Source: Cytophagales bacterium
GTDB taxonomy: Bacteria > Bacteroidota > Bacteroidia > Cytophagales > Cyclobacteriaceae
Reading direction: 5' to 3'
Length of the DNA: 64,000 nucleotides
Assembly (NCBI GenBank): GCA_017303805.1
Contig: JAFLBQ010000009.1
Location: 49,810 to 113,809 of the forward strand
Made by a program: the position numbers and the translations under genes. Shown here in pieces: positions 1 through 64,000 of this stretch. Position 1 is the stretch's first letter; every line of letters begins with the position of its first letter. Below the pieces are notes generated by a model. That model saw nothing but the letters and a program-made list of their open reading frames with translations, was not told where the DNA came from and did no database searches.

Positions 1-743
1 CGATCTTTTAGCAACGCATCAGAATTTCCTAAGTCGGTAGGCAAACTTTCAGTAAGCGCATACATTCCCCGCAGGTCTTTATCGAGGTACAAAGCAAGTA
101 AGTCGGCCTGGGTTTGTGCGGCCAGCTCTTTTTGCGCTACATATTTTACCAATTGCCGCGCCTGCTCCTCAATAGAAAATGAGTTATAGAGTAAGTCAAT
201 TTGTTCTTCCTGTGTTTCCAATGGAGTTACTTCTTTTTTATACATCTTTCCTGTGGCTGCATAAAAATAATCCATGGGTAAACCCGGATATTTTGCCAGT
301 ATCTCGGCATTGCGCTGCTGGGCGTAAACCAATGTCATCATAACCATTATCGAAACCGGTTTAAACTGATCTAATTGCGTTAAAGAAACACCCATCAGTT
401 TCTCCAGTTCTGCAGATACCAAGTTGAATTCTTCAACACTAATTAAACTAGAAATTTTCTGGTCGGGCATCAGGGCCATCATACCCAACTGTTGCAGGCG
501 CGAAGAGTCGATGACCATTTCTACCACCACTCCTTTAGCTTGTTTAAAGGGTTCTTTTATTTCCGGGGTTGTCGTCAAAAACTTATGCGTAAGCAAATGG
601 TAGGTACCAAACAGGTACGATGGCTCCCTCAGGCCTTTGCCGGTAATCTTCCACAAAAGAGCTTTTTCGGATTGCGCAAAGAGGGTATTGCCAAGAAGAA
701 GAAACAGTACAACAAAGTATGCAGGGCGAAATAGTTTTTTCAT
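1..743 (-). CDS. TraB/GumN family protein (C-terminus outside window)
   Basis: The gene starts at an ATG at 741-743 and runs off the left edge, leaving about 247 codons. Residues 1-24 form a signal peptide ending LLLGNTLFAQ, so the protein is exported. It continues ALLWKITGKG, SYLFGTYHLLTHKF, the conserved N-terminal pattern of TraB/GumN proteins, where the 'GT-H' histidine is a putative metal or active-site residue. The family is thought to include metalloprotease-like proteins, but its biochemical role is poorly defined. There is no operon partner within the window. The family assignment is recognised from the motif; function is not inferred further. Confidence 0.85.
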   Translation of the reverse strand, partial: MKKLFRPAYFVVLFLLLGNTLFAQSEKALLWKITGKGLREPSYLFGTYHLLTHKFLTTTPEIKEPFKQAKGVVVEMVIDSSRLQQLGMMALMPDQKISSLISVEEFNLVSAELEKLMGVSLTQLDQFKPVSIMVMMTLVYAQQRNAEILAKYPGLPMDYFYAATGKMYKKEVTPLETQEEQIDLLYNSFSIEEQARQLVKYVAQKELAAQTQADLLALYLDKDLRGMYALTESLPTDLGNSDALLKD

Positions 744-861
744 AACCGTAAATTTTTTCAAATCAGTACCTGAAAGCGGGTAAAAATTACAAACAAAATT
801 TTTTTGTTGGTTTGAAATATTCGGCATGTTCAAGCTACTCATTAGAAAAATTACAAAAGGT

Positions 862-1128
862 ATGACAACCAACAAACGCCCGCTAAATCTTACTGCCGGT
901 TTTAACCGGTTTATGTATGGTCTTTTCGTGGTGTTAAGTATTTATTTCTGGGCTACCAACCAGTTTACAAGCGCCTTTACAAATTTAGGGCTAGCCTTAA
1001 TTTTCGATCCGTTTAAACAGGAGGTAAGCTGGCAGAACAGGCCACGCTATCAAAAAGTGTGGTTAATTGTTCATCTGATCGTTTTGTTTGGATTGGTTGG
1101 TTACACGATTTTAAAACGCCTGTTTTGA
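862..1128 (+). CDS. Small two-TM membrane protein, unknown function
   Basis: This 88-residue protein begins MTTNKRPLNL at the second in-frame ATG. A longer start at 826 would add 12 residues with no sign of being needed, and AAAAGG lies just upstream of 862. Two hydrophobic segments (about residues 16-43 and 63-84) flank a short loop ending KQEVSWQNRPRYQK, so a two-pass inner membrane protein is predicted. I do not recognise a named family. It stands alone, divergent from the TraB gene and 70 bases upstream of the SRPBCC gene. Confidence 0.6.
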   Translation: MTTNKRPLNLTAGFNRFMYGLFVVLSIYFWATNQFTSAFTNLGLALIFDPFKQEVSWQNRPRYQKVWLIVHLIVLFGLVGYTILKRLF

Positions 1129-1170
1129 AAACCTAAACATTTGTTAAGCATGCCTTTGTTCCAATGCCGA

Positions 1171-1178
1171 TAAGTTTG
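1171..1178 (+). promoter_or_regulatory. Putative -7 promoter element
   Basis: TAAGTTTG matches the Bacteroidota -7 consensus TAnnTTTG and lies 22 bases before the ATG of the SRPBCC gene at 1201. No TTG stands at the usual 19-base spacing upstream, so only half of the promoter is supported. Confidence 0.4.
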
Positions 1179-1200
1179 AAAAAACTTAAAAGCATTTAAC

Positions 1201-1761
1201 ATGAAAACAATTATTGTAGTTAGTATGTGCCTCTTCGCAGGCTGGGCTGAGGCGCAGGATACCTCCATTCACTGGCCCGACAAGTATAACCCGGCCACCA
1301 GTAAGTTTTACGTTCATAACGAAATTGAAATAGCCGCTTCGCCCGAGCGAATCTGGTCTATCCTGCTGGATGCAGAGGCCTGGCCCAAATGGTACAAAGG
1401 CGCACAGGATGTGCGCATGGTAAAAGGGGGAGGCCCTACGTTGAGTGAAAATTCTGTTTTCGAATGGAAAACTATGGGAATGCAGTTTGAATCCACCATT
1501 CAGGAATTTGAAGCCAACCAACGTTTAAGCTGGGAATCAAAAAAGAAAAGCATTCAAGGGTACCATGCCTGGCTTATTATACCGATACCAGGCGGGTGTC
1601 GTGTTATTACAGACGAGTCGCAAAACGGCTGGCTTACATTTTTTGAAAAGACATTTCAGGGTAAGAAATTAAAACGATTACACGATGTGTGGCTTAGTGA
1701 GTTGAAGAAAAGAGCGGAAGCAAGTGGAGTAACCAGTTACTCCACTTGCTTCCAGTATTGA
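1201..1761 (+). CDS. SRPBCC (START/Bet v1-like) family protein, exported
   Basis: This 186-residue protein has an N-terminal signal peptide (about 18 residues, ending WAEAQ). The SRPBCC helix-grip fold follows: the strand EIEIAASPERIWSILLDAEAWPKWY is the usual opening of polyketide-cyclase/dehydrase-like proteins, and the C-terminal amphipathic helix (LKRLHDVWLSELKKRAE) closes the hydrophobic pocket. Such proteins bind small hydrophobic ligands; the ligand here is unknown. The last ten residues (GVTSYSTCFQ) are encoded by a perfect 18-bp inverted repeat that probably also serves as the terminator, so the tail is likely non-functional extension. It is convergent with the SDR gene one base away. 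Confidence 0.85.
   Translation: MKTIIVVSMCLFAGWAEAQDTSIHWPDKYNPATSKFYVHNEIEIAASPERIWSILLDAEAWPKWYKGAQDVRMVKGGGPTLSENSVFEWKTMGMQFESTIQEFEANQRLSWESKKKSIQGYHAWLIIPIPGGCRVITDESQNGWLTFFEKTFQGKKLKRLHDVWLSELKKRAEASGVTSYSTCFQY
1716..1753. terminator. Bidirectional hairpin at convergent gene ends
   Basis: A perfect 18-bp inverted repeat (arms 1716-1733 and 1736-1753, two-base centre) sits inside the 3' end of the SRPBCC gene and just beyond the stop of the minus-strand SDR gene. On the minus strand the stem is followed by a T-rich run (CTCTTTTCTTC), as in an intrinsic terminator. On the plus strand no T-run follows, so termination is better supported for the SDR operon. Confidence 0.65.
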
Positions 1762-1762
1762 C

Positions 1763-2554
1763 CTACTTCCTTTGCGTACGCTGGCTGGCCAGGTTCTTTT
1801 TAATTTTCATCATTAGCCTATCTGGCGTAACACGCGGCAGGTTAGAGATAAACCAATTGTTAAACCCAACTATTTTCTTGCCGCGGCCATTTAATAATAA
1901 ATTCACCCCGTAACGGGCAACAACCGCGGCATTGATCGGCTGGTTTGCTTTGTAGGCATTCGTATTCCACATGGCTTCGGTATTGAAGCCTGTATCCACC
2001 GGCCCCGGACACAGGGTAGTAACGGTTATGCCGCTGCCATCCAGTTCGGCCGCCAGCGTTTCGGAAAATGAAAGAATAAAAGATTTAGTGGCCGAATAAA
2101 CGGTGTAATATGGAAAGGGCAAAAACGAAAGCAAAGAGGCCACGTTCATAATTTTCCCTTCTTTTTGGATTAGCATATCCTGTAGGCAAAGTTTTGTAAG
2201 AGTTACAACCGATCCAATGTTTAGCTGAATCATCTTCAATTCCTCATCTAAATCGGTATCTGTAAAGTTTCCGTACACTCCGCTCCCGGCATTGTTAATC
2301 AACATGTTTACTTTAAGGTTTTGAGCTTTTAATTCATGGTAGAGAGATTGAGCCCCGTCCACAGTTGCGAGATCCTTTTGAAAAATTTTTATGGAAACTC
2401 CATTTAAACTTTCCAATTTGGCTTTAGCAGCACTGAGTTTTTGCAAACTCCGGGCAACAAGAATCAAATTGTATTTTTGAGCAGCAAGCAGTCTGGCCAT
2501 TTCGTAACCAATACCTGTAGAGGCACCGGTTATAAGTATGTATTTTGTTGACAT
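1763..2554 (-). CDS. Short-chain dehydrogenase/reductase (SDR)
   Basis: This 263-residue classical SDR has a Rossmann nucleotide-binding motif TGASTGIG near residue 10, NNAG near residue 88, and the catalytic YxxxK pair in YSATK near residue 154 with the serine in NVASLLSF upstream. SDRs of this shape use NAD(P)H to interconvert alcohols and carbonyls. The basic C-terminus (MMKIKKNLASQRTQRK) resembles the DltE-like or membrane-associated subgroup. The substrate cannot be told. It directly follows the DUF2141 gene with no gap, so the two are almost certainly co-transcribed. Confidence 0.9.
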   Translation of the reverse strand: MSTKYILITGASTGIGYEMARLLAAQKYNLILVARSLQKLSAAKAKLESLNGVSIKIFQKDLATVDGAQSLYHELKAQNLKVNMLINNAGSGVYGNFTDTDLDEELKMIQLNIGSVVTLTKLCLQDMLIQKEGKIMNVASLLSFLPFPYYTVYSATKSFILSFSETLAAELDGSGITVTTLCPGPVDTGFNTEAMWNTNAYKANQPINAAVVARYGVNLLLNGRGKKIVGFNNWFISNLPRVTPDRLMMKIKKNLASQRTQRK

Positions 2555-2977
2555 TTAGCGTAGGGTTATGTTTAGCTGTAATTTTTCTTTATCTATTACC
2601 GTAAAACTTGCTTCCGAGAAATCCGGTGGTCCCATTCTTATTTTGGCATTATTGGAAAATCCTACTGGTTCCTGCGGCATGCCTATAAAATTGGTTTCAA
2701 GGGTTCCATTTTTATTGATATCTTGATACACAGCAATAGCATAAGTGCCCAATGGAACATCTTCAATAACTACCTCCATGTTTGAAACAGTAACGGGAAA
2801 TTTGTAGTTGCGAAGTTGTTTGCCCTGCTTTGGAAAATTTTCTTTTGTAAAAAGCCCAATGGAGATTTCTCCGCTTTTCTCACTTTGAATGTTGGATAAT
2901 TTTAGAACCACTATCCCTTTCTGCGCTGAGGTACTTATGCACCACAGCAGCGCTGCACATGTAATTAGAGTTTTCAT
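2555..2977 (-). CDS. DUF2141 domain protein, exported
   Basis: This 140-residue protein carries a cleavable signal peptide (MKTLITCAALLWCISTSAQ). The rest matches the DUF2141 pattern: a beta-rich domain with the hallmark AVYQDINKNGTLETNFIGMP, where D-N-NG-L-N resembles a calcium-binding-like turn, then PxEPxGFSNNA. The function of the family is unknown; it is common in Bacteroidota and proteobacterial periplasm. It is the first gene of a two-gene operon with the SDR gene, whose start codon abuts its stop codon. Confidence 0.85.
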   Translation of the reverse strand: MKTLITCAALLWCISTSAQKGIVVLKLSNIQSEKSGEISIGLFTKENFPKQGKQLRNYKFPVTVSNMEVVIEDVPLGTYAIAVYQDINKNGTLETNFIGMPQEPVGFSNNAKIRMGPPDFSEASFTVIDKEKLQLNITLR

Positions 2978-3084
2978 AGTATTTTTCTTTTAGTAGTTCA
3001 AACCTACTAGGGTTGAGCCACCGCCAACGTTAACATTTGTTATAATTTAGACAAAGAATCTCAATCAATGGCGCAAGACCTGGT

Positions 3085-3660
3085 TCAGAGCGAATTTTTT
3101 AGCCGGCTCAAGTGTACCGGACTTACACCCAGGTAGGAGGCGATCATGTGCTGCGGAACCCTATTATGGATATTGGGAAATATTCTGGTAATATTTTCGT
3201 ACCGTTGAGCAGGGGTAAACAAGTATTGATTTTTGAGGCGGCTGTCGAAATAGATGAAGTAATATTCGGCAATCAATCTGCCTAACTTATCACCTTGCTG
3301 CAGGTGGGAATAACCCCAGTCAATCGCTACCCGCGGCATTACAACCACCTGTGTTAACTCTAACGCCTGAATTCCATTTGTCGCAGGCGTTTTCATCATG
3401 AAGCTGGTATAGTCGCATATGAATTGGTACTCAGTGGAGAAATGAATGGTGTGTTCTACCCCGGCCCCATCGGTTATCAAACTGCGGGTAAGCCCTTTCG
3501 TAATAAAAAAGATTTCGTTTGCAGCACTTCCCTGTTCACTTAAAAATTCTTTTGATCGAAAGGTTCTCTCTGTGCACAACTCAAAAAAGTCTTCCATCTC
3601 CGCATCAGAGATTTTAATCATCTGTCGAATGGCTTCACCTAAAATATTGAAAGACGGCAT
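3085..3660 (-). CDS. Crp/Fnr-family transcriptional regulator
   Basis: This 191-residue protein (start at MPSFNILGEA; an upstream start would add 12 hydrophobic residues unlike the family) has an N-terminal cyclic-nucleotide-binding-like barrel (RSKEFLSEQGSAANEIFFIT then G-TRS near residue 57). A C-terminal helix-turn-helix follows (PQHMIASYLGVSPVHLSRLK). The cyclic-nucleotide pocket lacks the arginine-rich motif of true CRP, as is usual for the Bacteroidota subfamily, so the ligand is unknown. It is monocistronic; its targets are not evident, although the small stress-type membrane genes next to it are plausible. Confidence 0.88.
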   Translation of the reverse strand: MPSFNILGEAIRQMIKISDAEMEDFFELCTERTFRSKEFLSEQGSAANEIFFITKGLTRSLITDGAGVEHTIHFSTEYQFICDYTSFMMKTPATNGIQALELTQVVVMPRVAIDWGYSHLQQGDKLGRLIAEYYFIYFDSRLKNQYLFTPAQRYENITRIFPNIHNRVPQHMIASYLGVSPVHLSRLKNSL

Positions 3661-3692
3661 GATTGCTATTAACAGCAGCCACTCAAATTGGT

Positions 3693-3726
3693 TCAAAAAA
3701 AAAGCTGCCCTTTCTAGAGCAGCTTT
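3693..3726 (-). terminator. Intrinsic terminator of the small membrane gene
   Basis: Read on the minus strand, the 8-bp stem AAAGCTGC/GCAGCTTT (arms 3719-3726 and 3701-3708, ten-base loop) is followed by an uninterrupted T-run. It lies 24 bases after the stop of the 50-residue membrane protein and just before the Crp-type regulator's start region. Confidence 0.8.
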
Positions 3727-3749
3727 CCGGTTGGTTGAGTTTTTTTAGG

Positions 3750-3902
3750 TTACGCCTTTCGCCCTCGTATTAATTGAAGTAGGAGCGAGATTACAGCAAA
3801 TACCAACAAGAGGTGAATTAACTGGCCGGCACTGTACACAAAAGCGCCCAACAGCCATCCTATAATCAGGATAACCGCAATAAGATACAATAGATTGCTC
3901 AT
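3750..3902 (-). CDS. lmo0937-family small membrane protein
   Basis: A 50-residue product, MSNLLYLIAVILIIGWLLGA through RGRKA, is encoded between an ATG at 3900-3902 and TAA at 3750-3752. It has two hydrophobic helices separated by a short YSAGQ turn and a basic C-terminus, the exact layout of the lmo0937 (DUF5670) family, small membrane proteins often seen near stress genes. A strong intrinsic terminator follows. It is co-directional with, and 27 bases downstream of, the beta-barrel gene, so the two may be co-transcribed. Confidence 0.85.
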   Translation of the reverse strand: MSNLLYLIAVILIIGWLLGAFVYSAGQLIHLLLVFAVISLLLQLIRGRKA

Positions 3903-3929
3903 GGTGATTTTGGATTTTTGGTTTTTAAA

Positions 3930-4571
3930 TTATTTACTGCTTAGAGGAAAAGCGATGTACAGCTGCGCCAGCGAGTTTTTGGAATCGCCCAGCACATTAC
4001 GCGCTCCACTACTTTTGGCTACTTGTTGCAGCCCTAAATTATAGCGCGCGCCAAGCTGCACTCCGCCCAGGTTAAAGCCGAGGCCCCCGGTAAGGCCGTA
4101 GTCCAGCGTTTGAAAATTGTCCCGATCCAGGTCGTCAAACCAGTTGCCCAGGTCGCCTTCACTTTTAATGTTGGCATTAAGCAAATACCCTCCATAAACC
4201 CCGGCTTGTAGTTCTACTGTTTTGCCAAGTTTAAACACGGCCAGCACAGGAATGTCCAGGTAATTAAGGTTGAACTTTGTTCGCTGGTTAAAGAACCCGT
4301 CCGAAATTATTTCGGTACCGCGCGTAGAGTAATTTAATTCGGGCTGTATGGCAAAGAATTCTGTGATGTAGGCGCGGCTGTACAATCCGGCATTAAAACC
4401 CAGCCGGGCATCTTTATCATCAATTTTTTCAACATAAAAATTACTAAGGTTCAAACCGCCCTTAATCCCAAATTCAGATTTTGATTGAGCTTTTGCCGGT
4501 CCACCTAATAGTAGAAGAAGGTACGCGAAGCCCAAACTCATCCATAAATTGTTTTTCGATTTCGTGTTCAT
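3930..4571 (-). CDS. Outer membrane beta-barrel (porin-like) protein
   Basis: This 213-residue protein has a long signal peptide ending GGPAKAQ near residue 29. The mature part begins SEFGIKGGLNLSNFYV and alternates strands with F/Y-rich ends: FAIQPELNYSTRGTE, LNYLDIPVLAVFKLG, VELQAGVYGGYLL. This is the PorT-like/OMP_b-brl_2 pattern of small eight-stranded outer membrane barrels in Bacteroidota. The final LAQLYIAFPL is the terminal strand. No specific role can be assigned. It is probably first in a short transcript with the lmo0937-like gene. Confidence 0.85.
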   Translation of the reverse strand: MNTKSKNNLWMSLGFAYLLLLLGGPAKAQSKSEFGIKGGLNLSNFYVEKIDDKDARLGFNAGLYSRAYITEFFAIQPELNYSTRGTEIISDGFFNQRTKFNLNYLDIPVLAVFKLGKTVELQAGVYGGYLLNANIKSEGDLGNWFDDLDRDNFQTLDYGLTGGLGFNLGGVQLGARYNLGLQQVAKSSGARNVLGDSKNSLAQLYIAFPLSSK

Positions 4572-4889
4572 GGTTTTGAATTTTTAGTTTTTAGAATTTT
4601 GATTCAGGTAAAGAAAAGGGTGTGCCAGCGCAGTCGCCATTTAGCAAAACCAGCTAAAGCGGGTTGTTTTTTAATTCAAAGAGCTCTTGGGCCGCCTAAG
4701 GCAATGGGTTTTTCTGTGGCCACCTGTAGAAATTTGCCACAACCTGTGGCGAGAAATCTACTTCGGGTTCTTAAGGAATCATCAAAAACCGACAAAAACA
4801 GCGTAAAATAACCTGTTGCCAATTCTGGTATTGTTTTAACACTTAGGGGGGGTGTAGGTAATTATTTCTGTAACTAAAACACTACAACC
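4572..4889. other. Intergenic region with an orphan terminator-like hairpin
   Basis: This 318-base gap between two divergent genes holds no credible coding region. An AT-rich run of TTTTTAG/TTTTGAA words lies at 4574-4602. On the plus strand, the stem AACCAGC/GCGGGTT (4648-4654 and 4659-4665, TAAA loop) is followed by six T residues (4667-4672). That resembles an intrinsic terminator with no gene in front of it. A G-run of seven lies just before 4850. A small RNA ending near 4672 is possible but unproven. Confidence 0.3.
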
Positions 4890-5153
4890 ATGAACACAAC
4901 AGTAAAAGTACTTGGCGGCATTTGCCTGGGCGCACTTGCCGGAACTATTGCCGGAGTTTTAATGGCACCTGCTTCGGGCAAAGAAACGCGCAAGCAGGTG
5001 AGAGAAAAAGCAGGCGAACTGACAGACGAAATGAAGAGCGCTGTTAGCGATTATGTGAACCAGGCATTGCGGGGTTATAATAAAAAGGTAGATGCCTATG
5101 CCGAAAACGGCAAGCATGCTATCGAAAGCATAAAACATGCTATTAAGGCGTAA
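4890..5153 (+). CDS. YtxH domain-containing protein
   Basis: This 87-residue protein has an N-terminal glycine/alanine-rich hydrophobic helix (VLGGICLGALAGTIAGVLMAP), then SGKETRKQVREKA and a long amphipathic helix. This is the standard YtxH layout, a general-stress-associated membrane-anchored family. It lies 35 bases before a gene for a coiled-coil lipoprotein and is probably co-transcribed with it, ending at the terminator at 5632. The precise function of YtxH proteins is unknown. Confidence 0.88.
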   Translation: MNTTVKVLGGICLGALAGTIAGVLMAPASGKETRKQVREKAGELTDEMKSAVSDYVNQALRGYNKKVDAYAENGKHAIESIKHAIKA

Positions 5154-5188
5154 GCCTAATCTATTGTGGTACCTTAACTAACAGAGTT

Positions 5189-5602
5189 ATGAAAAATTTT
5201 GTGAGTATATTTTTGTTGATGCTCCTAATGGGAACATTGGTAGCCTTTGCCATCTCGTGCAGCCCGCCTCAAAACGACAAAGCAAGGCTGGAGCGCGATA
5301 TTAAGGCCGAGAAGGAAAAGATAGCTCGCAACCTGAGCGAATTGCGTGATAATATAAATCAGCAATTGGATAAGATTGACCGCGAGCTTGACCATGCAAC
5401 CGACAAAGCCAAAGAGCGATTGAACGAGGCGAAAGCCGAGCTGGAACAAGACCGCAATGCGGTAGAAAAAGCCATGGACGATGTGAAGAATGCAACCGAA
5501 GAAACCTGGGAAGAAATTCGCAACGGCACCGAAAAGGCTTATGCCAAAGTGGAACAAAAAGTAAAATCGGCCACCGATAGCATTGCCGAATTGTTTGAGT
5601 AG
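5189..5602 (+). CDS. Coiled-coil lipoprotein
   Basis: This 137-residue protein has a hydrophobic leader and a lipobox-like AFAISC, placing the lipidated cysteine near residue 24. The rest is almost wholly charged helix (KARLERDIKAEKEKIARNL, ELDHATDKAKERLNEAKAEL) with heptad-like spacing, ending KVKSATDSIAELFE. This looks like a periplasmic or outer membrane anchored coiled coil. I know no functional name for it. It follows the YtxH gene, and the shared terminator indicates a two-gene transcript of envelope or stress type. Confidence 0.75.
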   Translation: MKNFVSIFLLMLLMGTLVAFAISCSPPQNDKARLERDIKAEKEKIARNLSELRDNINQQLDKIDRELDHATDKAKERLNEAKAELEQDRNAVEKAMDDVKNATEETWEEIRNGTEKAYAKVEQKVKSATDSIAELFE

Positions 5603-5631
5603 AAAGCGTTGATAGGAGTTTAGGTTAGGGT

Positions 5632-5676
5632 GTCTCCCGCGTTAGTAAGAATTGAAAGCGCGGGAGACTTTTTTTT
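5632..5676 (+). terminator. Strong intrinsic terminator
   Basis: A perfect 10-bp stem GTCTCCCGCG/CGCGGGAGAC (5632-5641 and 5659-5668) with a 17-base loop is followed by eight T residues. It ends the YtxH/coiled-coil lipoprotein transcript about 70 bases before mutS. Confidence 0.9.
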
Positions 5677-5747
5677 ATTACCCTCTGGCATGCTAGCGCC
5701 CGTGCCGGACTACTGCGCATTTATACTTTTTCTTTATTTTGCCGGCT

Positions 5748-8351
5748 ATGGCAGGAGCAGGCGCAATGGACACCCCGTTAATGAAACAGTACAGTGCCAT
5801 CAAGGCGAAGTACCCCGGGGCGCTTTTGCTTTTTCGTGTGGGCGATTTTTACGAAACCTTTGGCGAGGACGCAATCAAAGCAGCTAAAGTGCTGGATATA
5901 ACCCTAACCAAACGCGGCAACGGATCGGCTTCCGAAATTGAACTCGCTGGTTTTCCGCATCATGCACTCGATACCTACTTACCCAAACTGGTTCGGGCCG
6001 GCAATCGCGTGGCTATTTGCGACCAACTGGAAGACCCGCGCTTTGTAAAAGGCATTGTTAAACGGGGTGTTACCGAGTTGGTAACTCCGGGGGTTTCGTT
6101 TAACGATAATGTGCTGGAGCGTAAGCACAATAATTTTCTGGCTTCCATTCAAGTTGGTAAAACCTTTTTAGGGGTTGCTTTTCTGGATATAAGTACAGGC
6201 GAATTTTACGCGGCCCAGGGGCCCGACCTCTATATTTATAAACTCATTCAAAGTTTTGCACCAGCCGAAATCATTTACAGCAAAGCCCACCGCGAAAAAT
6301 TTGAAATGCAATTTGGTGAAGAGTATGCCACGTTTGCGCTTGACGATTGGGTGTATGCTTTTGATTTCGGGAACGAAAAGCTGATTCAACAATTTAAAAC
6401 CAATTCGCTTAAAGGCTTTGGTATTGATGGGATGAATGAAGCCATTATTGCGGCTGGCGCTATTCTGCATTACCTCGAAGCTACCGAACACAAAGACACG
6501 CAGCACATTGCGGCCATCGCGCGCATCGATGAAGATAAATACGTGTGGCTTGATAAGTTTACTATTCGCAACCTGGAATTAGTAAGTTCTTCCAACGATG
6601 GCGGGGTATCGCTGTTGGAGGTGCTCGATAAAACGGTTACCCCGATGGGTTCGCGCAACCTGCGCAAGTGGCTCTTGCTTCCGCTAAAAGAGAAACAAGT
6701 GATTGACGAACGACTGCAGGTGGTAGAGCAGTTTTATACCGACCGGGATTTTGCGGAAAGAATGTTAGAGCACTTGCAGCAGATTACAGATCTGGAGCGC
6801 TTGATTTCTAAAGTGGCCGTTGGCCGCATTAATCCGCGCGAGTTGCTTCAACTTAAGCGATCGCTCAAGGCGATTGTTCCAATTAAGGATGAACTGGAGA
6901 AGTCAACTTCCGTGGAGCTAAAGAAACTGGGCGACCAACTCAGCAAGTGCGAATTTCTTTTGGATAAGATTGAGCGCGAACTGAAAGACGATGCTCCCAT
7001 GCTGATTCATCAAGGCGGTATTATTAAAGAAGGTGTGGATGCTGAATTGGATGAGCTTCGCGCCATTGCTTTTTCTGGTAAGGACTATTTGTTGCAGATA
7101 CAAAAGCGAGAAGTGGAGCGCACTGGTATCAACTCGCTTAAGATTTCGTACAATAAAGTATTTGGATATTATTTAGAAGTAAGCAATGCCAATAAGGATA
7201 AAGTGGCGGCCGATTGGATTCGCAAGCAAACGCTGGTAAATGCGGAACGCTACATTACGGAAGAACTAAAAGTATATGAAGAGAAAATTCTTCATGCCGA
7301 AGAAAAGCTGTTAGTAATTGAGCAACGCTTGTTTACCGGCCTGGTGCGTCATGCTGCCGACTTCATTGTGCAGATTCAACAAAATGCACGCGTAATTGCT
7401 GCGTTGGATTGCCTGGTGGCTTTTGCCGAGATAGCACGTGCCAACCAGTACAGCAAGCCCGAAATCAGCGAAAGCAAACGACTGGCTATTAAGGCTGGGC
7501 GCCACCCGGTAATTGAAAAGCAATTGCCGGTAGGCGAGAGTTATGTACCCAACGATATTTACCTCGACAACGAGACGCAACAAATCCTGGTTATTACCGG
7601 GCCCAACATGGCGGGTAAATCGGCTTTGCTCAGGCAAACGGCATTGATTGTAGTAATGGCCCAGATGGGGAGTTACATTCCTGCCGAAGCGGCAACGATT
7701 GGGATAATCGATAAAGTATTTACGCGCGTAGGCGCGAGCGATAATTTATCGCGGGGCGAATCTACGTTTATGGTGGAGATGACGGAAACCGCAAGTATCC
7801 TCAACAACCTGAGCGACCGCAGTTTGATCTTGATGGATGAAATTGGCCGCGGCACTTCCACGTACGATGGTGTTTCCATTGCCTGGTCGATTGTAGAGTA
7901 CTTGCATAATCACAAAGACTTTAAAGCGAAAACCTTATTTGCCACCCACTACCACGAATTAAATCAGCTTACGGAAGATTTAGTGCGCGTGAAAAACTTT
8001 AATGTAAGCGTAAAAGAAGTGGGCGACAAAATCATCTTTATGCGCAAGCTGAAAGAAGGAGGTAGCGAACACAGCTTTGGAATTCATGTGGCGCAGTTGG
8101 CAGGTATGCCCAACAAAGTGGTGTTGCGCGCCAATGAGATTTTGCATTTTCTGGAAAAGGACAAACATAAGAACGAATCAAAAAAGAAATTTGACGAATT
8201 GCCCAAGGCAACGCAGCAAATGAGTTTGTTCGAGATTGATCCTAAGTCAAAAGCCATCCACGAGATGTTGGAGAAAATCGACATCAACACAATTAGCCCC
8301 CTGGAGGCGTTGCTGAAGCTGAACGAGATTTTGGGTGTACTCAAAAAGTGA
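5748..8351 (+). CDS. mutS: DNA mismatch repair protein MutS
   Basis: This 867-residue ATPase recognises base mismatches and loops and recruits MutL. The mismatch-contacting FxE motif is seen as FYETFGEDA near residue 40. The Walker A motif is [13 protein letters not shown] near residue 624. Walker B and the signature [16 protein letters not shown] follow near residue 700, and the ATPase switch histidine is in [11 protein letters not shown]. Length fits MutS (about 850-880) and not MutS2. The ATG at 5748 is chosen; an in-frame TTG nine bases upstream is less likely. It is monocistronic, with a terminator on each side. Confidence 0.98.
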
Positions 8352-8399
8352 AAACCTCAATTTTTAGCTTGAAAGCACATATTGAAGTTACAACTTTGT

Positions 8400-8421
8400 A
8401 AGTTACAATTATGTAACTTTT
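8400..8421. terminator. Hairpin between convergent mutS and LytTR genes
   Basis: A 7-bp stem AAGTTAC/GTAACTT (8400-8406 and 8413-8419) with a short loop is followed by TTAA. It lies between the mutS stop and the end of the minus-strand response regulator gene. The stem is AT-rich and the T-run is short, so it is a weak bidirectional terminator at best. Confidence 0.45.
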
Positions 8422-8448
8422 AACGAAGCATGGTGACTAACCCAAATT

Positions 8449-9135
8449 TCAACCGGTAATTTTTTCTTTTACCACTTGTTGTAAATTTCTGCTAACAGGA
8501 ATAACTGAACTTCCTATTTTCAATGAGTTGCCCTCAATACTCGTTACTTTATCCAATGCCACTACAAACGATTTATGTACTTTCATAAACCGTTCGGTTG
8601 GCAGTTTTTCTACCATAGCAGTAAGCGTGCTATAGCAAATTAGCTTGCGCGAAGCGGTATGAAGAATGCAATAGTTCTGCATGGCCTCAACATACAAAAT
8701 CTCGGCAAAGAAAACTTTCTCGAGTACCTTATTGCATTTTATAAAAAGATAATCGGTCGCGGTTTGCGGATGTTTCAATAGAAAATAATCAAAAGCTTTC
8801 TGAGTAGCTCTTTTAAATCGCTCAAATGAAATAGGTTTTACAAGATAGTCCAGCACGTTCAGTTCATAACTCTCCAATGCATAATCCGAAAAGGCAGTAG
8901 TAAAGATTACCAACGGTGGATTTTTCAGGCTTTTTAAAAAATCGATTCCGGAAATTTTTGGCATCCGGATATCGAGAAATATCAAATCAACAGGCTGTTT
9001 GCTAATAAAATCATTTGCAGCCATGGCACTTTCAAAACTGCCGTTGTTCACCAGGTAATCCAGGTCGGCTACATATTCTGCCAAGCCCTTGCGGGCGAGG
9101 GGCTCATCATCAACGATAATGCAGGTTAGTTTCAC
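8449..9135 (-). CDS. LytTR-type response regulator
   Basis: This 228-residue protein has an N-terminal receiver domain, with acidic residues in CIIVDDEPLAR and the phosphoacceptor aspartate in LIFLDIRMPKISG near residue 56, plus the switch lysine in VKPISFERF. The C-terminal half is a LytTR DNA-binding domain (FIKCNKVLEKVFFAEILYVE, then FMKVHKSFVVAL). It accepts phosphate from the adjacent histidine kinase; the two genes overlap by four bases (ATGA), so they are translationally coupled. Targets are not visible, though the divergent exported-protein operon at 10274 is a candidate. Confidence 0.95.
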   Translation of the reverse strand: MKLTCIIVDDEPLARKGLAEYVADLDYLVNNGSFESAMAANDFISKQPVDLIFLDIRMPKISGIDFLKSLKNPPLVIFTTAFSDYALESYELNVLDYLVKPISFERFKRATQKAFDYFLLKHPQTATDYLFIKCNKVLEKVFFAEILYVEAMQNYCILHTASRKLICYSTLTAMVEKLPTERFMKVHKSFVVALDKVTSIEGNSLKIGSSVIPVSRNLQQVVKEKITG

Positions 9136-10145
9136 ATTATCGGAATTTGAAGTGAAACAGTGTACGCGTTTTCTGTGCGCTCGACTTTTAACGTAGCGGT
9201 TCCTCCAAATAACAACTCAAGCCTGCGCGCAACATTTTTCAGTCCAATACCTCCGTTAGATTTAGCAATCACAGTTTCGGTTGTGTTGAAACAATTAAAA
9301 TTCAGATTTTTCTCCTTTCGCAGCAACTCTATTTTGATTTCGTTGGGCTTATTAGTAAAGTGAGAAACATGTTTGAAGGCATTTTCCACAAATGGAATCA
9401 GCACCAATGGCGGTATGAAAAAATTCTGTAGGCTTTCATCGGTCTTTAACTCAACCTGGTGCTGGCCCAGGCGTAATTTTTGAAGCGCTACATAATTCTG
9501 TAAGTAGTGAATTTCTCTTTCGATAGCGATGGTTTCGCTTGTGCATTCGTAGAGTTGGTAGCGCAACATTTCCGAAAACTTTTCCAGGGTTTCGCGAGCA
9601 TGGGTATTTTGTTTATCAATCTGGAAATAAATGGTATTAATAGAATTGAATAAAAAATGCGGATTGATTTGGGCACGCAGGTATTCCAACTCGGTATTCA
9701 GTTTTTCCATTTCAATCTGTCGCATTTTTTCGCGCTGCAGGTACCACAGTTTGCTCAAGTATAATGTAGTAGCAAAGGCGAGATAAAATGTAACGATGGA
9801 AAAATTGTAAAATGTGTTGTAGAAAAAGTGAAGACGTTCGGGGTCGCCCATTACGTAGCCATAGAAATATACATCGTGTGCATTTTTACCCAGCACATAA
9901 AGACATAAGGCGACCACGATGCCTAAAATACCAACAGCCTTTTTACCATTGGTAAGATGGGGTATGGCGACTGAAATTGTGAGATAAATCGCGCAGGCAA
10001 GCAAGCCGTTCCGCACAATTAGTTCTACCATAAATTGATTCAGGCCGGCTTTGTGAATCCACGGTAATCGTGTATAGCCATGAAAGATCACGGTGAGTGT
10101 CCAGAAAAGGATATGATCTAGCCGATACGAGAAGAAGCGCGACAT
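9132..10145 (-). CDS. LytS/YehU-type sensor histidine kinase
   Basis: This 337-residue inner membrane kinase starts at the ATG encoding MSRFFSYR (a TTG two codons upstream is rejected). About four transmembrane helices occupy residues 8-140, with no periplasmic sensor domain. A short coiled coil (REKMRQIEMEKLNTELEYLR) leads into the His_kinase motif AQINPHFLFNSINTIYF, whose histidine is phosphorylated. A GHKL ATPase follows, with the N-box VENAFKH and the G-box GGIGLKNV. It forms an operon with the LytTR regulator, whose gene it overlaps. The signal sensed is unknown. Confidence 0.95.
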   Translation of the reverse strand: MSRFFSYRLDHILFWTLTVIFHGYTRLPWIHKAGLNQFMVELIVRNGLLACAIYLTISVAIPHLTNGKKAVGILGIVVALCLYVLGKNAHDVYFYGYVMGDPERLHFFYNTFYNFSIVTFYLAFATTLYLSKLWYLQREKMRQIEMEKLNTELEYLRAQINPHFLFNSINTIYFQIDKQNTHARETLEKFSEMLRYQLYECTSETIAIEREIHYLQNYVALQKLRLGQHQVELKTDESLQNFFIPPLVLIPFVENAFKHVSHFTNKPNEIKIELLRKEKNLNFNCFNTTETVIAKSNGGIGLKNVARRLELLFGGTATLKVERTENAYTVSLQIPIM

Positions 10146-10273
10146 ATTCAAAAGTACGGGTTTTGTGAAATACTCTTGTGTAGGGCGTAACAGTTCATCA
10201 AGAATTCAGTACCAATGGTCAGGTTAGCGAAACGAAGTTGTAGGTGAGCCGTACATTCAGCCTATAAACCAAC

Positions 10274-10891
10274 ATGAAATTGATTTATACTCTTTTTGGA
10301 TTTGCTATCGCGCTAAGCGGATGCGCACAAAGCCAATCGTACCTTAAAAAGCAAGTTGGCGGGCCATGCGAAGATTGTCACCTGATGTTTGACGGAATAC
10401 CGGTAACGATTGACTCAAAAACAATTTTGGTGGATAGGAATGAACCTGGTGAGCCTTTGATTATTCGGGGCATTATTTACAAGCAGGATGGAAAAACTCC
10501 AGCTTCGGGGGTGATCTTGTATGTATATCAAACCGATAATGCAGGTCTTTATGCACGCGGCCAGAATCAAACGCACGCTCTGCGGCATGGGCACATACGG
10601 GGTTGGGTAAAAACCAACACAAAAGGCGAATACGAGTTTAAAACCATTCGTCCGGCATCGTATCCCAACAGCAACATTCCACAACATATTCATCCTATTA
10701 TTTACGAACCAGACAAGGGATACTACTGGATAGATGAGTACCAGTTCGAGGATGATTCAAAGTTAACACCGGCTGTACGAAAACAGGTTTCCGATCGGGG
10801 TGGGTCGGGAATAATCAAACTCACCAAAGATAATGACACCTGGCTGGGCCAGCGCGATATTATTTTGGGATTTAATGTTTCTAACTATTAA
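10274..10891 (+). CDS. Intradiol ring-cleavage dioxygenase-like lipoprotein
   Basis: This 205-residue protein has a lipobox (IALSGC, lipidated Cys near 17), so it is probably attached to the periplasmic or outer membrane. The fold matches intradiol dioxygenases: GPCEDCHLMF near the N-terminus, VYQTDNAGLYARG, HGHIRGWVKTN, TIRPASYP and PQHIHP. The last two carry the second tyrosine and the paired histidines expected to hold the non-haem Fe(III). Classical members cleave catechols in the cytoplasm; the exported Bacteroidota subgroup has no established substrate. YceI follows 15 bases later, so they are likely co-transcribed. Confidence 0.85.
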   Translation: MKLIYTLFGFAIALSGCAQSQSYLKKQVGGPCEDCHLMFDGIPVTIDSKTILVDRNEPGEPLIIRGIIYKQDGKTPASGVILYVYQTDNAGLYARGQNQTHALRHGHIRGWVKTNTKGEYEFKTIRPASYPNSNIPQHIHPIIYEPDKGYYWIDEYQFEDDSKLTPAVRKQVSDRGGSGIIKLTKDNDTWLGQRDIILGFNVSNY

Positions 10892-10906
10892 CAATTCAAC
10901 TAAAAA

Positions 10907-11479
10907 ATGAAAACGGTAGTATTAATCGTGTTTGTGATGGTAACCGGTACGGTACTTGCGCAAACCCAACTCAACGTGGTAACAACCGAATCAAAGGTAA
11001 GCTGGACGGGCACGAAGGTTATTGGATTTCACCAGGGAATAGTTAAAATAAAAGAAGGAAGCGTGAAAATAAATGACGGGAAGCTTACCGGTGGTTATTT
11101 TATTATTGATATGACGAGCATTTCGTGTACAGATATTCCCGATACCGACCCTATTCCAAAGAAAAAACTAGAAAGCCATTTGAAGGGCGAAGACTTTTTT
11201 GATGTGACTAACTATCCGACTGCAAAATTCGAGATTGTGGAGGTGCGGGTACACCCTGATAATCCTGCGCGTAATCTGGTTTTAGGTAATTTAACTATAA
11301 AAGGAATTACCAAGCGCTGGAAAGTTGAAGTAGAGCCTACCACCCAAACGGATAAACTTTTTATTGCCCAAGCTGATTTACGATTCGACAGGCAACAATT
11401 TGGAGTAGCCTATAAAGGTTTAAAAGATGAACTTGTACACGACATTGTGCGGCTGAACATTGTGTTAAAGGCAAAATAA
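10907..11479 (+). CDS. YceI family periplasmic protein
   Basis: This 190-residue protein has a signal peptide (ending GTVLAQ). It begins the lipocalin-like YceI fold with SKVSWTGTKVIGFHQGIVKI, and shows the family hallmarks DMTSISCTDIPD, KLESHLKGEDFFDVTNYPTAKFEI and GNLTIKGITK. YceI proteins bind polyprenoid or amide lipids in a hydrophobic barrel. It is the second gene of a probable operon with the dioxygenase-like lipoprotein, suggesting a shared role in handling lipophilic or phenolic compounds in the periplasm (inference). Confidence 0.93.
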   Translation: MKTVVLIVFVMVTGTVLAQTQLNVVTTESKVSWTGTKVIGFHQGIVKIKEGSVKINDGKLTGGYFIIDMTSISCTDIPDTDPIPKKKLESHLKGEDFFDVTNYPTAKFEIVEVRVHPDNPARNLVLGNLTIKGITKRWKVEVEPTTQTDKLFIAQADLRFDRQQFGVAYKGLKDELVHDIVRLNIVLKAK

Positions 11480-11555
11480 ATTTAGGAAGCGCCAGGGCTG
11501 CAGCTTCAACAAGTAGTTGTCCTCGATTTTTCGGAATGTAAAAATGGCATCGCAA

Positions 11556-12401
11556 ATGAAAACTCTTTTACTAATACTCTTACTGGGATTAGTTCTATGC
11601 GTAGGGGCCCATCCCGGTGTAGGCATTGTAATGGATAGCAAGGGGAACGTGTTTTACACCGATACCGAAAGAGTTTGGCAAATAGACATAACCGGGCGTA
11701 AATCTATTGTTGTGCCCAATGTTCACACACATGAATTATTTCTGGATACGAATAATAACTTATTCGGTGAGCACTTGTGGTACGAAAGTTCGACCAACCA
11801 GTGGGCCCACTATGTTTGGCGGTATTCAACGGATGGAAAGTTTGAAAAGATAACACCCAACACCGAGGGCTTTCTGAAAGACTACAGTTTTGTGCGCGAT
11901 CATTTTGGAAATATGTATTCGGCTAATCGCGATGCCGATTGCCAACAAGTAGTTCAGTTGGATCTTCATAGAAGAAAAAAACTTGTATCGGATCATTGTT
12001 TTGAAAATATCCGCTGGATGTACGTAACTAAAAGCGATGAGTTGCTCTTAACGGATTTCCAAGATCTGATAAAGATCGACCAACGCGGAAACGTGAAGAA
12101 AGTCGCGCGGCAGATAGCCAATAAACAGTGGACTAAATCTACCGTTGAAAATCAGAATGCGATTTTTGGAATTTGGGACGATGCAGCCGGAAATATTTAT
12201 ACCGCTGTGGCCAGTAACCGGTTGGTTAAAAAATTTGACCAAACCGGCAAGGAAGAAATAGTTTTCCGAACTCCTGCACCGTGGATGCCTACGGGCGGTC
12301 TTGTTTCTTCAACTGGCGAGTTATGGATACTCGAATGCTCGGATACAAATGCAGTTAGGGTTGAGAAATTAACGACAAACGCGAGGCGCATCGTTTACTA
12401 G
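11556..12401 (+). CDS. Exported beta-propeller-like protein (NHL/SMP-30-like)
   Basis: This 281-residue protein opens with a signal sequence (MKTLLLILLLGLVLCVGAHPG). An ATG four codons upstream (11544) is also possible. Repeated blades follow the pattern 'D-x-x-GN-x-Y/F-x-x-D/A': GIVMDSKGNVFYTDTERVWQ, DHFGNMYSANRD, WDDAAGNIYTAVASNRLVKK and LVSSTGELWILECSDTN. This fits an NHL or SMP-30/gluconolactonase-type propeller. No catalytic metal ligands could be assigned, so an enzymatic role is not claimed. It is co-directional with YceI. Confidence 0.65.
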   Translation: MKTLLLILLLGLVLCVGAHPGVGIVMDSKGNVFYTDTERVWQIDITGRKSIVVPNVHTHELFLDTNNNLFGEHLWYESSTNQWAHYVWRYSTDGKFEKITPNTEGFLKDYSFVRDHFGNMYSANRDADCQQVVQLDLHRRKKLVSDHCFENIRWMYVTKSDELLLTDFQDLIKIDQRGNVKKVARQIANKQWTKSTVENQNAIFGIWDDAAGNIYTAVASNRLVKKFDQTGKEEIVFRTPAPWMPTGGLVSSTGELWILECSDTNAVRVEKLTTNARRIVY

Positions 12402-12460
12402 CGAAGCGGTAAGATTTAGAATTTTTTGAATTTTGAGCTTTAAATCTTGAATTTAGAGCG

Positions 12461-13450
12461 ATGAAAAAAGTCCGGTGGGGTATTTTAGGTTGTGGCCGTA
12501 TTGCCCGCAAGTTTGCATCTGACCTTAGATTAGTTAACGATGCAGAATTAATGGCCGTAGGCGCACGCGAGTTAACAACAGCACAAACATTTGCAAAAGA
12601 GTTTCCGGTTAAACATGTGCATGGCAGTTATCTGGCACTGGTAAACAATCCGGAAGTAGATGTGATTTATGTGGCTACGCCCCATGCACTTCATTACGAA
12701 CATGTATTGTTATGCCTACAACATAAGAAGGCAGTACTGTGCGAAAAAGCATTTGCACTCAACTGCAAACAGGCAAGTGAGATGATCGATCTCGCGAAGG
12801 CGCAGAACACGTTTATTATGGAAGCTTTTTGGACCCGACTGCTGCCACATTATGTAAAAGCAAAAGAACTTATTGCAGCAGGTAAAGTTGGTGCGATAAA
12901 ATACTTTTATGGCGAGTTTGGATTTAAGCCGCAACACCCGGTTGCGCCTCGTTTGTACGATCCGGCTTTGGGTGGAGGTGCGCTACTGGATATAGGTGTG
13001 TATCCGGTTTTTATGGCGCTGGATTTATTGGGCAAACCCGATGTGATTGATGCCGCCATGACGCCCGCACATACGGGTATTGATGAACAATGCGTTATCC
13101 GTTTTCAATATAAGCATGGAGCAATTGCCAACATGTTTTGCACGCTTGCAACTAACCTGGCTTCTGGTGGCGATATTGGTGGCACGGACGGTCGCCTCCG
13201 GTTTACGCACCGCATGCATGGCCCCACTACCACACTAGAATTTTACCCCAGCGTGGTGGATACACGCGAAGTAATTGAGGTTGAAAAAGCAGCAGGCTTT
13301 GGGTATGAGTATGAGATTCGTCATGTAAACGAGTGCCTGCAAAATAACCTGGTGGAGAGCCCGGTACTTACACACCACTTTACCTTGTTGCTTATGCAAA
13401 CGTTGGATATCATTCGTGCCCAAGCGGGTATTCGGTATAGTGTAGATTGA
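12461..13450 (+). CDS. Gfo/Idh/MocA family oxidoreductase
   Basis: This 329-residue protein has the N-terminal Rossmann motif GILGCGRIARKFA for NAD(P) binding. VYVATPHALHYEHVLLCLQHKKAVLCEKAF contains the EK(P) motif in the form CEKAF. The C-terminal beta-sheet domain contains GGGALLDIGVYP, whose D-x-G-x-Y/H motif carries catalytic residues near 176-180. The family oxidises or reduces sugars and related substrates, and the sequence resembles trans-dihydrodiol or glucose-fructose-type dehydrogenases. No sugar-utilisation neighbours are present, so the substrate is open. It appears monocistronic. Confidence 0.93.
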   Translation: MKKVRWGILGCGRIARKFASDLRLVNDAELMAVGARELTTAQTFAKEFPVKHVHGSYLALVNNPEVDVIYVATPHALHYEHVLLCLQHKKAVLCEKAFALNCKQASEMIDLAKAQNTFIMEAFWTRLLPHYVKAKELIAAGKVGAIKYFYGEFGFKPQHPVAPRLYDPALGGGALLDIGVYPVFMALDLLGKPDVIDAAMTPAHTGIDEQCVIRFQYKHGAIANMFCTLATNLASGGDIGGTDGRLRFTHRMHGPTTTLEFYPSVVDTREVIEVEKAAGFGYEYEIRHVNECLQNNLVESPVLTHHFTLLLMQTLDIIRAQAGIRYSVD

Positions 13451-13552
13451 TTTTGTTTTTCATTTCTGCTTTAAATCATGTTTTTAACGTTCGTTCGGTA
13501 AACATTTTGCCGATTGTGTAAGCTCCATGGAATTATTAGCCGCAATTCGCGT

Positions 13553-13560
13553 TATCTTTG
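13553..13560 (+). promoter_or_regulatory. Putative -7 promoter element of the desaturase gene
   Basis: TATCTTTG matches TAnnTTTG and lies 33 bases upstream of the desaturase ATG at 13594. A clear TTG at the 19-base spacing is absent, so confidence is moderate. Confidence 0.45.
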
Positions 13561-13593
13561 CAGTACACTTTTACATTCCGAAATACTACCATT

Positions 13594-14580
13594 ATGGCTC
13601 AAGCAGTTGTTCCCGAGGTTAGAAGAAAGCCGGTACTCAAACAAGAGATCGCGTTTCTCCTGATTCACTTAATGCCGTTAGGCGCCTTGTGGACGGGTGC
13701 CACATTTTTCGATTGGATAGTTTGTATTTTCCTCTATGTGTTTCGTATGTTCTGGGTAACGGGTGGTTATCATCGCTACTTTGCCCATCGTTCGTATAGT
13801 ACTTCGCGCTGGTTTCAATTTGTAATCGCCTTCATGTCGCAAACTACGGCACAGAAAGGCGCCTTGTGGTGGGCAGCGCATCACCGGCATCATCATCGCC
13901 ACAGCGATACCCCGGCCGATCCACATTCGATGAAAATTTATGGTTTCTGGTACTCGCACGTAGGTTGGATTGTAGGCCCGGATTTTAAGGAGACAGATTA
14001 TAAAGTGATTGGAGACTATGCCAAGTACCCGGAATTGGTTTGGTTGAACAAACATTATCTCGTGCCGCCAACCATTCTGGCTGTGCTGGTTACAGCAATT
14101 GGTGGTTGGGTAAACGGAGGAAGTCTGATGGCGATATTCAGTACGGCTGGTTTAAGTACCCTGTTTGTAGGATTCTTTTTGAGTACCATCGTGTTGTACC
14201 ATGCAACTTTCTCCATCAACTCCATTATGCATAAAGTGGGCACTCAACGGTACGAGTCCAATGATGAATCGCGTAACAGTTTGTGGTTGGCTATTATTAC
14301 TATGGGTGAGGGCTGGCACAACAATCATCACTATTATGAAGTAGCATCGCGCCAGGGATTTTTCTGGTGGGAGGTTGATATTACTTATTATATACTACGC
14401 GGGCTTGCAGCAGTTGGCCTTATCTGGGATTTGAAGGAAGTACCGAAGCACATCCTTCATTCCAAAAATAAAAAGGAGGCTGCAGAGCTAAAGCGGAAGT
14501 ACGAAGCGCAAAACAGTCGCGGCCCGGTAACGAAGCCAGAAAAAGCCCGGCACGAAGCCGAGCATGTCGAAGTGCAGTAA
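13594..14580 (+). CDS. Acyl-CoA (delta-9-type) fatty acid desaturase
   Basis: This 328-residue integral membrane di-iron enzyme introduces a double bond into acyl chains. The three histidine boxes are plain: HRYFAH near residue 62, HRHHHRHSD near residue 97, and HNNHHYY near residue 250. Transmembrane pairs surround them (LLIHLMPLGALWTGATFF, and LFVGFFLSTIVLYHATF). The start at 13594 (MAQAVVPEV) places the protein downstream of a -7 promoter motif; 12 extra codons upstream are not conserved-looking. The charged tail (KKEAAELKRKYEAQ) is typical of Bacteroidota members. It likely adjusts membrane fluidity. Confidence 0.95.
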   Translation: MAQAVVPEVRRKPVLKQEIAFLLIHLMPLGALWTGATFFDWIVCIFLYVFRMFWVTGGYHRYFAHRSYSTSRWFQFVIAFMSQTTAQKGALWWAAHHRHHHRHSDTPADPHSMKIYGFWYSHVGWIVGPDFKETDYKVIGDYAKYPELVWLNKHYLVPPTILAVLVTAIGGWVNGGSLMAIFSTAGLSTLFVGFFLSTIVLYHATFSINSIMHKVGTQRYESNDESRNSLWLAIITMGEGWHNNHHYYEVASRQGFFWWEVDITYYILRGLAAVGLIWDLKEVPKHILHSKNKKEAAELKRKYEAQNSRGPVTKPEKARHEAEHVEVQ

Positions 14581-14582
14581 CC

Positions 14583-16808
14583 TTACCCTTTCAGGGCATG
14601 GGTAAGATCTGAGCGATTGAGGCTAACAGCCTGAAAGCCGCATAAGGCTATTAGTACTACCACACAATACGCAAGCGGATACACCGGATCACTCCATTGA
14701 AAGGGTGTTGTATAAACGAAGTTGCGCAGAAACTCTTTCAATAAGATAAATGTGATGGGCGCAACTACCAGTAGTGCCAGAAGCATGTGACCCACAAATT
14801 CGCGCACCAGCAACTTTGTGAGGCGCGCAATATTGGCTCCATACAGCTTGTGAATAGCCAGTTGTTTTATTTTATCGCGCACCAGGCTTAAGCTTAAACC
14901 ATAAATTGCAAGGCACGAGAGAATACCCGAGATAATTACAAGAATACCCGATAGCGAATTGAGCCGGTCCTGATAGTGAAGCCACTCTTCAAAGCGCGTA
15001 TCGACAAAAGAAACCGGAGCCGGAAAGTTATTGCTGAAGGCGTGCGCCAACACAAAAAGTGTGGTGCGAATATTAACTTCCAATACACGCACACACAAAA
15101 ATTGATATTGCGTACCCGAGCTAAGCGTGTACTTTAAAGGTTTTTGCGAGCGGTTAAATTCTTCGTCCATGTTACCGATTACTCCAATTACTTCCGAATG
15201 GCTTGGCAGCGAACTGCCGGCCTGGTTAATAACCACCATTGGCGATTCATCGTTGGGTTGAAACCAGCGGCCGCTTTCTACCGGCAGCCGAAAAAAATCT
15301 TTAAAGCCGCGATCAACAGCCATGAAATAGAAATCAGAGTGCAACTCTTTACTCTGCACATAGTGCGGAAGTTGCGAGGTGGCAATTACATCATCAATAT
15401 TCGGATTGTTTTTCTTCCAGCCCGCTCTTAGTTCGGCCAGGCCCTGGTTGGTGAGCCCGGCTGGATAGGGCATGTAAACAACCTGGTAATGATTGCGCCC
15501 CGGTTCTTTTAAAAGCGAGTAAGTTACCTGCCGCCCTATAACCATGGACGCCACAATTAAAAACAGGCTTATCCCTAGCTGAAGAAATGTTATTATTCTT
15601 TTGAATCGGGGGAAGGTAATTGTATCGGTACTGAGCAGCCGGGTGGGAGTGGCGCGGGCAAATTTGAGAGTCATAAGCAAAGGGGCCAGCCCACTTAATA
15701 CTATTAGTAATAAAATAACTGACGCAAAGACTACGCTGCTATTGAATAGTAAGCCAATGGGATCGATCTGAAGAATAGATTCGATGAAAGAGTTGAAAAT
15801 AAAGAGAATTGAAACCGCACCTAAAAATGAAATACCAACCAACGCAAACGACTCGAAGGCGAACATCTTCATTAACGACCAATGCCCCGTGCCGGAAAGT
15901 TTTTTAATGGCAAGTTCCTTAGCACGATGCGGAAGCGAGAGCGTAGTAAGGTTTACAAAGCCTGTTAATGCAAGAAACAAGATTAACCCGGTAACGCATA
16001 GTAAAATCAAAATACTGTAGGCATCTCCATGCCTGCTATCCTCACCGGCCACGCGCGGGCCAAAATAAATTTCAGATAATGCCTGAAAGGAATACGAGTA
16101 CACCGAGTCGATTTGGAGCACAGCTTTATAGTCGTCAAATTTTCCTTGCTTTGCTAGGCCATACACACCACTGGTGGTAGCGTTAAATTGAAGTGTTTGA
16201 ATCGGCTGTTCTTGATAGGGCAGGAAGAATTGAAAATCTTCATGCGTATTGTTTAGAAAATTTTTAAACACTGCAGCCACCGCATACGTCAGCGTATCGG
16301 ATTGTGTAAATAACTTAATATGCCTGCCGCTTGTGCTTAATGAGCCGAAGAGCTCGAGTGAAAGGGCTTCAGAGATAAGCACGCCAGTTGCAAAATCCTG
16401 CAAAGAGCCACTCACCACATTAAATCTAAAGATAGATACCAATGATGTGTCGGTAGCGTGTATTTTTCTTTCATGAAATAATTTGCCATCTACAGCCAGG
16501 CTTACGCCTTTCATAATTTTTACCCGAGCCACCGTTATGGAATCTTTGGAAAGTGCATCGAGTTGCTGGAAGATGGGTAGTGGTATTTTAGCCGACAGAC
16601 GATTGCCATGAACTTCAGGGCTGTTGTCGCGTTGCAGAACTCTGAATACGGGGTAGCTATTGGTAAGGGATTTGTCGTAACCAAACTCCTGGATTGAAAA
16701 CAGGGTGATGAGTGTGGTGCTGGCAAATGCTACGGCCAGCGTTAAGAACTTTAAGAAATAAACCTCCCGATTTTTGGAAACGATGCGTAAAAACAGAAGG
16801 GAATACAT
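14583..16808 (-). CDS. FtsX/MacB-like ABC permease without prefix domain
   Basis: This 741-residue protein has two FtsX-type halves. The first membrane helix (FLKFLTLAVAFASTTLITLF) is followed by a periplasmic MacB-like domain and a three-helix FtsX block beginning near residue 275 (ILILLCVTGLILFLALTGFVNL, then HRAKELAIKKLSGTGH). A second periplasmic part and a second FtsX block follow near residue 630 (KIKQLAIHKLYGANIARL). It ends LTHALKG rather than NPxxSLRSE as in the neighbours. It lacks the prefix domain and has no PadR partner or ATPase nearby. It is the most divergent permease of the cluster. The substrate is unknown. Confidence 0.88.
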   Translation of the reverse strand: MYSLLFLRIVSKNREVYFLKFLTLAVAFASTTLITLFSIQEFGYDKSLTNSYPVFRVLQRDNSPEVHGNRLSAKIPLPIFQQLDALSKDSITVARVKIMKGVSLAVDGKLFHERKIHATDTSLVSIFRFNVVSGSLQDFATGVLISEALSLELFGSLSTSGRHIKLFTQSDTLTYAVAAVFKNFLNNTHEDFQFFLPYQEQPIQTLQFNATTSGVYGLAKQGKFDDYKAVLQIDSVYSYSFQALSEIYFGPRVAGEDSRHGDAYSILILLCVTGLILFLALTGFVNLTTLSLPHRAKELAIKKLSGTGHWSLMKMFAFESFALVGISFLGAVSILFIFNSFIESILQIDPIGLLFNSSVVFASVILLLIVLSGLAPLLMTLKFARATPTRLLSTDTITFPRFKRIITFLQLGISLFLIVASMVIGRQVTYSLLKEPGRNHYQVVYMPYPAGLTNQGLAELRAGWKKNNPNIDDVIATSQLPHYVQSKELHSDFYFMAVDRGFKDFFRLPVESGRWFQPNDESPMVVINQAGSSLPSHSEVIGVIGNMDEEFNRSQKPLKYTLSSGTQYQFLCVRVLEVNIRTTLFVLAHAFSNNFPAPVSFVDTRFEEWLHYQDRLNSLSGILVIISGILSCLAIYGLSLSLVRDKIKQLAIHKLYGANIARLTKLLVREFVGHMLLALLVVAPITFILLKEFLRNFVYTTPFQWSDPVYPLAYCVVVLIALCGFQAVSLNRSDLTHALKG

Positions 16809-17094
16809 GTAAGCTCCTGGGGTTGCAAATAGTTTACCATAAAAAACGCAGGGTTGAGAGGCACAACAACCACTTTTTAGTGATGCTGTTCGATTGTGGG
16901 ATTTTCTGTTTCACCAACGAACAGATTTTTTGGTGGAAGTAATGATTCACTACACAGGTTGAGCAGTTGGTGTAGAATTTTTCACCATTCAGCAATTCCT
17001 GTCAACTTCCTGCGTTCCGTTCCCGTAAAAACTCCTGATTCAAATCCTGTAACCAACTTCGAATACAAAAGTATTCTTCAAAACCCCACCCCAC

Positions 17095-19707
17095 ATGAAG
17101 TTTACCTTATTGTTTTTGGCTTGTGGTATAATTGCCCATGCCCAAACACCAACCGATTCTACCAAGCGATATACCACTGCCTGGGTAAAAGGCACGGCAC
17201 CCGTAATTGACGGGTTGCTGAACGATGAAGCCTGGGAGCAGGTGGAGTGGGCCGGTGGCGATTTCCGGCAAGTGAATCCCGACAAGGGTAAACCCGCTTC
17301 AGTGCAAACCAAGTTTAAGATTCTGTACGATGACAAGAACCTCTATGCCATTTTCAGATGCTACGATCCCGAACCAGAAAAAATTGTAAAGCGCATGTCG
17401 CGCAGAGATAGCTTTGATGGCGATTGGGTAGAAATTCATATCGACAGTTATTACGATAAGCGAACGGCATTTTCATTTACTGCTTCCGTATCGGGGGTGA
17501 AGAGCGATGAGTATGTTTCGAACAATGGCGATGACTGGGATGCCAGTTGGGATCCGATCTGGTATATGAAAACCAGCATCGACAAAGAAGGTTGGATAGC
17601 CGAAATGCGCATTCCGTTGAGTCAGCTCCGGTTTACCAACAAAGAAGAATTGGTGTGGGGATTAAATGTGCAGCGCAGATTTTTCCGCAACCAGGAAAAT
17701 TCGCGGTGGCAATATATTCCCCCCGATGCGGCCGGTTATGTGCATTTAATGGGCGAGATGAACGGTATTAAAGGAATAAAGCCGCAGAAGCAATTGGAGA
17801 TTCAACCGTATCTCGTTACCAAAGCCGAAACATTTCAGAGGGAAGAAGGCAACCCCTACGCCACCGGTACATCTTCCGCGGCCGATATGGGCCTCGATGC
17901 AAAAATTGGAATCACCAGCGACATTACACTCGACTTAACTGTTAACCCCGACTTTGGGCAGGTGGAAGCCGACCCATCGCAAGTAAATCTTTCGGCATTC
18001 GAACTCTTCTTTCGCGAGCAACGTCCTTTCTTTACGGAAGGCGCCAACACCCTGGATTTTTCTTTTGCCAATAACGAGAGCAATTTATTTTATAGCAGGC
18101 GCGTAGGCCGGCAACCGCAAGGGTGGGCCGATCCGGATAAAAATGGTGCGGATGGTGTGAACGAATATGTGAAGCCTGTAAATCGTACAAAAATTTTGGG
18201 CGCGGCCAAACTATCAGGAAAAAATAAGAAAGGATTTTCGTGGGCGCTGATGGAAAGTGTTACGGCCCGCGAGTATGCCGAGATTGATTCGCTGGGGCAC
18301 AAGCGCAAAGAACAAGTGGAGCCCCTTACTAATTATTTTGTAATGCGGGCGCAACAAGATTTTAACCAGGCCAACACCGTAGTGGGTGGTATGTTTACCG
18401 CAGTCAACCGGCAATTGCAAAACACCGACTTAACCTGGTTGCGCAGGTCGGCCTACACGGGTGGGCTGGATGTACTGCACCATTGGAGCAAACGCAGGTA
18501 CTACATAAGCGCCAAGGGTATGTTAAGCCATGTGGAAGGCAGTGCAGAGGCTATTAGTGTTACGCAACGCTCATCGGTTAGATTTTTTCAGCGCCCTGAT
18601 AATAAGCATACCGAGTTTGACCCTAACCGGAAATCGTTAACCGGCACAGGCGGGCAGGTAGTAGTTGGTAAGAAAAGCGGCAACCTGGTTTCGGATTTGG
18701 GCGTGGTATGGCAAAGCCCCGAACTGGAGTTGAACGATGCCGGCTTCATGCCACAAACCGATATCATCAGCCAATGGTTTTGGATGCAATACCGGATTCT
18801 TAAACCAAAAGGAATTGCGCGGTCGCAGCGCTTTAACATTAACGAGTGGCGCGAGTATGATTTCGGAGGGCGCAACCTGAACGAGGGCTACAATGTAAAT
18901 GCCCATGCGGAGTTTAAGAATTTCTGGCAGGCAGGCACGGGAGTAACGTACCGGGTGCGCGGTGCCTCTAACAGCGACTTGCGCGGTGGCCCTACCTTGC
19001 GCTACCCGGGGCGGCTTTATTATTGGGGTTATATTAATTCCGACTTTCGCAAAAAGTTTTATGCAAGTCTTACCCCCGAATTTGGTTTTGGGAACGAACA
19101 CTTTGCGCGAAGTATATTCATGCAATTGCGCCTAACCTGGCGACCTACCAATGCGCTTAATTTATCGGTGGCGCCTAGCTACAGCCACAACGAAAACGAA
19201 ATGCAATATGTAACTACAGCCGAAGTAAGTGGTGAACCACGCTACATTGTAGCCCGAATAGATCAAAACACAGTGCGTATGGTAATCCGGGCAACGTACA
19301 TGCTTACGCCCAACTTATCCATTCAGTATTACGGGCAGCCTTTTGGTACGGCCGGCCGGTATTCTAAATTTAAGTCCATTACCAATGCCAGCGCAACGGA
19401 GTACGTGGGTCGCTTTGTGCCCCTTAATCCAACCTTTAGCGCCAATACCTATTGGGTGGATGAGAATAACGACAACGTGCCCGATTACTCTTATGGCAAA
19501 CCCGATTTTAACTTCGGCCAGTTCCGCTCCAACATGGTAATGCGTTGGGAATATATTCCAGGCTCTACCTTCTTTTTAGTGTGGACCCGCGAGCGCAACG
19601 GAGAATTTTATGATTCACACCCTGAGCATAAATCGTATTCGTTTAACTTCGATCAGAAAGGTCACAATATCTTCTTAATGAAATTTACTTACCGGTTCAG
19701 GGCGTAA
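17095..19707 (+). CDS. DUF5916 protein with N-terminal CBM9-like domain
   Basis: This 870-residue exported protein has a signal peptide (MKFTLLFLACGIIAHAQ). Residues about 30-220 are a family-9 carbohydrate-binding-like domain (APVIDGLLNDEAWEQVEW, then DDKNLYAIFRCYDPEP). The remainder is DUF5916, with the family's GQVEADPSQVNLSAFELFF and EQRPFFTEGANTLDF near residues 283-320. Its many alternating strands suggest an outer membrane barrel-like region ending FLMKFTYRFRA. Function is unknown. It sits divergently between two minus-strand permease genes and has its own promoter region of about 285 bases. Confidence 0.9.
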   Translation: MKFTLLFLACGIIAHAQTPTDSTKRYTTAWVKGTAPVIDGLLNDEAWEQVEWAGGDFRQVNPDKGKPASVQTKFKILYDDKNLYAIFRCYDPEPEKIVKRMSRRDSFDGDWVEIHIDSYYDKRTAFSFTASVSGVKSDEYVSNNGDDWDASWDPIWYMKTSIDKEGWIAEMRIPLSQLRFTNKEELVWGLNVQRRFFRNQENSRWQYIPPDAAGYVHLMGEMNGIKGIKPQKQLEIQPYLVTKAETFQREEGNPYATGTSSAADMGLDAKIGITSDITLDLTVNPDFGQVEADPSQVNLSAFELFFREQRPFFTEGANTLDFSFANNESNLFYSRRVGRQPQGWADPDKNGADGVNEYVKPVNRTKILGAAKLSGKNKKGFSWALMESVTAREYAEIDSLGHKRKEQVEPLTNYFVMRAQQDFNQANTVVGGMFTAVNRQLQNTDLTWLRRSAYTGGLDVLHHWSKRRYYISAKGMLSHVEGSAEAISVTQRSSVRFFQRPDNKHTEFDPNRKSLTGTGGQVVVGKKSGNLVSDLGVVWQSPELELNDAGFMPQTDIISQWFWMQYRILKPKGIARSQRFNINEWREYDFGGRNLNEGYNVNAHAEFKNFWQAGTGVTYRVRGASNSDLRGGPTLRYPGRLYYWGYINSDFRKKFYASLTPEFGFGNEHFARSIFMQLRLTWRPTNALNLSVAPSYSHNENEMQYVTTAEVSGEPRYIVARIDQNTVRMVIRATYMLTPNLSIQYYGQPFGTAGRYSKFKSITNASATEYVGRFVPLNPTFSANTYWVDENNDNVPDYSYGKPDFNFGQFRSNMVMRWEYIPGSTFFLVWTRERNGEFYDSHPEHKSYSFNFDQKGHNIFLMKFTYRFRA

Positions 19708-19731
19708 GGATTAATCTTCTTCAATTAGGAG

Positions 19732-19790
19732 CAGGCAGTTGCCCGTAACCAGCAGGAGTATGACTGCCTTACTCACTCCTGCTTGCTGCC
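19732..19790. repeat. Palindromic repeat / bidirectional terminator
   Basis: Between the convergent ends of the DUF5916 gene and a permease gene lie nested inverted repeats of the word family GCAGG/CCTGC. The 8-bp arms GCAGGAGT (19752-19759) and ACTCCTGC (19775-19782) form a hairpin, and GCAGGCAG with CTGCC lies outside it. No T-run follows. It resembles the CTGCCTACT repeats at other junctions of this cluster. Confidence 0.5.
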
Positions 19791-19794
19791 TACG

Positions 19795-22416
19795 CTATTC
19801 AGAGCGAAGGCTCTTTACCGGGTTCATTACCGCAGCGCGAATGGCCTGGTAGCTTACTGTTAAAATAGTAAGGATCAACGCTCCTGCCATTACTAATAAA
19901 ATGAGCAACCAGGAGATTTCTTCATGATATTGATAATTTGCTAACCATTGCGACATGAGATAATACGCGAGCGGAGCTGCCACTAATCCTGAAAGTAAAA
20001 TCAATCCAACAAAGCTTGACGAGAGTAAACTCCAGAGTTGCAAAAGCGAAGCGCCTAATACTTTGCGAATCGCGATTTCTTTAGTGTGTTGTTCGGCCAC
20101 AAACGAAGCTAACCCAATTAAACCAAGGCAACTGATAAACGTGGCGAGGCCTGAAAATATATAGGCTAACTTGCTTATTAACTCCTCGTTTGAAAATTTT
20201 CGGGCATACTCGACATCCACAAATTTATAATCGAAGGGAAGCGAGGGAGCGAATGTTTTAAATATTGATTCAATTGTGGCTAATGATTCGGGTGCGCTAC
20301 GGTCTGGATTTAATTTCATGTTAATCCAGTTTACATAGCGATAGTGGCCATCGAGAAAGTACATGTTATGACGAACCGGAAGGTAGGGAGACTCCATAAT
20401 CATATCTTTAACCACACCGATTACGTGGTACTTAGTATCACCATTGGTAATCTCCATTCCAATAGGATTTTCCACATTCATAAACTTAACAGCCGCTTCG
20501 TTTAAAATTATGGCAAGCGAATCGGATGAAAAATCATGAGAAAAATCTCGACCTTCTAATATTTTCCAATTCAGGGTTTTTCCAAATTCATGATTGACCT
20601 CAACAATCCCAAAGTCTTCAGATTGCAGTGTAGGATCTTTACCCGGCCAGTTATAACCACCACTGTTATTCCAGATTTGTGTAAGTGGAGTAGTAGAGGT
20701 GCCTACTTCAATAACAGCTCCGGTATTCTTTAATGCCAGGCGCAAGGCTTCATACTTACCTATAAAATCGGGCGATTTAACAAAAAAGGTAATCAGCCCA
20801 TCGCGGTCATATCCAATAGGCCTGTTCTTCGAATAATGAATCTGGTTATAGATTACGAGTGTTCCAATTACCAGTGTAATGGATACAGTAAATTGAACCA
20901 CCACCAACACTCTTCGCGGTAACGAAGCCTGGCCATCGGCCTTGAATACTCCTTTTAGAACCTTCACGGGTTTGAAAGAGGATAACATAAATGCGGGATA
21001 AAATCCTGCTGCAAAGCTGGTTACAATAATGAATGCAGAGCCAATAATCCAAAACAACGGATTGTTCCACTCAATTTCAATTTGTTTTGAAGCAAGTTGA
21101 TTAAACCAGGGCAAGGCAACAACCACAATTCCTAAGGCAAAAGCAAAAGCAAAAAATGCCAATAAGAATGTCTCGCTTAAAAACTGGTTGATCAGTTGAT
21201 TTCGGGCCGAACCTATTGTCAAACGAATACCCACCTCCTTCGCGCGCTTTTCAGAGCGAGCCGTAGTAAGATTCATAAAATTAATGCATGCCAATAACAG
21301 CACGAATATCCCAATAACTCCAAACATCACTACCATTTCAATCTGGCCCCCGGTTTTAATCCCATTTTCCCAATTGGAATAAAGGTGCCAGTCAGCCATA
21401 GGGTGAAGAAAAATTTCTGGTTTGAAATAATTGTCTTTAGAATGAGTGGCACGCACCTGGCTAATCTTTTCTGATGTCCGGTTCATATCTGCATGGGGGG
21501 CAAGCTGAACAATAAGTTGAAAGGAATTAAAATCCCACCGGTTCTCTGCGTACCGTATCCAATCTTCAGCAGCTACAATTAATTCCCAGCTCGACAAGAA
21601 TTTTAGATTAGTGAAATTTGAGTTAGTAGGAATATCATGATATACACCGGTAACTTTTACATCGTGGCGGTCCCCAATCCGGAGAGATTGATTTAACGCC
21701 TCGGTTGTGCCGAACAAGGCAATAGCAGTGGACGCTGAAAGCATGATGGATGCAGGATCTTTGAGTCCGGCACGGGTTCCTGAAATCATGTTTAATGAAA
21801 TCATTTCTGGAAAATCTTCCTGTACAAAATTGCCGGATTGCGATATGCTGTGTTCGCCTACACTTAGAATGTGATCAGCCGGCCACGTAGCCATTGCGAA
21901 ATAGCTAAAGTCGTTACCGTAAGTGCTGCGCATCGCGCTTTCCAGGGGTCGGGGTATTGCATAGCCGGTCATCACCTTACCATCCACCGTTTGGTGTTGC
22001 ATTACCTGAGCAAGCCGATCATAATTTTCGTGATGCTTGTTGTAGTTAAGCTCATCCCAAACCCACAACCCAATAAGTATAGCGATTGCCATTCCTACGG
22101 CTAATCCCCCAATATTAATTATGGAGTAACCTTTGTTTCGCAAGAGACTGCGCCACCCGATCTTAAAATAACTTTTATACATACCGTATGTGTTTAAATT
22201 TTTATATCCTTCCATTGGTTTAATGATGCCCGGCCTGAAAAGCATGAGCACATCAATCACAAATCGTAAATCCGCTATTTCTTTCCCAGATTTATTTAAT
22301 CGCCTTTCATATACTTCCAGCAAATCGCCCTCTATATAGTCTTGCAACTTTGGATGGCAGTACCATCGGAAGAAGCGCAAGGCAAGTTTGGGAGGATATG
22401 GTTTTTCGGATTTCAT
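19795..22416 (-). CDS. PadR-linked FtsX permease, CHP-type prefix (single-permease unit)
   Basis: This 873-residue protein has a cytosolic prefix domain of about 80 residues (PPKLALRFFRWYCHPKLQ, IEGDLLEVYE). After the linker LNTYGMYKSYFKIGWRSL comes the first helix GLAVGMAIAILIGLWVW, then a MacB-like periplasmic domain. FtsX block 1 has ACINFMNLTTARSEKRAKE near residue 380 and FtsX block 2 has EQHTKEIAIRKVLGAS near residue 760. It ends NPVKSLRSE. The body is of the 'GLWVWDEL' type, like the permeases at 30198 and 38828. It lies 33 bases after a PadR gene. No ATPase is encoded nearby. The substrate is unknown. Confidence 0.92.
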   Translation of the reverse strand: MKSEKPYPPKLALRFFRWYCHPKLQDYIEGDLLEVYERRLNKSGKEIADLRFVIDVLMLFRPGIIKPMEGYKNLNTYGMYKSYFKIGWRSLLRNKGYSIINIGGLAVGMAIAILIGLWVWDELNYNKHHENYDRLAQVMQHQTVDGKVMTGYAIPRPLESAMRSTYGNDFSYFAMATWPADHILSVGEHSISQSGNFVQEDFPEMISLNMISGTRAGLKDPASIMLSASTAIALFGTTEALNQSLRIGDRHDVKVTGVYHDIPTNSNFTNLKFLSSWELIVAAEDWIRYAENRWDFNSFQLIVQLAPHADMNRTSEKISQVRATHSKDNYFKPEIFLHPMADWHLYSNWENGIKTGGQIEMVVMFGVIGIFVLLLACINFMNLTTARSEKRAKEVGIRLTIGSARNQLINQFLSETFLLAFFAFAFALGIVVVALPWFNQLASKQIEIEWNNPLFWIIGSAFIIVTSFAAGFYPAFMLSSFKPVKVLKGVFKADGQASLPRRVLVVVQFTVSITLVIGTLVIYNQIHYSKNRPIGYDRDGLITFFVKSPDFIGKYEALRLALKNTGAVIEVGTSTTPLTQIWNNSGGYNWPGKDPTLQSEDFGIVEVNHEFGKTLNWKILEGRDFSHDFSSDSLAIILNEAAVKFMNVENPIGMEITNGDTKYHVIGVVKDMIMESPYLPVRHNMYFLDGHYRYVNWINMKLNPDRSAPESLATIESIFKTFAPSLPFDYKFVDVEYARKFSNEELISKLAYIFSGLATFISCLGLIGLASFVAEQHTKEIAIRKVLGASLLQLWSLLSSSFVGLILLSGLVAAPLAYYLMSQWLANYQYHEEISWLLILLVMAGALILTILTVSYQAIRAAVMNPVKSLRSE

Positions 22417-22425
22417 CTATTATTA

Positions 22426-22478
22426 AGTAGGCAGATGTACTTACTCTGCCTACTGGTGACTGCCTACTGCCAACTTTT
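22426..22478. repeat. CTGCCTACT palindromic repeat at a PadR/permease junction
   Basis: The arms AGTAGGCAG (22426-22434) and CTGCCTACT (22446-22454) form a 9-bp hairpin between the PadR gene and the downstream permease. Further TGCCTACTGCC words run into the 3' end of the PadR gene, encoding its last residues. It may attenuate or process the bicistronic transcript. Confidence 0.55.
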
Positions 22479-22812
22479 GTAAACTAACTTCCAATACTGC
22501 CTTCGGTATCGCTTTCCACAATTGCTCGCGTGTTTCTTTGGCGTACAACATAGCTTTCTTACCAAGTGCAGTTATTTCAAAGTAGCGCCTTGGTCGGCCG
22601 GCACGGTCTTCGGTGCTTTCGCCCGAGTAGGATTTTAGGTATCCTTTGTCTTCCAGGCGAATCAAAGCGGTATGCAGCGCACCCATGCTTACGGTTCGCT
22701 TCAGGCGCGATTCGATTTCATCTTTTATTGCCACGCTGTAGGCCTCGTTGTTTAAGATGCCCACGGTTAACAATACAATTTCTTCGAACTCGCCCAGTTG
22801 AAAGTTTTTCAT
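22450..22812 (-). CDS. PadR-family transcriptional regulator (CHP-permease type)
   Basis: This 120-residue winged-helix protein (NFQLGEFEEIVLLTVGILNNE, then VSMGALHTALIRLEDKGYL) carries the PadR 'GR-P-Y/F-x-ITALGKKA' wing near residues 72-90. A C-terminal dimerisation helix follows. PadR proteins usually repress transporter genes and are relieved by small ligands. The last residues (LAVGSHQ) are encoded by a repeat and are probably neutral. A 27-bp element shared with two other PadR genes lies 14 bases upstream, suggesting self-regulation. It heads a two-gene unit with the permease at 19795. Confidence 0.95.
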   Translation of the reverse strand: MKNFQLGEFEEIVLLTVGILNNEAYSVAIKDEIESRLKRTVSMGALHTALIRLEDKGYLKSYSGESTEDRAGRPRRYFEITALGKKAMLYAKETREQLWKAIPKAVLEVSLQKLAVGSHQ

Positions 22813-22826
22813 AATGAAAATATTAT

Positions 22827-22853
22827 TCTCTAAATGTAGGAATAATTGTGCCA
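22827..22853 (-). promoter_or_regulatory. Putative PadR operator/promoter, copy 1
   Basis: This 27-bp block aligns without gaps to blocks at 35982 and 41894. The plus-strand conserved columns are CTA, TGTAG, AATAAT and TGCCA. The centre is a dyad (ATTATTC/GAATAAT at 22822-22828 and 22840-22846). On the minus strand it contains TACATTTA, close to the -7 consensus, so a regulator bound here would block the promoter. It lies 14 bases before the PadR start. Confidence 0.65.
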
Positions 22854-23030
22854 GATTTCTTCAACTTCATTTTGGACACGAAAGAGCGGGGTTGGTTTGC
22901 CTGGAGTGTTCGATTGCGCACACCAATGTGTTAAAAGTGGAATTGTCTTACCAAGGTTTACGTGCACTTAATATTTTTGATGTATCATACTTCAAAAAAA
23001 TTCTTTATGTTACCTTAAGCAATTTCCTAA

Positions 23031-23390
23031 ATGATTGTTCCCCTCCTTAAAGTAAAAGACATAACGAAGGCTGTGGCGTTCTATACCACGGTGCTCGACT
23101 TTGAACTGAAATACCCGGAAGCCGACCTGAACCCGTTTTGTGTTGACATGGTGCGCGGCTCGGCAGAATTAATGCTCTCGGAAATTGATGGCGTACCCGG
23201 TATTCCGGTTTATGTGTATGTAGAAGATGTAGATACACTTTTAAAAAAATATCTCTTGCGTGGATTGGTTACACCAGAGAAGGAAAACTCACCCGTGCAC
23301 GAATCGCCTATTAACCAAACCTGGGGCCAGCGCGAGTTTTATGTAACCGATGCCGATGGCAACACCCTGCGGTTTGCTATGCCCATTTAA
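23031..23390 (+). CDS. VOC-superfamily (glyoxalase/bleomycin-resistance-like) protein 1
   Basis: This 119-residue protein has the paired beta-alpha-beta-beta-beta units of the vicinal oxygen chelate fold (VPLLKVKDITKAVAFYTTVL, then EFYVTDADGNTLRFAMPI). The final glutamate of the usual metal site is replaced by the R-F ending, and the early histidine is absent, so metal binding is uncertain; such proteins often bind drugs or small molecules. It is the first of three tandem VOC genes, 13 bases before the next. The substrate is unknown. Confidence 0.85.
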   Translation: MIVPLLKVKDITKAVAFYTTVLDFELKYPEADLNPFCVDMVRGSAELMLSEIDGVPGIPVYVYVEDVDTLLKKYLLRGLVTPEKENSPVHESPINQTWGQREFYVTDADGNTLRFAMPI

Positions 23391-23403
23391 AACCAAGTTT
23401 AAA

Positions 23404-23796
23404 ATGGAAATCCAATATCTATGTCCTTTGCTGGCTGTATTCGATATGAAAGCCGCGCTTCAGTTTTATGTAGAAGCGTTGGGCTTCTCCATCCACGAAA
23501 GTGCGGGCCCCGAAGATGATGTTGGCTGGGTATGGCTTGAGCGCAACGGCTTAAACCTGATGCTCAACACGCAATATGAATTGCCCGATCGCCCCGGCCA
23601 ACAAGAACCAGCACGAGTGGCCGCGCACTCCGATACAATTTTATATCTGGGTTGCCCCGATGTGGATGGTGCCTATCACGAGCTTTTAAGTAAAGGCCTG
23701 CAAATTAATCCGCCAGAAATTGCCTCGTATGGGATGAAGCAACTTTATATAACAGACCCGGATGGGTACCAGGTTTGTCTTCAATCGAAAGTATAG
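23404..23796 (+). CDS. VOC-superfamily protein 2
   Basis: This 130-residue protein starts MEIQYLCPLLAVFDMKAALQFYV at the ATG at 23404; an upstream in-frame start overlaps gene 1 and gives an unlike leader. It has the VOC pattern FYVEALGFSIHES, then GVWLERNGLNLML and a closing LYITDPDGYQVCLQS. It is probably a paralogue of its neighbours, made by tandem duplication. A metal-binding His/Glu set is not complete, so catalytic glyoxalase activity is not claimed. Confidence 0.83.
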   Translation: MEIQYLCPLLAVFDMKAALQFYVEALGFSIHESAGPEDDVGWVWLERNGLNLMLNTQYELPDRPGQQEPARVAAHSDTILYLGCPDVDGAYHELLSKGLQINPPEIASYGMKQLYITDPDGYQVCLQSKV

Positions 23797-23821
23797 TAGG
23801 TATCTATAAATTATAAAATTG

Positions 23822-24226
23822 ATGGAAGTTAAACTGCATGGCCTGAGTCCTATTTTGTGGACAAAGAATCTGGAAGAAACCAAAACGTTTTATGAGACGC
23901 TGCTCGGCTTCAAAGCCGTCAGCAATTTTCCAGATTTTGTTTCCTTGTGCCGCAATGAGGTACAGATCATGTTTGTGGTGCCTCAGGATGAACCGGAAGA
24001 TTGCAAAGAACCGGATAGCCCCGAATTTTTTCCGAAGCCCACGCTTACCGGAAGCATTTACATTTATACCGACAATGTGGACAGCCTTTGGGAAAATGTT
24101 AAAGAAAAAGCTGTTGTAAAATCAGCTATAGCCGACCGGGCATACCAGATGCGCGACTTCAGCATTCTGGATAACAATGGCTACGAATTGGTTTTCGGCA
24201 TCGATATTAGCAAAAAAGAAAAATGA
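23822..24226 (+). CDS. VOC-superfamily protein 3
   Basis: This 134-residue protein opens LHGLSPILWTKNLEETKTFYE and ends FSILDNNGYELVFG, where the C-terminal glutamate of the VOC metal site (YELVFG) is present. This makes it the most likely metal-binding member of the trio. The ATG at 23822 is used; a TTG one codon earlier is rejected. It lies 25 bases after gene 2, so a three-gene transcript is likely. The charged tail DISKKEK is unremarkable. Confidence 0.85.
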   Translation: MEVKLHGLSPILWTKNLEETKTFYETLLGFKAVSNFPDFVSLCRNEVQIMFVVPQDEPEDCKEPDSPEFFPKPTLTGSIYIYTDNVDSLWENVKEKAVVKSAIADRAYQMRDFSILDNNGYELVFGIDISKKEK

Positions 24227-24321
24227 GGTCTTAATCTTCGTGTGAAATCCAGCTTAAAAACTGAAGGGCTCGTAGCAATAACTTAAGTTTCATAGCGTCT
24301 CAATTGGCCCCATCCGTGAAA

Positions 24322-26955
24322 TCACTCACTTCTAAGTACTTCTGTTGGATTGATTCGCGATGTTCTAAGCGTGAAGTATCCAAGCGTAATCCACGAGATC
24401 AGGATTAACGCGAACCCGGAGAGAATGAAAACGCCAGGGTGTACGCCCACATTGTAGGTGAAGTTATTCAGCCAGTTGTCCATTACCCACCATGCAGCCG
24501 GAATAGCTATAACAATAGCAATAAAAATGAGTTTTGTAAAATCACTTAGCAACAGGATGATCAGATGAAAAGTAGGAGCCCCCATCACTTTACGGATGCT
24601 GATTTCTTTTGTGCGTTGTTTGAATGATAGCATAGCAATGCCAAACAAGCCAAAGCACGCTATAGTAACGGCAATAAAGGCAAACAGACCAAATGCCAGG
24701 CCTGCGCGCTGCTCGGACTTGTATTGCTGATCTAATTGTTGATCAAGAAATGCAAACTCGAAGTCAAATGACTCATCAAATTTCAAATACACGGCTTTAA
24801 TCTGTGCAATTTTATTTTCAAAGTCACGTGGATCCAGTTTAATAACCAAATGATTGTAGGCTGGATATAAAATGAAAATCAATGGCTGCACGGCATGATG
24901 AATCGACTGAAAATGAAAATCTTTCATCATCCCGATAACAGGCCCTTTTATCGGGTTATCGTTTTTATCCAAATACCAGTTTAGTTCCTTGCCAACAACC
25001 GATCCAGCGTTTAGCTGCCGGGCCGCGGTTTCGTTAACTACAAAAGCAGCTGTTGTATCAGTCAGGTTTTCGGGTAAGAAAAAGCGACCCTCACCCAATT
25101 CAATGTTCATGGTTTTTAAAAGATCATAGTCAACAAATGCTTCTGAACAATCCATTTCAAATTCAGGAGCTTCAACAAGCGAGATACTGTTTTGATTATA
25201 CTGACTACCCGGTAGGTTGGAGCTGGCCGAAACGGCAACAACGCCATCAATAGTCAACAGTTCTGTTTTAAGTGTTTGGATGCGCTTATTGATTGCTCTG
25301 TTCTTAATTGGAATAACAAGTACTTCTTCTTTGTCAAAGCCAAGGTCTTTGTGTTGGATGTAGTTCAGTTGATTGAAAATAATGGTAGTTCCGGAAATCA
25401 GCGCCATCGAAATAACAAACTGAAAAACAATCAGCACACTGCGCAGCCTGTAGCCTTTATTTCCAATTAGGACTTTCCCTTTAAGAACAGAATGGGGTTG
25501 GATGGCAGACAAGTAAAAAGAGGGATAAACACCGGCAAGCAGCGTAACCACACAGCTCAGTGCAATAAGAATCGGAAGGGTTCCTTTATAGGAGAACACA
25601 AACGAATGTCCCGTAAGCGAATTATAAAAGGGCAGTGCTGCCTCGATCAGCAATACGGCAATTGCAAGCGCTATTACTGTAACCAGAAACGCCTCACCTA
25701 GGAATTGAAAAGAAAGTTGCCTCCGCAGTGCGCCCAGGGTCTTTCGGATGCCGATTTCTTTGGCACGGTCAACCGATTTCGCAGTCATCAGGTTCATGAA
25801 ATTAATGCAGGCAATAACCAGGGTGAGCAGTGCAGCGGCCGTCATGATATACACATATTCTATGTTGCCGTTAGGTTCAAGTTCCCAACGCAATTTTGAC
25901 TTTAAATGAATGTCGGTTAGCGGCTGTACACGAAATCCGAAATTATTCGCAGTGGCTTTGCGAAAGTATTCATCGGATACGTTGATGTACTTACGCACCC
26001 ACGGCAGCAGTTTGGCTTCGAGGGCTTTGGCATCGGCACCCGGCTTTAAGCGCACGTAGTTGAAATGACCAAAATCTGCCCAGGTATAGTATTCGCTTTT
26101 CGGATTAAATGATTTTTCGCGCACATATGAAACTAATATATCGAAGTGGAAATGACTTTGATCCGGCACATCTTTAAAAACGGCCATCACTTCCAGCAGG
26201 GCGTCATCCGCATTTACAGCCAGATGCTTGCCAATGGGATCATCGCTGCTAAAATATTTTCTTGCTGTGCTTTCGGAGATTAGCATTCCGTTTACATTCT
26301 TCAATGCTTTTTTAGCATCACCCCGAACTACGGGGAAGCGGAACACATCAAAAAAATTAGTGTCAACCGCAAGAATCTCTTTTTCGTCAAAGCGTAAATC
26401 TTTTTCCAGATTACGGACAGAAAAAGTTCTTCGGGTTAGCCCGGGCCCCCATAGTGGCGATAGGCTTACGGCACTTTCTACTTCCGGAAAATCGCTAACC
26501 ATGGCCAGGGCCATGGGGTGGGGAGTACGCGTTTGCGGATTTTCATTTTCCCATGTAATCCGGTAAAGATTTTCATAGTGATCGTAATACCGATCGTAAT
26601 CGAGTTCGTGCCGTATGTACGTGACCATAAGAAAAACGCTGGCAATACCCAATGCCAGGCCGCTGATCTTAATAAGCGTATGGGCTTTACTTTTAAGTAA
26701 ACTGCGCCATGCAATTGTAAAATAATTTTTATACATACTAAATGTGGTGGGTTGTTGGTTTTTAAAAGTCTTTATGAACTGAGGCCTGAAATATTTTAAT
26801 ACACTCCAGCTAAATTTCCATTTCGCTTGGCGCGGAGATGATTCAGATTGTTTGATGAAAATCTCTGTCAGATCGCCCTCAATCTCTTCGAGATAATCTT
26901 CGCGGCAAAACCAGCGAAGGAATTGCAGGGCTCTTTTTGGTGGAAGTGCTTGCAT
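24322..26955 (-). CDS. PadR-linked FtsX permease, CREDY-type prefix (second in unit)
   Basis: This 877-residue protein has a prefix domain of the second kind: PPKRALQFLRWFCREDYLEE, IEGDLTEIF, AKWKFSWSVLKYFRP. The linker FSMYKNYFTIAWRSL leads to TM1 (ISGLALGIASVFLMVTYI). The periplasmic domain is MacB-like (ISESTARKYFSSDDPIG, FKDVPDQSHFHF). FtsX block 1 has CINFMNLMTAKSVDRAKE near residue 385; block 2 has KQRTKEISIRKVMGAP near residue 765. It ends INPTEVLRSE. It lies 54 bases after the permease at 27010, with which it shares prefix type. It has no cognate ATPase nearby. Confidence 0.92.
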   Translation of the reverse strand: MQALPPKRALQFLRWFCREDYLEEIEGDLTEIFIKQSESSPRQAKWKFSWSVLKYFRPQFIKTFKNQQPTTFSMYKNYFTIAWRSLLKSKAHTLIKISGLALGIASVFLMVTYIRHELDYDRYYDHYENLYRITWENENPQTRTPHPMALAMVSDFPEVESAVSLSPLWGPGLTRRTFSVRNLEKDLRFDEKEILAVDTNFFDVFRFPVVRGDAKKALKNVNGMLISESTARKYFSSDDPIGKHLAVNADDALLEVMAVFKDVPDQSHFHFDILVSYVREKSFNPKSEYYTWADFGHFNYVRLKPGADAKALEAKLLPWVRKYINVSDEYFRKATANNFGFRVQPLTDIHLKSKLRWELEPNGNIEYVYIMTAAALLTLVIACINFMNLMTAKSVDRAKEIGIRKTLGALRRQLSFQFLGEAFLVTVIALAIAVLLIEAALPFYNSLTGHSFVFSYKGTLPILIALSCVVTLLAGVYPSFYLSAIQPHSVLKGKVLIGNKGYRLRSVLIVFQFVISMALISGTTIIFNQLNYIQHKDLGFDKEEVLVIPIKNRAINKRIQTLKTELLTIDGVVAVSASSNLPGSQYNQNSISLVEAPEFEMDCSEAFVDYDLLKTMNIELGEGRFFLPENLTDTTAAFVVNETAARQLNAGSVVGKELNWYLDKNDNPIKGPVIGMMKDFHFQSIHHAVQPLIFILYPAYNHLVIKLDPRDFENKIAQIKAVYLKFDESFDFEFAFLDQQLDQQYKSEQRAGLAFGLFAFIAVTIACFGLFGIAMLSFKQRTKEISIRKVMGAPTFHLIILLLSDFTKLIFIAIVIAIPAAWWVMDNWLNNFTYNVGVHPGVFILSGFALILISWITLGYFTLRTSRINPTEVLRSE

Positions 26956-27009
26956 TACTCTGATCTTAAACTTTTCACCGGGTTCATCTAAGCGCCATTG
27001 TTAAATGAT

Positions 27010-29649
27010 TTATTCACTTCTCAAACTCTTAACAGGATTTGCCAGCGCGGCTTTAATGGCTTGAAAGCTTATGGTAAATAAGGCGATGCCTAGCGCTATA
27101 AGTCCTGCACCTACAAACACCCACCATTGAAGTGAGATTCTGTATACAAAGCCCTGTAACCATTGATACGTTAAGTAATAAGCAACCGGAGTGGCGATTA
27201 CTATTGCAATCAGTACTATCTTCAGAAAATCCTTGGACAACAGCGTAGTGATACCCGCTACCGATGCTCCCAATACTTTTCGAATTCCAATTTCTTTTGT
27301 ACGCTGCTCAGTTACATAGGTTGCAAGTCCAAATAATCCCAGGCATGAAATGAAAATTGACAATGATGCAAAGATGGTTATCAAATTCCCGATCTGTCGT
27401 TCACTCTTATACAGGTTTTCGAAATCCTGGTCCATAAAACTATACTCAAATGGGAACCCCGGAGAGATTGATTTCCATTGTGCCTCAATATTGTTAATTA
27501 CGGAAGCCATGTCGGTTGAATTTACTTTTACCGTAAGGCCGCCACGGTCCTCGCCATACAAGAATGCCAACGGCTTTACTTGTTCCCTCAATGAACTAAA
27601 ATGGAAGTCTTTTACAATTCCAATCACGTTATATTCAGCAATCGGACTTGTTTCTTTTTCTGTAAGGCGATAGAGCTTATGTTCCAAAACATCTCCCCAA
27701 CCTAGAAATTTCGCAGCCGCTTCATTCAGGATGATTGAAAGCGTATCCGCCTTTCCTTTGTGAAAATTTCGTCCAGCCACAACTTTCATATCCATGGTAG
27801 GCAGATAATTCTCATCAACTATCCAAGACTGTATACTGATAGCTGTATTTATATCCATGGTGGGAGAGGGAAAGAACGCGTTTACGCTGCGGTTAAAGTT
27901 GACGGGCAGGAACCCCGTAACAGACAGGCCCTCGACACCGGCTACCTGAGTCAGGTTGTTTTTGAATGGTTCGAGTTGCTGGCCGAGCTGGTCTATGTTA
28001 TTGATGATGAGTTTTTGTGCGCGACTATACCCCAGGTCTTTGCTCCGGATGTACTCCATTTGCAAAAACACAATCAATGTGCCGGCAATGAGCAAAATGG
28101 AAGCGGAAAATTGAAATGCTACCAACGTATTTCTGAAGACAGACTTCTTTGAATAGCCTTTGCTACCCCTCAACACAGCAACCGGCTGAAAGGCCGACAG
28201 ATAAAATGCGGGATAACTTCCTGAGAGCAGACCAACTACTAATGTTAGACCTATCATCAAAAAAATTACCGAGCCGGACCCAAGGAAACTAAAATCAAAG
28301 GACTTACCAGTCAACTCATTAAAAAGTGGAAGACTTAGGTAGGTGATACCCACAGATAGCAGCATAGCAAAGAGGCAAGTAAGAAATGATTCTGTTAAAA
28401 ATTGATGGATAAGGTTGTGCCTGAGCGAACCCATTACTTTTCTGACGCCTACTTCTCTGGCCCGGTTGGCAGATCGGGCAGTGGCAAGGTTCATGAAATT
28501 GATGATGGCGATAAAAAGAATGAATACGGCAATCACTGAAAATATATAGATATACTCCATGTTACCATTGGCGTATAATTCCCCAGGCTTATCGGAATGA
28601 AGGTGTATATCGGTAAGTTTGGTGAGACTTACTTTAAAGAAGTCGCCCTGGTTGTTAAACTCAGCAAGAGATTTATTTACAAATTTCTTAAGGTCGGGCT
28701 CCAGATGCCGGTCCAGCATTCTATTGAGTTCAGTTGTCATGGTGTTGGGGTCGACACCCGGCTTTAATAATAAGTACGTGTTCCAATTTTGGTATCCTGC
28801 CCAGATGTCCTGACTGGCGGATTTGTCCTCGATGTTTGGAATAAAACTGGTGAAGTGAAAATGTGCATTTGACGGGATGTCTTTGATTACGGCAGTAATC
28901 TTCCTGGTCTCCGTGTTGTTAATAGTGAGTGTCTGTCCCACAACATCGGTCTTATCAAAATATTTCCGCGCAACCGACTCGGTGAGGACAATGGAGTTTG
29001 GCTCCGTCAACGCAGTTTTCGGATTCCCTGCTATTACCGGCAGTGTAAACACATCAAACAAGGTAGAGTCGGCCCAGGCCACATTACCTTCGCGAATGTT
29101 AACATCACCTTTCTTTACTAAGAATCCACCATAAAACCTTAATCGTGTGGTTTGTTCAATTTGCGCAAAGTCTGACAGGGCAGTTTCTCCAAAGGTTGGG
29201 TTGGTTACCGCTATATTCATGTGATTGTCACCGAACTTAATTTCCATATCTGCCCTGTATATACGGTCAGCTTTTTCATTGAACTGATCGTAACTCAACT
29301 CGTGATGCACATACAGACCTATCAGCATGCAGGCTGCAAGACCAATCGCAAGACCTCCAATGTTGATTAACGAGTAACCTTTGTTCTTTGCAAGATTTCT
29401 CCAGCCGATTTTAAAATAACTTTTGTACATACCGTAGGCGTTATATTCTTTGTGCTTAAACGACTTGATAAACTCCGGTCTAAAATATTTGATTACACTC
29501 CAGGCAAATTTCCATTTAGCTCTTTTTGAAGACTGTTGAACTTCTATTTCAAAAACTTCAATCAAGTCCCCTTCAATCTCTTCCAGATAATCTTCGCGGC
29601 AAAACCAGCGGAGGAATTGCAGGGCTCGTTGGGGTGGATTGATTTTCAT
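27010..29649 (-). CDS. PadR-linked FtsX permease, CREDY-type prefix (first in unit)
   Basis: This 879-residue protein has the prefix PPQRALQFLRWFCREDYLEE, IEGDLIEVFEIE. The linker YGMYKSYFKIGWRNLAKNKG leads to TM1 (GGLAIGLAACMLIGLYV). The periplasmic part (TDVVGQTLTINN, KDIPSNAHFHF) is the usual MacB-like form. FtsX block 1 has INFMNLATARSANRAREVG near residue 388; block 2 has EQRTKEIGIRKVLGAS near residue 765. It ends NPVKSLRSE. It follows the divergent PadR gene at 29747 and precedes the permease at 24322, so all three likely share one transcript. The substrate is unknown. Confidence 0.92.
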   Translation of the reverse strand: MKINPPQRALQFLRWFCREDYLEEIEGDLIEVFEIEVQQSSKRAKWKFAWSVIKYFRPEFIKSFKHKEYNAYGMYKSYFKIGWRNLAKNKGYSLINIGGLAIGLAACMLIGLYVHHELSYDQFNEKADRIYRADMEIKFGDNHMNIAVTNPTFGETALSDFAQIEQTTRLRFYGGFLVKKGDVNIREGNVAWADSTLFDVFTLPVIAGNPKTALTEPNSIVLTESVARKYFDKTDVVGQTLTINNTETRKITAVIKDIPSNAHFHFTSFIPNIEDKSASQDIWAGYQNWNTYLLLKPGVDPNTMTTELNRMLDRHLEPDLKKFVNKSLAEFNNQGDFFKVSLTKLTDIHLHSDKPGELYANGNMEYIYIFSVIAVFILFIAIINFMNLATARSANRAREVGVRKVMGSLRHNLIHQFLTESFLTCLFAMLLSVGITYLSLPLFNELTGKSFDFSFLGSGSVIFLMIGLTLVVGLLSGSYPAFYLSAFQPVAVLRGSKGYSKKSVFRNTLVAFQFSASILLIAGTLIVFLQMEYIRSKDLGYSRAQKLIINNIDQLGQQLEPFKNNLTQVAGVEGLSVTGFLPVNFNRSVNAFFPSPTMDINTAISIQSWIVDENYLPTMDMKVVAGRNFHKGKADTLSIILNEAAAKFLGWGDVLEHKLYRLTEKETSPIAEYNVIGIVKDFHFSSLREQVKPLAFLYGEDRGGLTVKVNSTDMASVINNIEAQWKSISPGFPFEYSFMDQDFENLYKSERQIGNLITIFASLSIFISCLGLFGLATYVTEQRTKEIGIRKVLGASVAGITTLLSKDFLKIVLIAIVIATPVAYYLTYQWLQGFVYRISLQWWVFVGAGLIALGIALFTISFQAIKAALANPVKSLRSE

Positions 29650-29662
29650 TTTGTTTGTTTAA

Positions 29663-29710
29663 GACGTAAGTAGTAAGACATAAGGCCGCTTGTGTCTTAC
29701 TGCTTGAGTC
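29663..29710. repeat. Palindromic repeat, short form, at a PadR/permease junction
   Basis: A 22-bp left arm (29663-29684, ending AAGACATAAG) and a right arm (29689-29710, starting CTTGTGTCTTAC) pair at about 18 of 22 positions around a four-base loop. The left arm matches those of the longer elements at 36104 and 41477. It sits between the PadR gene and the permease gene of the same transcript. Confidence 0.6.
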
Positions 29711-29746
29711 TTTCTACTAATGTCTTGTATAGTGTGTCCACTATTT

Positions 29747-30073
29747 TCAGCCAAACGATATTTTCGGAATCTGCTTGTAGATGCTGTTGCGTAATTCATA
29801 TTGTGCATCGAGCATTCGCTTACCAACAGCAGTAATCACATAAAACTTTTTGCGTCTGCCGCCCCGGTCTTCGGTAATTCCGCCAAAGCGGGATTTTACA
29901 AAACCTTTGTCTTCAATGCGCTTCAACGCTACGTGCACCGCACTGATGTTTACTTTCTTTTTTAGCTTTTCTTCCAAGCCTTCGAGTATCGCTACACCGT
30001 AGGCTTCGTCATGTAATGCGGCAACCATGAGCAATACCAGCTCTTCAAATTCACCGAGGGATTGTTGTGTCAT
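29747..30073 (-). CDS. PadR-family transcriptional regulator (divergent, CREDY-permease type)
   Basis: This 108-residue winged-helix protein (SLGEFEELVLLMVAALHDEA, VNISAVHVALKRIEDKGFV) keeps the PadR layout. The wing reads GGRRKKFYVITAVGKRM instead of GRPKKYF, and the recognition helix differs (ISAVHVALKRIE versus MGALHTALIRLE). It is clearly separate from the other three PadR proteins here. It heads the unit with the two CREDY-prefix permeases. Upstream lies a 52-bp dyad, unlike the element before the other PadR genes, which fits its altered recognition helix. Confidence 0.95.
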   Translation of the reverse strand: MTQQSLGEFEELVLLMVAALHDEAYGVAILEGLEEKLKKKVNISAVHVALKRIEDKGFVKSRFGGITEDRGGRRKKFYVITAVGKRMLDAQYELRNSIYKQIPKISFG

Positions 30074-30084
30074 TTTCGGATGGA

Positions 30085-30136
30085 TTTACTTAACAAACGT
30101 GAAAGTAATTAATTTGTTTCACATATGTTAAGTAAA
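30085..30136 (-). promoter_or_regulatory. 52-bp dyad operator candidate upstream of divergent PadR
   Basis: The outer arms TTTACTTAAC (30085-30094) and GTTAAGTAAA (30127-30136) are perfect reverse complements, as are the inner arms GTGAAA (30099-30104) and TTTCAC (30117-30122), with equal four-base spacers on each side. The symmetric element ends 12 bases before the PadR start. Two-fold symmetry of this size suits a PadR dimer or two dimers. The 27-bp element of the other units is absent. Confidence 0.65.
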
Positions 30137-30197
30137 AGACGAGAATTTTTCTGGCAAGACCACGGTCGACTGTGGACAGTTGACCGGCCTGCTTAAA

Positions 30198-32825
30198 CTA
30201 TTCCGATCTCAAGCTTTTCACTGGATTCGCCAGCGCGGCTTTAATGGCTTGATAACTTACGGTAAGTATTGTTACGGCCAATGCCCCAACACCCGTTAAG
30301 ACGAAAGCAAACCATGAAATGTCGGTGCGATAATCGTAGTGCTGCAACCAGCCGTTCATGAATGAATATGTCATCGGTACAGCCAATACAAATGATAGAA
30401 TGACTAACACAACAAAATCTTTTGAAAGCATCTTCCATATTGAAGCCAGTGATGCACCCATCACTTTGCGAATACCTATTTCTTTGGTACGCTGTTCGGC
30501 TACAAACGAAGCAAGACCAAAAAGTCCGAGGCAACTGATTACAATAGCCAGCGTGCTGAAGATAGAAGCCAGCTTACCGATTCGTTCTTCGGCTTTGAAC
30601 TTGGCCATGTAGTCGTCATCGGCAAAAGTAAAATCGAACGGGGCTGAGGGTACGATTTTCTTAAAGGCGGTTTCTATTTTAGGCAGCGCCTCGTGTGCCG
30701 TTGCTTTGTCGTTCATGCGAATGTGCAGCCAACCCTGGTCACCTCCCGAAAAAAAGTACAAGCACGGATCTGTTTTTTGAAAAGGCGAGCCCTTCACCAC
30801 ATCGCGGATAACGCCCAGTATTTTAAACTCTTCGCGGTGGTCATTCCGGTTTCTGATCAGAACTTCGTCTGTTGCATTTTCGAAGCCGAAGATTTTGGCA
30901 GTGGTTTCGTTAATAATAACCCCGCTGGCATCGGCCGGAAAGGCACGTGAGAAATCGCGGCCTTCCAGAAATTCCCAGCCAATGGTTTTTCCATATTCGG
31001 GCGTAACTGCGTTGATATTAAAGGTAAGGTCATTTAAACTTTCATCTTTCCCGCGCCAGTCGAAGCCACCATTCCAGCCCAGGGTACTTACAATTGAATA
31101 ATTGGATTCAGCTACTTCATCCACCACACCGGTAGCTTTCAACTCGTTTCGCAGCACTTCGTACTTGCCAATAAATTCGGGCGAACGCGGATGAAGTGAA
31201 ATCAATCCTTCGCGCGAGTAGCCAATGGGTCGGTTCTTGGCAAATTGAATTTGTTGATATACGATGGCCGTGCCGATGATGAGGCTGATCGAAACGGTGA
31301 ATTGGACAGTAACTAAAATTTTCCGGGGCAGCGAAGCAAAGCGCCCCATCTTGAATGTGCCCTTTAAAACCTGAACGGCATTGAAAGAGGATAAGTAAAG
31401 CGCAGGGTAGCTTCCGGCCAGCAAGCCTGTTAGAAAAGTAAATGCGAAGCACCCTAACCAGAACAGCGGCTCGCGCCACGGCAGCGTCATGTCTTTATCG
31501 GCAATCTGATTATAGAACGGGAGACAGATTTGCGTAAGCAGCAACGACACAATAAATGCAAGTGTGGCAACAAGAAAGGCCTCGCTGTAAAACTGCCCTA
31601 CCAGTTGGCCGCGCACAGAGCCAATAGATTTTCGGATGCCGACTTCTTTCGCTCGTTTTTCTGAACGGGCGGTGGTAAGGTTCATAAAGTTGATGCATGC
31701 CAGCGCCAATACAAAACAACCGATAATTCCATAATACCACACGGAGTTCATCAACGGGCTCCGTACCTGCACACCATTTTCAAAATAGGATTTGAGATGC
31801 CAGTCTTCCATCGGTACTACAAACAATTCTGGTTTTGAGGCAGCACTGTTGGCATCAATGTGTGGCAACATGGCATCTTTAATTACGCCCGAAGTGCGCT
31901 TAAAATCTCCATTGGTTTTTAACTGAACATATACGTACACATTATAATTGTCCCATACATTCAAATGGCTCCACCCGTTCAGATAAAGATCGAGCGGGGC
32001 CAGGTAGGTGGCATCGTAAAACACAGAGTTCTTGGGCAAGTCTTCGTACACCCCGGTAACTTTCAAATCCCATTTATTATCCATGCGGATAATTTGGCCT
32101 ACAGGATTTTCAGTATTAAAAAATTTGCGCGCCACGGACTGCGACAATAAGATAGACGACATATCGGCCAGGCCACCGCGTGTGCCATGAATCATGTGAA
32201 GCGAAAACATTTCGGGGCCATCAGGCTGCATGAAATAGCCTACTTGCGTGAATTGATTTTCGCCAAAGCCCAACACGTGTTCTTCATTGCGCCCGCGTAC
32301 AATAGCCACTTTTTCAAAGTGCGATGCATATTCTTCGCGCAGCAAAGTGCCCACACCGGTGGTTACAATGTTGCCGGTTTGAATTTGCCCTTGCCGGAGA
32401 TTGTGACGATACACCTGCCCAATGCGATCGTAATTCTGGTGATAGCGATTGAACGTGAGTTCATCCCACATCCACAAGCCGATGAGCAGGGCTACTGTCA
32501 TACCCAGCGCAAGTCCACCAATGTTTATCAGTGAATAACCCTTGTTGCGAAGAAGATTTCGCCAGCCGATTTTAAAATAACTTTTATACATACCGTAAGT
32601 GTTTAAATTTTTATTGCCTTCTATGGGTCGGATTATTTCACGTCTTAGCAAGAGTAACACATCTAACATGAATCTTATGTCTGCCTTCCACTTTCCGTTT
32701 TTAGCTACGCGAACCCCATAGTCTTCCAACAAATCACCCTCGATGTGGTTGAGCATCCGCGGATGACAATACCACCGGAAGAAGCGATGGAAAAGTTTGG
32801 GTGGATAATGTTCGCTCTTTTTCAA
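30198..32825 (-). CDS. PadR-linked FtsX permease, CHP-type prefix (second in unit)
   Basis: This 875-residue protein probably starts at a TTG (32823-32825; MKKSEHYPPKL), since no in-frame ATG precedes the conserved prefix. The prefix (PPKLFHRFFRWYCHPRMLNH, IEGDLLEDYG) is nearly identical to that of the permease at 32898. After the linker comes a 'GLWMWDEL' body (YFKIGWRNLLRNKGYSLIN). FtsX block 1 has CINFMNLTTARSEKRAKEVG near residue 380 and FtsX block 2 has EQRTKEIGIRKVMGAS near residue 762. It ends NPVKSLRSE. It is the distal gene of the PadR-35631 unit. Confidence 0.92.
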   Translation of the reverse strand: MKKSEHYPPKLFHRFFRWYCHPRMLNHIEGDLLEDYGVRVAKNGKWKADIRFMLDVLLLLRREIIRPIEGNKNLNTYGMYKSYFKIGWRNLLRNKGYSLINIGGLALGMTVALLIGLWMWDELTFNRYHQNYDRIGQVYRHNLRQGQIQTGNIVTTGVGTLLREEYASHFEKVAIVRGRNEEHVLGFGENQFTQVGYFMQPDGPEMFSLHMIHGTRGGLADMSSILLSQSVARKFFNTENPVGQIIRMDNKWDLKVTGVYEDLPKNSVFYDATYLAPLDLYLNGWSHLNVWDNYNVYVYVQLKTNGDFKRTSGVIKDAMLPHIDANSAASKPELFVVPMEDWHLKSYFENGVQVRSPLMNSVWYYGIIGCFVLALACINFMNLTTARSEKRAKEVGIRKSIGSVRGQLVGQFYSEAFLVATLAFIVSLLLTQICLPFYNQIADKDMTLPWREPLFWLGCFAFTFLTGLLAGSYPALYLSSFNAVQVLKGTFKMGRFASLPRKILVTVQFTVSISLIIGTAIVYQQIQFAKNRPIGYSREGLISLHPRSPEFIGKYEVLRNELKATGVVDEVAESNYSIVSTLGWNGGFDWRGKDESLNDLTFNINAVTPEYGKTIGWEFLEGRDFSRAFPADASGVIINETTAKIFGFENATDEVLIRNRNDHREEFKILGVIRDVVKGSPFQKTDPCLYFFSGGDQGWLHIRMNDKATAHEALPKIETAFKKIVPSAPFDFTFADDDYMAKFKAEERIGKLASIFSTLAIVISCLGLFGLASFVAEQRTKEIGIRKVMGASLASIWKMLSKDFVVLVILSFVLAVPMTYSFMNGWLQHYDYRTDISWFAFVLTGVGALAVTILTVSYQAIKAALANPVKSLRSE

Positions 32826-32897
32826 TTATATTTTGTTTTAGTTGACAGTTCCCATAGTCAAAGAAGTTGGCTACTTTGTCTTATGTTAACCACACAA

Positions 32898-35549
32898 TTA
32901 CTCTGCCCGCAGTGAGTTTATTGGATTGAACAAGGCTGCTCTTACGGATTGATAACTCACGGTAAGGAGTGCCAACAGCAACACCATTGCACCAGCCAGT
33001 ATAAAAACACCGGCACTCAGCGTAATGCGATACTCAAAAGCACTCAGCCACTCGCGCATAACATACCAGCCCAACGGACATGCCAACACAAAGGCAAGGG
33101 CCACCTGCCGCGTAAACGAAAGTGCCACCATTAAAAATAAGTTAAGCGACCCCGCGCCTAATATTTTTCTTATGCCAAGCTCTTTGGTTTTACGCTCTAC
33201 ATGATAATTGGCCAAACCCAATAGCCCGAGACAGGCTACCAGAATGCTCAATGCTCCCGCTATCTGAAAAATCATGCCTGCCTTTTTCTCGGATACATAA
33301 AAGTTGTTTAACTGCTCGGAAAGAAAGTGAAATTCGATAGGCGTTTCAGGGTCAAATTTCTCATGAATCTTAGTAGCACCTTCAATTATATCTTGAGCAT
33401 TACCAGAAACTTTAAGGGTGAAGTAATCGATATTCTGAATAGGATTATTGCGATAACCCATAATAATGGGGGCGATTTTCTGATGCAACGATTGAAAGTT
33501 AAAATCCTTCATAACCCCCACTACATGCACATTCCAAATACCTCTCCTGGCTCTCATCTGAAGTACTGTGCCAATCGGATTTTTTAAGTTCATCGCTTGC
33601 GCAGCCGATGCATTAATCACCACATTCAACGAATCAGCTTTACCGTTTCCGGAGAAGAATTTTCCAGCCTCCAGCTCAAGATCGTACGTCTTTAGCATGT
33701 CTTCATCAAATCCCATAAAATAGGTTTGAAGCGAATCGGTAGTTGCATTGACCTCGGTTGTGTTTTTTACGTACAACTGGCGGATGTTTTTCCACTCGCC
33801 TGGCACGCGTGACGAAACAGCTACATGTTTTACCCCTGCCAATTTTGAGAACTCATTCTTCATGGCCTGAAACTGACTACGCACGGCCCCGCTGTTAATA
33901 TCAATGATCATCAGTTGATCTTTATCAAATCCAATATCCTTGGTTTGGATGAAGTTGAGCTGGTTGCCAATAACCAGTGTACACACAATTAGTACAATGG
34001 TGATTGTGAACTGAAACACCACGAGTGAAGTGCGCAGATTAAATTTATGCTTTGTAAATACTACCTGACTTTTTAATGTAGCAACCGGTTTTAGTTTGGA
34101 CAAATAGAAAGCCGGATAACTTCCGGCAATCACACCAATAATTAGTGAGATCAGTAAAAGGGCAGGCACAAACTCCCGTATCGTTTCAAATGAAAGAATA
34201 AACTGTTTGCCGGTAATGGAATTAAAGAAGGGAAAACACAGTTTCATTACGACAATAGATAGTAGCATAGAAACAAGCGTAACGATAAAAGCCTCCGTTA
34301 AGAATTGAAAAATAAGTTGCATTTTAATTGCGCCTGCTACTTTTCTGATTCCAATTTCTTTTGAGCGCGAGGCCGCTTTTGATGTGGTTAAGTTGATATA
34401 GTTAATAGCCGCAATAACCAATAGAAAAATCGCCATGCTGGAAAAGATGTACACATACGAAAGCTGGCCGTGTTCTTCCTCAACGCCATTTAGAATTTCG
34501 GCAGAATGCAAATGGATATCTTGTATGGGCTGAAAGGCACTGGCCTGTAGTTCGGCATCAGGTCCCCAATGTTTTTTCATAAACCCGGGCATCTTTGCCT
34601 CTACATCGTGAATGGATTTGCCATCGTGCAACACCACATAGGTATAAGCACCGAAGTCCTGCCAATCATTTAAGTAATCAGTCCACTCTTTATTAGTAAG
34701 AATGTTGGAAAACAATAAGTCAAAGCTAAGATGGGAGTTTTCAGGAAAATCTTTAATTACGCCTGTTACCTTAACTATGCCAATCTCCTGTAAGTTCATG
34801 GATTTGCCGAGGGCACTTTCGCTACCAAAATATTTTTTCGCCATTGATTGTGGTATCACCACAGAAAAAGATTGGCTTAGGGCTGTGGCTTTATCACCTT
34901 CTACGAAATCAAAATCAAAAACAGTAAAGAAATTTTGATCAGTCGTAGTAAACCAGTTGCGCTCATTGTATTTAGTTTCACCAATTTCCACAATCACCTG
35001 GCCTGAGAATCGGTGAATGCGCGTCATATCCTCCACTTCAGGAAACGAGTTAACTATTTCAGGGCCAAAGGGTGAAACAGTTAACCCATAGGTGCGTGGG
35101 TTATCGGGAATCGATTTATCAATTGTAAGTACTCTATATGTCCGGTCTGATTTCCGATGAAAGGAATCGTATGATAATTCGTTGGCTACATAGGTGTATA
35201 ACATCGTACTGAATGAAATCCCCAATACGAGACCCAGCACGTTGATAATGGTGAAAGTCTTGTTTTTGATTAAGTGCCGAAGACTTATTCTGAAATAGTT
35301 TTTATACATACCGTAAGTGTTTAAATTTTTATTGCCTTCCATGGGGCGGATTATTCCACGTCTTAGTAAGAGTAACACGTCTAACATGAATCTTATGTCC
35401 GCTTTCCACTTTCCTTTTTTAGCTACGCGAATTCCATAGTCTTCCAACAAATCACCCTCGATGTGGTTGAGCATCCGCGGATGACAATACCACCGGAAGA
35501 AGCGATGGAAAAGTTTGGGTGGATATGGTCTTTCTGTTTTCAAACTCAT
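32898..35549 (-). CDS. PadR-linked FtsX permease, CHP-type prefix (first in unit)
   Basis: This 883-residue protein has the same prefix as its downstream neighbour (PPKLFHRFFRWYCHPRMLNH, IEGDLLEDYG). Its body is of a different kind: TM1 VLGLVLGISFSTMLYTYVAN, periplasmic GSESALGKSMNL and KDFPENSHLSFD. FtsX block 1 has INYINLTTSKAASRSKEIG near residue 390; block 2 has ERKTKELGIRKILGAGSL near residue 770. It ends NPINSLRAE. The DNA coding the prefix is about 95% identical to that of the permease at 30198, after which identity collapses at the linker. It lies 81 bases after a PadR gene. Confidence 0.92.
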   Translation of the reverse strand: MSLKTERPYPPKLFHRFFRWYCHPRMLNHIEGDLLEDYGIRVAKKGKWKADIRFMLDVLLLLRRGIIRPMEGNKNLNTYGMYKNYFRISLRHLIKNKTFTIINVLGLVLGISFSTMLYTYVANELSYDSFHRKSDRTYRVLTIDKSIPDNPRTYGLTVSPFGPEIVNSFPEVEDMTRIHRFSGQVIVEIGETKYNERNWFTTTDQNFFTVFDFDFVEGDKATALSQSFSVVIPQSMAKKYFGSESALGKSMNLQEIGIVKVTGVIKDFPENSHLSFDLLFSNILTNKEWTDYLNDWQDFGAYTYVVLHDGKSIHDVEAKMPGFMKKHWGPDAELQASAFQPIQDIHLHSAEILNGVEEEHGQLSYVYIFSSMAIFLLVIAAINYINLTTSKAASRSKEIGIRKVAGAIKMQLIFQFLTEAFIVTLVSMLLSIVVMKLCFPFFNSITGKQFILSFETIREFVPALLLISLIIGVIAGSYPAFYLSKLKPVATLKSQVVFTKHKFNLRTSLVVFQFTITIVLIVCTLVIGNQLNFIQTKDIGFDKDQLMIIDINSGAVRSQFQAMKNEFSKLAGVKHVAVSSRVPGEWKNIRQLYVKNTTEVNATTDSLQTYFMGFDEDMLKTYDLELEAGKFFSGNGKADSLNVVINASAAQAMNLKNPIGTVLQMRARRGIWNVHVVGVMKDFNFQSLHQKIAPIIMGYRNNPIQNIDYFTLKVSGNAQDIIEGATKIHEKFDPETPIEFHFLSEQLNNFYVSEKKAGMIFQIAGALSILVACLGLLGLANYHVERKTKELGIRKILGAGSLNLFLMVALSFTRQVALAFVLACPLGWYVMREWLSAFEYRITLSAGVFILAGAMVLLLALLTVSYQSVRAALFNPINSLRAE

Positions 35550-35554
35550 TGATC

Positions 35555-35632
35555 AATAGTGGCAAGCTTAGTATCGACTGCCTACTGAATTCTGCCAACT
35601 GCCTACTTTCTTCAAATTCAACTTCTACAATC
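35555..35632. repeat. CTGCCTACT-type repeat at a PadR/permease junction
   Basis: Degenerate words GACTGCCTACTG, CTGCCAACTGCCTACTT recur between the permease start and the PadR stop, as at 22426. Separation of the two genes by this repeat, rather than a short spacer, is shared with the other units. Confidence 0.45.
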
Positions 35633-35969
35633 AACTGAATTTCACATTAAGCGACACATCCGGAATTGCACCCCAAAGTGCATTGCGTGTTTCGCGCGAA
35701 TATTCCATGGCTTTTTTACCCAGCGCTGTAATCTGAAAATATTTTTTGGGTCGGCCCATGCGCTCCTCCGTTGGTTCACCATCGTGCGAGCGGATATAGC
35801 CCTTGTCTTCTAACCGTACCAGGGCGGTATGCATAGCGCCCATGCTCACGTTGCGTTTCAGGCGCGATTCAATTTCATTTTTGATAGCCAGTCCATAGGC
35901 CTCTTTATATAGAATGGCGATGGTGAGCATCACGATTTCTTCGAACTCACCCAGTTGGTATTTCTTCAT
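35631..35969 (-). CDS. PadR-family transcriptional regulator (CHP-permease type)
   Basis: This 112-residue winged-helix protein (YQLGEFEEIVMLTIAILYKE, VSMGAMHTALVRLEDKGYI) has the wing GRPKKYFQITALGKKA and a dimer helix RETRNALWGAIPDVSL. It is very close to the PadR proteins at 22450 and 41540. The shared 27-bp element lies 12 bases upstream. It heads a unit with the permeases at 32898 and 30198, separated from the first by a repeat-rich gap. It is probably a repressor of its own operon. Confidence 0.95.
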   Translation of the reverse strand: MKKYQLGEFEEIVMLTIAILYKEAYGLAIKNEIESRLKRNVSMGAMHTALVRLEDKGYIRSHDGEPTEERMGRPKKYFQITALGKKAMEYSRETRNALWGAIPDVSLNVKFS

Positions 35970-35981
35970 GACAAGACTATT

Positions 35982-36008
35982 TTCCTAAATGTAGGAATAA
36001 TCATGCCA
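35982..36008 (-). promoter_or_regulatory. Putative PadR operator/promoter, copy 2
   Basis: Gap-free 27-bp counterpart of the elements at 22827 and 41894, 23 of 27 identical to each. The core dyad is TTCCTA/TAGGAA (35982-35987 and 35992-35997) with a four-base centre. On the minus strand TACATTTA overlaps the dyad. It ends 12 bases before the PadR start. Confidence 0.68.
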
Positions 36009-36103
36009 ACACAGAATTCAACGTTATTTTAGGAATTGATTAAGATCGCTGTACGAATAATAGCACAGGAGTGTTCGGATTCGGGACAGTGAGACAGTAG
36101 CAG

Positions 36104-36174
36104 GACTTAAGTATCAAGACATAAGGCGCTAGACTGAGCGGAGTCTTACTACTTGCGTCTTGCTACTTTAAGTC
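36104..36174. repeat. Palindromic repeat, long form, after a permease unit
   Basis: The left arm (36104-36125, containing TAAGTATCAAGACATAAG) and right arm (36152-36174) pair imperfectly around a 26-base centre. The whole element resembles the one at 41477-41546, and its left arm shares 18 consecutive identical bases with it. It abuts the stop codon of the permease at 36176 and could act as a terminator for that unit. Confidence 0.6.
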
Positions 36175-36175
36175 T

Positions 36176-38779
36176 TTACTCGCTGCGCAAACTATTTACC
36201 GGGTTAGCCACTGCTGCTTTGAGCGAACGGAAGCCTGCTGTAAGCATAATAATGGCCAGGATAATCAGAAGCTCAAGAACAAACACGCCAACGCCAATCT
36301 CGGTTTTGTACACATAGCTGGTAAGCCATTGCGACATGAGCAACCAACCCAACGGGGCGGCAATAAAAAATGCAATCACCACCAGCCGTGAAAATTCTTT
36401 TCCAAAAATCCACAGTATTTGAGGCACGCTGCCGCCCAACACTTTTCGAATGCCAATCTCTTTTGTTTTTTGGAGGGCCATGAAAGACACCAACCCGTAC
36501 AACCCAAGGCACCCGATAAGCAGCGCGATGGCCGAGAACACCTGCACCACCGTAAGCATGGTTTGTTCGGCCTTGTAAAAGGATGCAATCTGATCGTCCA
36601 GAAAATCGTAGTGATAAATTGGCTCCGGATACATAGCACTCCAGGCTTTTTCAATGGCCGGCAACGTGGTGGCCGCTTCGGCCATGTTTATTTTGATGGC
36701 ATAACTGTTATAAAAATTTCTTGGTGTGGTGATAAAGATGGGCTCTATCTCTGCATGGAGCGATTGATCATGAAAATCTTTTACAACACCTACTATCGGG
36801 CCTTTAATGCTGCCTCCGTTGGCATACATAAATTTTCCTAAAATATCTTCTGGTGAAGCAAGGCCTAGTTTCAGCACGGCTTTTTCGTTTACCAGAAACT
36901 CGCGTACGGTATCAGAGGCGGTTACATTTCTTCCGGCCACCAATTCAAGCCCGAATAAAGCGAGGTAATCTTCATCGCCTCCTTTAAAATAGATCGGAAA
37001 TTCTTCTGCTTCGGTACGGGTATCGAACCGAAACGAAGTACCCCACATATTTTCGGAGGCGGGCGATCCAAAACAAGCCGATACTTTTTCTACATGTGGT
37101 ATGGCTTCGAATTGTGTCTTTAAGGTATTGAGCTTCTGGTCTCTCGATCCTACCGGCACCATTACCACGGCATCGCGATCAAAGCCCATGTCCATTTTAT
37201 TAACATAGCGCATTTGATAAAACATTACGATCAGGCCAATGAGCAGTACCTGCGAGATGGTAAACTGCGCAATGATGAGTCCGCGCCTGATGTTGAAACT
37301 TCCCGGCCCGCCTTTTAAATTTCCTTTTAAGGCGAGCACCGGTTTGAAGCGCGACAAAACGATGCCCGGGTAGGCACCCGATAACAGGGTTACAGCCGCG
37401 ATTACAATGATCAGGAACAACAGCAACCGCACATCCGAAAATACATTCAGCGAAAGCGTAACATTGAAAAATTCATTCATGAATGGCAGCACGGTATAAG
37501 AAGCGGCAAAGGCCAGTAAGGTGGCCAGCACCACGATTACTCCCGCTTCGGTAGTAAATTGCCAGAATAGTTGTGCGCGCAACCCGCCCATAACTTTGCG
37601 TACGCCCACTTCTTTGGCGCGCGTAACCGCTTGTGCCGTGGCCAGATTGATAAAGTTGAGGCACGCTGTAAACACCAGCAGAAACCCGATGGTGGATAAG
37701 ATCCAAATCGTGTTGATGCTCATCTTGCCACCGTACTGGGCATTAAAATGCATGTCGCTAAGAGCTTGCATTTTGTAGTGATGCACATTTTTACTTTTTG
37801 GCCTGTACTTCTGCACATAGGTTGGAAGCACGGCTTCTACTTCGGTGGGATTTACGCCTGGTTGCAGCCGCGTGAACACCTGAATTTCAGATGTAATTCC
37901 ACCCCACGCATCGTCTGCAGCGTACCAATCATTGTATTGCTTCATGGTACTGTACGAAAAATAGATCTCGGTATTCAGGTCGGTGGCTGCGGGGATGTCT
38001 TTCAAAACACCCACTACAGTAAAATCGATATCGGAACCAAGCCGGATAATTTTGCCAAGCGCAAGTTGATCTCCAAAATATTTTTTTGCGATTTGGCCGG
38101 TAATAACTGCGGTGTTAGGTTCACGCAACAGGCCATCTGCTTTTCCGGCAACCAGTGGGAAGTTAAAAATCTCGAAGAACTCCGGATCGGCAAAAGCAAC
38201 TTGCTCCTGGAACTTTCTTTTTTCACCGTTTTCATCAAGAGTAATAAGCTTGTCGTTCAAGGTGCAGAGGCGTGTTACCTTTTCGCCAAAGGCATAGTCA
38301 TCGCGAAAAGCTTTGCCAAAGGCGGGCGGCACGTTTGGAGAATATTCAACCTCACCGTGGTGTTCTTCGGTTACAAACCGATAAATGCGGTCTGCTTGCG
38401 CATGGAATTTGTCAAAGTCGAGATGATGGCGTACTAAAGAGAAAATGAGCAGTGCACAGGCAATGCCCAAGGCAAGACCAAAAACATTGATGGCTGCATA
38501 CGCTCTTTTTGAGGTTATGTTGCGCCAAGCTGTTACAAAATAATTTTTATACATAGCGTACGTGTTTAAATTTTGATACCCTTCTGTTGGTTTAATAATG
38601 CCCGGTCGAAAAAGGAATAATACATCTTTAATAAAGTGAGCATCCGCTTTTAACTTTCCACTCTTAAGTTTTCTTTCTTCATATAACTCCATCAAATCAC
38701 CTTCAATACTATCGCGCAACTTCGGATGGCAGAACCAGCGGAAGAAGCGGAGGGAGAGTTTGGGGGGATTTGATTTCAT
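36176..38779 (-). CDS. PadR-linked FtsX permease, CHP-type prefix (second in unit)
   Basis: This 867-residue protein starts at MKSNPPKLSLRFFRWFCHPK (ATG at 38777-38779); an upstream start would read through repeat DNA. The prefix (LRDSIEGDLMELYEERK) nearly matches that of the permease at 38828. The body differs: TM1 FGLALGIACALLIFSLVRH, FtsX block 1 CLNFINLATAQAVTRAKEVG near residue 375, block 2 QKTKEIGIRKVLGGS near residue 755. It ends NPVNSLRSE. It lies 48 bases after the permease at 38828 and is probably co-transcribed with it and the PadR gene. The substrate is unknown. Confidence 0.92.
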   Translation of the reverse strand: MKSNPPKLSLRFFRWFCHPKLRDSIEGDLMELYEERKLKSGKLKADAHFIKDVLFLFRPGIIKPTEGYQNLNTYAMYKNYFVTAWRNITSKRAYAAINVFGLALGIACALLIFSLVRHHLDFDKFHAQADRIYRFVTEEHHGEVEYSPNVPPAFGKAFRDDYAFGEKVTRLCTLNDKLITLDENGEKRKFQEQVAFADPEFFEIFNFPLVAGKADGLLREPNTAVITGQIAKKYFGDQLALGKIIRLGSDIDFTVVGVLKDIPAATDLNTEIYFSYSTMKQYNDWYAADDAWGGITSEIQVFTRLQPGVNPTEVEAVLPTYVQKYRPKSKNVHHYKMQALSDMHFNAQYGGKMSINTIWILSTIGFLLVFTACLNFINLATAQAVTRAKEVGVRKVMGGLRAQLFWQFTTEAGVIVVLATLLAFAASYTVLPFMNEFFNVTLSLNVFSDVRLLLFLIIVIAAVTLLSGAYPGIVLSRFKPVLALKGNLKGGPGSFNIRRGLIIAQFTISQVLLIGLIVMFYQMRYVNKMDMGFDRDAVVMVPVGSRDQKLNTLKTQFEAIPHVEKVSACFGSPASENMWGTSFRFDTRTEAEEFPIYFKGGDEDYLALFGLELVAGRNVTASDTVREFLVNEKAVLKLGLASPEDILGKFMYANGGSIKGPIVGVVKDFHDQSLHAEIEPIFITTPRNFYNSYAIKINMAEAATTLPAIEKAWSAMYPEPIYHYDFLDDQIASFYKAEQTMLTVVQVFSAIALLIGCLGLYGLVSFMALQKTKEIGIRKVLGGSVPQILWIFGKEFSRLVVIAFFIAAPLGWLLMSQWLTSYVYKTEIGVGVFVLELLIILAIIMLTAGFRSLKAAVANPVNSLRSE

Positions 38780-38786
38780 TCTTTTA

Positions 38787-38822
38787 TAACAACCAGTTGC
38801 CAGTATACCGGTAACTGGTAAC
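38787..38822. repeat. CCAGTTgCCAGT inverted repeat between two permease genes
   Basis: ACCAGTTGCCAGTATACCGG is followed by TAACTGGTAAC, giving an imperfect hairpin in the 48-base gap between the permeases at 38828 and 36176. The words belong to the CCAG(C/T)AACCAG repeat class also seen at the start of the kinase gene at 52059. Confidence 0.45.
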
Positions 38823-38827
38823 ATCTC

Positions 38828-41464
38828 TTATTCGCTTCTCAAACTGTTTACCGGGTTTGCCAAAGCGGCCCTTACAGACTGATAGCTCACCGTGAGTAGG
38901 GTGATCACTAATGCCCCCACAGTTGCATAGGCAAAAATCCACCAGCCCATTTCTGTTTTGTATTCGTACTGTTTAATACCGTTGTACAAAATGTAGTAGG
39001 AGAGTGGTGCCGCAATGATGCAAGACAGCACAACAAGAATCACAAACTCTTTTGAAAGCATTTGCCACAAGTTGGCTACTGATGCTCCTAAAATTTTTCG
39101 CACGCCAATCTCTTTTGTGCGTTGCTCGGCCACAAACGAGGCGAGACCAAATAACCCAAGGCAGCTGATTATAATTGCGAGAATTGCGAACACAGCAGCC
39201 AGTTTGCCGATGCGATCTTCAGTAGAAAATTTCGCAGCGTATTCGGTGCTGGCAAATTTGTAATCGAATGGAATGTCGGGAATTACATTATTAAATACTT
39301 TTTCGATTTTAGGAAGCGCTTCTTGCATCGGCATGCCTGGCGTAACGCGAAGCATAAGCCAACCTTTCCAGCCCATGGTAAAATAGATAGTTGGTTTCAC
39401 CGGCTCGAATGGAGAGTCCATCACCATGTCTTTAATCACGCCCAGGATGACGAAATCTTTATCTACTTGCCAGGGTCCGTTTTTCCAATGAATAACCTGC
39501 CCGCTCGGATTTGTCAGATCCATGAATTTTACTGCAGCTTCATTAATAACAAACCCTTCGGAATCGCTCGCAATGTCTTTCGAAAAATCGCGACCCTCTA
39601 CAAACTTCCAACCAACTGTTTTTCCAAAGTCGTGCGATACCTGCAGTGTAGCAAGCCCTCTGTCTTTGTCAACCACCACTCCATTTTTCGAAAAGCCACT
39701 GTTGTGCGACCATACATTGGTTACTTCTCCGCCAGATTCTGCTACTTCAGTAACGGCACCTGAGTTTTTCAATTCAGCCTTGAGCGTTTCTGCTTTGGTG
39801 TTAAAATCGCCCGATTTTTTTGGAATCATTAACAAACCATCCCGGTCGTAACCAACCGGGCGATTTTTTACAAACACAAGCTGATTGTAAATCACGCCCG
39901 TGCAGATAATCAACATAACAGAAACCGTGAATTGTACCACTACTAAAATTTTTCTTGGTAGGGAGGCCGATCTTCCCGCCCGGAAAACTCCTTTTAACAC
40001 ACTCACCGGTTTGAAGGATGACAAGTATAAGGCAGGGTAACTTCCTGCTAGCAAACCTGTGATGAACAGAAAAATAAAACTACTAATCCAAAACCAGGGC
40101 TCGGTCAAAGGCATATTCATTTCTTTACCAGAAAGGTTATTGAACCAGGGAAGAGAAACAAACACACATGCTATCGCGATGACGAAAGCAAATACAGCAA
40201 CTAAAAATGATTCGCTTAGAAATTGTCCTATCAATTGCCTGCGGATGGAGCCGATGGCTTTGCGAATACCCACTTCCTTTGCGCGCTTTTCCGATCGTGC
40301 GGTGCTTAGATTCATGAAGTTGATGCAAGCCAGCAACAACACAAACACCCCGATCGAACCAATGAACCAAACCAGTTGCATTGGTCCGCTTTGCAACACG
40401 CCTTCTTTGAAATCGGCCCGTAAATGCCAATCATGCATAGGCAGAAGAAGAATTTCGTAGTTGTACTTCAATTCATCCTTCATGTAAGCAAGGTCTTTGA
40501 TTGCTGTAGCTTCGGCATTGATAATATTGGCAGTGGTACTTTCAAAAGTGGCGTGTGGCTGTATCTCTGCAAAAATCTCGAGAAAGTGATTGTCCCAACC
40601 TTGTTGCTTCATCCATGCTCCATCGCTCACAAGAAATTCCCAGGGCCGAAAGAACTGCACACCATGAAAGGCTGTGTTCTTGGGAAAGTCTTCGTACACT
40701 CCCATAATGGTAGCTTCTCTCTCACCATTAATTTTTACGATTTGATTAAGGGGATCTGAATCTCCAAACAGGGCTTCAGATGTTGATTCTGAAATCATAA
40801 TGGAATTCATGTCTGTTAACGCCTTCCATGTGCCATAAATCATTTTGAAAGTCAGCATCTCAGGGGCATCCTCTCCAATGAACATTCCCACTTTAGAAAT
40901 TTTCTTATCTTGAATAGAGAGTACTGCGTCTGACTTCCAGGAAGCCGGAACGATGTGCTTGAAATTCGCCCCGTAATTATTTTTCAATTCGTCAATCAGC
41001 GGAAAGGGCAAAGAAGTTTGGCCCACGTAGTGTTTGCCTTCAAAGCTTCCGCCTTTCATTACCTGTGCAATGCGCGAATAATTCTCATGGTACTTATTAA
41101 AGGACAGTTCATCAAACACCCACAGGCCAATCACCAGGGCCATGCCCATTCCCAAAGCAAGCCCGCCAATATTAATAAGTGAGTAACCTTTGTTCTTGGC
41201 AAGATTTCTCCAACCGATTTTAAAATAACTTTTATACATACCGAACGTGTTTAATCTTTCTGTTCCTTCTGTTGGTTTAATAATGGCTGGCCTGAATAGC
41301 AGTAGTACATCTTTAACAAAGTGCGCATCAGCTTTTAGTTTTCCACTTTTAATTCTTCTCTCTTCATACAGTTCCATCAAATCCCCTTCAATGCTATCGC
41401 GCAACTTCGGATGGCAAAACCAGCGGAAGAAGCGGAGGGGGAAACGAGGTGGATAATTTTTCAT
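38828..41464 (-). CDS. PadR-linked FtsX permease, CHP-type prefix (first in unit)
   Basis: This 878-residue protein has the prefix PPRFPLRFFRWFCHPKLRD, IEGDLMELYEERR, nearly the same as the permease at 36176. The linker FGMYKSYFKIGWRNLAKNKG leads to a 'GLWVFDEL' body (GGLALGMGMALVIGLWVF) like those at 19795 and 30198. FtsX block 1 has CINFMNLSTARSEKRAKEVG near residue 385 and FtsX block 2 has EQRTKEIGVRKILGAS near residue 765. It ends NPVNSLRSE. It is the first permease after the PadR gene at 41540, with a palindromic repeat between them. Confidence 0.92.
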   Translation of the reverse strand: MKNYPPRFPLRFFRWFCHPKLRDSIEGDLMELYEERRIKSGKLKADAHFVKDVLLLFRPAIIKPTEGTERLNTFGMYKSYFKIGWRNLAKNKGYSLINIGGLALGMGMALVIGLWVFDELSFNKYHENYSRIAQVMKGGSFEGKHYVGQTSLPFPLIDELKNNYGANFKHIVPASWKSDAVLSIQDKKISKVGMFIGEDAPEMLTFKMIYGTWKALTDMNSIMISESTSEALFGDSDPLNQIVKINGEREATIMGVYEDFPKNTAFHGVQFFRPWEFLVSDGAWMKQQGWDNHFLEIFAEIQPHATFESTTANIINAEATAIKDLAYMKDELKYNYEILLLPMHDWHLRADFKEGVLQSGPMQLVWFIGSIGVFVLLLACINFMNLSTARSEKRAKEVGIRKAIGSIRRQLIGQFLSESFLVAVFAFVIAIACVFVSLPWFNNLSGKEMNMPLTEPWFWISSFIFLFITGLLAGSYPALYLSSFKPVSVLKGVFRAGRSASLPRKILVVVQFTVSVMLIICTGVIYNQLVFVKNRPVGYDRDGLLMIPKKSGDFNTKAETLKAELKNSGAVTEVAESGGEVTNVWSHNSGFSKNGVVVDKDRGLATLQVSHDFGKTVGWKFVEGRDFSKDIASDSEGFVINEAAVKFMDLTNPSGQVIHWKNGPWQVDKDFVILGVIKDMVMDSPFEPVKPTIYFTMGWKGWLMLRVTPGMPMQEALPKIEKVFNNVIPDIPFDYKFASTEYAAKFSTEDRIGKLAAVFAILAIIISCLGLFGLASFVAEQRTKEIGVRKILGASVANLWQMLSKEFVILVVLSCIIAAPLSYYILYNGIKQYEYKTEMGWWIFAYATVGALVITLLTVSYQSVRAALANPVNSLRSE

Positions 41465-41476
41465 GGTTTTATCTCA

Positions 41477-41546
41477 GACGTAAGTATCAAGACATAAGAT
41501 GTTAGACAGAGTGGAGTCTTGCTACTTGTGTCTTATTACTTAAGTC
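41477..41546. repeat. Palindromic repeat, long form, at a PadR/permease junction
   Basis: The left arm (41477-41498, containing TAAGTATCAAGACATAAG) and right arm (41525-41546, starting CTTGTGTCTTAT) pair at about 18 of 22 positions. The 26-base centre (TTAGACAGAGTGGAGTCTT words) resembles that of the element at 36104. The right arm supplies the stop codon and last codons of the PadR gene. Confidence 0.6.
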
Positions 41547-41878
41547 ATTTTAACATCCAATGCAACTTTCGGTATCGCACTCCACAACTCTTCGCGTGTG
41601 ATGCGTGTGTACTCCATCGCTTTCTTTCCGTAAGCAGTAATGATAAAATATTTTTTGGGTCTGCCCGCCCGCTCTTCGGTAGCTTCACCTTCGCGCGATT
41701 TCAAGTAGCCTTTGTCTTCCAATCTTCTTAAAGCAGTTTGCAATGCGCCCACGCTTACACCGCGTTTCAGCCGGCTTTCAATTTCTTTTTTAATAGATAC
41801 TCCGTAGGCTTCATCGTATAAGATGCCCACGGTTAGCATCACCACTTCTTCAAACTCGCCAAGTTGATATTTCTTCAT
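41540..41878 (-). CDS. PadR-family transcriptional regulator (CHP-permease type)
   Basis: This 112-residue winged-helix protein (YQLGEFEEVVMLTVGILYDE, VSVGALQTALRRLEDKGYL) has the wing GRPKKYFIITAYGKKA and a dimer helix ITREELWSAIPKVAL. It is closely similar to the PadR proteins at 22450 and 35631. It heads a unit with the permeases at 38828 and 36176. The shared 27-bp element lies 15 bases upstream. The stop codon falls inside a palindromic repeat. Confidence 0.95.
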   Translation of the reverse strand: MKKYQLGEFEEVVMLTVGILYDEAYGVSIKKEIESRLKRGVSVGALQTALRRLEDKGYLKSREGEATEERAGRPKKYFIITAYGKKAMEYTRITREELWSAIPKVALDVKMT

Positions 41879-41893
41879 ATGCGAAATAATAAT

Positions 41894-41920
41894 TTCCTAT
41901 TTGTAGTAATAATTATGCCA
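41894..41920 (-). promoter_or_regulatory. Putative PadR operator/promoter, copy 3
   Basis: Third copy of the 27-bp element (TTCCTA, then TTTG, then TAGTAA; one arm mismatch). Conserved columns with the copies at 22827 and 35982 are CTA, TGTAG, AATAAT and TGCCA. The minus-strand -7-like sequence is TACAAATA. It ends 15 bases before the PadR start. Confidence 0.62.
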
Positions 41921-42030
41921 GAACAGCATTCCGCTTAAAACACAAGCTGTTAAGCCCACAATCGCTACTGGTTGTCCGCCAGCGAACAATTTATGCGCGA
42001 TACTGTGCAGCAGGTGTGCGAAGGATGCAT

Positions 42031-42038
42031 TATATTTG
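42031..42038 (+). promoter_or_regulatory. Putative -7 promoter element of the DUF1684 gene
   Basis: TATATTTG fits TAnnTTTG exactly and lies 20 bases upstream of the ATG at 42059. No TTG lies at the normal spacing upstream. Confidence 0.45.
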
Positions 42039-42058
42039 CCTATTAAATTTATAGACTA

Positions 42059-42973
42059 ATGCGTTATTCGGTTGGTGTTTTCATGATGCTGATTAGTTGC
42101 TCTCAAGTTAAAACCCTTACTCCCGAAGAGGTGGAAGCACATCGGGCCGAGGTTGAAACCTGGCATGCCGAACGGGAGGCAAACCTGAAGGCCCCGAACG
42201 GGTGGCTTAACCTGGTGGGCCTTTATTGGCTGGAGCCCGGGCCGAATACCTTTGGAAGTGCCACTACTAACGCGCTGGTGTTTCCAGATAAAATAACCGA
42301 GCAAGCCGGGTATTTTCTTGTGAAAGAAAATGTAGTAACCCTGGTAGTCAACAAGGGCGTGGAGGCCACCGTTAACAACCAGCTAATTTCTTCACACGTT
42401 ATTTTTCACCCGGACTCAGCCCGGCCTACGCAGGTGCAAATGGGCGACCTGCGGTTTAATATTATAAAGCGCGATACCAAACTGGGTGTGCGTGTGCGCG
42501 ATGCGCATGCCGATGCGCTACATGCCTTTACCGGTGTAGCACGTTACCCGGTTAACACAGCCTATCGGATAGAGGCTGTTTTGGAACGTGGTGATTCTGC
42601 CCGCACGGTGGCGATTACGAATGTGTTGGGTCAAACTACTGCTCAACGTTCGCCTGGCACGGTTCAATTTACATGGAATGGAAAAAGCTATCGGTTAGAT
42701 GCGCTGGAAGAAGGTGAAGAGTTGTTTATCATCTTTGCAGATTCAACTAGTGGAAACGAAACGTACGGTGCGGGCCGGTTTCTTTATGCAAAGAAACCTT
42801 CGGCCGATAATAAAGTAATTCTGGATTTTAACAAAGCCTACAATCCACCCTGCGCCTTTACAGCCTTCGCAACCTGTCCGCTCCCTCCGCGTCAAAATGT
42901 GTTGCCAATCGCTATCCGCGCAGGCGAAAAAAATTATGGCGAGGGCCCGGTACATGTATTGCCGGTGCAATAA
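42059..42973 (+). CDS. DUF1684 family lipoprotein
   Basis: This 304-residue protein has a short lipobox leader (VFMMLISC, Cys near 14), suggesting lipidation. The DUF1684 signature is clear: EVETWHAEREANLKAPNGWL, LVGLYWLEPGPNTFGS near residues 36-65. The family's ending is LDFNKAYNPPCAFTAFATCP with PxRQNxLPIAIRAGEK. The conserved N-A-Y-NPPC-AF motif is thought to be an active or structural site, but the reaction is unknown. It stands alone, convergent with the MFS gene four bases away. Confidence 0.93.
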   Translation: MRYSVGVFMMLISCSQVKTLTPEEVEAHRAEVETWHAEREANLKAPNGWLNLVGLYWLEPGPNTFGSATTNALVFPDKITEQAGYFLVKENVVTLVVNKGVEATVNNQLISSHVIFHPDSARPTQVQMGDLRFNIIKRDTKLGVRVRDAHADALHAFTGVARYPVNTAYRIEAVLERGDSARTVAITNVLGQTTAQRSPGTVQFTWNGKSYRLDALEEGEELFIIFADSTSGNETYGAGRFLYAKKPSADNKVILDFNKAYNPPCAFTAFATCPLPPRQNVLPIAIRAGEKNYGEGPVHVLPVQ

Positions 42974-42977
42974 GTGC

Positions 42978-44168
42978 TTATGATTCGGCCCTTATTCCTA
43001 ATGTGAGTGTGGCACCAATTAACAATTGCGCTCCGATAAGCATTACGGGTAAATTGTAATCGCCAGACCAGGTAATTAAATAACCAATACCAAGCGAAGC
43101 AACGGTTCCACCCAATAATCCCGCGGTATTCATGGCACCGGTAATGGCGCCACTATGCTGTTTGCCAATGCCGGTAGCAATGGCCCAGGCCACGGGTGCA
43201 GTTACATCCATAAAGGCAAGGCCAAGTGCCAGCATGATTACCGCCACACTATTATTATCTGTAAAAGTTGCACCCAACATAACCAGGCCCGAAAGTCCCA
43301 GGCCAATAAGTGGTACCAGGCGCCTGCCCCAGGCAATTCCAATTTTGGTAACGAGATAATCGCTGATGGCTCCGCCCAGCAAACATCCGAAGGCAGCCAG
43401 AATAAAGGGCAACGAAGCTGAGTAGGTTAACTCTTCCTGCGAAAGACCGCGTCCGTTGTACAAATACTTTGGCAACCAGGAGATAAAAAAGAAAACTCCG
43501 CTGGCATAGCAATAGTAAACCACCAGCAGCATGGTAAAGTTTTTGGAAAAAGCTATCTGCTTCCACGAAAAGGATTCTCTTTTTGGGGCTTCCGGTTCTG
43601 TTTTTGATTTATATACCAACAACCAAACAACAACCCACACCACGCCAATTATGCCCAGTAAATAGAATGTTATGCGCCAACCAAAATGGAGTTGCATGGG
43701 TACAATTACAAAAGGTGTAATAGCTCCGCCAATGCGACTTGCCATCCAGATAATAGCTTGCGCACGACCGCGTTCTGCTACCGTAAACCATTTGCGCACC
43801 GCAATGGCCGTGTTGGGATAGGCTCCGGCCTCGCCCGCGCCAAACATAAATCGGATTACAAATAAAGAAACAAAGCCACCGGCCAGGCCCGTGAGTGTTG
43901 TAAATAAAGACCACCATACTACCACACGGGCCAGGATCTTTTTTTCGCCCAGGCGGTCGCCCCACATGCCGGTCGGAATTTCAAACAACCCGTACGAAAT
44001 GGTGAAGGCGGCCAGTATCCATCCGAAATCACTTTCGGTAAAACCCAACTCACGGGTAATTTCAATGCCCGCAATGGAAATGGCATTGCGATCGAGAAAA
44101 GTAATGATGGAGAGGATGGACAGTAAGGTAAGAAACCAGTATTTGTTTTTGATTCTATTCATACTCAT
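42978..44168 (-). CDS. MFS transporter (anion:cation symporter-like)
   Basis: This 396-residue protein has 12 predicted helices. The first loop reads FLDRNAISIAGIEITRELGF, the helix 2-3 motif GMWGDRLGEKKIL is the MFS 'G-x-x-x-D-R-x-G-R/E' signature, and RGRAQAIIWMASRIGGAITPF fits the ACS subfamily (hexuronate or phthalate-type organic anion symporters). The substrate cannot be read from sequence and no catabolic genes are adjacent. A second start (MNRIKNKYW) two codons later is possible. It is monocistronic. Confidence 0.92.
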   Translation of the reverse strand: MSMNRIKNKYWFLTLLSILSIITFLDRNAISIAGIEITRELGFTESDFGWILAAFTISYGLFEIPTGMWGDRLGEKKILARVVVWWSLFTTLTGLAGGFVSLFVIRFMFGAGEAGAYPNTAIAVRKWFTVAERGRAQAIIWMASRIGGAITPFVIVPMQLHFGWRITFYLLGIIGVVWVVVWLLVYKSKTEPEAPKRESFSWKQIAFSKNFTMLLVVYYCYASGVFFFISWLPKYLYNGRGLSQEELTYSASLPFILAAFGCLLGGAISDYLVTKIGIAWGRRLVPLIGLGLSGLVMLGATFTDNNSVAVIMLALGLAFMDVTAPVAWAIATGIGKQHSGAITGAMNTAGLLGGTVASLGIGYLITWSGDYNLPVMLIGAQLLIGATLTLGIRAES

Positions 44169-44218
44169 TAAAGATGTAAAATATCTTTAACTCAGCAAAT
44201 AAAGATTTGTACCCGGGC

Positions 44219-44270
44219 CCCCGATGAATCGGGGTACAGCTATTACTAGCCATCCCGACTTCAGTCGGGA
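44219..44270. repeat. Two adjacent short hairpins beside the GIY-YIG pseudogene
   Basis: CCCCGAT-GA-ATCGGGG (44219-44234) and TCCCGACT-TC-AGTCGGGA (44253-44270) are perfect stems with two-base centres. The second overlaps the stop codon of the GIY-YIG pseudogene. Both carry CCCGA/TCGGG cores, so they look like two members of one small repeat family. They could serve as bidirectional terminators for the pseudogene and MFS regions. Confidence 0.6.
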
Positions 44271-44515
44271 CGTGCCTTACCAATTAAGCTTTGAATATAG
44301 ACACGACTTTTCATTGCCTTAATTGATTTTTCTCTTTTCATGGCTTCTGCTTCGGTGGCAAAAGATTCAGAGTAAACCTTAATCCAGGGACGAAAAGGCC
44401 TGGTTGATTTTACTTTTCCGGAATTATGCTCAGCAAGTCTTCTTTCAGGAGATTCGGAATATCCGATATAGAATCGGCCAAAGTTTTTTGATTATAAGAT
44501 GTAAACGAAAAACAT
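44261..44515 (-). pseudogene. GIY-YIG endonuclease pseudogene (single nonsense codon)
   Basis: Read from ATG at 44513-44515, the frame gives MFFVYIL, then TAA (44492-44494), then SKNFGRFYIGYSESPERRLA and on to KAMKSRVYIQSLIGKARPD with a stop at 44261. VYIL and FYIG are the two halves of the GIY-YIG motif, and R in SPERRL plus the glutamate in EAEAMKREKSIK complete the catalytic set. The UvrC-like small endonucleases normally have tyrosine where TAA stands (VYILYS), so one base change broke an otherwise intact 84-codon gene. Readthrough cannot be excluded. Confidence 0.85.
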
Positions 44516-44521
44516 TTAAAG

Positions 44522-44607
44522 TACCCGGGACGGGAGTTGAACCCGTACAGATATTACTATCCACAGGATTTTAAGTCCTGCGTGTCTACCAATTCCACCA
44601 CCCGGGC
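44522..44607 (-). tRNA. tRNA-Leu (anticodon UAA)
   Basis: An 86-base cloverleaf on the minus strand: acceptor GCCCGGG/CCCGGGU, D-loop with GGTAGACACG, anticodon stem CAGGA/TCCTG with loop CTTAAAA (anticodon 44571-44573 on plus), a long variable arm as expected of a class II leucine tRNA, and a T-arm with GGTTCAACTCC. CCA is not encoded. It lies downstream of tRNA-Gly, with a terminator between them. Confidence 0.95.
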
Positions 44608-44689
44608 AGACCATTATTACTAAGAACATTTTCACACCTAGGCTTACTGGGCCGCAGTATAAACTTCGGCTGGCAGCTGCGCCCGGCAG

Positions 44690-44726
44690 ATTTAAAAAAT
44701 AACCCCTCTCGTTTGGAGAGGGGTTT
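44690..44726 (-). terminator. Intrinsic terminator after tRNA-Gly
   Basis: On the minus strand AACCCCTCTC and GAGAGGGGTT form a 10-bp stem around a short loop, followed by ATTTTTT. It lies just downstream of tRNA-Gly and upstream of tRNA-Leu, implying separate transcripts or partial readthrough. Confidence 0.8.
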
Positions 44727-44727
44727 T

Positions 44728-44801
<74 letters not shown>

Positions 44802-44817
44802 TTATTTAATGGGACTG

Positions 44818-44847
44818 CAAATTTAATAGCTGGTTTGAGATATACAA
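44818..44847 (-). promoter_or_regulatory. Promoter of tRNA-Gly
   Basis: On the minus strand TTG (44845-44847) and TAAATTTG (44818-44825) are separated by exactly 19 bases, matching the Bacteroidota consensus TTG-N19-TAnnTTTG. The tRNA begins 16 bases further on. Confidence 0.85.
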
Positions 44848-44993
44848 GGTGCTGCAATTTTTTTAAAAAACGGAAGGACTAAATAAAAAGGCAATTAGCC
44901 GGGCCGAAGTCGAGCTCGCGCACGGCCTGCTTCAAAATATTGAAAATGAGAAGCTTGGATCGCGGATAAAACACAAGGTCTGGGAACGTTAAA

Positions 44994-45680
44994 CTACCCC
45001 ACCACAAACCGATACCCCACACCTTTAATGGTAATAATTTCAATGGAGGTATCTTCTTTCAGGTAGTCGCGCAACTTGGTTATGTACACATCCAGATTGC
45101 GCGAATTAAAAAACGAGTCATCGCCCCACACGCGCAGCAAAACCGTTTTGCGTTCTACACTTTGGTTCTTGTGCTCAGCCAGCACTTGCAACAGCATGGC
45201 CTCGCGGTGCGAAAGTTTTTTTACAACTTCTTTTCTGCGCAGTTCGTACCGCTGCGGGGTAAATGTGTAGTCGCCCAGTACTACCGATTCTTTCGGGTTA
45301 CTGCTTAACTTTTGGGTTAGCTGCAGCAGGTTGTTAATGCGCACAATCAGCTCTTCCATGCTAAATGGTTTGCGCAGGTAATCGTTGCCGCCAACTTCAA
45401 AACCTTTTAACAAATCTTCGGTTTGGGTTTTGGCCGTAACAAAAATAATGGGAATCTGGGCGTTGGCCTTTCTGATTTCGGAAGCAAGCGCATAGCCATC
45501 TTTATGCAGCAGCATTACATCCAACACGCAGATCTGCGGGTTAAACTCTTCAAATACGGGCATTACCTGCCGGCCATCGGCCACCATGCGTACTTCAAAG
45601 TCGCGCACTTCCAGGCTTTCTTTTACGATCCTGCCCAGAAAGGGCTCGTCTTCTACGTAGAGGATTTTTACTTTACCCAT
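44994..45680 (-). CDS. OmpR-family response regulator
   Basis: This 228-residue protein has a receiver domain (ILYVEDEPFLG; phosphoacceptor in CVLDVMLLHKDGYAL near residue 52; switch lysine in YLRKPFSMEEL). A winged-helix OmpR/PhoB DNA-binding domain follows (KKLSHREAMLLQVLAEHKNQ, RNLDVYITKLRDYLKED, IKGVGYRFVV). It overlaps the histidine kinase gene by eight bases, so the two are coupled. Divergently placed GLPGLI and outer membrane barrel genes at 47259-50961 are likely targets (inference from context). Confidence 0.97.
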   Translation of the reverse strand: MGKVKILYVEDEPFLGRIVKESLEVRDFEVRMVADGRQVMPVFEEFNPQICVLDVMLLHKDGYALASEIRKANAQIPIIFVTAKTQTEDLLKGFEVGGNDYLRKPFSMEELIVRINNLLQLTQKLSSNPKESVVLGDYTFTPQRYELRRKEVVKKLSHREAMLLQVLAEHKNQSVERKTVLLRVWGDDSFFNSRNLDVYITKLRDYLKEDTSIEIITIKGVGYRFVVG

Positions 45681-47136
45681 TTGTTTTTGGTAGGCGAATG
45701 ATAAACGTGCTACCCTTACCCGGTTCGCTTTGCACGCTAATGGTTCCGCGGTGGCTTTTTATTACGCTCTCCACATAACTTAACCCCAGGCCATAGCCTT
45801 TGGTGGTGTGTACATTGCCGGTAGGCACCCGAAAGAATTTTTCAAAAACTTTTTTGTGAAACTCCGGGGCTATGCCAATGCCGTTGTCTTGAATGAGTAA
45901 CGATACCATGGTTTCTTCTTCTTGCAACTGAACTAAAATGGCCGGGCTAACCGGGCTGTATTTTAACGCGTTGTCCAATAAGTTGTAGATTACGCTGGTA
46001 AGATGCGCTTCTCCACCCGGCACAACAAAATCAGTTCCTTCAAATTGTGTTTGCACCACAACTTCTTGTTTCTCAAATACCAGTTTTAACGAACTCAGCA
46101 CGGTAGTAACTATTTGCTGTAAGTCCACCGGCTCTGCTTTGTAAACTACTCCCTTGTCTTCGAATATAGTGGTCTTTAAAATTTTATCTGTCAGAATGTT
46201 CAGCCGGTTTAATTCGTTGCGGGCAATCTCAAGGTACTCGTTGGTAAGCTCTGGATTGTTTTGAGCTTTAAAATTTTTGATTGCTTCCAGGGCTACACCC
46301 ACCGTTGTTACCGGTGTTTTCAGCTCGTGGGTAATGTTACTTATAAAATCATTTTTTAGCGCCATTAGTTTTTGTTGCGAGCGGATGCTGCGGTACATAA
46401 CTAAGAACGCGAGCGTAGTTATAAGAGTAAGAAACACTGAGAACAGTACCTGGGGTGCAATCTGGCGCAGCAACACCATTCTGAAGTTGGTGATTTTTGC
46501 TGCATACCGGTGTGCCGGATTAAAGCGTACCCACTCGGTATGCAAGGTATTGCTAAAGGTTCGGCTCAGGGGCATATCGTCCCAGTGTGTTTCGTTCATG
46601 CGAAAGCGGCCACTGGCAAAATCAATGCGCGGTGGGCCTTCTTTGGAACTCATTACGTTTATAGATAACGGCAGATTATTTTTTTGAAGCGTAAGTTCGA
46701 AATGATGCCGCAATGTATCGGGCGAAAGCGAATCGGGCGAAAGCTGAATCATGAAGCTACGGCCCGAAGCAAATTGCCGCGCATGCAACCGGCCGGCAAT
46801 GGGCTTTAGAATGTTATCCAGCGTATCGGCTTTAATGGTTGAAGAAATATATACCCGCACTTGCGAGGCCGCGTCTGGTAATTTTTTCCAGGTGCTATCT
46901 AATTTGTTTTGTACTATGGTCACGTTGCTATCGGCCATTACCGGTGAGATGCTCTGTGTAAACAATGAATCGCGCAAAGCAACTACAGTAGTACGGAATA
47001 ACCCGTTTGTTTCTCTGCGTAAATCAAAGTAGGCTCTTTCGTAGGCATTGGTAAGCCACAACGCCTGCAACGCCAGCAGCAAGGCCATGCTGGTGATACT
47101 CAATGCCAGGGTTAAGCGGTTCTTTTTTTGTTTCAC
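45673..47136 (-). CDS. Sensor histidine kinase (HisKA/HATPase)
   Basis: This 487-residue protein probably starts at a GTG (MKQKKNRLTLALS), since no in-frame ATG precedes TM1 (residues 12-30). A periplasmic sensor region spans about 31-235 and TM2 is near 236-258 (VLFSVFLTLITTLAFLVM). The H-box is NDFISNITHELKTPVTTVG, with the N-box YNLLDNALKYSP, the G1-box DNGIGIAP and the G2-box GYGLGLSYV. No HAMP domain is obvious. It is the upstream gene of the kinase/regulator operon. The stimulus is unknown. Confidence 0.96.
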   Translation of the reverse strand: MKQKKNRLTLALSITSMALLLALQALWLTNAYERAYFDLRRETNGLFRTTVVALRDSLFTQSISPVMADSNVTIVQNKLDSTWKKLPDAASQVRVYISSTIKADTLDNILKPIAGRLHARQFASGRSFMIQLSPDSLSPDTLRHHFELTLQKNNLPLSINVMSSKEGPPRIDFASGRFRMNETHWDDMPLSRTFSNTLHTEWVRFNPAHRYAAKITNFRMVLLRQIAPQVLFSVFLTLITTLAFLVMYRSIRSQQKLMALKNDFISNITHELKTPVTTVGVALEAIKNFKAQNNPELTNEYLEIARNELNRLNILTDKILKTTIFEDKGVVYKAEPVDLQQIVTTVLSSLKLVFEKQEVVVQTQFEGTDFVVPGGEAHLTSVIYNLLDNALKYSPVSPAILVQLQEEETMVSLLIQDNGIGIAPEFHKKVFEKFFRVPTGNVHTTKGYGLGLSYVESVIKSHRGTISVQSEPGKGSTFIIRLPKTNG

Positions 47137-47234
47137 TGTACAAAAGTAAGGGTATCGGTGCCAGCCTTGCCGCTTTTTAACCTTAATTAACCTTGATTTT
47201 GGAATTATTAACGGAAGGGGCTAATCATAGCACG

Positions 47235-47242
47235 TACATTTG
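47235..47242 (+). promoter_or_regulatory. Putative -7 promoter element of the GLPGLI gene
   Basis: TACATTTG matches TAnnTTTG and lies 16 bases before the ATG at 47259. The upstream TTG element is not at normal spacing, which would fit dependence on an activator such as the divergent response regulator. Confidence 0.4.
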
Positions 47243-47258
47243 TAACACACAAACCCAC

Positions 47259-48077
47259 ATGAAACTAACAACTGCTATGAAAAAACTAATTCTCCTGCTG
47301 GGCGTTCTGGTATCTATTGCTGCTGCCGAAGTAGTAATGGCACAATCGGGGGTTATTCAATACGAAATGAAGATTAACATGCACCGCAACATTCCGGCCG
47401 AGCGCGATGCTATGAAAGCGATGATTCCGGAATTCCGCACCACCAAACATCAGCTCGTATTTAATGCGTCAGAATCGTACTACAAAACTATTACAGAAGA
47501 TGAAGAGGAACAATTTACTGCGGGCGGTGGTGGCAATGTGCGCATGTCGTTTCGCATGCCCGGCTCCGACATTTACGTTAACCAAAACTCCGGCAAGGTA
47601 ATTTCGCGGCAGGAGCTAACCGGAAAAACGTTCCTTATTATAGACTCGCTTCAAATGGCGCCCTGGAAGTTTGGCGACCAGGTGAAAACCATTGCTGGTT
47701 ACGAATGCCGTATGGCCTACTATACCCGCACCGATACGGTGCGCAGCATGGTAGTAGGCACACCCAACCCACAGAACCCACAGGAAAATCGCCCGCCTCA
47801 GGTGCGCACCAATGAAATTACGGTTTGGTTTACCGATAAGATCCGGCCATTTCTGGGGCCTGAACGGTACAATACGTTACCCGGTGCTGTGCTGGCTTTG
47901 GATATTAACAATGGCGAGCGGGTAATTGTAGCAAAGAGTGTAGAGCTGCGCGACCTGAAGAAGAATGAATTGAAAGAGCCTACCAGCGGCACCAAAGTTA
48001 CACAGGCCGAATTCAGAAAGTTGATGGAAGAACAGATGAAGCAGATGGGGGGCCGGGGTATGATGTTTCGGAATTAG
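47259..48077 (+). CDS. GLPGLI family protein
   Basis: This 272-residue exported protein starts at MKLTTAMKKLILLLGVLVSI (a second start MKKLILLL is 18 bases on). The signal peptide ends VVMAQ. The mature part follows the GLPGLI family: SGVIQYEMKINMHRNIP, then KTIAGYECRMAYYT, ITVWFTDKIRPFLGPERYNT and the near-diagnostic LPGAVLALDIN (in place of GLPGLIL). The methionine/glycine-rich tail QMKQMGGRGMMFRN resembles the tail of the next gene's product. GLPGLI proteins are commonly paired with outer membrane barrels, as here. The role is unknown. Confidence 0.92.
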   Translation: MKLTTAMKKLILLLGVLVSIAAAEVVMAQSGVIQYEMKINMHRNIPAERDAMKAMIPEFRTTKHQLVFNASESYYKTITEDEEEQFTAGGGGNVRMSFRMPGSDIYVNQNSGKVISRQELTGKTFLIIDSLQMAPWKFGDQVKTIAGYECRMAYYTRTDTVRSMVVGTPNPQNPQENRPPQVRTNEITVWFTDKIRPFLGPERYNTLPGAVLALDINNGERVIVAKSVELRDLKKNELKEPTSGTKVTQAEFRKLMEEQMKQMGGRGMMFRN

Positions 48078-48153
48078 AATTTCAAAATAAAGTTGGATTT
48101 TATAAAAGCTCCTTTAACAGGAGGATGGGATAATTACGCAAAAAAAATAAACA

Positions 48154-50961
48154 ATGAAGAAGATTTTACTGGTGATGTTAATGAGTGTGGCGGTGGGCGC
48201 CCAGGCACAAAAGTTTTCGATTAAAGGCCAGGTTACCGATACCCTCGCGGCCCCGCTGCCTTCCACTACGGTAATGTTGCTTAACTCAAAAGATTCCACG
48301 TTGGTAAATTTTGGGGTGAGTGATCTGAAAGGTTTTTTCGAAATAAAGAATGTAAACAAAGGCGAGTACTTGCTAAAGGTAACATTTGTTGGTTTTGGTA
48401 GTTACCTGCAGCGAATTGTTACACCTGCCGAAGGCAATATTGTAGAGGTTGGCAAAATAAAGCTGGCTCCTCAAACCAAAGAGTTAGATGCGGTGGTAAT
48501 TAAAGGTGAAAAGAATCCGGTAACTGTAAAGAAAGATACCATCGAGTTTAACGCAGGTTCTTTCAAAACCAAAACCAATGCAAATGTGGAAGACTTATTG
48601 AAAACGATGCCGGGTATTGAGGTGGAAACCGATGGCACCGTGCGTGCACAGGGCGAACAGGTACAGCGCGTGTTGGTAGATGGCCGCGAGTTTTTTGGGC
48701 GCGATCCGAAACTGGCCACCCGCAACCTGCCAGCCGATGCAGTGGATAAAGTGCAGGTGTTTGATCGTAAGTCAGACAACGCGCAGTTTACTGGCATTGA
48801 TGATGGCCAACGCGAAAAGACAATTAACCTGGAACTGAAAGAAGAAAAACGTAACGGAGCCTTTGGTAACCTGATGGCCGGGGCCGGTACCAACGATCGT
48901 TTTCAGGCCTCGGCAAGCATCAACAAATTCGCTAAAGGCCAACAGCTTTCTTTTTTGGGAATGGGAAATAACATTAACGAACAAGGTTTTTCTATTGGCG
49001 ACTTCATGAGCTTTTCGGGCGGTGCTCAAGCTTTTGGAGGCGGTGGAGGCGGGGCCCGCACCGTAACAGTTACTTCGAATAACAATTCCAATTCCTCTTC
49101 GGGTGGCCCTGCAATTAATTTTGGTGGGCGGCAGAGTGGAATTATGACCAACTATGCGGGCGGCATCAACTTTAATAAGGATTTAAACAAAGACACCAAG
49201 CTCACCTCAAGTTACTTTTATAATTACCTCGATCGTAATGTAAGCACCTCGCTTAACCGCATTAACACCTTGCCAAACATGGGCGAGTATAATTTTAACC
49301 AGGAAAGCCGCCAGCTCAGCAACAACGAAAATCATCGTGGCACACTCATGATCGATCATAACATCGATTCAGCCAACTCGATACGAGCCACGGCTAACGC
49401 ATCGTTTACACAATCCGAGTCGAACACGTTAAGCCAAAGCAAAACCATGACCCTTGGCAACACGGCTGTGCAAAATGAGAGCGTGCGGCTTGCACACAAC
49501 GACCAAACCTCAAAAAACCTGAATGCAAGTGTGCTATGGCGCCATCGATTTGCCAAAAAGGGAAGATCGTTTTCTACCAATGTTACACTTGGGTTATCGG
49601 GCAACGATAGCGAAGGTTCACAAAACACCACCAACACCTATACCCAACAAGGTACCGAGCAAAAAATTGATCAGACCAACACGCAGGCAACGCAAAACCA
49701 AAGCCTGGGTACCTCGGTGTCTTTTACCGAACCGTTGGGTGGCAGGAAGTACATGGAAGCGAATTACAATTTCTCAACTAATCGCAACGAGGTGAACCGG
49801 CAGGTTTTTGATTGGGAAAATGGAGGCCCGGTTTTTAATACAGGACTGAGTAATCAATACACCAGCAATTATGTGTACAACCGGCCCGGTTTAAACTTTA
49901 GAATGAATCGCGACAAGTTCAGCATAACCACCGGGCTCAGCTACCAGATGACTTCCCTTACCGGAAACCTGAAGTTGCACCAGGTTACCATTAATCAGAA
50001 GTTTGATAACCTGTTACCCGTGGCGCGCTTCAATTACGACTTCAGCACGTTTAAGCATCTACGATTCGATTATGAAACGTCTATGCAGGAGCCCTCTATT
50101 CAACAGTTGCAACCTATTGTGGACAATAGCGATCCGCTTAACATCTCAATGGGGAATCCTGATTTAAAACCCGCTTACACCCATCGTATCAATACAAACT
50201 ACACAGCATTTAATCCGGCCAAGTTTATGAACTTGTTTGCGTTTATTAATGCTTCGTATATGAAAAACGCAATCGTTAATTCGCAATCGGTTAACGATAG
50301 CCTGGTGCGCACCACCAAGCCTGTAAACGTGAAAAGTGCGCAAAGCATTAATGCAAATGTTAATGCCGGGTTCCCTATAAAAAAATTGAACAGTCGTTTT
50401 AATATTGGCCCTACGGCCTCACTCTCCGAAAGTATTTCAGTGCTGAACGAACTTGAAAATCATGTGCGCAGCAGAACCCTGGGTGGCACAGCACGCTATA
50501 ATTTTACCTATAAAGAAGTTGTTATTTTTGATGTGAGTGCCAACTTCAGCAAGCAACTCACCAGGTACGATTTCAACACGCCCGATCAGGAATATTTTAA
50601 CCAGACGTACCGGTCGGAGCTAAATCTTAATTTCACCAAGCGGTCGGCTTTTAATACCAGCTTCGATTACCTGATTTATACCAGCACCACCAGCGACTTC
50701 AGGCAGACTATACCATTCTGGAATATGTCCGTATCGCGATTTGTGCTAAAGAATAATGCCGGTGAAATTAAAGTGGGAGTGAATAATCTTTTGGATCAAA
50801 GCAACAGCGTAACCCAATCAACCGGTGAAAACTACGTGCAACAACAGGTTGCCAACAACCTGGGGCGCTACTACATGGTAAGCTTTACGTATGCTCTTAA
50901 TAAACATTTAAACCCGATGGGCGGGGGGCGCAGAGGGATGCGCATGATTATTGGCGGTTAA
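48154..50961 (+). CDS. TonB-receptor-like outer membrane beta-barrel protein
   Basis: This 935-residue protein has a signal peptide (MKKILLVMLMSVAVGAQAQ). A carboxypeptidase-regulatory-like domain spans residues 20-110 (SIKGQVTDTLAAPLPSTTVM). A plug-like domain follows (NVEDLLKTMPGIEVETDGT, GEQVQRVLVDGREFFGRDP). The rest is a long beta-barrel (family OMP_beta-barrel). No TonB box is evident. A glycine/serine-rich stretch lies near residues 290-325. The end GGGRRGMRMIIGG echoes the GLPGLI tail. It is 76 bases after the GLPGLI gene, so co-transcription is likely. The substrate is unknown. Confidence 0.92.
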   Translation: MKKILLVMLMSVAVGAQAQKFSIKGQVTDTLAAPLPSTTVMLLNSKDSTLVNFGVSDLKGFFEIKNVNKGEYLLKVTFVGFGSYLQRIVTPAEGNIVEVGKIKLAPQTKELDAVVIKGEKNPVTVKKDTIEFNAGSFKTKTNANVEDLLKTMPGIEVETDGTVRAQGEQVQRVLVDGREFFGRDPKLATRNLPADAVDKVQVFDRKSDNAQFTGIDDGQREKTINLELKEEKRNGAFGNLMAGAGTNDRFQASASINKFAKGQQLSFLGMGNNINEQGFSIGDFMSFSGGAQAFGGGGGGARTVTVTSNNNSNSSSGGPAINFGGRQSGIMTNYAGGINFNKDLNKDTKLTSSYFYNYLDRNVSTSLNRINTLPNMGEYNFNQESRQLSNNENHRGTLMIDHNIDSANSIRATANASFTQSESNTLSQSKTMTLGNTAVQNESVRLAHNDQTSKNLNASVLWRHRFAKKGRSFSTNVTLGLSGNDSEGSQNTTNTYTQQGTEQKIDQTNTQATQNQSLGTSVSFTEPLGGRKYMEANYNFSTNRNEVNRQVFDWENGGPVFNTGLSNQYTSNYVYNRPGLNFRMNRDKFSITTGLSYQMTSLTGNLKLHQVTINQKFDNLLPVARFNYDFSTFKHLRFDYETSMQEPSIQQLQPIVDNSDPLNISMGNPDLKPAYTHRINTNYTAFNPAKFMNLFAFINASYMKNAIVNSQSVNDSLVRTTKPVNVKSAQSINANVNAGFPIKKLNSRFNIGPTASLSESISVLNELENHVRSRTLGGTARYNFTYKEVVIFDVSANFSKQLTRYDFNTPDQEYFNQTYRSELNLNFTKRSAFNTSFDYLIYTSTTSDFRQTIPFWNMSVSRFVLKNNAGEIKVGVNNLLDQSNSVTQSTGENYVQQQVANNLGRYYMVSFTYALNKHLNPMGGGRRGMRMIIGG

Positions 50962-51100
50962 AAGAAATTAACGGATCGGCAGCTTGCAACCAGTTTGGTT
51001 GGTGAAGTAGAATGGCAGGCTGCCGAATACCGTTACCTGGTTACTAATAAAAACCGCGCGCGACTAAATAACAACACGCGCAATCCGGCTATCTTGCGGC

Positions 51101-52006
51101 ATGAAGTTGTTACTTTACTTAGTGCTGGTTAGTAGTTCGGTTGTTGCCCAAACCTATACACCCCGATTTGATGTGCAGGGCCACCGTGGGGCCCGCGGGC
51201 TCATGCCGGAAAATACAATCCCGGCATTTTTATATGGACTTGATTCGGGTGTTACAACTATTGAATTAGATCTGGCCGTAACAAAAGACAATCAACTGGT
51301 GGTTTCGCACGAGCCGTGGATGGCCGCAGCCATTTGTCTTTCACCCCAGGGCGACACTCTTAAGGCAAAAGACGAGCGTAAGTTTAACATCTACAAAATG
51401 ACTTATGCCGAAGTAAAGCAATGGGATTGTGGTTCGCTCGGCAACGAAAAATTTCCGCAACAAAAAAAGCAACCCTGTGCCAAGCCATTGCTGCGCGATG
51501 TAATAGCAGCCGTAGAAGATCACATTCGCAGCCATACCCGCTACGAAGTAGATTATAACATAGAGATAAAAAGTCTGCCCGAAGGCGATGGCAAGTTTCA
51601 TCCAAAGCCTGAAGTATTTTCGGAATTGGTATATAAGCTGGTGGATGAGTACCTGCCATGGGATCGCGTAATCATTCAGTCGTTCGATTTCAGGGTGTTA
51701 AGATACTGGCACGAAAAATATCCGGAAGTGCGACTGGCAGCCTTGGTTGAAAATAAAAAATCGGTAGCAGAAAATCTTGACGATCTTGGATTTACACCTT
51801 CTATTTACAGTCCGTATTTTAAGTTGCTTACCCGCGAGGATGTATCAACCCTGCATCAGAAAAAATTGCGGGTAATACCGTGGACGGTGAATGAAGAAAA
51901 AGATATGTTATCCGTAAAGGGAATGGATGTAGATGGCTTTATTACCGATTATCCTGATCGGGCAGCCAAATTTAAGCGCACTTTGAATCTGAGGAAACAG
52001 CGTTAG
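51101..52006 (+). CDS. Glycerophosphodiester phosphodiesterase, exported
   Basis: This 301-residue TIM-barrel enzyme has a signal peptide (ending SSSVVAQ). GDPD motifs are intact: QGHRGARGLMPENTIPAF (His near 28, Arg, Glu), TTIELDLAVTKDNQLVVSHE (Glu-x-Asp and the second histidine), then IEIKSLP and ITDYPDRA. It hydrolyses glycerophosphodiesters to glycerol-3-phosphate and an alcohol in the periplasm. It appears monocistronic, following a repeat-rich gap of about 140 bases with an imperfect CGGCAGC/GCTGCCG hairpin. Confidence 0.95.
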   Translation: MKLLLYLVLVSSSVVAQTYTPRFDVQGHRGARGLMPENTIPAFLYGLDSGVTTIELDLAVTKDNQLVVSHEPWMAAAICLSPQGDTLKAKDERKFNIYKMTYAEVKQWDCGSLGNEKFPQQKKQPCAKPLLRDVIAAVEDHIRSHTRYEVDYNIEIKSLPEGDGKFHPKPEVFSELVYKLVDEYLPWDRVIIQSFDFRVLRYWHEKYPEVRLAALVENKKSVAENLDDLGFTPSIYSPYFKLLTREDVSTLHQKKLRVIPWTVNEEKDMLSVKGMDVDGFITDYPDRAAKFKRTLNLRKQR

Positions 52007-52058
52007 ACCGTTTCAACTTTTAATTTTATCATTGCAACTGTTTTAAAATCCACACCTA

Positions 52059-53078
52059 ATGCCAGCAACCAGCAACCAGCCACCAGCCACCCATTACGAT
52101 GTGTACGGAGTAGGAAATGCCCTGGTAGATATTGTTACCGAAGTAGATCTTGATTTCTTTGAAAAGAATGAAGTAGAGAAAGGCTTAATGACCTTGGTGG
52201 ATGAGAAGCGGCAATTGCACCTGATGCAAGCCATTGATATGAAGCGGAGTAAAATGTCGGGCGGAGGATCAGCGGCCAACAGCATGGTGGCTGTAAATCA
52301 GTTTGGAGGTAAAAGTTTTTATTCGTGCCTGGTGGCGAAAGACGAGCTGGGAAAATTTTTTCTCGATGACCTGAAGCGCAATGGCGTTGATACCAATCTA
52401 ACACACGAAGATTGTCCGCAAGGGCACTCGGGCCGTTGCCTTGTAATGACCACTTCAGATGCGGAGCGCACACTCAACACTTTTTTGGGTGTAAGTTCTT
52501 TTCTTTCTCCTGAGCACCTGGATGACCGCGCGATTAAAAACTCCACGTATGTGTACCTCGAAGGCTACCTTGTTGCCAGCCCAAAAGGATTGGAGGCGAT
52601 GAAGGAAGCCAAGAAGATTGCCGAGAAAAATAAAGTGAGCACGGCCCTCACATTTTCCGATCCCAGCATGGTGAAATATTTTTCTTCGCAAATGGAAGAA
52701 ATAGTAGGAGCAAGTGTGGATTTGCTTTTTTGTAATGAAGAAGAAGCCATGATTTTTACCGAAACAAATACTGTAACCGAAGCCCGCGAAAAACTAAAAC
52801 AAGTAGCCAAGCGCTTTGCCATTACACTGGGAGCCAACGGAGCGTTGATTTACGATGGAGATACGTTTATTCAGATAGAGCCTTACAAGGTTCGGGCTAT
52901 TGATACCAACGGTGCAGGCGATATGTTCTCAGGTGCTTTTCTATATGGAATAACCCACGGCCACAGTTATGCCGAAGCGGGGAAACTGGCTTCGCTTGCG
53001 TCTTCTAAAGTAGTGGCGCAATGGGGGCCGCGGCTACAGCCCGAGCAAATGAAGAAGGTTTTGGGGGATTTGGTGTAG
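52059..53078 (+). CDS. PfkB family carbohydrate kinase (adenosine kinase-like)
   Basis: This 339-residue PfkB kinase has the N-terminal YGVGNALVDIVTEVD (substrate aspartate), SGGGSAANSM near residue 69, and the C-terminal DTNGAGDMFSGAFLYG, whose aspartate is the catalytic base in PfkB signature 2. Closest in pattern to adenosine kinases, which phosphorylate adenosine to AMP; ribokinase-type substrates cannot be ruled out. The first dozen residues (MPATSNQPPATH) are encoded by a CCAGCAACCAGC repeat and look acquired. The 3' end is duplicated at 53705, beyond the toxin-antitoxin genes. Confidence 0.92.
   Translation: MPATSNQPPATHYDVYGVGNALVDIVTEVDLDFFEKNEVEKGLMTLVDEKRQLHLMQAIDMKRSKMSGGGSAANSMVAVNQFGGKSFYSCLVAKDELGKFFLDDLKRNGVDTNLTHEDCPQGHSGRCLVMTTSDAERTLNTFLGVSSFLSPEHLDDRAIKNSTYVYLEGYLVASPKGLEAMKEAKKIAEKNKVSTALTFSDPSMVKYFSSQMEEIVGASVDLLFCNEEEAMIFTETNTVTEAREKLKQVAKRFAITLGANGALIYDGDTFIQIEPYKVRAIDTNGAGDMFSGAFLYGITHGHSYAEAGKLASLASSKVVAQWGPRLQPEQMKKVLGDLV
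53037..53078 (+). repeat. Direct repeat, left copy (3' end of kinase gene)
   Basis: CAGCC...GCAAATGAAGAAGG and the following bases to the kinase stop codon recur at 53705-53745 with a few differences and one missing base. Here they encode the authentic C-terminus (QMKKVLGDLV). The two copies bracket the ParD/ParE module. Confidence 0.75.
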
Positions 53079-53106
53079 AAGCATAGGCTTTTAGCACTAA
53101 AAACCG

Positions 53107-53137
53107 TTTGTGAAGGTACCAGAAATTGGTATATTTG
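53107..53137 (+). promoter_or_regulatory. Promoter of the ParD/ParE operon
   Basis: TTTG (53107-53110) and TATATTTG (53130-53137) are 19 bases apart, a full Bacteroidota promoter. An inverted repeat GTAT-ATTTGA-ATAC overlaps the -7 element and could be the antitoxin operator. The promoter position rules out the earlier in-frame start at 53110. Confidence 0.8.
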
Positions 53138-53157
53138 AATACATAAGAATTATAAAG

Positions 53158-53406
53158 ATGGCAAAGAATACTTCAATTTTATTGGGTGATTATTTTGACT
53201 CCTATATCAGCACCCAGGTTGAGTCCGGTCGCTATTCTTCCGCGAGTGAAGTGGTGCGAGCTGCGCTTCGGCTTTTTGAAGAAGAGCAAAAAAGAAGAAC
53301 AGAGTTAATAAATGAACTTCAAAAAGGTGAAAAGTCAGGTTGGGTTAAGAAATTTGATAGAAAAATCTTCTTGAAAAATCTTCATAAAAAATATTCAGGA
53401 AAGTGA
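53158..53406 (+). CDS. ParD-like antitoxin (ribbon-helix-helix)
   Basis: This 82-residue protein opens MAKNTSILLGDYFDSYISTQ and continues with VESGRYSSASEVVRAALRLF, the ribbon-helix-helix DNA-binding unit of ParD/CopG-type antitoxins (residues 5-45). The charged C-terminal half (EEEQKRRTELINELQKGEKS) is the toxin-binding arm. Antitoxins of this type bind their own promoter, where an inverted repeat is visible. The stop codon overlaps the toxin's GTG start by four bases. Confidence 0.92.
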   Translation: MAKNTSILLGDYFDSYISTQVESGRYSSASEVVRAALRLFEEEQKRRTELINELQKGEKSGWVKKFDRKIFLKNLHKKYSGK

Positions 53407-53696
53407 GCTATAAAATCAGCGTTAAGGCCGCTGAAGACATTGATAAAATTTGGTGGTACACAGTTCAAAAGTGGTCTATAGAGCAAGCGGACCGGTATGT
53501 AAATCTTATTTTTGATGAGATAGAATATGTTTCGAAGAATTCGACTCAGGGTAGAGATTTTAGTCACATCAGGAAAAACTACCGATGTTCGAAGGTAAAA
53601 TCACACTTGATTTTTTACAAAATCACTGAAGAAGGAATAGAAGTTATAAGAGTATTGCATCAACGCATGGATGTAGAAGGCAGATTGATTGAATAA
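53403..53696 (+). CDS. ParE/RelE-superfamily toxin
   Basis: This 97-residue protein starts at GTG (53403-53405), overlapping the antitoxin stop (GTGA). SYKISVKAAEDIDKIWWYT begins the RelE/ParE fold; SKNSTQGRDFSHIRKNYRC, SHLIFYKITEEGIEVIRVLH and the closing QRMDVEGRL are typical ParE features (residues 45-95). ParE toxins poison DNA gyrase, RelE relatives cut mRNA; the pairing with a ParD-like antitoxin and the HLIFYKI / RVLHQRMD pattern favour ParE. Confidence 0.92.
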   Translation: MSYKISVKAAEDIDKIWWYTVQKWSIEQADRYVNLIFDEIEYVSKNSTQGRDFSHIRKNYRCSKVKSHLIFYKITEEGIEVIRVLHQRMDVEGRLIE

Positions 53697-53704
53697 CTCC
53701 GCTT

Positions 53705-53745
53705 CAGCCGGGCAAATGAAGAAGGTTTTGGGAGATTTGGCGTAA
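53705..53745 (+). repeat. Direct repeat, right copy (duplicated kinase 3' end)
   Basis: GCAAATGAAGAAGGTTTTGG and the bases to a TAA repeat the last 40 bases of the kinase gene with about three substitutions and one deleted base. There is no kinase body before this copy. Together with the left copy it flanks the toxin-antitoxin genes at a distance of about 670 bases. Confidence 0.75.
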
Positions 53746-53793
53746 TAATTCAGCATAATTTTAACCCATGAACCAATTGGGATTGCCTAAATT

Positions 53794-53990
53794 TTAAAAG
53801 AGCAACAAAGCAGCGAGGCTTAGGCCATACTTGGTTGATGGCAGGCGGCTTTTACCCGCTTTCGTACCGAAGCGTTAAGCCCAGTGAGTATAAGAAAGCG
53901 ATCCTGCTCTTTTATGAACTTAACAATGTAACCGCATTTAAGAAGCTGTTTATTCAACGATACCAGTTTGCGGTAGAGAATTATTTTTAG
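53794..53990 (+). pseudogene. Fic-like protein C-terminal remnant
   Basis: With no start codon, the frame ending at TAG 53988-53990 reads RGLGHTWLMAGGFYPLSYRS and continues VKPSEYKKAILLFYELNNVT to a stop after QFAVENYF. The pattern 'PLSY..V...EY..A.L.FYELN....L/F..FI..Y' is that of the C-terminal helices after the Fic core in small Fic family (AMPylase-like) proteins. The catalytic HPFxxGNGR part is missing. It is likely a relic in an accessory insert. Family assignment is tentative. Confidence 0.45.
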
Positions 53991-54295
53991 CAGCAGCACG
54001 GCCCGGATTGCTTTCCCACAGTAACAAAATCTTACATGCGTTAAGTTATCTATCTATCATCTAAAAAATCGTTCAAAACGCCAGTCTCTTAACATCAACG
54101 ATTTACTTGTGACGTGACTGAAAAGCCTTGCAGAAAAGTTTTATAGCAAAATTTAAGGTTTATCTTACATGGCCTGCTTCATGCGTGGTTGGATGGAACA
54201 ACGCCATTGGGTAACTTCTCTTACGTTTTGCAAAACAACTGCAGCCGGAGCAGGGTTTAACCGGTGAACTTGAATAAGGTCACAAATAGCAAATT
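53991..54295 (+). other. Non-coding stretch in accessory insert
   Basis: These 305 bases, between the Fic-like remnant and the cysteine-rich lipoprotein gene, contain no credible coding region. A half-degenerate stretch near 54170-54235 (TTTATCTTACATGGC and onward) may hold the promoter of the next gene, but no TAnnTTTG match with a TTG at proper spacing was found. Confidence 0.3.
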
Positions 54296-54880
54296 ATGAA
54301 AGCCAAACAACTTTTATTCCTTTCAACTTACTTCTTAATAGTAGGTTGCGAAGACAGCAATCAAATCAGTACAGAAAAAGATGATTTAGCTAGATACAAA
54401 GAGGAAATTAATTTTAAGAAATTTTACAATTCTAAATTGTCTAAATTAGGAACTATTAATTTAGATCAAACAGTCATGAATGTATCGAATCAAGGTGATA
54501 AGTACTATGTGTCTCCTATTCTTGGTAATGGGATTATTACGGGGGCTGTTTATTCAGCAAGAAAATTTGATGGCTCTTTTGTCTCTTTCTACGTTAGTAG
54601 CGTAGAATCCTTAAACTCTAATGGGTGGTATCATTTTTATGACAACCAACTCGTTTGGACAAATTCAATCAAAATTGAGAATAATTTAATAGTTGAAAGT
54701 AAAGACTTAGCCATTCTGGGCAGAGTAAATTCATGTACTGGCAATTGTTATAGTACAGTAATGAACGCTTGCGATGCTGATCCGGATTGTCGACTTATGT
54801 GTGATGGACTAAACATATTTTTTGGCATTTGCTCAATTGAAGTCATGGTAGCCTGTGCAATTCATTGTGCAATTCAGTAA
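54296..54880 (+). CDS. Cysteine-rich lipoprotein, possible bacteriocin-like precursor
   Basis: This 194-residue protein has a lipobox (YFLIVGC, Cys near 18), a charged middle and a distinct C-terminus of about 50 residues with eight cysteines (CTGNC, NACDADPDC, LMC, FFGIC, VACAIHC; spacings 3-7-5-3-9-7-3). The hydrophobic, cysteine-paired tail resembles in plan the mature peptides of halocin C8-like or fulvocin-related precursors, but I see no specific sequence match. The ABC transporter genes that follow by 76 bases would suit export or immunity. Base composition is AT-rich, unlike the flanks, indicating acquisition. Function is not established. Confidence 0.55.
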   Translation: MKAKQLLFLSTYFLIVGCEDSNQISTEKDDLARYKEEINFKKFYNSKLSKLGTINLDQTVMNVSNQGDKYYVSPILGNGIITGAVYSARKFDGSFVSFYVSSVESLNSNGWYHFYDNQLVWTNSIKIENNLIVESKDLAILGRVNSCTGNCYSTVMNACDADPDCRLMCDGLNIFFGICSIEVMVACAIHCAIQ

Positions 54881-54910
54881 TTTAAGGCTAACAAAATTAT
54901 TATCGATTTA

Positions 54911-54945
54911 AGGGGGGTATCACCCCCCCCCCCCTTCTTTTTTTC
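54911..54945 (+). terminator. G6/C12 hairpin with T-rich tail
   Basis: AAGGGGGG, TATCA, a run of 12 C residues (54923-54934), TTC and seven T residues form a terminator-like stem-loop between the lipoprotein and ABC genes. It could attenuate transcription into the transporter. The long C-run is a candidate for slipped-strand length change. Confidence 0.55.
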
Positions 54946-54956
54946 TTAAGCAATTT

Positions 54957-55619
54957 ATGGAAGCATTAATTGAGTTAAATAACGTATCGAAATCATTCGG
55001 AGAGAAACAAGTTCTAAAAAATGTTAAATTCTGCATTCCACAAGGAGAGATAATAGGATTAATTGGGCCTAACGGGAGTGGTAAAACTACAATAATCAAC
55101 ATTATCCTGGGAATAATAAAACAAACCCAAGGACAGCTAAAAATCAAAGAAGGGCTGAAAATTGGCTCATGCGTACTTACTATGGGCATTTTTCCTGAGT
55201 TTTCGGTATCGCGTAATCTTTCGATCGCTCAAACCATTTTAGGTGCATCGATTACTCAGAGGAATAATATTATTGAAGCGTTTAACCTGAATGAAATACT
55301 TTCAGTCCGGTTTTCAAAGCTGTCAACAGGAATGAAGCAAATTGTGGCATTATCCATTTCATTTATGGGAGATCCTGATTTGGTTATACTTGATGAGCCC
55401 TTAAATGGATTAGATGTTGATCACATTATTTTTTTTAGGAATTTTATAGAGACCCAAAAAGGTAAAAGGACTATATTCATTGCAAGCCATATTCTTTCTG
55501 AGCTGGAAAAAACTTGTACTCATGTGGTTTTTATAAAAGGTGGAACTATAATCCGCAATGGTTCTAAGGACTCCATATTAAATGAATTTGGCTCTTTTGA
55601 AGCTGCTTACCTGAATTGA
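54957..55619 (+). CDS. ABC transporter ATP-binding protein
   Basis: This 220-residue ATPase has Walker A GPNGSGKTTIINI near residue 37, signature KLSTGMKQIVALSIS near residue 123, Walker B DLVILDEPLNGLD near residue 142 and the switch histidine in ASHILSE. The shape fits single-domain ATPases of ABC-2-type or bacitracin/lantibiotic-immunity transporters, rather than the MacB type that would partner FtsX permeases. It is adjacent to a six-helix permease gene. AT-rich like its neighbours, it belongs to the accessory insert. Confidence 0.93.
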   Translation: MEALIELNNVSKSFGEKQVLKNVKFCIPQGEIIGLIGPNGSGKTTIINIILGIIKQTQGQLKIKEGLKIGSCVLTMGIFPEFSVSRNLSIAQTILGASITQRNNIIEAFNLNEILSVRFSKLSTGMKQIVALSISFMGDPDLVILDEPLNGLDVDHIIFFRNFIETQKGKRTIFIASHILSELEKTCTHVVFIKGGTIIRNGSKDSILNEFGSFEAAYLN

Positions 55620-55621
55620 GA

Positions 55622-56377
55622 ATGAAAATTCATCGTGTAGTTGAACTTGAATTCAAAAAATTACCAAGAAGATTCTATTTTCTTCTATTAGTCTTAAGTT
55701 CAGTTTATTATTTCATTAATTTATATAGCACTTATTTTATCAATTCACTTGATATTGATCCCTCACCGTTTATAATTTCAGTTCAATTTCCAAGAGACTC
55801 TATCAAAGCAATTAATCTTCTCTTTCCAATTTGGGTTATAATCGGCATTGCATATGAGTTTGAAAACAAAATTATCCAAAGAAGTATTTCCTATGGTGCA
55901 TCTATTAATGATTTCTTCATTGGTAAAGTCATATTCATACTGCTAATTATAATGTATTTCGAACTTCTCAGTCTTAGTGGTTTTTTAATCACAGCTAACC
56001 ATTATTCAGTAACTTTTGATTTCGTATTTCTTTTAGGCTTCTTGGTTCACCTTTTTGTTTATTTGTTAGCATACGGTTTCTTCTGTTTTTTTTTAACAGT
56101 CATCTTTAGAAGAGGTGTTTCAGCGCTGGTAATATTTTTCATCTATTCTTTTGTTGAAATTACTTTTGGTCTTTATCTGATTCGAAAGTATAGTGTTGAC
56201 CTTTCATTTTTGCCAATGCATATTCTAAAAAATTTTAATTCAGTTCAGGATAACGGAATTGTTTTATTTTATTTAAGCCATGATTATTATAATCTGACCT
56301 TGTTCCTATTGCTACTGATTGGCCTGTTTCTTGGGTCTTTAGTGATTCTAAAAAGGAAGAGTTTGGATCCACTATAG
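55622..56377 (+). CDS. ABC-2-type transporter permease
   Basis: This 251-residue membrane protein begins MKIHRVVELEFKKLPRRFYF, with about six helices (YFLLLVLSSVYYFINLYS, LLFPIWVIIGIAYEF, IFILLIIMYFELLSLSGF, LGFLVHLFVYLLAYGFFCFF, VIFFIYSFVEITFGLYLI, LFLLLLIGLFLGSLVI). The segment IIQRSISYGASINDFFIGK after helix 2 is typical of ABC-2 permeases. The start at 55622 is three bases after the ATPase stop; a TTG two codons earlier is rejected. It forms the membrane part of the transporter with the gene before it. The cargo may be the cysteine-rich peptide (inference). Confidence 0.88.
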   Translation: MKIHRVVELEFKKLPRRFYFLLLVLSSVYYFINLYSTYFINSLDIDPSPFIISVQFPRDSIKAINLLFPIWVIIGIAYEFENKIIQRSISYGASINDFFIGKVIFILLIIMYFELLSLSGFLITANHYSVTFDFVFLLGFLVHLFVYLLAYGFFCFFLTVIFRRGVSALVIFFIYSFVEITFGLYLIRKYSVDLSFLPMHILKNFNSVQDNGIVLFYLSHDYYNLTLFLLLLIGLFLGSLVILKRKSLDPL

Positions 56378-56441
56378 AACGTATCTTCAGTAAAATCATC
56401 TGCATAAATTTTGCTATCATTGTGTTTCAAAATAACGGAAT

Positions 56442-57800
56442 ATGCTTAAAAAACAAAGTTTAACAATCTGGCTTTTACTTATCGCGTTTACGGTAAGTTT
56501 TGGCCAGGCTCGTAAAATCGAATTTACCGAGTATGATTTGCCCAACGGGCTGCATGTTATTTTGCACAAAGATAACACCACGCCCATTGTAACAGTCTCG
56601 GTACTCTACCATGTAGGCTCAAAAAATGAAGACCCCAAGCGTACGGGCTTCGCCCATTTTTTTGAGCATCTGTTGTTTGAAGGTTCAGAGAATATCAAGC
56701 GTGGAGAGTTCGACAAATATTTACAAAAGGCTGGCGCCACCAACAATGCCAATACCTCTAACGATCGCACCTTTTACTACGAAGTACTTCCATCTAATCA
56801 ATTGGAGTTAGGTTTATGGATGGAGTCTGAGCGCATGCTGCACGCTAAAATTGAAACCGTGGGTGTAGAAACGCAACGCGAAGTGGTGAAAGAAGAAAAG
56901 CGCCAGCGCATCGACAACCAACCCTACATGTCGTTTCAGGGCGAAATTTTTAAGCGGGCCTACAAAGAACACCCCTACCAGTGGACACCCATTGGTTCGC
57001 TCGATCATTTAAATGCTGCATCGCTGGATGAGTTTATAGCATTTTATAAAACTTTCTATGTACCCAACAATGCAACGCTTTCAATTGCGGGCGACATTGA
57101 TCTTGAGCAGACCAAACTAATGGTGGCTAAATATTTCAAAGACATACCCCGTGGTAAAGAAGTACCGCGCCCCACAATAAAAGAGCCTCAACAAACAGCC
57201 GAGGTGCGCGATGTTATTTTCGATAACATTCAGTTACCGGCAGTGTTCCAGGCATATCACATTCCTGCACAAGGCACGCCCGATTCATACGCATTGGATA
57301 TGTTAAGCACGTTACTTTCAGGCGGCCAAAGTTCACGCATGTACAAAGCGTTGGTGGACGACCAGAAGAAAGCTTTGCAGGTTGCTTCCTTCCCATTCTC
57401 ACTCGAAGACCCCGGTTTGTACATAACCCTTGGGTTGGTAAACATGGGAGTAGATGTGGCCGATCTGGAAAAGGCTATGGATGCAGAAATCGAAAAGGTG
57501 CAGAAAGAGCTGATCTCCGAAAAGGAATTTCAGAAAATCCGCAACCAGGTTGAAAGCAATTTTGTTCAACAGAATGCCACTACTTTCGGCATAGCCGAGC
57601 AGCTTGCCAACTACCATGTTTATTTTAAAGATGCCAACTTGATCAATACCGAGTTGGAGCGCTACATGAAAGTGACCCGCGAAGACCTGCAGCGGGTAGC
57701 AAAAAAATACTTAACAAAAGAAAACCGGGTGGTATTGCATTACCTGCCTAAGTCGGCCCAAAGCAAACCCGATAACACCCAAATCAAAAAAGACAATTAA
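56442..57800 (+). CDS. M16 family zinc metallopeptidase, exported
   Basis: This 452-residue protein has a signal peptide (ending VSFGQA). The inverted zincin motif HFFEHLLFEGS (HxxEH near residue 71) and the downstream glutamate in VKEEKRQRI complete the zinc site. Two M16 halves are present (peptidase part to about 215; C-terminal part YHIPAQGTPDSYALDMLSTL, SGGQSSRMYKAL). It degrades oligopeptides in the periplasm. Two bases separate it from the next gene, which encodes an inactive M16 partner, so a heterodimer like that of mitochondrial processing peptidase is likely. Confidence 0.96.
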   Translation: MLKKQSLTIWLLLIAFTVSFGQARKIEFTEYDLPNGLHVILHKDNTTPIVTVSVLYHVGSKNEDPKRTGFAHFFEHLLFEGSENIKRGEFDKYLQKAGATNNANTSNDRTFYYEVLPSNQLELGLWMESERMLHAKIETVGVETQREVVKEEKRQRIDNQPYMSFQGEIFKRAYKEHPYQWTPIGSLDHLNAASLDEFIAFYKTFYVPNNATLSIAGDIDLEQTKLMVAKYFKDIPRGKEVPRPTIKEPQQTAEVRDVIFDNIQLPAVFQAYHIPAQGTPDSYALDMLSTLLSGGQSSRMYKALVDDQKKALQVASFPFSLEDPGLYITLGLVNMGVDVADLEKAMDAEIEKVQKELISEKEFQKIRNQVESNFVQQNATTFGIAEQLANYHVYFKDANLINTELERYMKVTREDLQRVAKKYLTKENRVVLHYLPKSAQSKPDNTQIKKDN

Positions 57801-57802
57801 TT

Positions 57803-59878
57803 ATGAAGAAGCTAATCGCATATACAATTGGCTTTTGCCTGATGGCAGGCCTGGCATTTGCCCAAGTAGATCGCACCAAAGCCCCGCAACCAGCGCCCGC
57901 CCGCGAAATAAAAATAGGCGAGTACCAATCCATAACCTTAAAAAACGGCTTACAGGTTTTTGTGGTTGAAAACCGAAAACTGCCGCGCATTCAAATTTCG
58001 TTGCAACTAAAAAACGAGCCGGTATTTGAAGGCGAAAAGGCCGGGTATGTAGATATGGCCGGAACTTTAATTGGCACGGGTACAAAAACCCGAACCAAAG
58101 CGCAATTAGATGAAGAAGTAGATTTTATCGGGGCCGATATCAACACCAGTTCCTCAGGTATCTTTGGTTCCAGCCTAAGCAAACATACCAACAAGTTGCT
58201 CGAGTTGTTTACCGATGTGTTATACAACCCTGCTTTTGCACCCGATGAAATGGAGAAATTAAAAACCCAAACGCTTTCGGGGCTTGCGGCCGGTAAAGAA
58301 AATCCGAATGCTATTATGGGTAACGTGCGCAGAGCCCAGGTGTATAGCAAGCAACATCCCTATGGGCTTGCCACTACTGAAGAATCAGTTGGCAAGATTA
58401 CCTTAGAAGATTGTAAGAGCTACTACAACACCTACTTTAAACCAAACAATGCCTACCTCATTCTGGTAGGCGATATTGATTTTAAAACAGCTAAAACTTT
58501 GGTGGAAAAATATTTTGGTAAGTGGGCAGCAGGAGAAGTAAAAAATCCAACCTACGTACAACCGAAAGAGCCCGCCAAAACGTATGTAGCAATGGTAGAT
58601 CGCTTCAGCGCAGTACAATCGGTAGTAAATATTGCTTACCCGGTGGATCTTAAGCCGGGCACACCCGATGCAGTTAAAGCCCGGGTTACCAACCAGATTT
58701 TAGGTGGCGGCTTTTCGGCCCGCCTCATGCAAAACCTGCGCGAGAAGCACGGCTACACGTATGGTGCAAGTTCATCGCTCAATGCCGATCAACTGGTGGG
58801 TAATTTCAATGCCTCGGCCAGCGTGCGTAACGAGGTAACCGATAGCGCAGTGTTTCAGTTTCTGTATGAACTAAAACGGATTGTAGGCGAACCTGTAACC
58901 GAAGAAGAATTAGTGGCTGCCAAAGCCGAGATTTCAGGAGCCTTTGGTCGCTCACTCGAAAGCCCGCAAACCATTGCCAGCTTTGCAGTTAATACCGCCA
59001 AGTACAAATTGCCCAAAGACTATTACAATAATTATGTAAAGGCAATTGATGCCGTTACACTAGCCGATGTGCAGGCCACTGCAAAAAAATTCATTCGCCC
59101 CGACAATGCACATATTGTAGTGGTGGGCAAAGCAGCCGATGTAGCTGGTAAACTCAAGCAGTTTGGTGAGGTTAAGTACTTCGATAGTTATGGTGAGCCG
59201 GCCGCAGCGCCTACTGTATCTTCGTTGCCGGCTGGCCTTACGGCCGATAAGGTGATTGCCGATTACATAACTGCCCTCGGAGGCGAAAAGAAAATCAGTG
59301 AACTAAAGACAATTAAAGCAACCGCCAAGGGCAGCGTTCAGGGTATGGATCTAACGATGGTAAGCTCGAAAAAATCAGACGGTAAATACCTGATGGAGTT
59401 ATCGGTAGCGGGCATGGGCGTGTTACAGAAAACCGTTACCGATGGGAAAGAAGTAGCGCGACAAATGCAAGGACAAAAAATCCCGGTAGATGTCGGCCTT
59501 AAAGAAATGAATTTGTTCGATGCACTTATCGTTCCGGAACTTGCCCTGGCCCGAATGAATATTAAGCCTTCGTTAAAAGGAGTTGAAAACGTAGAGGGCG
59601 AAGAAGCCTATGTAGTAGAATATGCGTTTCCGGCTGGCGGAAAAATAACCAACTACTTTAGCCGTAAATCCGGTTTAAAGATCCAATCGGTGGTTTATGT
59701 TAAAACCCCGCAAGGGGAAGTTTCTGTACCGTATCAGTATCAGAATTTCAAAGAAGTAAATGGGGTAAAATTTCCGCATACCTTAATTCAATCCATGGGT
59801 CCCATGAAATTGAAATTCGAAATGACTGCGGCAGAAGCTAACGTAGCCCTGGACGATTCGCTTTTTAAAGTGCAGTAA
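57803..59878 (+). CDS. M16-like inactive partner with C-terminal lipoprotein-sorting-like domain
   Basis: This 691-residue exported protein has a signal peptide (ending GLAFAQ). Residues about 35-440 are two M16 halves, but the HxxEH motif is replaced (YVDMAGTLIGTGT), so it cannot bind catalytic zinc. The second half retains GGGFSARLMQNLREKHGYTY, the substrate-gripping region. After about residue 470 an added domain (VIADYITALGGEKKISELKT, YLMELSVAGMGVLQKTV, HTLIQSMGPMKLKFEM) resembles LolA-like/outer membrane lipoprotein-sorting folds. It is co-transcribed with the active M16 gene. Confidence 0.92.
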   Translation: MKKLIAYTIGFCLMAGLAFAQVDRTKAPQPAPAREIKIGEYQSITLKNGLQVFVVENRKLPRIQISLQLKNEPVFEGEKAGYVDMAGTLIGTGTKTRTKAQLDEEVDFIGADINTSSSGIFGSSLSKHTNKLLELFTDVLYNPAFAPDEMEKLKTQTLSGLAAGKENPNAIMGNVRRAQVYSKQHPYGLATTEESVGKITLEDCKSYYNTYFKPNNAYLILVGDIDFKTAKTLVEKYFGKWAAGEVKNPTYVQPKEPAKTYVAMVDRFSAVQSVVNIAYPVDLKPGTPDAVKARVTNQILGGGFSARLMQNLREKHGYTYGASSSLNADQLVGNFNASASVRNEVTDSAVFQFLYELKRIVGEPVTEEELVAAKAEISGAFGRSLESPQTIASFAVNTAKYKLPKDYYNNYVKAIDAVTLADVQATAKKFIRPDNAHIVVVGKAADVAGKLKQFGEVKYFDSYGEPAAAPTVSSLPAGLTADKVIADYITALGGEKKISELKTIKATAKGSVQGMDLTMVSSKKSDGKYLMELSVAGMGVLQKTVTDGKEVARQMQGQKIPVDVGLKEMNLFDALIVPELALARMNIKPSLKGVENVEGEEAYVVEYAFPAGGKITNYFSRKSGLKIQSVVYVKTPQGEVSVPYQYQNFKEVNGVKFPHTLIQSMGPMKLKFEMTAAEANVALDDSLFKVQ

Positions 59879-59906
59879 CTCTTCGGAACTTTACCAATAT
59901 GAATTG

Positions 59907-59933
59907 AAAAGCCGGTATCAAAAACCGGCTTTT
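59907..59933 (+). terminator. Intrinsic terminator after the M16 pair
   Basis: AAAAGCCGGT (59907-59916) pairs with ACCGGCTTTT (59924-59933) around a seven-base loop, with T-richness built into the right arm. It lies 29 bases after the stop of the second M16 gene. Confidence 0.85.
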
Positions 59934-59977
59934 CTGTTATAAAATGGCATTTTTACTTAAAACCTTAAGGCCGAATC

Positions 59978-60008
59978 TTGTAAGTTTCGATTATCCTAAG
60001 CATTTTTG
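59978..60008 (+). promoter_or_regulatory. Putative rpmH promoter
   Basis: TTG (59978-59980) and CATTTTTG (60001-60008) are 20 bases apart, a near match to TTG-N19-TAnnTTTG. The ATG of rpmH follows 32 bases later. Confidence 0.5.
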
Positions 60009-60040
60009 CAGCCCTTTAAGAAATTTAGCATTTAAACAAC

Positions 60041-60202
60041 ATGAAACGTACATTCCAACCTTCGCGCAAGAAAAGAAAAAACAAACACGGTTTTCGCGAG
60101 CGCATGGCCTCGGCTAACGGCCGCAGAGTGTTGGCAGCCCGCAGAAGAAAAGGCCGTAAGAAACTTACCGTTTCTGACGAAGGTACACCAAAGACCCGTT
60201 AA
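60041..60202 (+). CDS. rpmH: 50S ribosomal protein L34
   Basis: A 53-residue basic protein, [20 protein letters not shown] then [20 protein letters not shown] and a short acidic-then-basic tail ending PKTR. The body is the complete L34 signature. L34 helps order 23S rRNA in the large subunit. As in most bacteria, the rnpA gene follows closely. Confidence 0.98.
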
Positions 60203-60264
60203 TCTTACCGTACTCTTCATTCAGGCACTTTCGGCTTGTGGACGAGTGAGTAAAATATAATTGA

Positions 60265-60708
60265 ATGAAAAATTCCGAGCGAGAGTCACCCCTCTCCTCC
60301 GGAGCGGGGCAGGGGGTGAAACACACGTTTAAAAAGTCTGAACGGCTTTCTAAAGAAAAATGGATTAAGGAACTCTTTGAAAAGGGTTCCTCTTTTTATT
60401 TGCACCCCTTTAAGGTTATCTACATTCAACATCCCGATTCAGCCCTGGCGCACCAGGTTCTTATCACAGTTCCGAGCCGGCAGTACAAAAAGGCTGTAGA
60501 TCGCAACAAGATTAAACGTAGAATACGAGAGGCATTTAGAACCCAAAAACATTTGTTGCTCGTTGCTCCGGCAATGGCAATTGGTGTGCTATATACTGCA
60601 AAATCAATTGTATCGTTTGCCCAGATAAGAGAGAAGGTGTTGCAGGTAATTTCCACATTGAATGACCTATCCCATGCTTCCGCTCTTCATAAAAGCAATC
60701 CGGAATAA
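60265..60708 (+). CDS. rnpA: Ribonuclease P protein component
   Basis: The 147-residue product (or 130 from a GTG at 60316) has the RnpA core: TFKKSERLSKEKWIKELFEK, then KVIYIQHPDSALAHQVLITV and the RNA-binding helix RQYKKAVDRNKIKRRIREAF, whose RNxxKRRxRE is diagnostic. It binds the catalytic RNA to mature tRNA 5' ends. The N-terminal 17 residues (ERESPLSSGAGQG) come from a CCCCTCTCC/GGAGCGGGG palindromic repeat. If translation starts at the GTG that ends this repeat, the protein has the usual family length. It follows rpmH by 62 bases. Confidence 0.96.
   Translation: MKNSERESPLSSGAGQGVKHTFKKSERLSKEKWIKELFEKGSSFYLHPFKVIYIQHPDSALAHQVLITVPSRQYKKAVDRNKIKRRIREAFRTQKHLLLVAPAMAIGVLYTAKSIVSFAQIREKVLQVISTLNDLSHASALHKSNPE
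60284..60315 (+). repeat. CCCCTCTCC/GGAGCGGGG palindromic repeat at the rnpA 5' end
   Basis: ACCCCTCTCCTCCGGAGCGG and the following GGCAGGGGGT form a GC-rich stem in the predicted start region of rnpA. The same CCCCTCTC/GAGAGGGG word pair occurs in the terminator at 44701-44726, suggesting a common interspersed element. Confidence 0.5.
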
Positions 60709-60804
60709 GGGCCACTTATCAAAAAAAATGTGAACTTAAGGGGGCATTAAAAACTAAACCATAGGTGGCTGGCGTATTAACTATTGAAACATCAATTTTA
60801 AGGC

Positions 60805-62451
60805 ATGAAGCATTTGAAAATTAGTGGCTTACTTATCGCGCTGGCATTGGTAGTGTGGGCGTTTGCCGGGCCAGGCGAAAAATATTTCGAAATCGCCAAA
60901 AGCCTGGATATTTTTTCTACCCTTTTTAAGGAATTAAACGCATACTATGTAGATGAGGTAGATCCGAAAAAGCTAATTGAAACGGGTATCGAAGGAATGC
61001 TCACGCAGTTAGATCCTTATACCGATTACATCTCTGAAGAAGAACAGGAGAGCTTTAGCATTCTTACCACAGGCCAGTATGCCGGGGTGGGAGCCCTTAT
61101 TGGAATAGTTAACAAGAAGACGGTTATAACTAATCCATACACCGGCTTCCCTGCAGCACAGGCCGGCTTGCGCGTAGGCGATGAAATAATTTCGGTAGAT
61201 GGTAAAAATGTGCAAGGCAAACCTACAATTGAAGTAAGTTCGTTAATGAAAGGCAAGCCTAAAACCGAAGTGGTTATAGAAGTTAAACGCGCAGGCACTT
61301 CCGAAACACTTAAGTTTAAATTGATTCGCGAAAAAATAAAAATTGCCAACGTGAGTTATTACGGCCTTGTAACTCCCGATGTGGCCTATATTAAGTTAGA
61401 TGAATTTACACCCGGAGCGGGTAAAGAAGTAGAAGAAGCACTTACTTCTTTAAAGAAAAAGGGTGCTAAAAAATTAATCCTTGACCTTCGCGAGAACCTG
61501 GGCGGTTCGCTTTACGAAGCGGTAAACATTGTAAACCTTTTTTTACCGAAAGGGAAAGAGGTGGTTTCAACAAAAGGAAAAGTAGAAGAATGGAATAAGA
61601 CCTACACCACGCTTAATCAACCAATAGATACCCAAATTCCACTAACAATACTCACCAGTGCCAGCACGGCTTCGGCCAGCGAAATTGTTGCCGGGGCCTT
61701 GCAAGATTACGATCGGGCTGTTTTAATAGGACAAAAAACTTTTGGCAAAGGCCTTGTTCAAACTACGCGTCAGCTTGCCTACAACGCGCAATTAAAAATT
61801 ACAACGGCTAAGTATTATATTCCCAGTGGTCGATGTATTCAGGCCATAGATTACGAGCATCGAAAAGCTGATGGGTCTGTTGCCCGGTTTCCCGATTCGC
61901 TCAAGCGCGAGTTCAAAACACATGGCGGCCGTAAAGTATTTGATGGTGCCGGGTTAGACCCCGATATAAAAGTTGAACCACCGGCTTACAGTCCTGCGGT
62001 TGCCGAGTTGGTAAGTTCAGGCCTTGTCTTTGAGTACGCCAGCCTTTATTGTGCCGGCCACCCGCTGCCGGAGTCGTTCAGAAACTTTAAACTTTCCGAG
62101 TTGGAGGCCGATCGCTTTGTAAACTGGGTAGCGCAGCAAAAATTTACCTACACTTCAGAATTAGATCAGCGGGCTACCGAACTGATCGCGGCAGCAAGGA
62201 AAGAAAAAACCTACGATGACCTTCAGATTCCATTGCGTGATTTGAAGAACAAAATAGAGCAGAACAAAGCGGATGTACTCAAGCGAAACAAGGAAGACGT
62301 GATCCGGATTTTAGAAGAAGAAATAGCGTTTCACTACCAAACCGATAAAGGGCAGGCAGAAGTAAGGCTTAGTCGCGATGCAGAAATTCACCAGGCACTG
62401 AAAACACTTGCCGATACCCAGGCGTACCGTAACGTTCTTACAGCAAACTAA
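60805..62451 (+). CDS. S41 family C-terminal processing peptidase
   Basis: This 548-residue exported serine protease has an N-terminal hydrophobic leader (LLIALALVVWAFAGP) and the helical segment with QLDPYTDYIS. A PDZ domain spans about 85-170 (GVGALIGIVNKKTVITNPYT, SPAA-type GLRVGDEIISVDGK). The S41 catalytic core follows: serine in STASASEIVAGAL near residue 291, lysine in GQKTFGKGLVQTT near residue 317. Family members trim C-termini of exported proteins. The C-terminal tail (about 150 residues, helical) is long for the family. Its stop overlaps the tsaB start by one base. Confidence 0.95.
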   Translation: MKHLKISGLLIALALVVWAFAGPGEKYFEIAKSLDIFSTLFKELNAYYVDEVDPKKLIETGIEGMLTQLDPYTDYISEEEQESFSILTTGQYAGVGALIGIVNKKTVITNPYTGFPAAQAGLRVGDEIISVDGKNVQGKPTIEVSSLMKGKPKTEVVIEVKRAGTSETLKFKLIREKIKIANVSYYGLVTPDVAYIKLDEFTPGAGKEVEEALTSLKKKGAKKLILDLRENLGGSLYEAVNIVNLFLPKGKEVVSTKGKVEEWNKTYTTLNQPIDTQIPLTILTSASTASASEIVAGALQDYDRAVLIGQKTFGKGLVQTTRQLAYNAQLKITTAKYYIPSGRCIQAIDYEHRKADGSVARFPDSLKREFKTHGGRKVFDGAGLDPDIKVEPPAYSPAVAELVSSGLVFEYASLYCAGHPLPESFRNFKLSELEADRFVNWVAQQKFTYTSELDQRATELIAAARKEKTYDDLQIPLRDLKNKIEQNKADVLKRNKEDVIRILEEEIAFHYQTDKGQAEVRLSRDAEIHQALKTLADTQAYRNVLTAN

Positions 62452-63134
62452 TGGCCCTCTTAGTAAGCCTCGAAACATCAACCCAGGTTTGTTCGGTAGC
62501 GCTTCACCTTAACGGAGATTTATTGGCTATGCGCAAGCAAACCCAACCCCGTTCAGCCGCATCATTACTTACTGTTATGATAGGCGAAGTGTTACAAGAG
62601 GCGAATTACCTGCCCACACAGCTTCAAGGAGTCATCGTTTCTTCGGGCCCTGGTTCGTACACTGGTTTGCGTATTGGTGTTGCTTCAGCCAAAGGAATTT
62701 GTTATGCCCTTAATGTGCCCTTGGTAGCAATAAATACGTTGGATTTATTGGCCTATCAAGCAGTTCATTTAATTGCGAACCCCAATGCTTTGATATGCCC
62801 CATGCTGGACGCCCGCAGAATGGAAGTCTATTGTAAAGTAGTGGATGGCAGCCTGATTGAAAAAGAACCTACTCATGCAAAAATTATCGACTCAGAAAGT
62901 TTTAAAGAGCAACTTCAAAATAATACTGTTTATTTTGTAGGAGATGGGGCCCTTAAATGCAAAGAAATTTTAGGGCACTCCAACGCAAAATTTTTAGACC
63001 AGCTAACACCCGATGCAAATCCCCTCGGAGTGTTGGGTTATAAAAAGTGGCTTCAAGGTAATTTCGAAAACACTGCAACCTTCGAACCTTATTACCTAAA
63101 AGATTTTCTTATTCGTAAACCAACAGCTTCATAA
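62451..63134 (+). CDS. tsaB: tRNA threonylcarbamoyladenosine biosynthesis protein TsaB
   Basis: This 227-residue protein has the ASKHA-fold start LVSLETSTQVCSVALHLNGD and the TsaB hallmark VIVSSGPGSYTGLRIGVASA near residue 65, followed by KGICYALNVPLVAINTLDLL. TsaB partners TsaD and TsaE to make t6A37 in ANN-decoding tRNAs. It overlaps the upstream protease stop codon by one base (TAATG), so it is translationally coupled. The DUF2480 gene follows in 18 bases. Confidence 0.96.
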   Translation: MALLVSLETSTQVCSVALHLNGDLLAMRKQTQPRSAASLLTVMIGEVLQEANYLPTQLQGVIVSSGPGSYTGLRIGVASAKGICYALNVPLVAINTLDLLAYQAVHLIANPNALICPMLDARRMEVYCKVVDGSLIEKEPTHAKIIDSESFKEQLQNNTVYFVGDGALKCKEILGHSNAKFLDQLTPDANPLGVLGYKKWLQGNFENTATFEPYYLKDFLIRKPTAS

Positions 63135-63152
63135 TAGTGTTGAGTCAATAAC

Positions 63153-63665
63153 ATGGAAGACGAAATAGTAAATAAAGTAAGCAAAAGTGCGTTGGTAACA
63201 TTCGACCTGGAAACGCTTTACACACCAGGCGAGCGGGTGTTGTTCGATGTAAAGCCACTACTCTTTCAAGAACTAATCCTGCGCGAAAAAGACTTTCGAA
63301 ACTTTATTAAAGACCATAATTGGGCTGCGTATAGTAATAAACACATTGCAATTACATGTACAGCCGATGCCATTGTGCCCACCTGGGCTTACATGTTGTT
63401 AGCATCAGCACTCCAACCCTATGCCCAGGTAATTGTAGTTGGTTCTTTACAGGATTTGGAAACTCGGCTTTTCGAAGCGGCCCTAAATAAAATTGATTGG
63501 CAAGAATTCACCAATGCTAAAGTAGTTGTGAAAGGCTGTAGCAAACGGGAGGTTCCAATAGCAGCCTATGTAGAAGTAACAAAACGACTTCGTCAGGTAG
63601 CCCAAAGCATTATGTTTGGCGAACCATGCAGCACCGTGCCTGTTTTTAAAAGAAAAACCTCCTGA
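63153..63665 (+). CDS. DUF2480 family protein
   Basis: This 170-residue protein starts MEDEIVNKVSKSALVTFDLE and ends IMFGEPCSTVPVFKRK, with KDHNWAAYSNKHIAITCTAD, AIVPTWAYMLLASALQPYAQ and GCSKREVPIAAYVE between. This is the complete DUF2480 pattern, found almost only in Bacteroidota. The GEPCSTVP cysteine and the GC-SKREVP cysteine could be metal ligands (inference). It is the third gene of the operon with the S41 protease and tsaB. Function is unknown. Confidence 0.9.
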   Translation: MEDEIVNKVSKSALVTFDLETLYTPGERVLFDVKPLLFQELILREKDFRNFIKDHNWAAYSNKHIAITCTADAIVPTWAYMLLASALQPYAQVIVVGSLQDLETRLFEAALNKIDWQEFTNAKVVVKGCSKREVPIAAYVEVTKRLRQVAQSIMFGEPCSTVPVFKRKTS

Positions 63666-64000
63666 TTCGAAATCTGATTATCAATCAGTTAGACCAAACA
63701 GCCTAAAAAAGCCCATTTTTTGTAAAAAATCTTCATTGCAACACTTGCAGATACACCTTCAAAGGCTACCTTTGCACTCCCTTTTGAACGGAAAAGGGCT
63801 TAATGGTTCAGGATTCAAGAGATTTTAGAACCACTTCTGTTAGAAACGCAACACACATTGTTGATAATCTGACAAACGTTCTTTGAATGAATGGAGATTG
63901 ATAGCGGACCCGGTTGTATCCGATAGAGGGTGCAGCCGAGTTGATTCTTTAGAGCTATTGGCAGGGATGCTGATAGGAGACAAAAAATTAATGAGGACCG
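63666..64000 (+). other. Probable rRNA operon leader (16S start beyond window)
   Basis: These 335 bases hold no gene. A textbook promoter lies at 63745-63774, and a boxA-like GTTCTTTGA stands at 63878-63886 with structured sequence after it, as seen before 16S rRNA genes of Bacteroidota. The 16S start itself (AGAGTTTGATCCTGG) is not reached. The inference rests on the leader features only. Confidence 0.5.
63745..63774 (+). promoter_or_regulatory. Strong promoter, probably of an rRNA operon
   Basis: TTG (63745-63747), exactly 19 bases, then TACCTTTG (63767-63774), a perfect match to the Bacteroidota consensus. A boxA-like sequence lies about 105 bases downstream and no coding region follows within the window. 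Confidence 0.78.

Follow-up and report, generated by a model that had tools for sequence, protein, structure and literature searches.

The N-terminal tag of a set of FtsX/MacB-type permeases matches, residue by residue, the PadR regulator encoded beside it, and is swapped like a plug between permease bodies, which on sequence comparison suggests direct permease-to-PadR signalling. The array described here lies in a 64,000-nt stretch of contig JAFLBQ010000009.1 from a Cytophagales bacterium (the window). It comprises four PadR-led units (A-D) on the minus strand, each with one or two FtsX/MacB-type permeases behind the PadR gene, and all eleven ORFs were found where the initial annotation had placed them. 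The N-terminal prefix domain it had proposed was recognised as perm_prefix_2 (NF038404) in 7/7 array permeases.

41540..41878, minus strand: PadR A, 112 aa, K31; Pfam PadR 44.3 bits
38828..41464, minus strand: permease A1, 878 aa; prefix, then two MacB_PCD/FtsX halves, in that order
41243-41464, minus strand: A1 prefix, approximately aa 1-74, E35
36176..38824, minus strand: permease A2, E35; MacB_PCD/FtsX and perm_prefix_2
about 38558-38779, minus strand: A2 prefix; 81% identical to A1 in the prefix versus 30% in the body
35631..35969, minus strand: PadR B, 112 aa, N31; Pfam PadR 46.6 bits
32898..35549, minus strand: permease B1, I35; prefix about 35313-35549
30198..32825, minus strand: permease B2, TTG start, V35; prefix about 32595-32825
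29747..30073, minus strand: PadR C, 108 aa, E31; Pfam PadR 35.7 bits
27010..29649, minus strand: permease C1, I35; prefix about 29434-29649
24322..26955, minus strand: permease C2, K35; prefix about 26740-26955
22450..22812, minus strand: PadR D, 120 aa, D31; Pfam PadR 44.8 bits
19795..22416, minus strand: permease D1, R35; prefix about 22189-22416

All four PadR proteins passed the cut-off of Pfam PadR (PF03551, 27 bits); PadR C is 46-47% identical to PadRs A, B and D, and PadR D is 71% identical to PadR A. Each of the seven permeases (873-883 aa) has MacB_PCD and FtsX matches. The NF038404 model (cut-off 35 bits) scored 45.7-59.0 bits on six of them and 58.5 bits on A2 (match at C13:88397), which probably starts at 38779 rather than 38824; the model gives the domain a name without an attached function. 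Intergenic gaps are 33-97 bp between PadR and permease and 3-72 bp between permeases. An 870-residue plus-strand ORF adjoining the array (17095-19707) encodes a DUF5916/CBM9 protein and is no permease.

Two separately gathered sets of loci were compared. Set 1 consisted of loci L050-L169 and the window, that is, 20 stretches of the same genome and 100 others hand-picked from the best-scoring among the matches listed; set 2 held the best 80 of at least 555 confirmed PadR matches, some from genomes also represented in set 1. The gene order proposed for the window is no accident and recurs in operon-like form. In its own genome, 19/19 prefixed permeases sit in PadR-led units, and when loci were gathered with PadR as the only criterion, a permease followed 90 of 97 PadRs, the first one bearing a prefix in 90/90. 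PadR was directly upstream of 19 of the 23 focal prefixed ORFs (51 loci), and 15 of 16 prefix-less permeases in the fetched stretches lay outside PadR-led units. Median gaps over 217 units were -1 bp (PadR-permease) and 18 bp (permease-permease), which, with starts set at the first possible codon, are too short if anything. Gene fusions of PadR and permease, which would have pointed to contact, were absent from the 80 PadR-collected loci. Close synteny in the congener G017 was rejected: among its six prefix matches, the three full permeases compared were only 32-39% like the window bodies, and no conserved array was found.

The initial annotation derived the units from duplication of a cassette. 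This is right only in part: the prefix (~75 residues) follows the unit and the body does not, so whole-cassette copying is unsupported and was rejected as the main history. Unit mates in the window are 66-90% identical in the prefix and 28-37% in the body (B2 versus B1, 90% and 28%; C2 versus C1, 66% and 37%). Bodies A1, B2 and D1 are alike across units (49-51%), whereas the mates A1/A2 and B1/B2 share only 28-30%, and bodies have therefore been shuffled behind prefixes. Among units present in the PadR alignment (four set-1 units absent from it were left out), the prefix was more similar than the body in 65/65 mate pairs of set 1 and 9/9 of set 2 (74/74 together), with mean identities of.683 versus.341 and.757 versus.372, respectively. 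The nearest prefix in the genome belonged to the unit mate in 62 of 69 cases and the nearest body in 16 of 69 (10.1 expected). Up to residue 91, sequence windows showed a 1.9-2.0 fold excess identity between mates, which dropped to 1.04-1.24 fold in those from residue 92 on. Elsewhere, bodies that are 83-92% identical carry different prefixes beside different PadRs. Prefix-less bodies are dispersed on the body tree, but not at random: the prefix label changes 31 times versus a shuffled mean of 39.4 and minimum of 36 (41 prefix-less bodies).

PadRs had been expected to group with their adjacent permeases, and the answer was split: PadR similarity followed the prefix closely, but its link with the body was weak or absent. 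The correlation was.613 for prefix versus.179 for body in set 2 (n = 87),.284 versus.057 in set 1 (n = 126) and.454 versus -.008 for later permeases (n = 38), using 266 of 269 records after duplicate removal and permeases longer than 780 aa in set 1 and 500 aa in set 2. The PadR-body correlation was weak, not nil (partial.178 in set 2, 2/999;.092 over all units, 1/199), and one body window reached.171. For 69 body pairs at least 60% identical from different units, r was.91 between prefix and PadR and.44 between body and PadR; after removal of the near-identical ones (66 pairs left), the values were.91 and.34.

At the level of residues, in an analysis that used the 261 of 284 pairs whose body exceeds 780 aa, five of 7884 prefix-PadR column pairs exceeded z 5, as compared with 0/78084 for body and PadR. 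The strongest, prefix 35 with PadR 31 (z 11.1), shows recurring charge swaps (R-D, E-K, K-E): the 284 pairs comprise 154 with opposite charges, 6 with like charges and 124 with an uncharged side. Units A (E35/K31) and D (R35/D31) have the charge pair reversed. Shuffling within genomes never reproduced the charge matching (0/5000), and of only nine independent pairs on supported branches, on average 8.4 were concordant and 0.0 discordant (median p.008, range.004-.07). Locus L051 exemplifies like charges (E-E), and coupled positions 23 and 61 lie off the single face suggested by the other coupled positions. Covariation may also carry ancestry, and the PadR tree is short. In held-out genomes, the five column pairs picked the right paralogue in 68 of 119 cases (chance 15, body pairs 20). 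Because some set-2 genomes are also in set 1, pairing was repeated without training PadRs of at least 65% identity, and 47/119 were correct versus 16. Residue matching between prefix and PadR is best explained by direct contact, and at the sequence level docking of the prefix to PadR is well supported.

Candidate PadR operators were identified upstream of the PadR genes:

41893..41911, minus strand: unit A, TATTnCTACAnnTAGGAA type; 1 mismatch to the 19-mer
35981..35999, minus strand: unit B, inverted repeat TTCCTA-N4-TAGGAA; 1 mismatch to the 19-mer
22826..22844, minus strand: unit D; 3 mismatches to the 19-mer, profile 24.4 bits
30088..30133, strand not assigned: unit C, a different inverted repeat, ACTTAACA...TGTTAAGT, upstream of PadR C

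The mismatch count in unit D is at the genome-wide chance level, but the site lies where expected; the unit C repeat gave 1 match versus a mean of 0.00 expected. An operator-like motif was found upstream of 122 of 213 PadR genes and in 0 letter shuffles, with a profile trained on the same upstream regions that it later scored. This common palindrome fits autoregulation as a predicted mode of control. A sigma-54-like element (TGGCAY-N5-TTnC; 10/213, shuffled mean 0.5) overlaps the window operators and was rejected, and its strict TTGC form occurred in 0/213 PadR upstream regions. TAnnTTTG, which we take to be the Bacteroidetes -7 element, was weakly enriched (45/213 versus a shuffled mean of 32.1, maximum 40).

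We therefore propose, with a probability of about 0.6, that the units are autoregulated signalling operons, with the prefix docking the PadR of its own operon and the body serving as an exchangeable sensor or transporter; we infer the signal, its direction and any transport. PadR would occupy the palindrome preceding the PadR gene and hold operon expression low. The body, consisting of transmembrane helices and two periplasmic MacB-type domains, would be swappable, and its periplasmic part would respond to a ligand or to envelope stress by changing the cytoplasmic prefix, the putative docking domain for the PadR that the operon's first gene encodes. The changed prefix would capture (or free) PadR and switch the operon, capture versus release being a guess. 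Where a PadR gene is followed by two or more permeases, these would feed a single switch in parallel. As a tentative generalisation, with odds somewhat below even, such operons may make up a family that signals across the membrane in one step, alongside two-component systems, with ATPase-less, transporter-derived receptors whose extracellular sensor bodies are freely swapped behind a short docking domain encoding partner identity; up to 63 of these receptors per genome would be insulated from each other by a charge code that each shares with its PadR.

The initial annotation had read the units as stress or export modules; export is unproven, as no transporter ATPase gene stands beside this genome's units. 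ABC_tran matches were absent within 3.4 kb of its 19 prefixed permeases, a count that left out eight shorter or broken permease matches; the nearest to the window units is 13.8 kb away. At least two of those eight matches (C10:132203 and C7:39407) lie near ABC_tran by eye. At other loci, a rough ABC motif scan within 3 kb, which overlooks at least one of the known ATPases and in which 113 units had less than 3 kb of flank on a side, found 2/217 units by strict and 5/217 by loose settings (one being the permease itself). Ordinary PadR-regulated efflux would have PadR bind a drug or small molecule, as LmrR-type PadRs bind drugs directly, and so derepress the orphan permease, which would export the compound with an ATPase acting in trans, the prefix serving only stability or assembly. 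The genome does encode several stand-alone ABC ATPases (211-251 aa), and the bodies keep the cytoplasmic MacB-type motif (E397, G399, R401, again E785 and R789) that we take to face the ATPase; such retention is expected of a working ABC permease and counts against the signalling-operon reading. Efflux is nonetheless unlikely, since it leaves prefix-PadR covariation, charge swaps and prefix exchange between near-identical bodies without a reason, and the own genome lacks neighbouring ABC_tran genes within the distance given. On the signalling reading, too, the bodies may transport, drawing on an ATPase encoded elsewhere in the genome.

Control could also run in reverse, with PadR, once docked on the prefix, gating or localising the permease and transcriptional signalling being secondary. 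The docking data fit this equally, as a contact has no direction; given the palindrome and the conserved operon order, a transcriptional loop is simpler, and we rank reverse control, also improbable, below efflux. Least probable is gene conversion without function, in which neighbouring gene starts are homogenised and the 5' ends of PadR and prefix are copied together: copying does occur, as mates share.545 of their fourfold-degenerate sites in the prefix (693/1272) against.303 in the body (2539/8381), and B1/B2 share.87 of 23 sites, but prefix fourfold identity is below.5 in 31 of 71 mate pairs, whose prefixes are still 60% alike on average versus 33% for bodies (31/31), and joint copying predicts neither complementary charge swaps recurring along the tree and within genomes nor column pairs that pick partners in held-out genomes.

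The proposed signalling operons resemble several known systems in part. ADOPs (TIGR03434, with padR_acidobact TIGR03433) are duplicated orphan permeases with a double body, no neighbouring ATPase, large paralogous sets and PadR beside them. The window permeases likewise carry two MacB_PCD/FtsX copies beside PadR with no adjoining ATPase gene. Unlike ADOPs, they fall far below the models' cut-offs (258.0-311.4 against 622.3 bits in the six permeases scanned; 36-38 against 101.8 bits in the three PadRs scanned). The body fold is that of type VII ABC permeases (best PDB match YbbAP 9ge6, E 6.7e-20, with MacB, LolCDE and BceAB entries among the next). YbbAP, MacB, LolCDE and BceAB each have a dedicated ATPase, of which none was found beside this genome's units; BceAB doubles as a sensor, and we know of no PadR-matched prefix in these four.

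The arrangement also resembles the HAAS-PadR-like wHTH dyad, for which signal transfer to PadR has been proposed (mSystems 2024, PMC11237479). HAAS is there described as a small helical domain on membrane proteins, always beside a stand-alone PadR, and FtsX/MacB_PCD fusions to it are listed (e.g. ACO32024.1). The perm_prefix_2 domain is likewise coupled to a stand-alone PadR gene. The dyad was proposed from gene context together with a predicted groove bearing a GxP motif, whereas residue covariation and domain swapping are measured here; together with the pairing, covariation supports contact between prefix and PadR, a putative route for the signal. The likeness is one of arrangement, with neither a Pfam nor a PDB match tying the two: HAAS has three helices with the third kinked at GxP, and the prefix model has helices 7-16, 19-40 and 42-56 (pLDDT 72, moderate confidence) but matched no fold in the PDB, and the perm_prefix_2 consensus shows a nearly invariant R58, mostly followed by P, and no GxP. 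Pfam searches of 75 prefixes (E up to 1) returned no HAAS, DUF1700 or DUF1048 family, the library's coverage of HAAS being unconfirmed. In the Listeria LltR operon, a PadR gene likewise precedes a membrane protein, here with a DUF1700 (HAAS-type) domain, and three operon genes rise 107-151 fold in the lltR* mutant (PMC6624303). That membrane protein differs from the window permeases, and docking does not figure in that account of the operon.

In environmental bacteria, orphan FtsX/MacB permeases that lack ATPases occur as large paralogous sets; a regulator-matched docking domain would turn these presumed exporters into candidate receptors. The covariation names the residues that may set partner choice, so that the predicted HAAS/PadR-style signalling becomes testable by a two-protein assay, and units A and D, with their naturally reversed charges, offer a ready-made specificity experiment.

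The initial annotation had described a repeating array of PadR genes and FtsX/MacB-like permeases, and this array is real. Four units lie on the minus strand at 19795–41878, and their ORFs, all intact, matched the family models PadR, MacB_PCD, FtsX and perm_prefix_2 (NF038404), the last over the N-terminal ~75 residues of the permeases (the prefix; the remainder is termed the body).

Units of the array, from ORFs and family models
within 19795–41878, minus strand: unit A, PadR A with permeases A1 and A2
within 19795–41878, minus strand: unit B, PadR B with permeases B1 and B2
within 19795–41878, minus strand: unit C, PadR C with permeases C1 and C2
within 19795–41878, minus strand: unit D, PadR D with permease D1

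The structure predicted for full A1 was confident (pLDDT 86.9, pTM 0.81), and the closest solved structure was YbbAP; the matches ranking next included MacB, LolCDE and BceAB entries. Just outside the array, 14583–16808 encodes a 741-aa MacB_PCD/FtsX permease with neither a prefix match nor an adjoining PadR. At the array end, 17095–19707 encodes a large protein on the plus strand that combines CBM9-like and DUF5916 domains, and three small plus-strand glyoxalase/bleomycin-resistance-like genes stand in tandem between units C and D (23031–24226; ORFs 1 and 2 overlap).

Permeases of one unit (mates) were alike in the prefix rather than in the body: identities were 81% and 30%, respectively, for A1/A2, 90% and 28% for B1/B2, and 66% and 37% for C1/C2, while the bodies of A1, B2 and D1, from three separate units, were 49–51% alike. 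Across 28 multi-permease units from 12 genomes, the prefix was closer than the body in all 65 mate pairs (means.683 vs.341), as it was in 9/9 pairs of a second set, once narrowly (.53 vs.51). In 62 of 69 cases the nearest same-genome prefix was that of a mate, as against 16 of 69 (10.1 expected) for the nearest body; the excess similarity of mates dropped at about residue 90 of A1. Conversely, prefixes 20–54% identical were found on bodies 83–92% identical (locus pairs L183/L184, L153/L184 and L203/L185), and C1 shared 64% of its body and 30% of its prefix with a permease elsewhere in the same genome (L050:6171). In 69 cross-unit pairs with body identity of at least 60%, PadR identity correlated with prefix identity at r =.91 and with body identity at.44 (.91 and.34 for the 66 pairs left when near-identical ones were removed).

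PadR-led units contained all 19 prefixed permeases of the window's genome, and 15 of the 16 prefix-less permeases in the fetched stretches of that genome lay outside such units. The exception, L053:4455–7133, is a PadR-led permease whose N-terminal extension (~85 aa) differs from perm_prefix_2 and matched no Pfam or NCBIfam prefix model; the PadR of its unit belongs to another type, and the extension is possibly a second docking module. To avoid selection by prefix, loci were also collected by PadR alone (set 2, the best 80 of at least 555 confirmed PadR matches). Ninety of the 97 PadRs in these 80 loci led a permease, and the first permease was prefixed in 90/90. Units held 101 of the 104 prefixed permeases of these best 80 loci vs 3 of the 17 prefix-less ones, each of the three in second place. 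The remaining seven PadRs were near a contig edge (four) or stood alone (three); the latter could serve distant permeases in trans.

Stand-alone PadR genes of the same subfamily
L196:7001–7330, no permease directly downstream
L210:7001–7342, no permease directly downstream
L224:7001–7321, no permease directly downstream

perm_prefix_2 was present in 30 of 60 sampled genomes of the window's family (up to 63 matches each), in 26 of 148 genomes of the order sample and in 26 of 296 of the phylum sample. Within one family, matches per genome ranged from 0 to 63 (sampled genomes G011, G035, G042 and G059).

Over whole sequences, the rank correlation of PadR with the prefix exceeded that with the body in set 2 (.613 vs.179; 87 units from the best 80 of at least 555 PadR matches), in set 1 (.284 vs.057; 126 units from the window, stretches of its genome and loci picked among the best-scoring prefix matches listed) and for second-or-later permeases (.454 vs −.008; 38 units); the three prefix values were attained by 0/999 permutations. 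The body is not quite neutral with respect to PadR: its partial correlation in set 2 was.178 (attained by 2/999 permutations), and one body window reached.171 vs.276 and.241 for the two prefix windows.

Covariation across 261 pairs was strongest between prefix 35 and PadR 31 (z 11.1), 23 and 74 (8.4), and 56 and 46 (7.9), numbered by A1 and PadR A. Five of 7884 prefix–PadR column pairs exceeded z 5, vs 0 of 78084 body–PadR pairs (maximum 4.6). The commonest 35–31 states (n = 284) were R-D (69), E-K (50), K-E (19), Q-E (13) and R-E (10); charges were opposite in 154 pairs and like in 6, the remainder being uncharged on one side. When PadRs were shuffled within genomes (169 set-1 pairs), the observed value was attained in 0/5000 trials (opposite 89 vs a null mean of 58.0; like 3 vs 21.8). 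When PadR columns 31 and 74 were omitted from tree building, the PadR tree showed 22 changes of joint charge state, and nine independent supported-branch pairs averaged 8.4 concordant and 0.0 discordant prefixes (median p.008, range.004–.07). Unit A carries E-K and unit D R-D, yet PadRs A and D are 71% identical; the state is I/V-N in unit B and I/K-E in unit C. With the whole test genome excluded from training (119 units, 15 genomes), the five best prefix–PadR column pairs picked the right partner for 68 units (chance 15.0), vs 20 for the five best body pairs and 24–33 for ten random prefix pairs. Removing training PadRs at least 80% identical to any test PadR left 68 (prefix) and 13 (body), and at least 65% identical, 47 and 16.

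We put at roughly 0.85 the probability that the prefix docks on the PadR of its own unit. In the structure predicted for the prefix, coupled prefix positions 24, 32 and 35 on predicted helix 19–40, and 52 and 56 on helix 42–56, have single-face spacing; 60 and 61 lie beyond the end of the latter, and 23 misfits the face. Alignment with PadR folds would place PadR 30, 31 and 36 in the second helix, 46 and 51 in the recognition helix and 74 in the wing, an arrangement that may allow docking to compete with DNA.

At fourfold-degenerate sites, mates agreed at.545 in the prefix (693/1272) and.303 in the body (2539/8381), and the prefix was higher in 60 of the 71 mate pairs with enough sites, with an identity of at least.7 in 12. 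Gene starts are thus copied or gene-converted, recently so in some units such as B1/B2 (.87 of 23 sites). Prefix fourfold identity was nevertheless below.5 in 31/71 pairs, whose prefixes were still 60% alike (bodies 33%; means), which points to selection in addition to copying.

Many PadR genes are preceded by a palindromic element, TATTnCTACAnnTAGGAATA, with its CTAC a median 29 bp before the start. A profile trained on the same upstreams that it scored exceeded 12 bits in 122/213 of them, in 0/213 after letter shuffling and in 16 when the reverse strand was scored; CTAC-N3-TAGG occurred in 58/213, and two shuffles that preserved dinucleotides gave 0 each. The element was found at units A, B and D; unit C, whose PadR is the most distant of the four, has a different inverted repeat. 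Sites with at most one mismatch occurred in this genome solely before PadR A and PadR B, and those at three mismatches were mostly chance (48 vs 35 for the reversed pattern). TGGCAY-N5-TTnC, resembling sigma-54 promoters, overlaps the candidate operator at 41906–41920 (A), 35994–36008 (B) and 22839–22853 (D), and is present in 10/213 PadR upstreams.

Among the 49 ABC_tran matches in the window's genome, none lay within 3.4 kb of any of the 19 prefixed permeases, the nearest (3434 bp) being UvrA-like; two of 19 full-length prefix-less permeases had one ~1 kb away. In loci beyond this genome, a strict motif scan placed an ABC-like ORF within 3 kb of 2/217 units, both ~1000 aa and the one profile-scanned UvrA-like. 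A looser scan gave 5/217, one being the permease itself and another an unclassified 308-aa ORF on the opposite strand (L221). The claim that the permeases are orphans rests on the window's genome because the motif scan overlooks at least one ATPase already identified by ABC_tran (window ~55014) and 113/217 units had less than 3 kb of flanking sequence on one side.

NCBI models exist for the prefix and for ADOP. A partial literature search found no mention of a "permease prefix domain" and no earlier account of either prefix–PadR contact evidence or body swapping. In published work, a HAAS–PadR dyad was proposed from gene context, with FtsX/MacB_PCD fusions among its examples (PMC11237479), and a Listeria operon encoding a PadR regulator and a DUF1700 membrane protein was derepressed in the regulator mutant (PMC6624303). 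The complete story, in which a prefixed permease would signal to its own unit's PadR, we consider somewhat better than an even bet. The main interest of the array is a swappable prefix sequence-matched to the adjoining PadR, more than the repeat itself.
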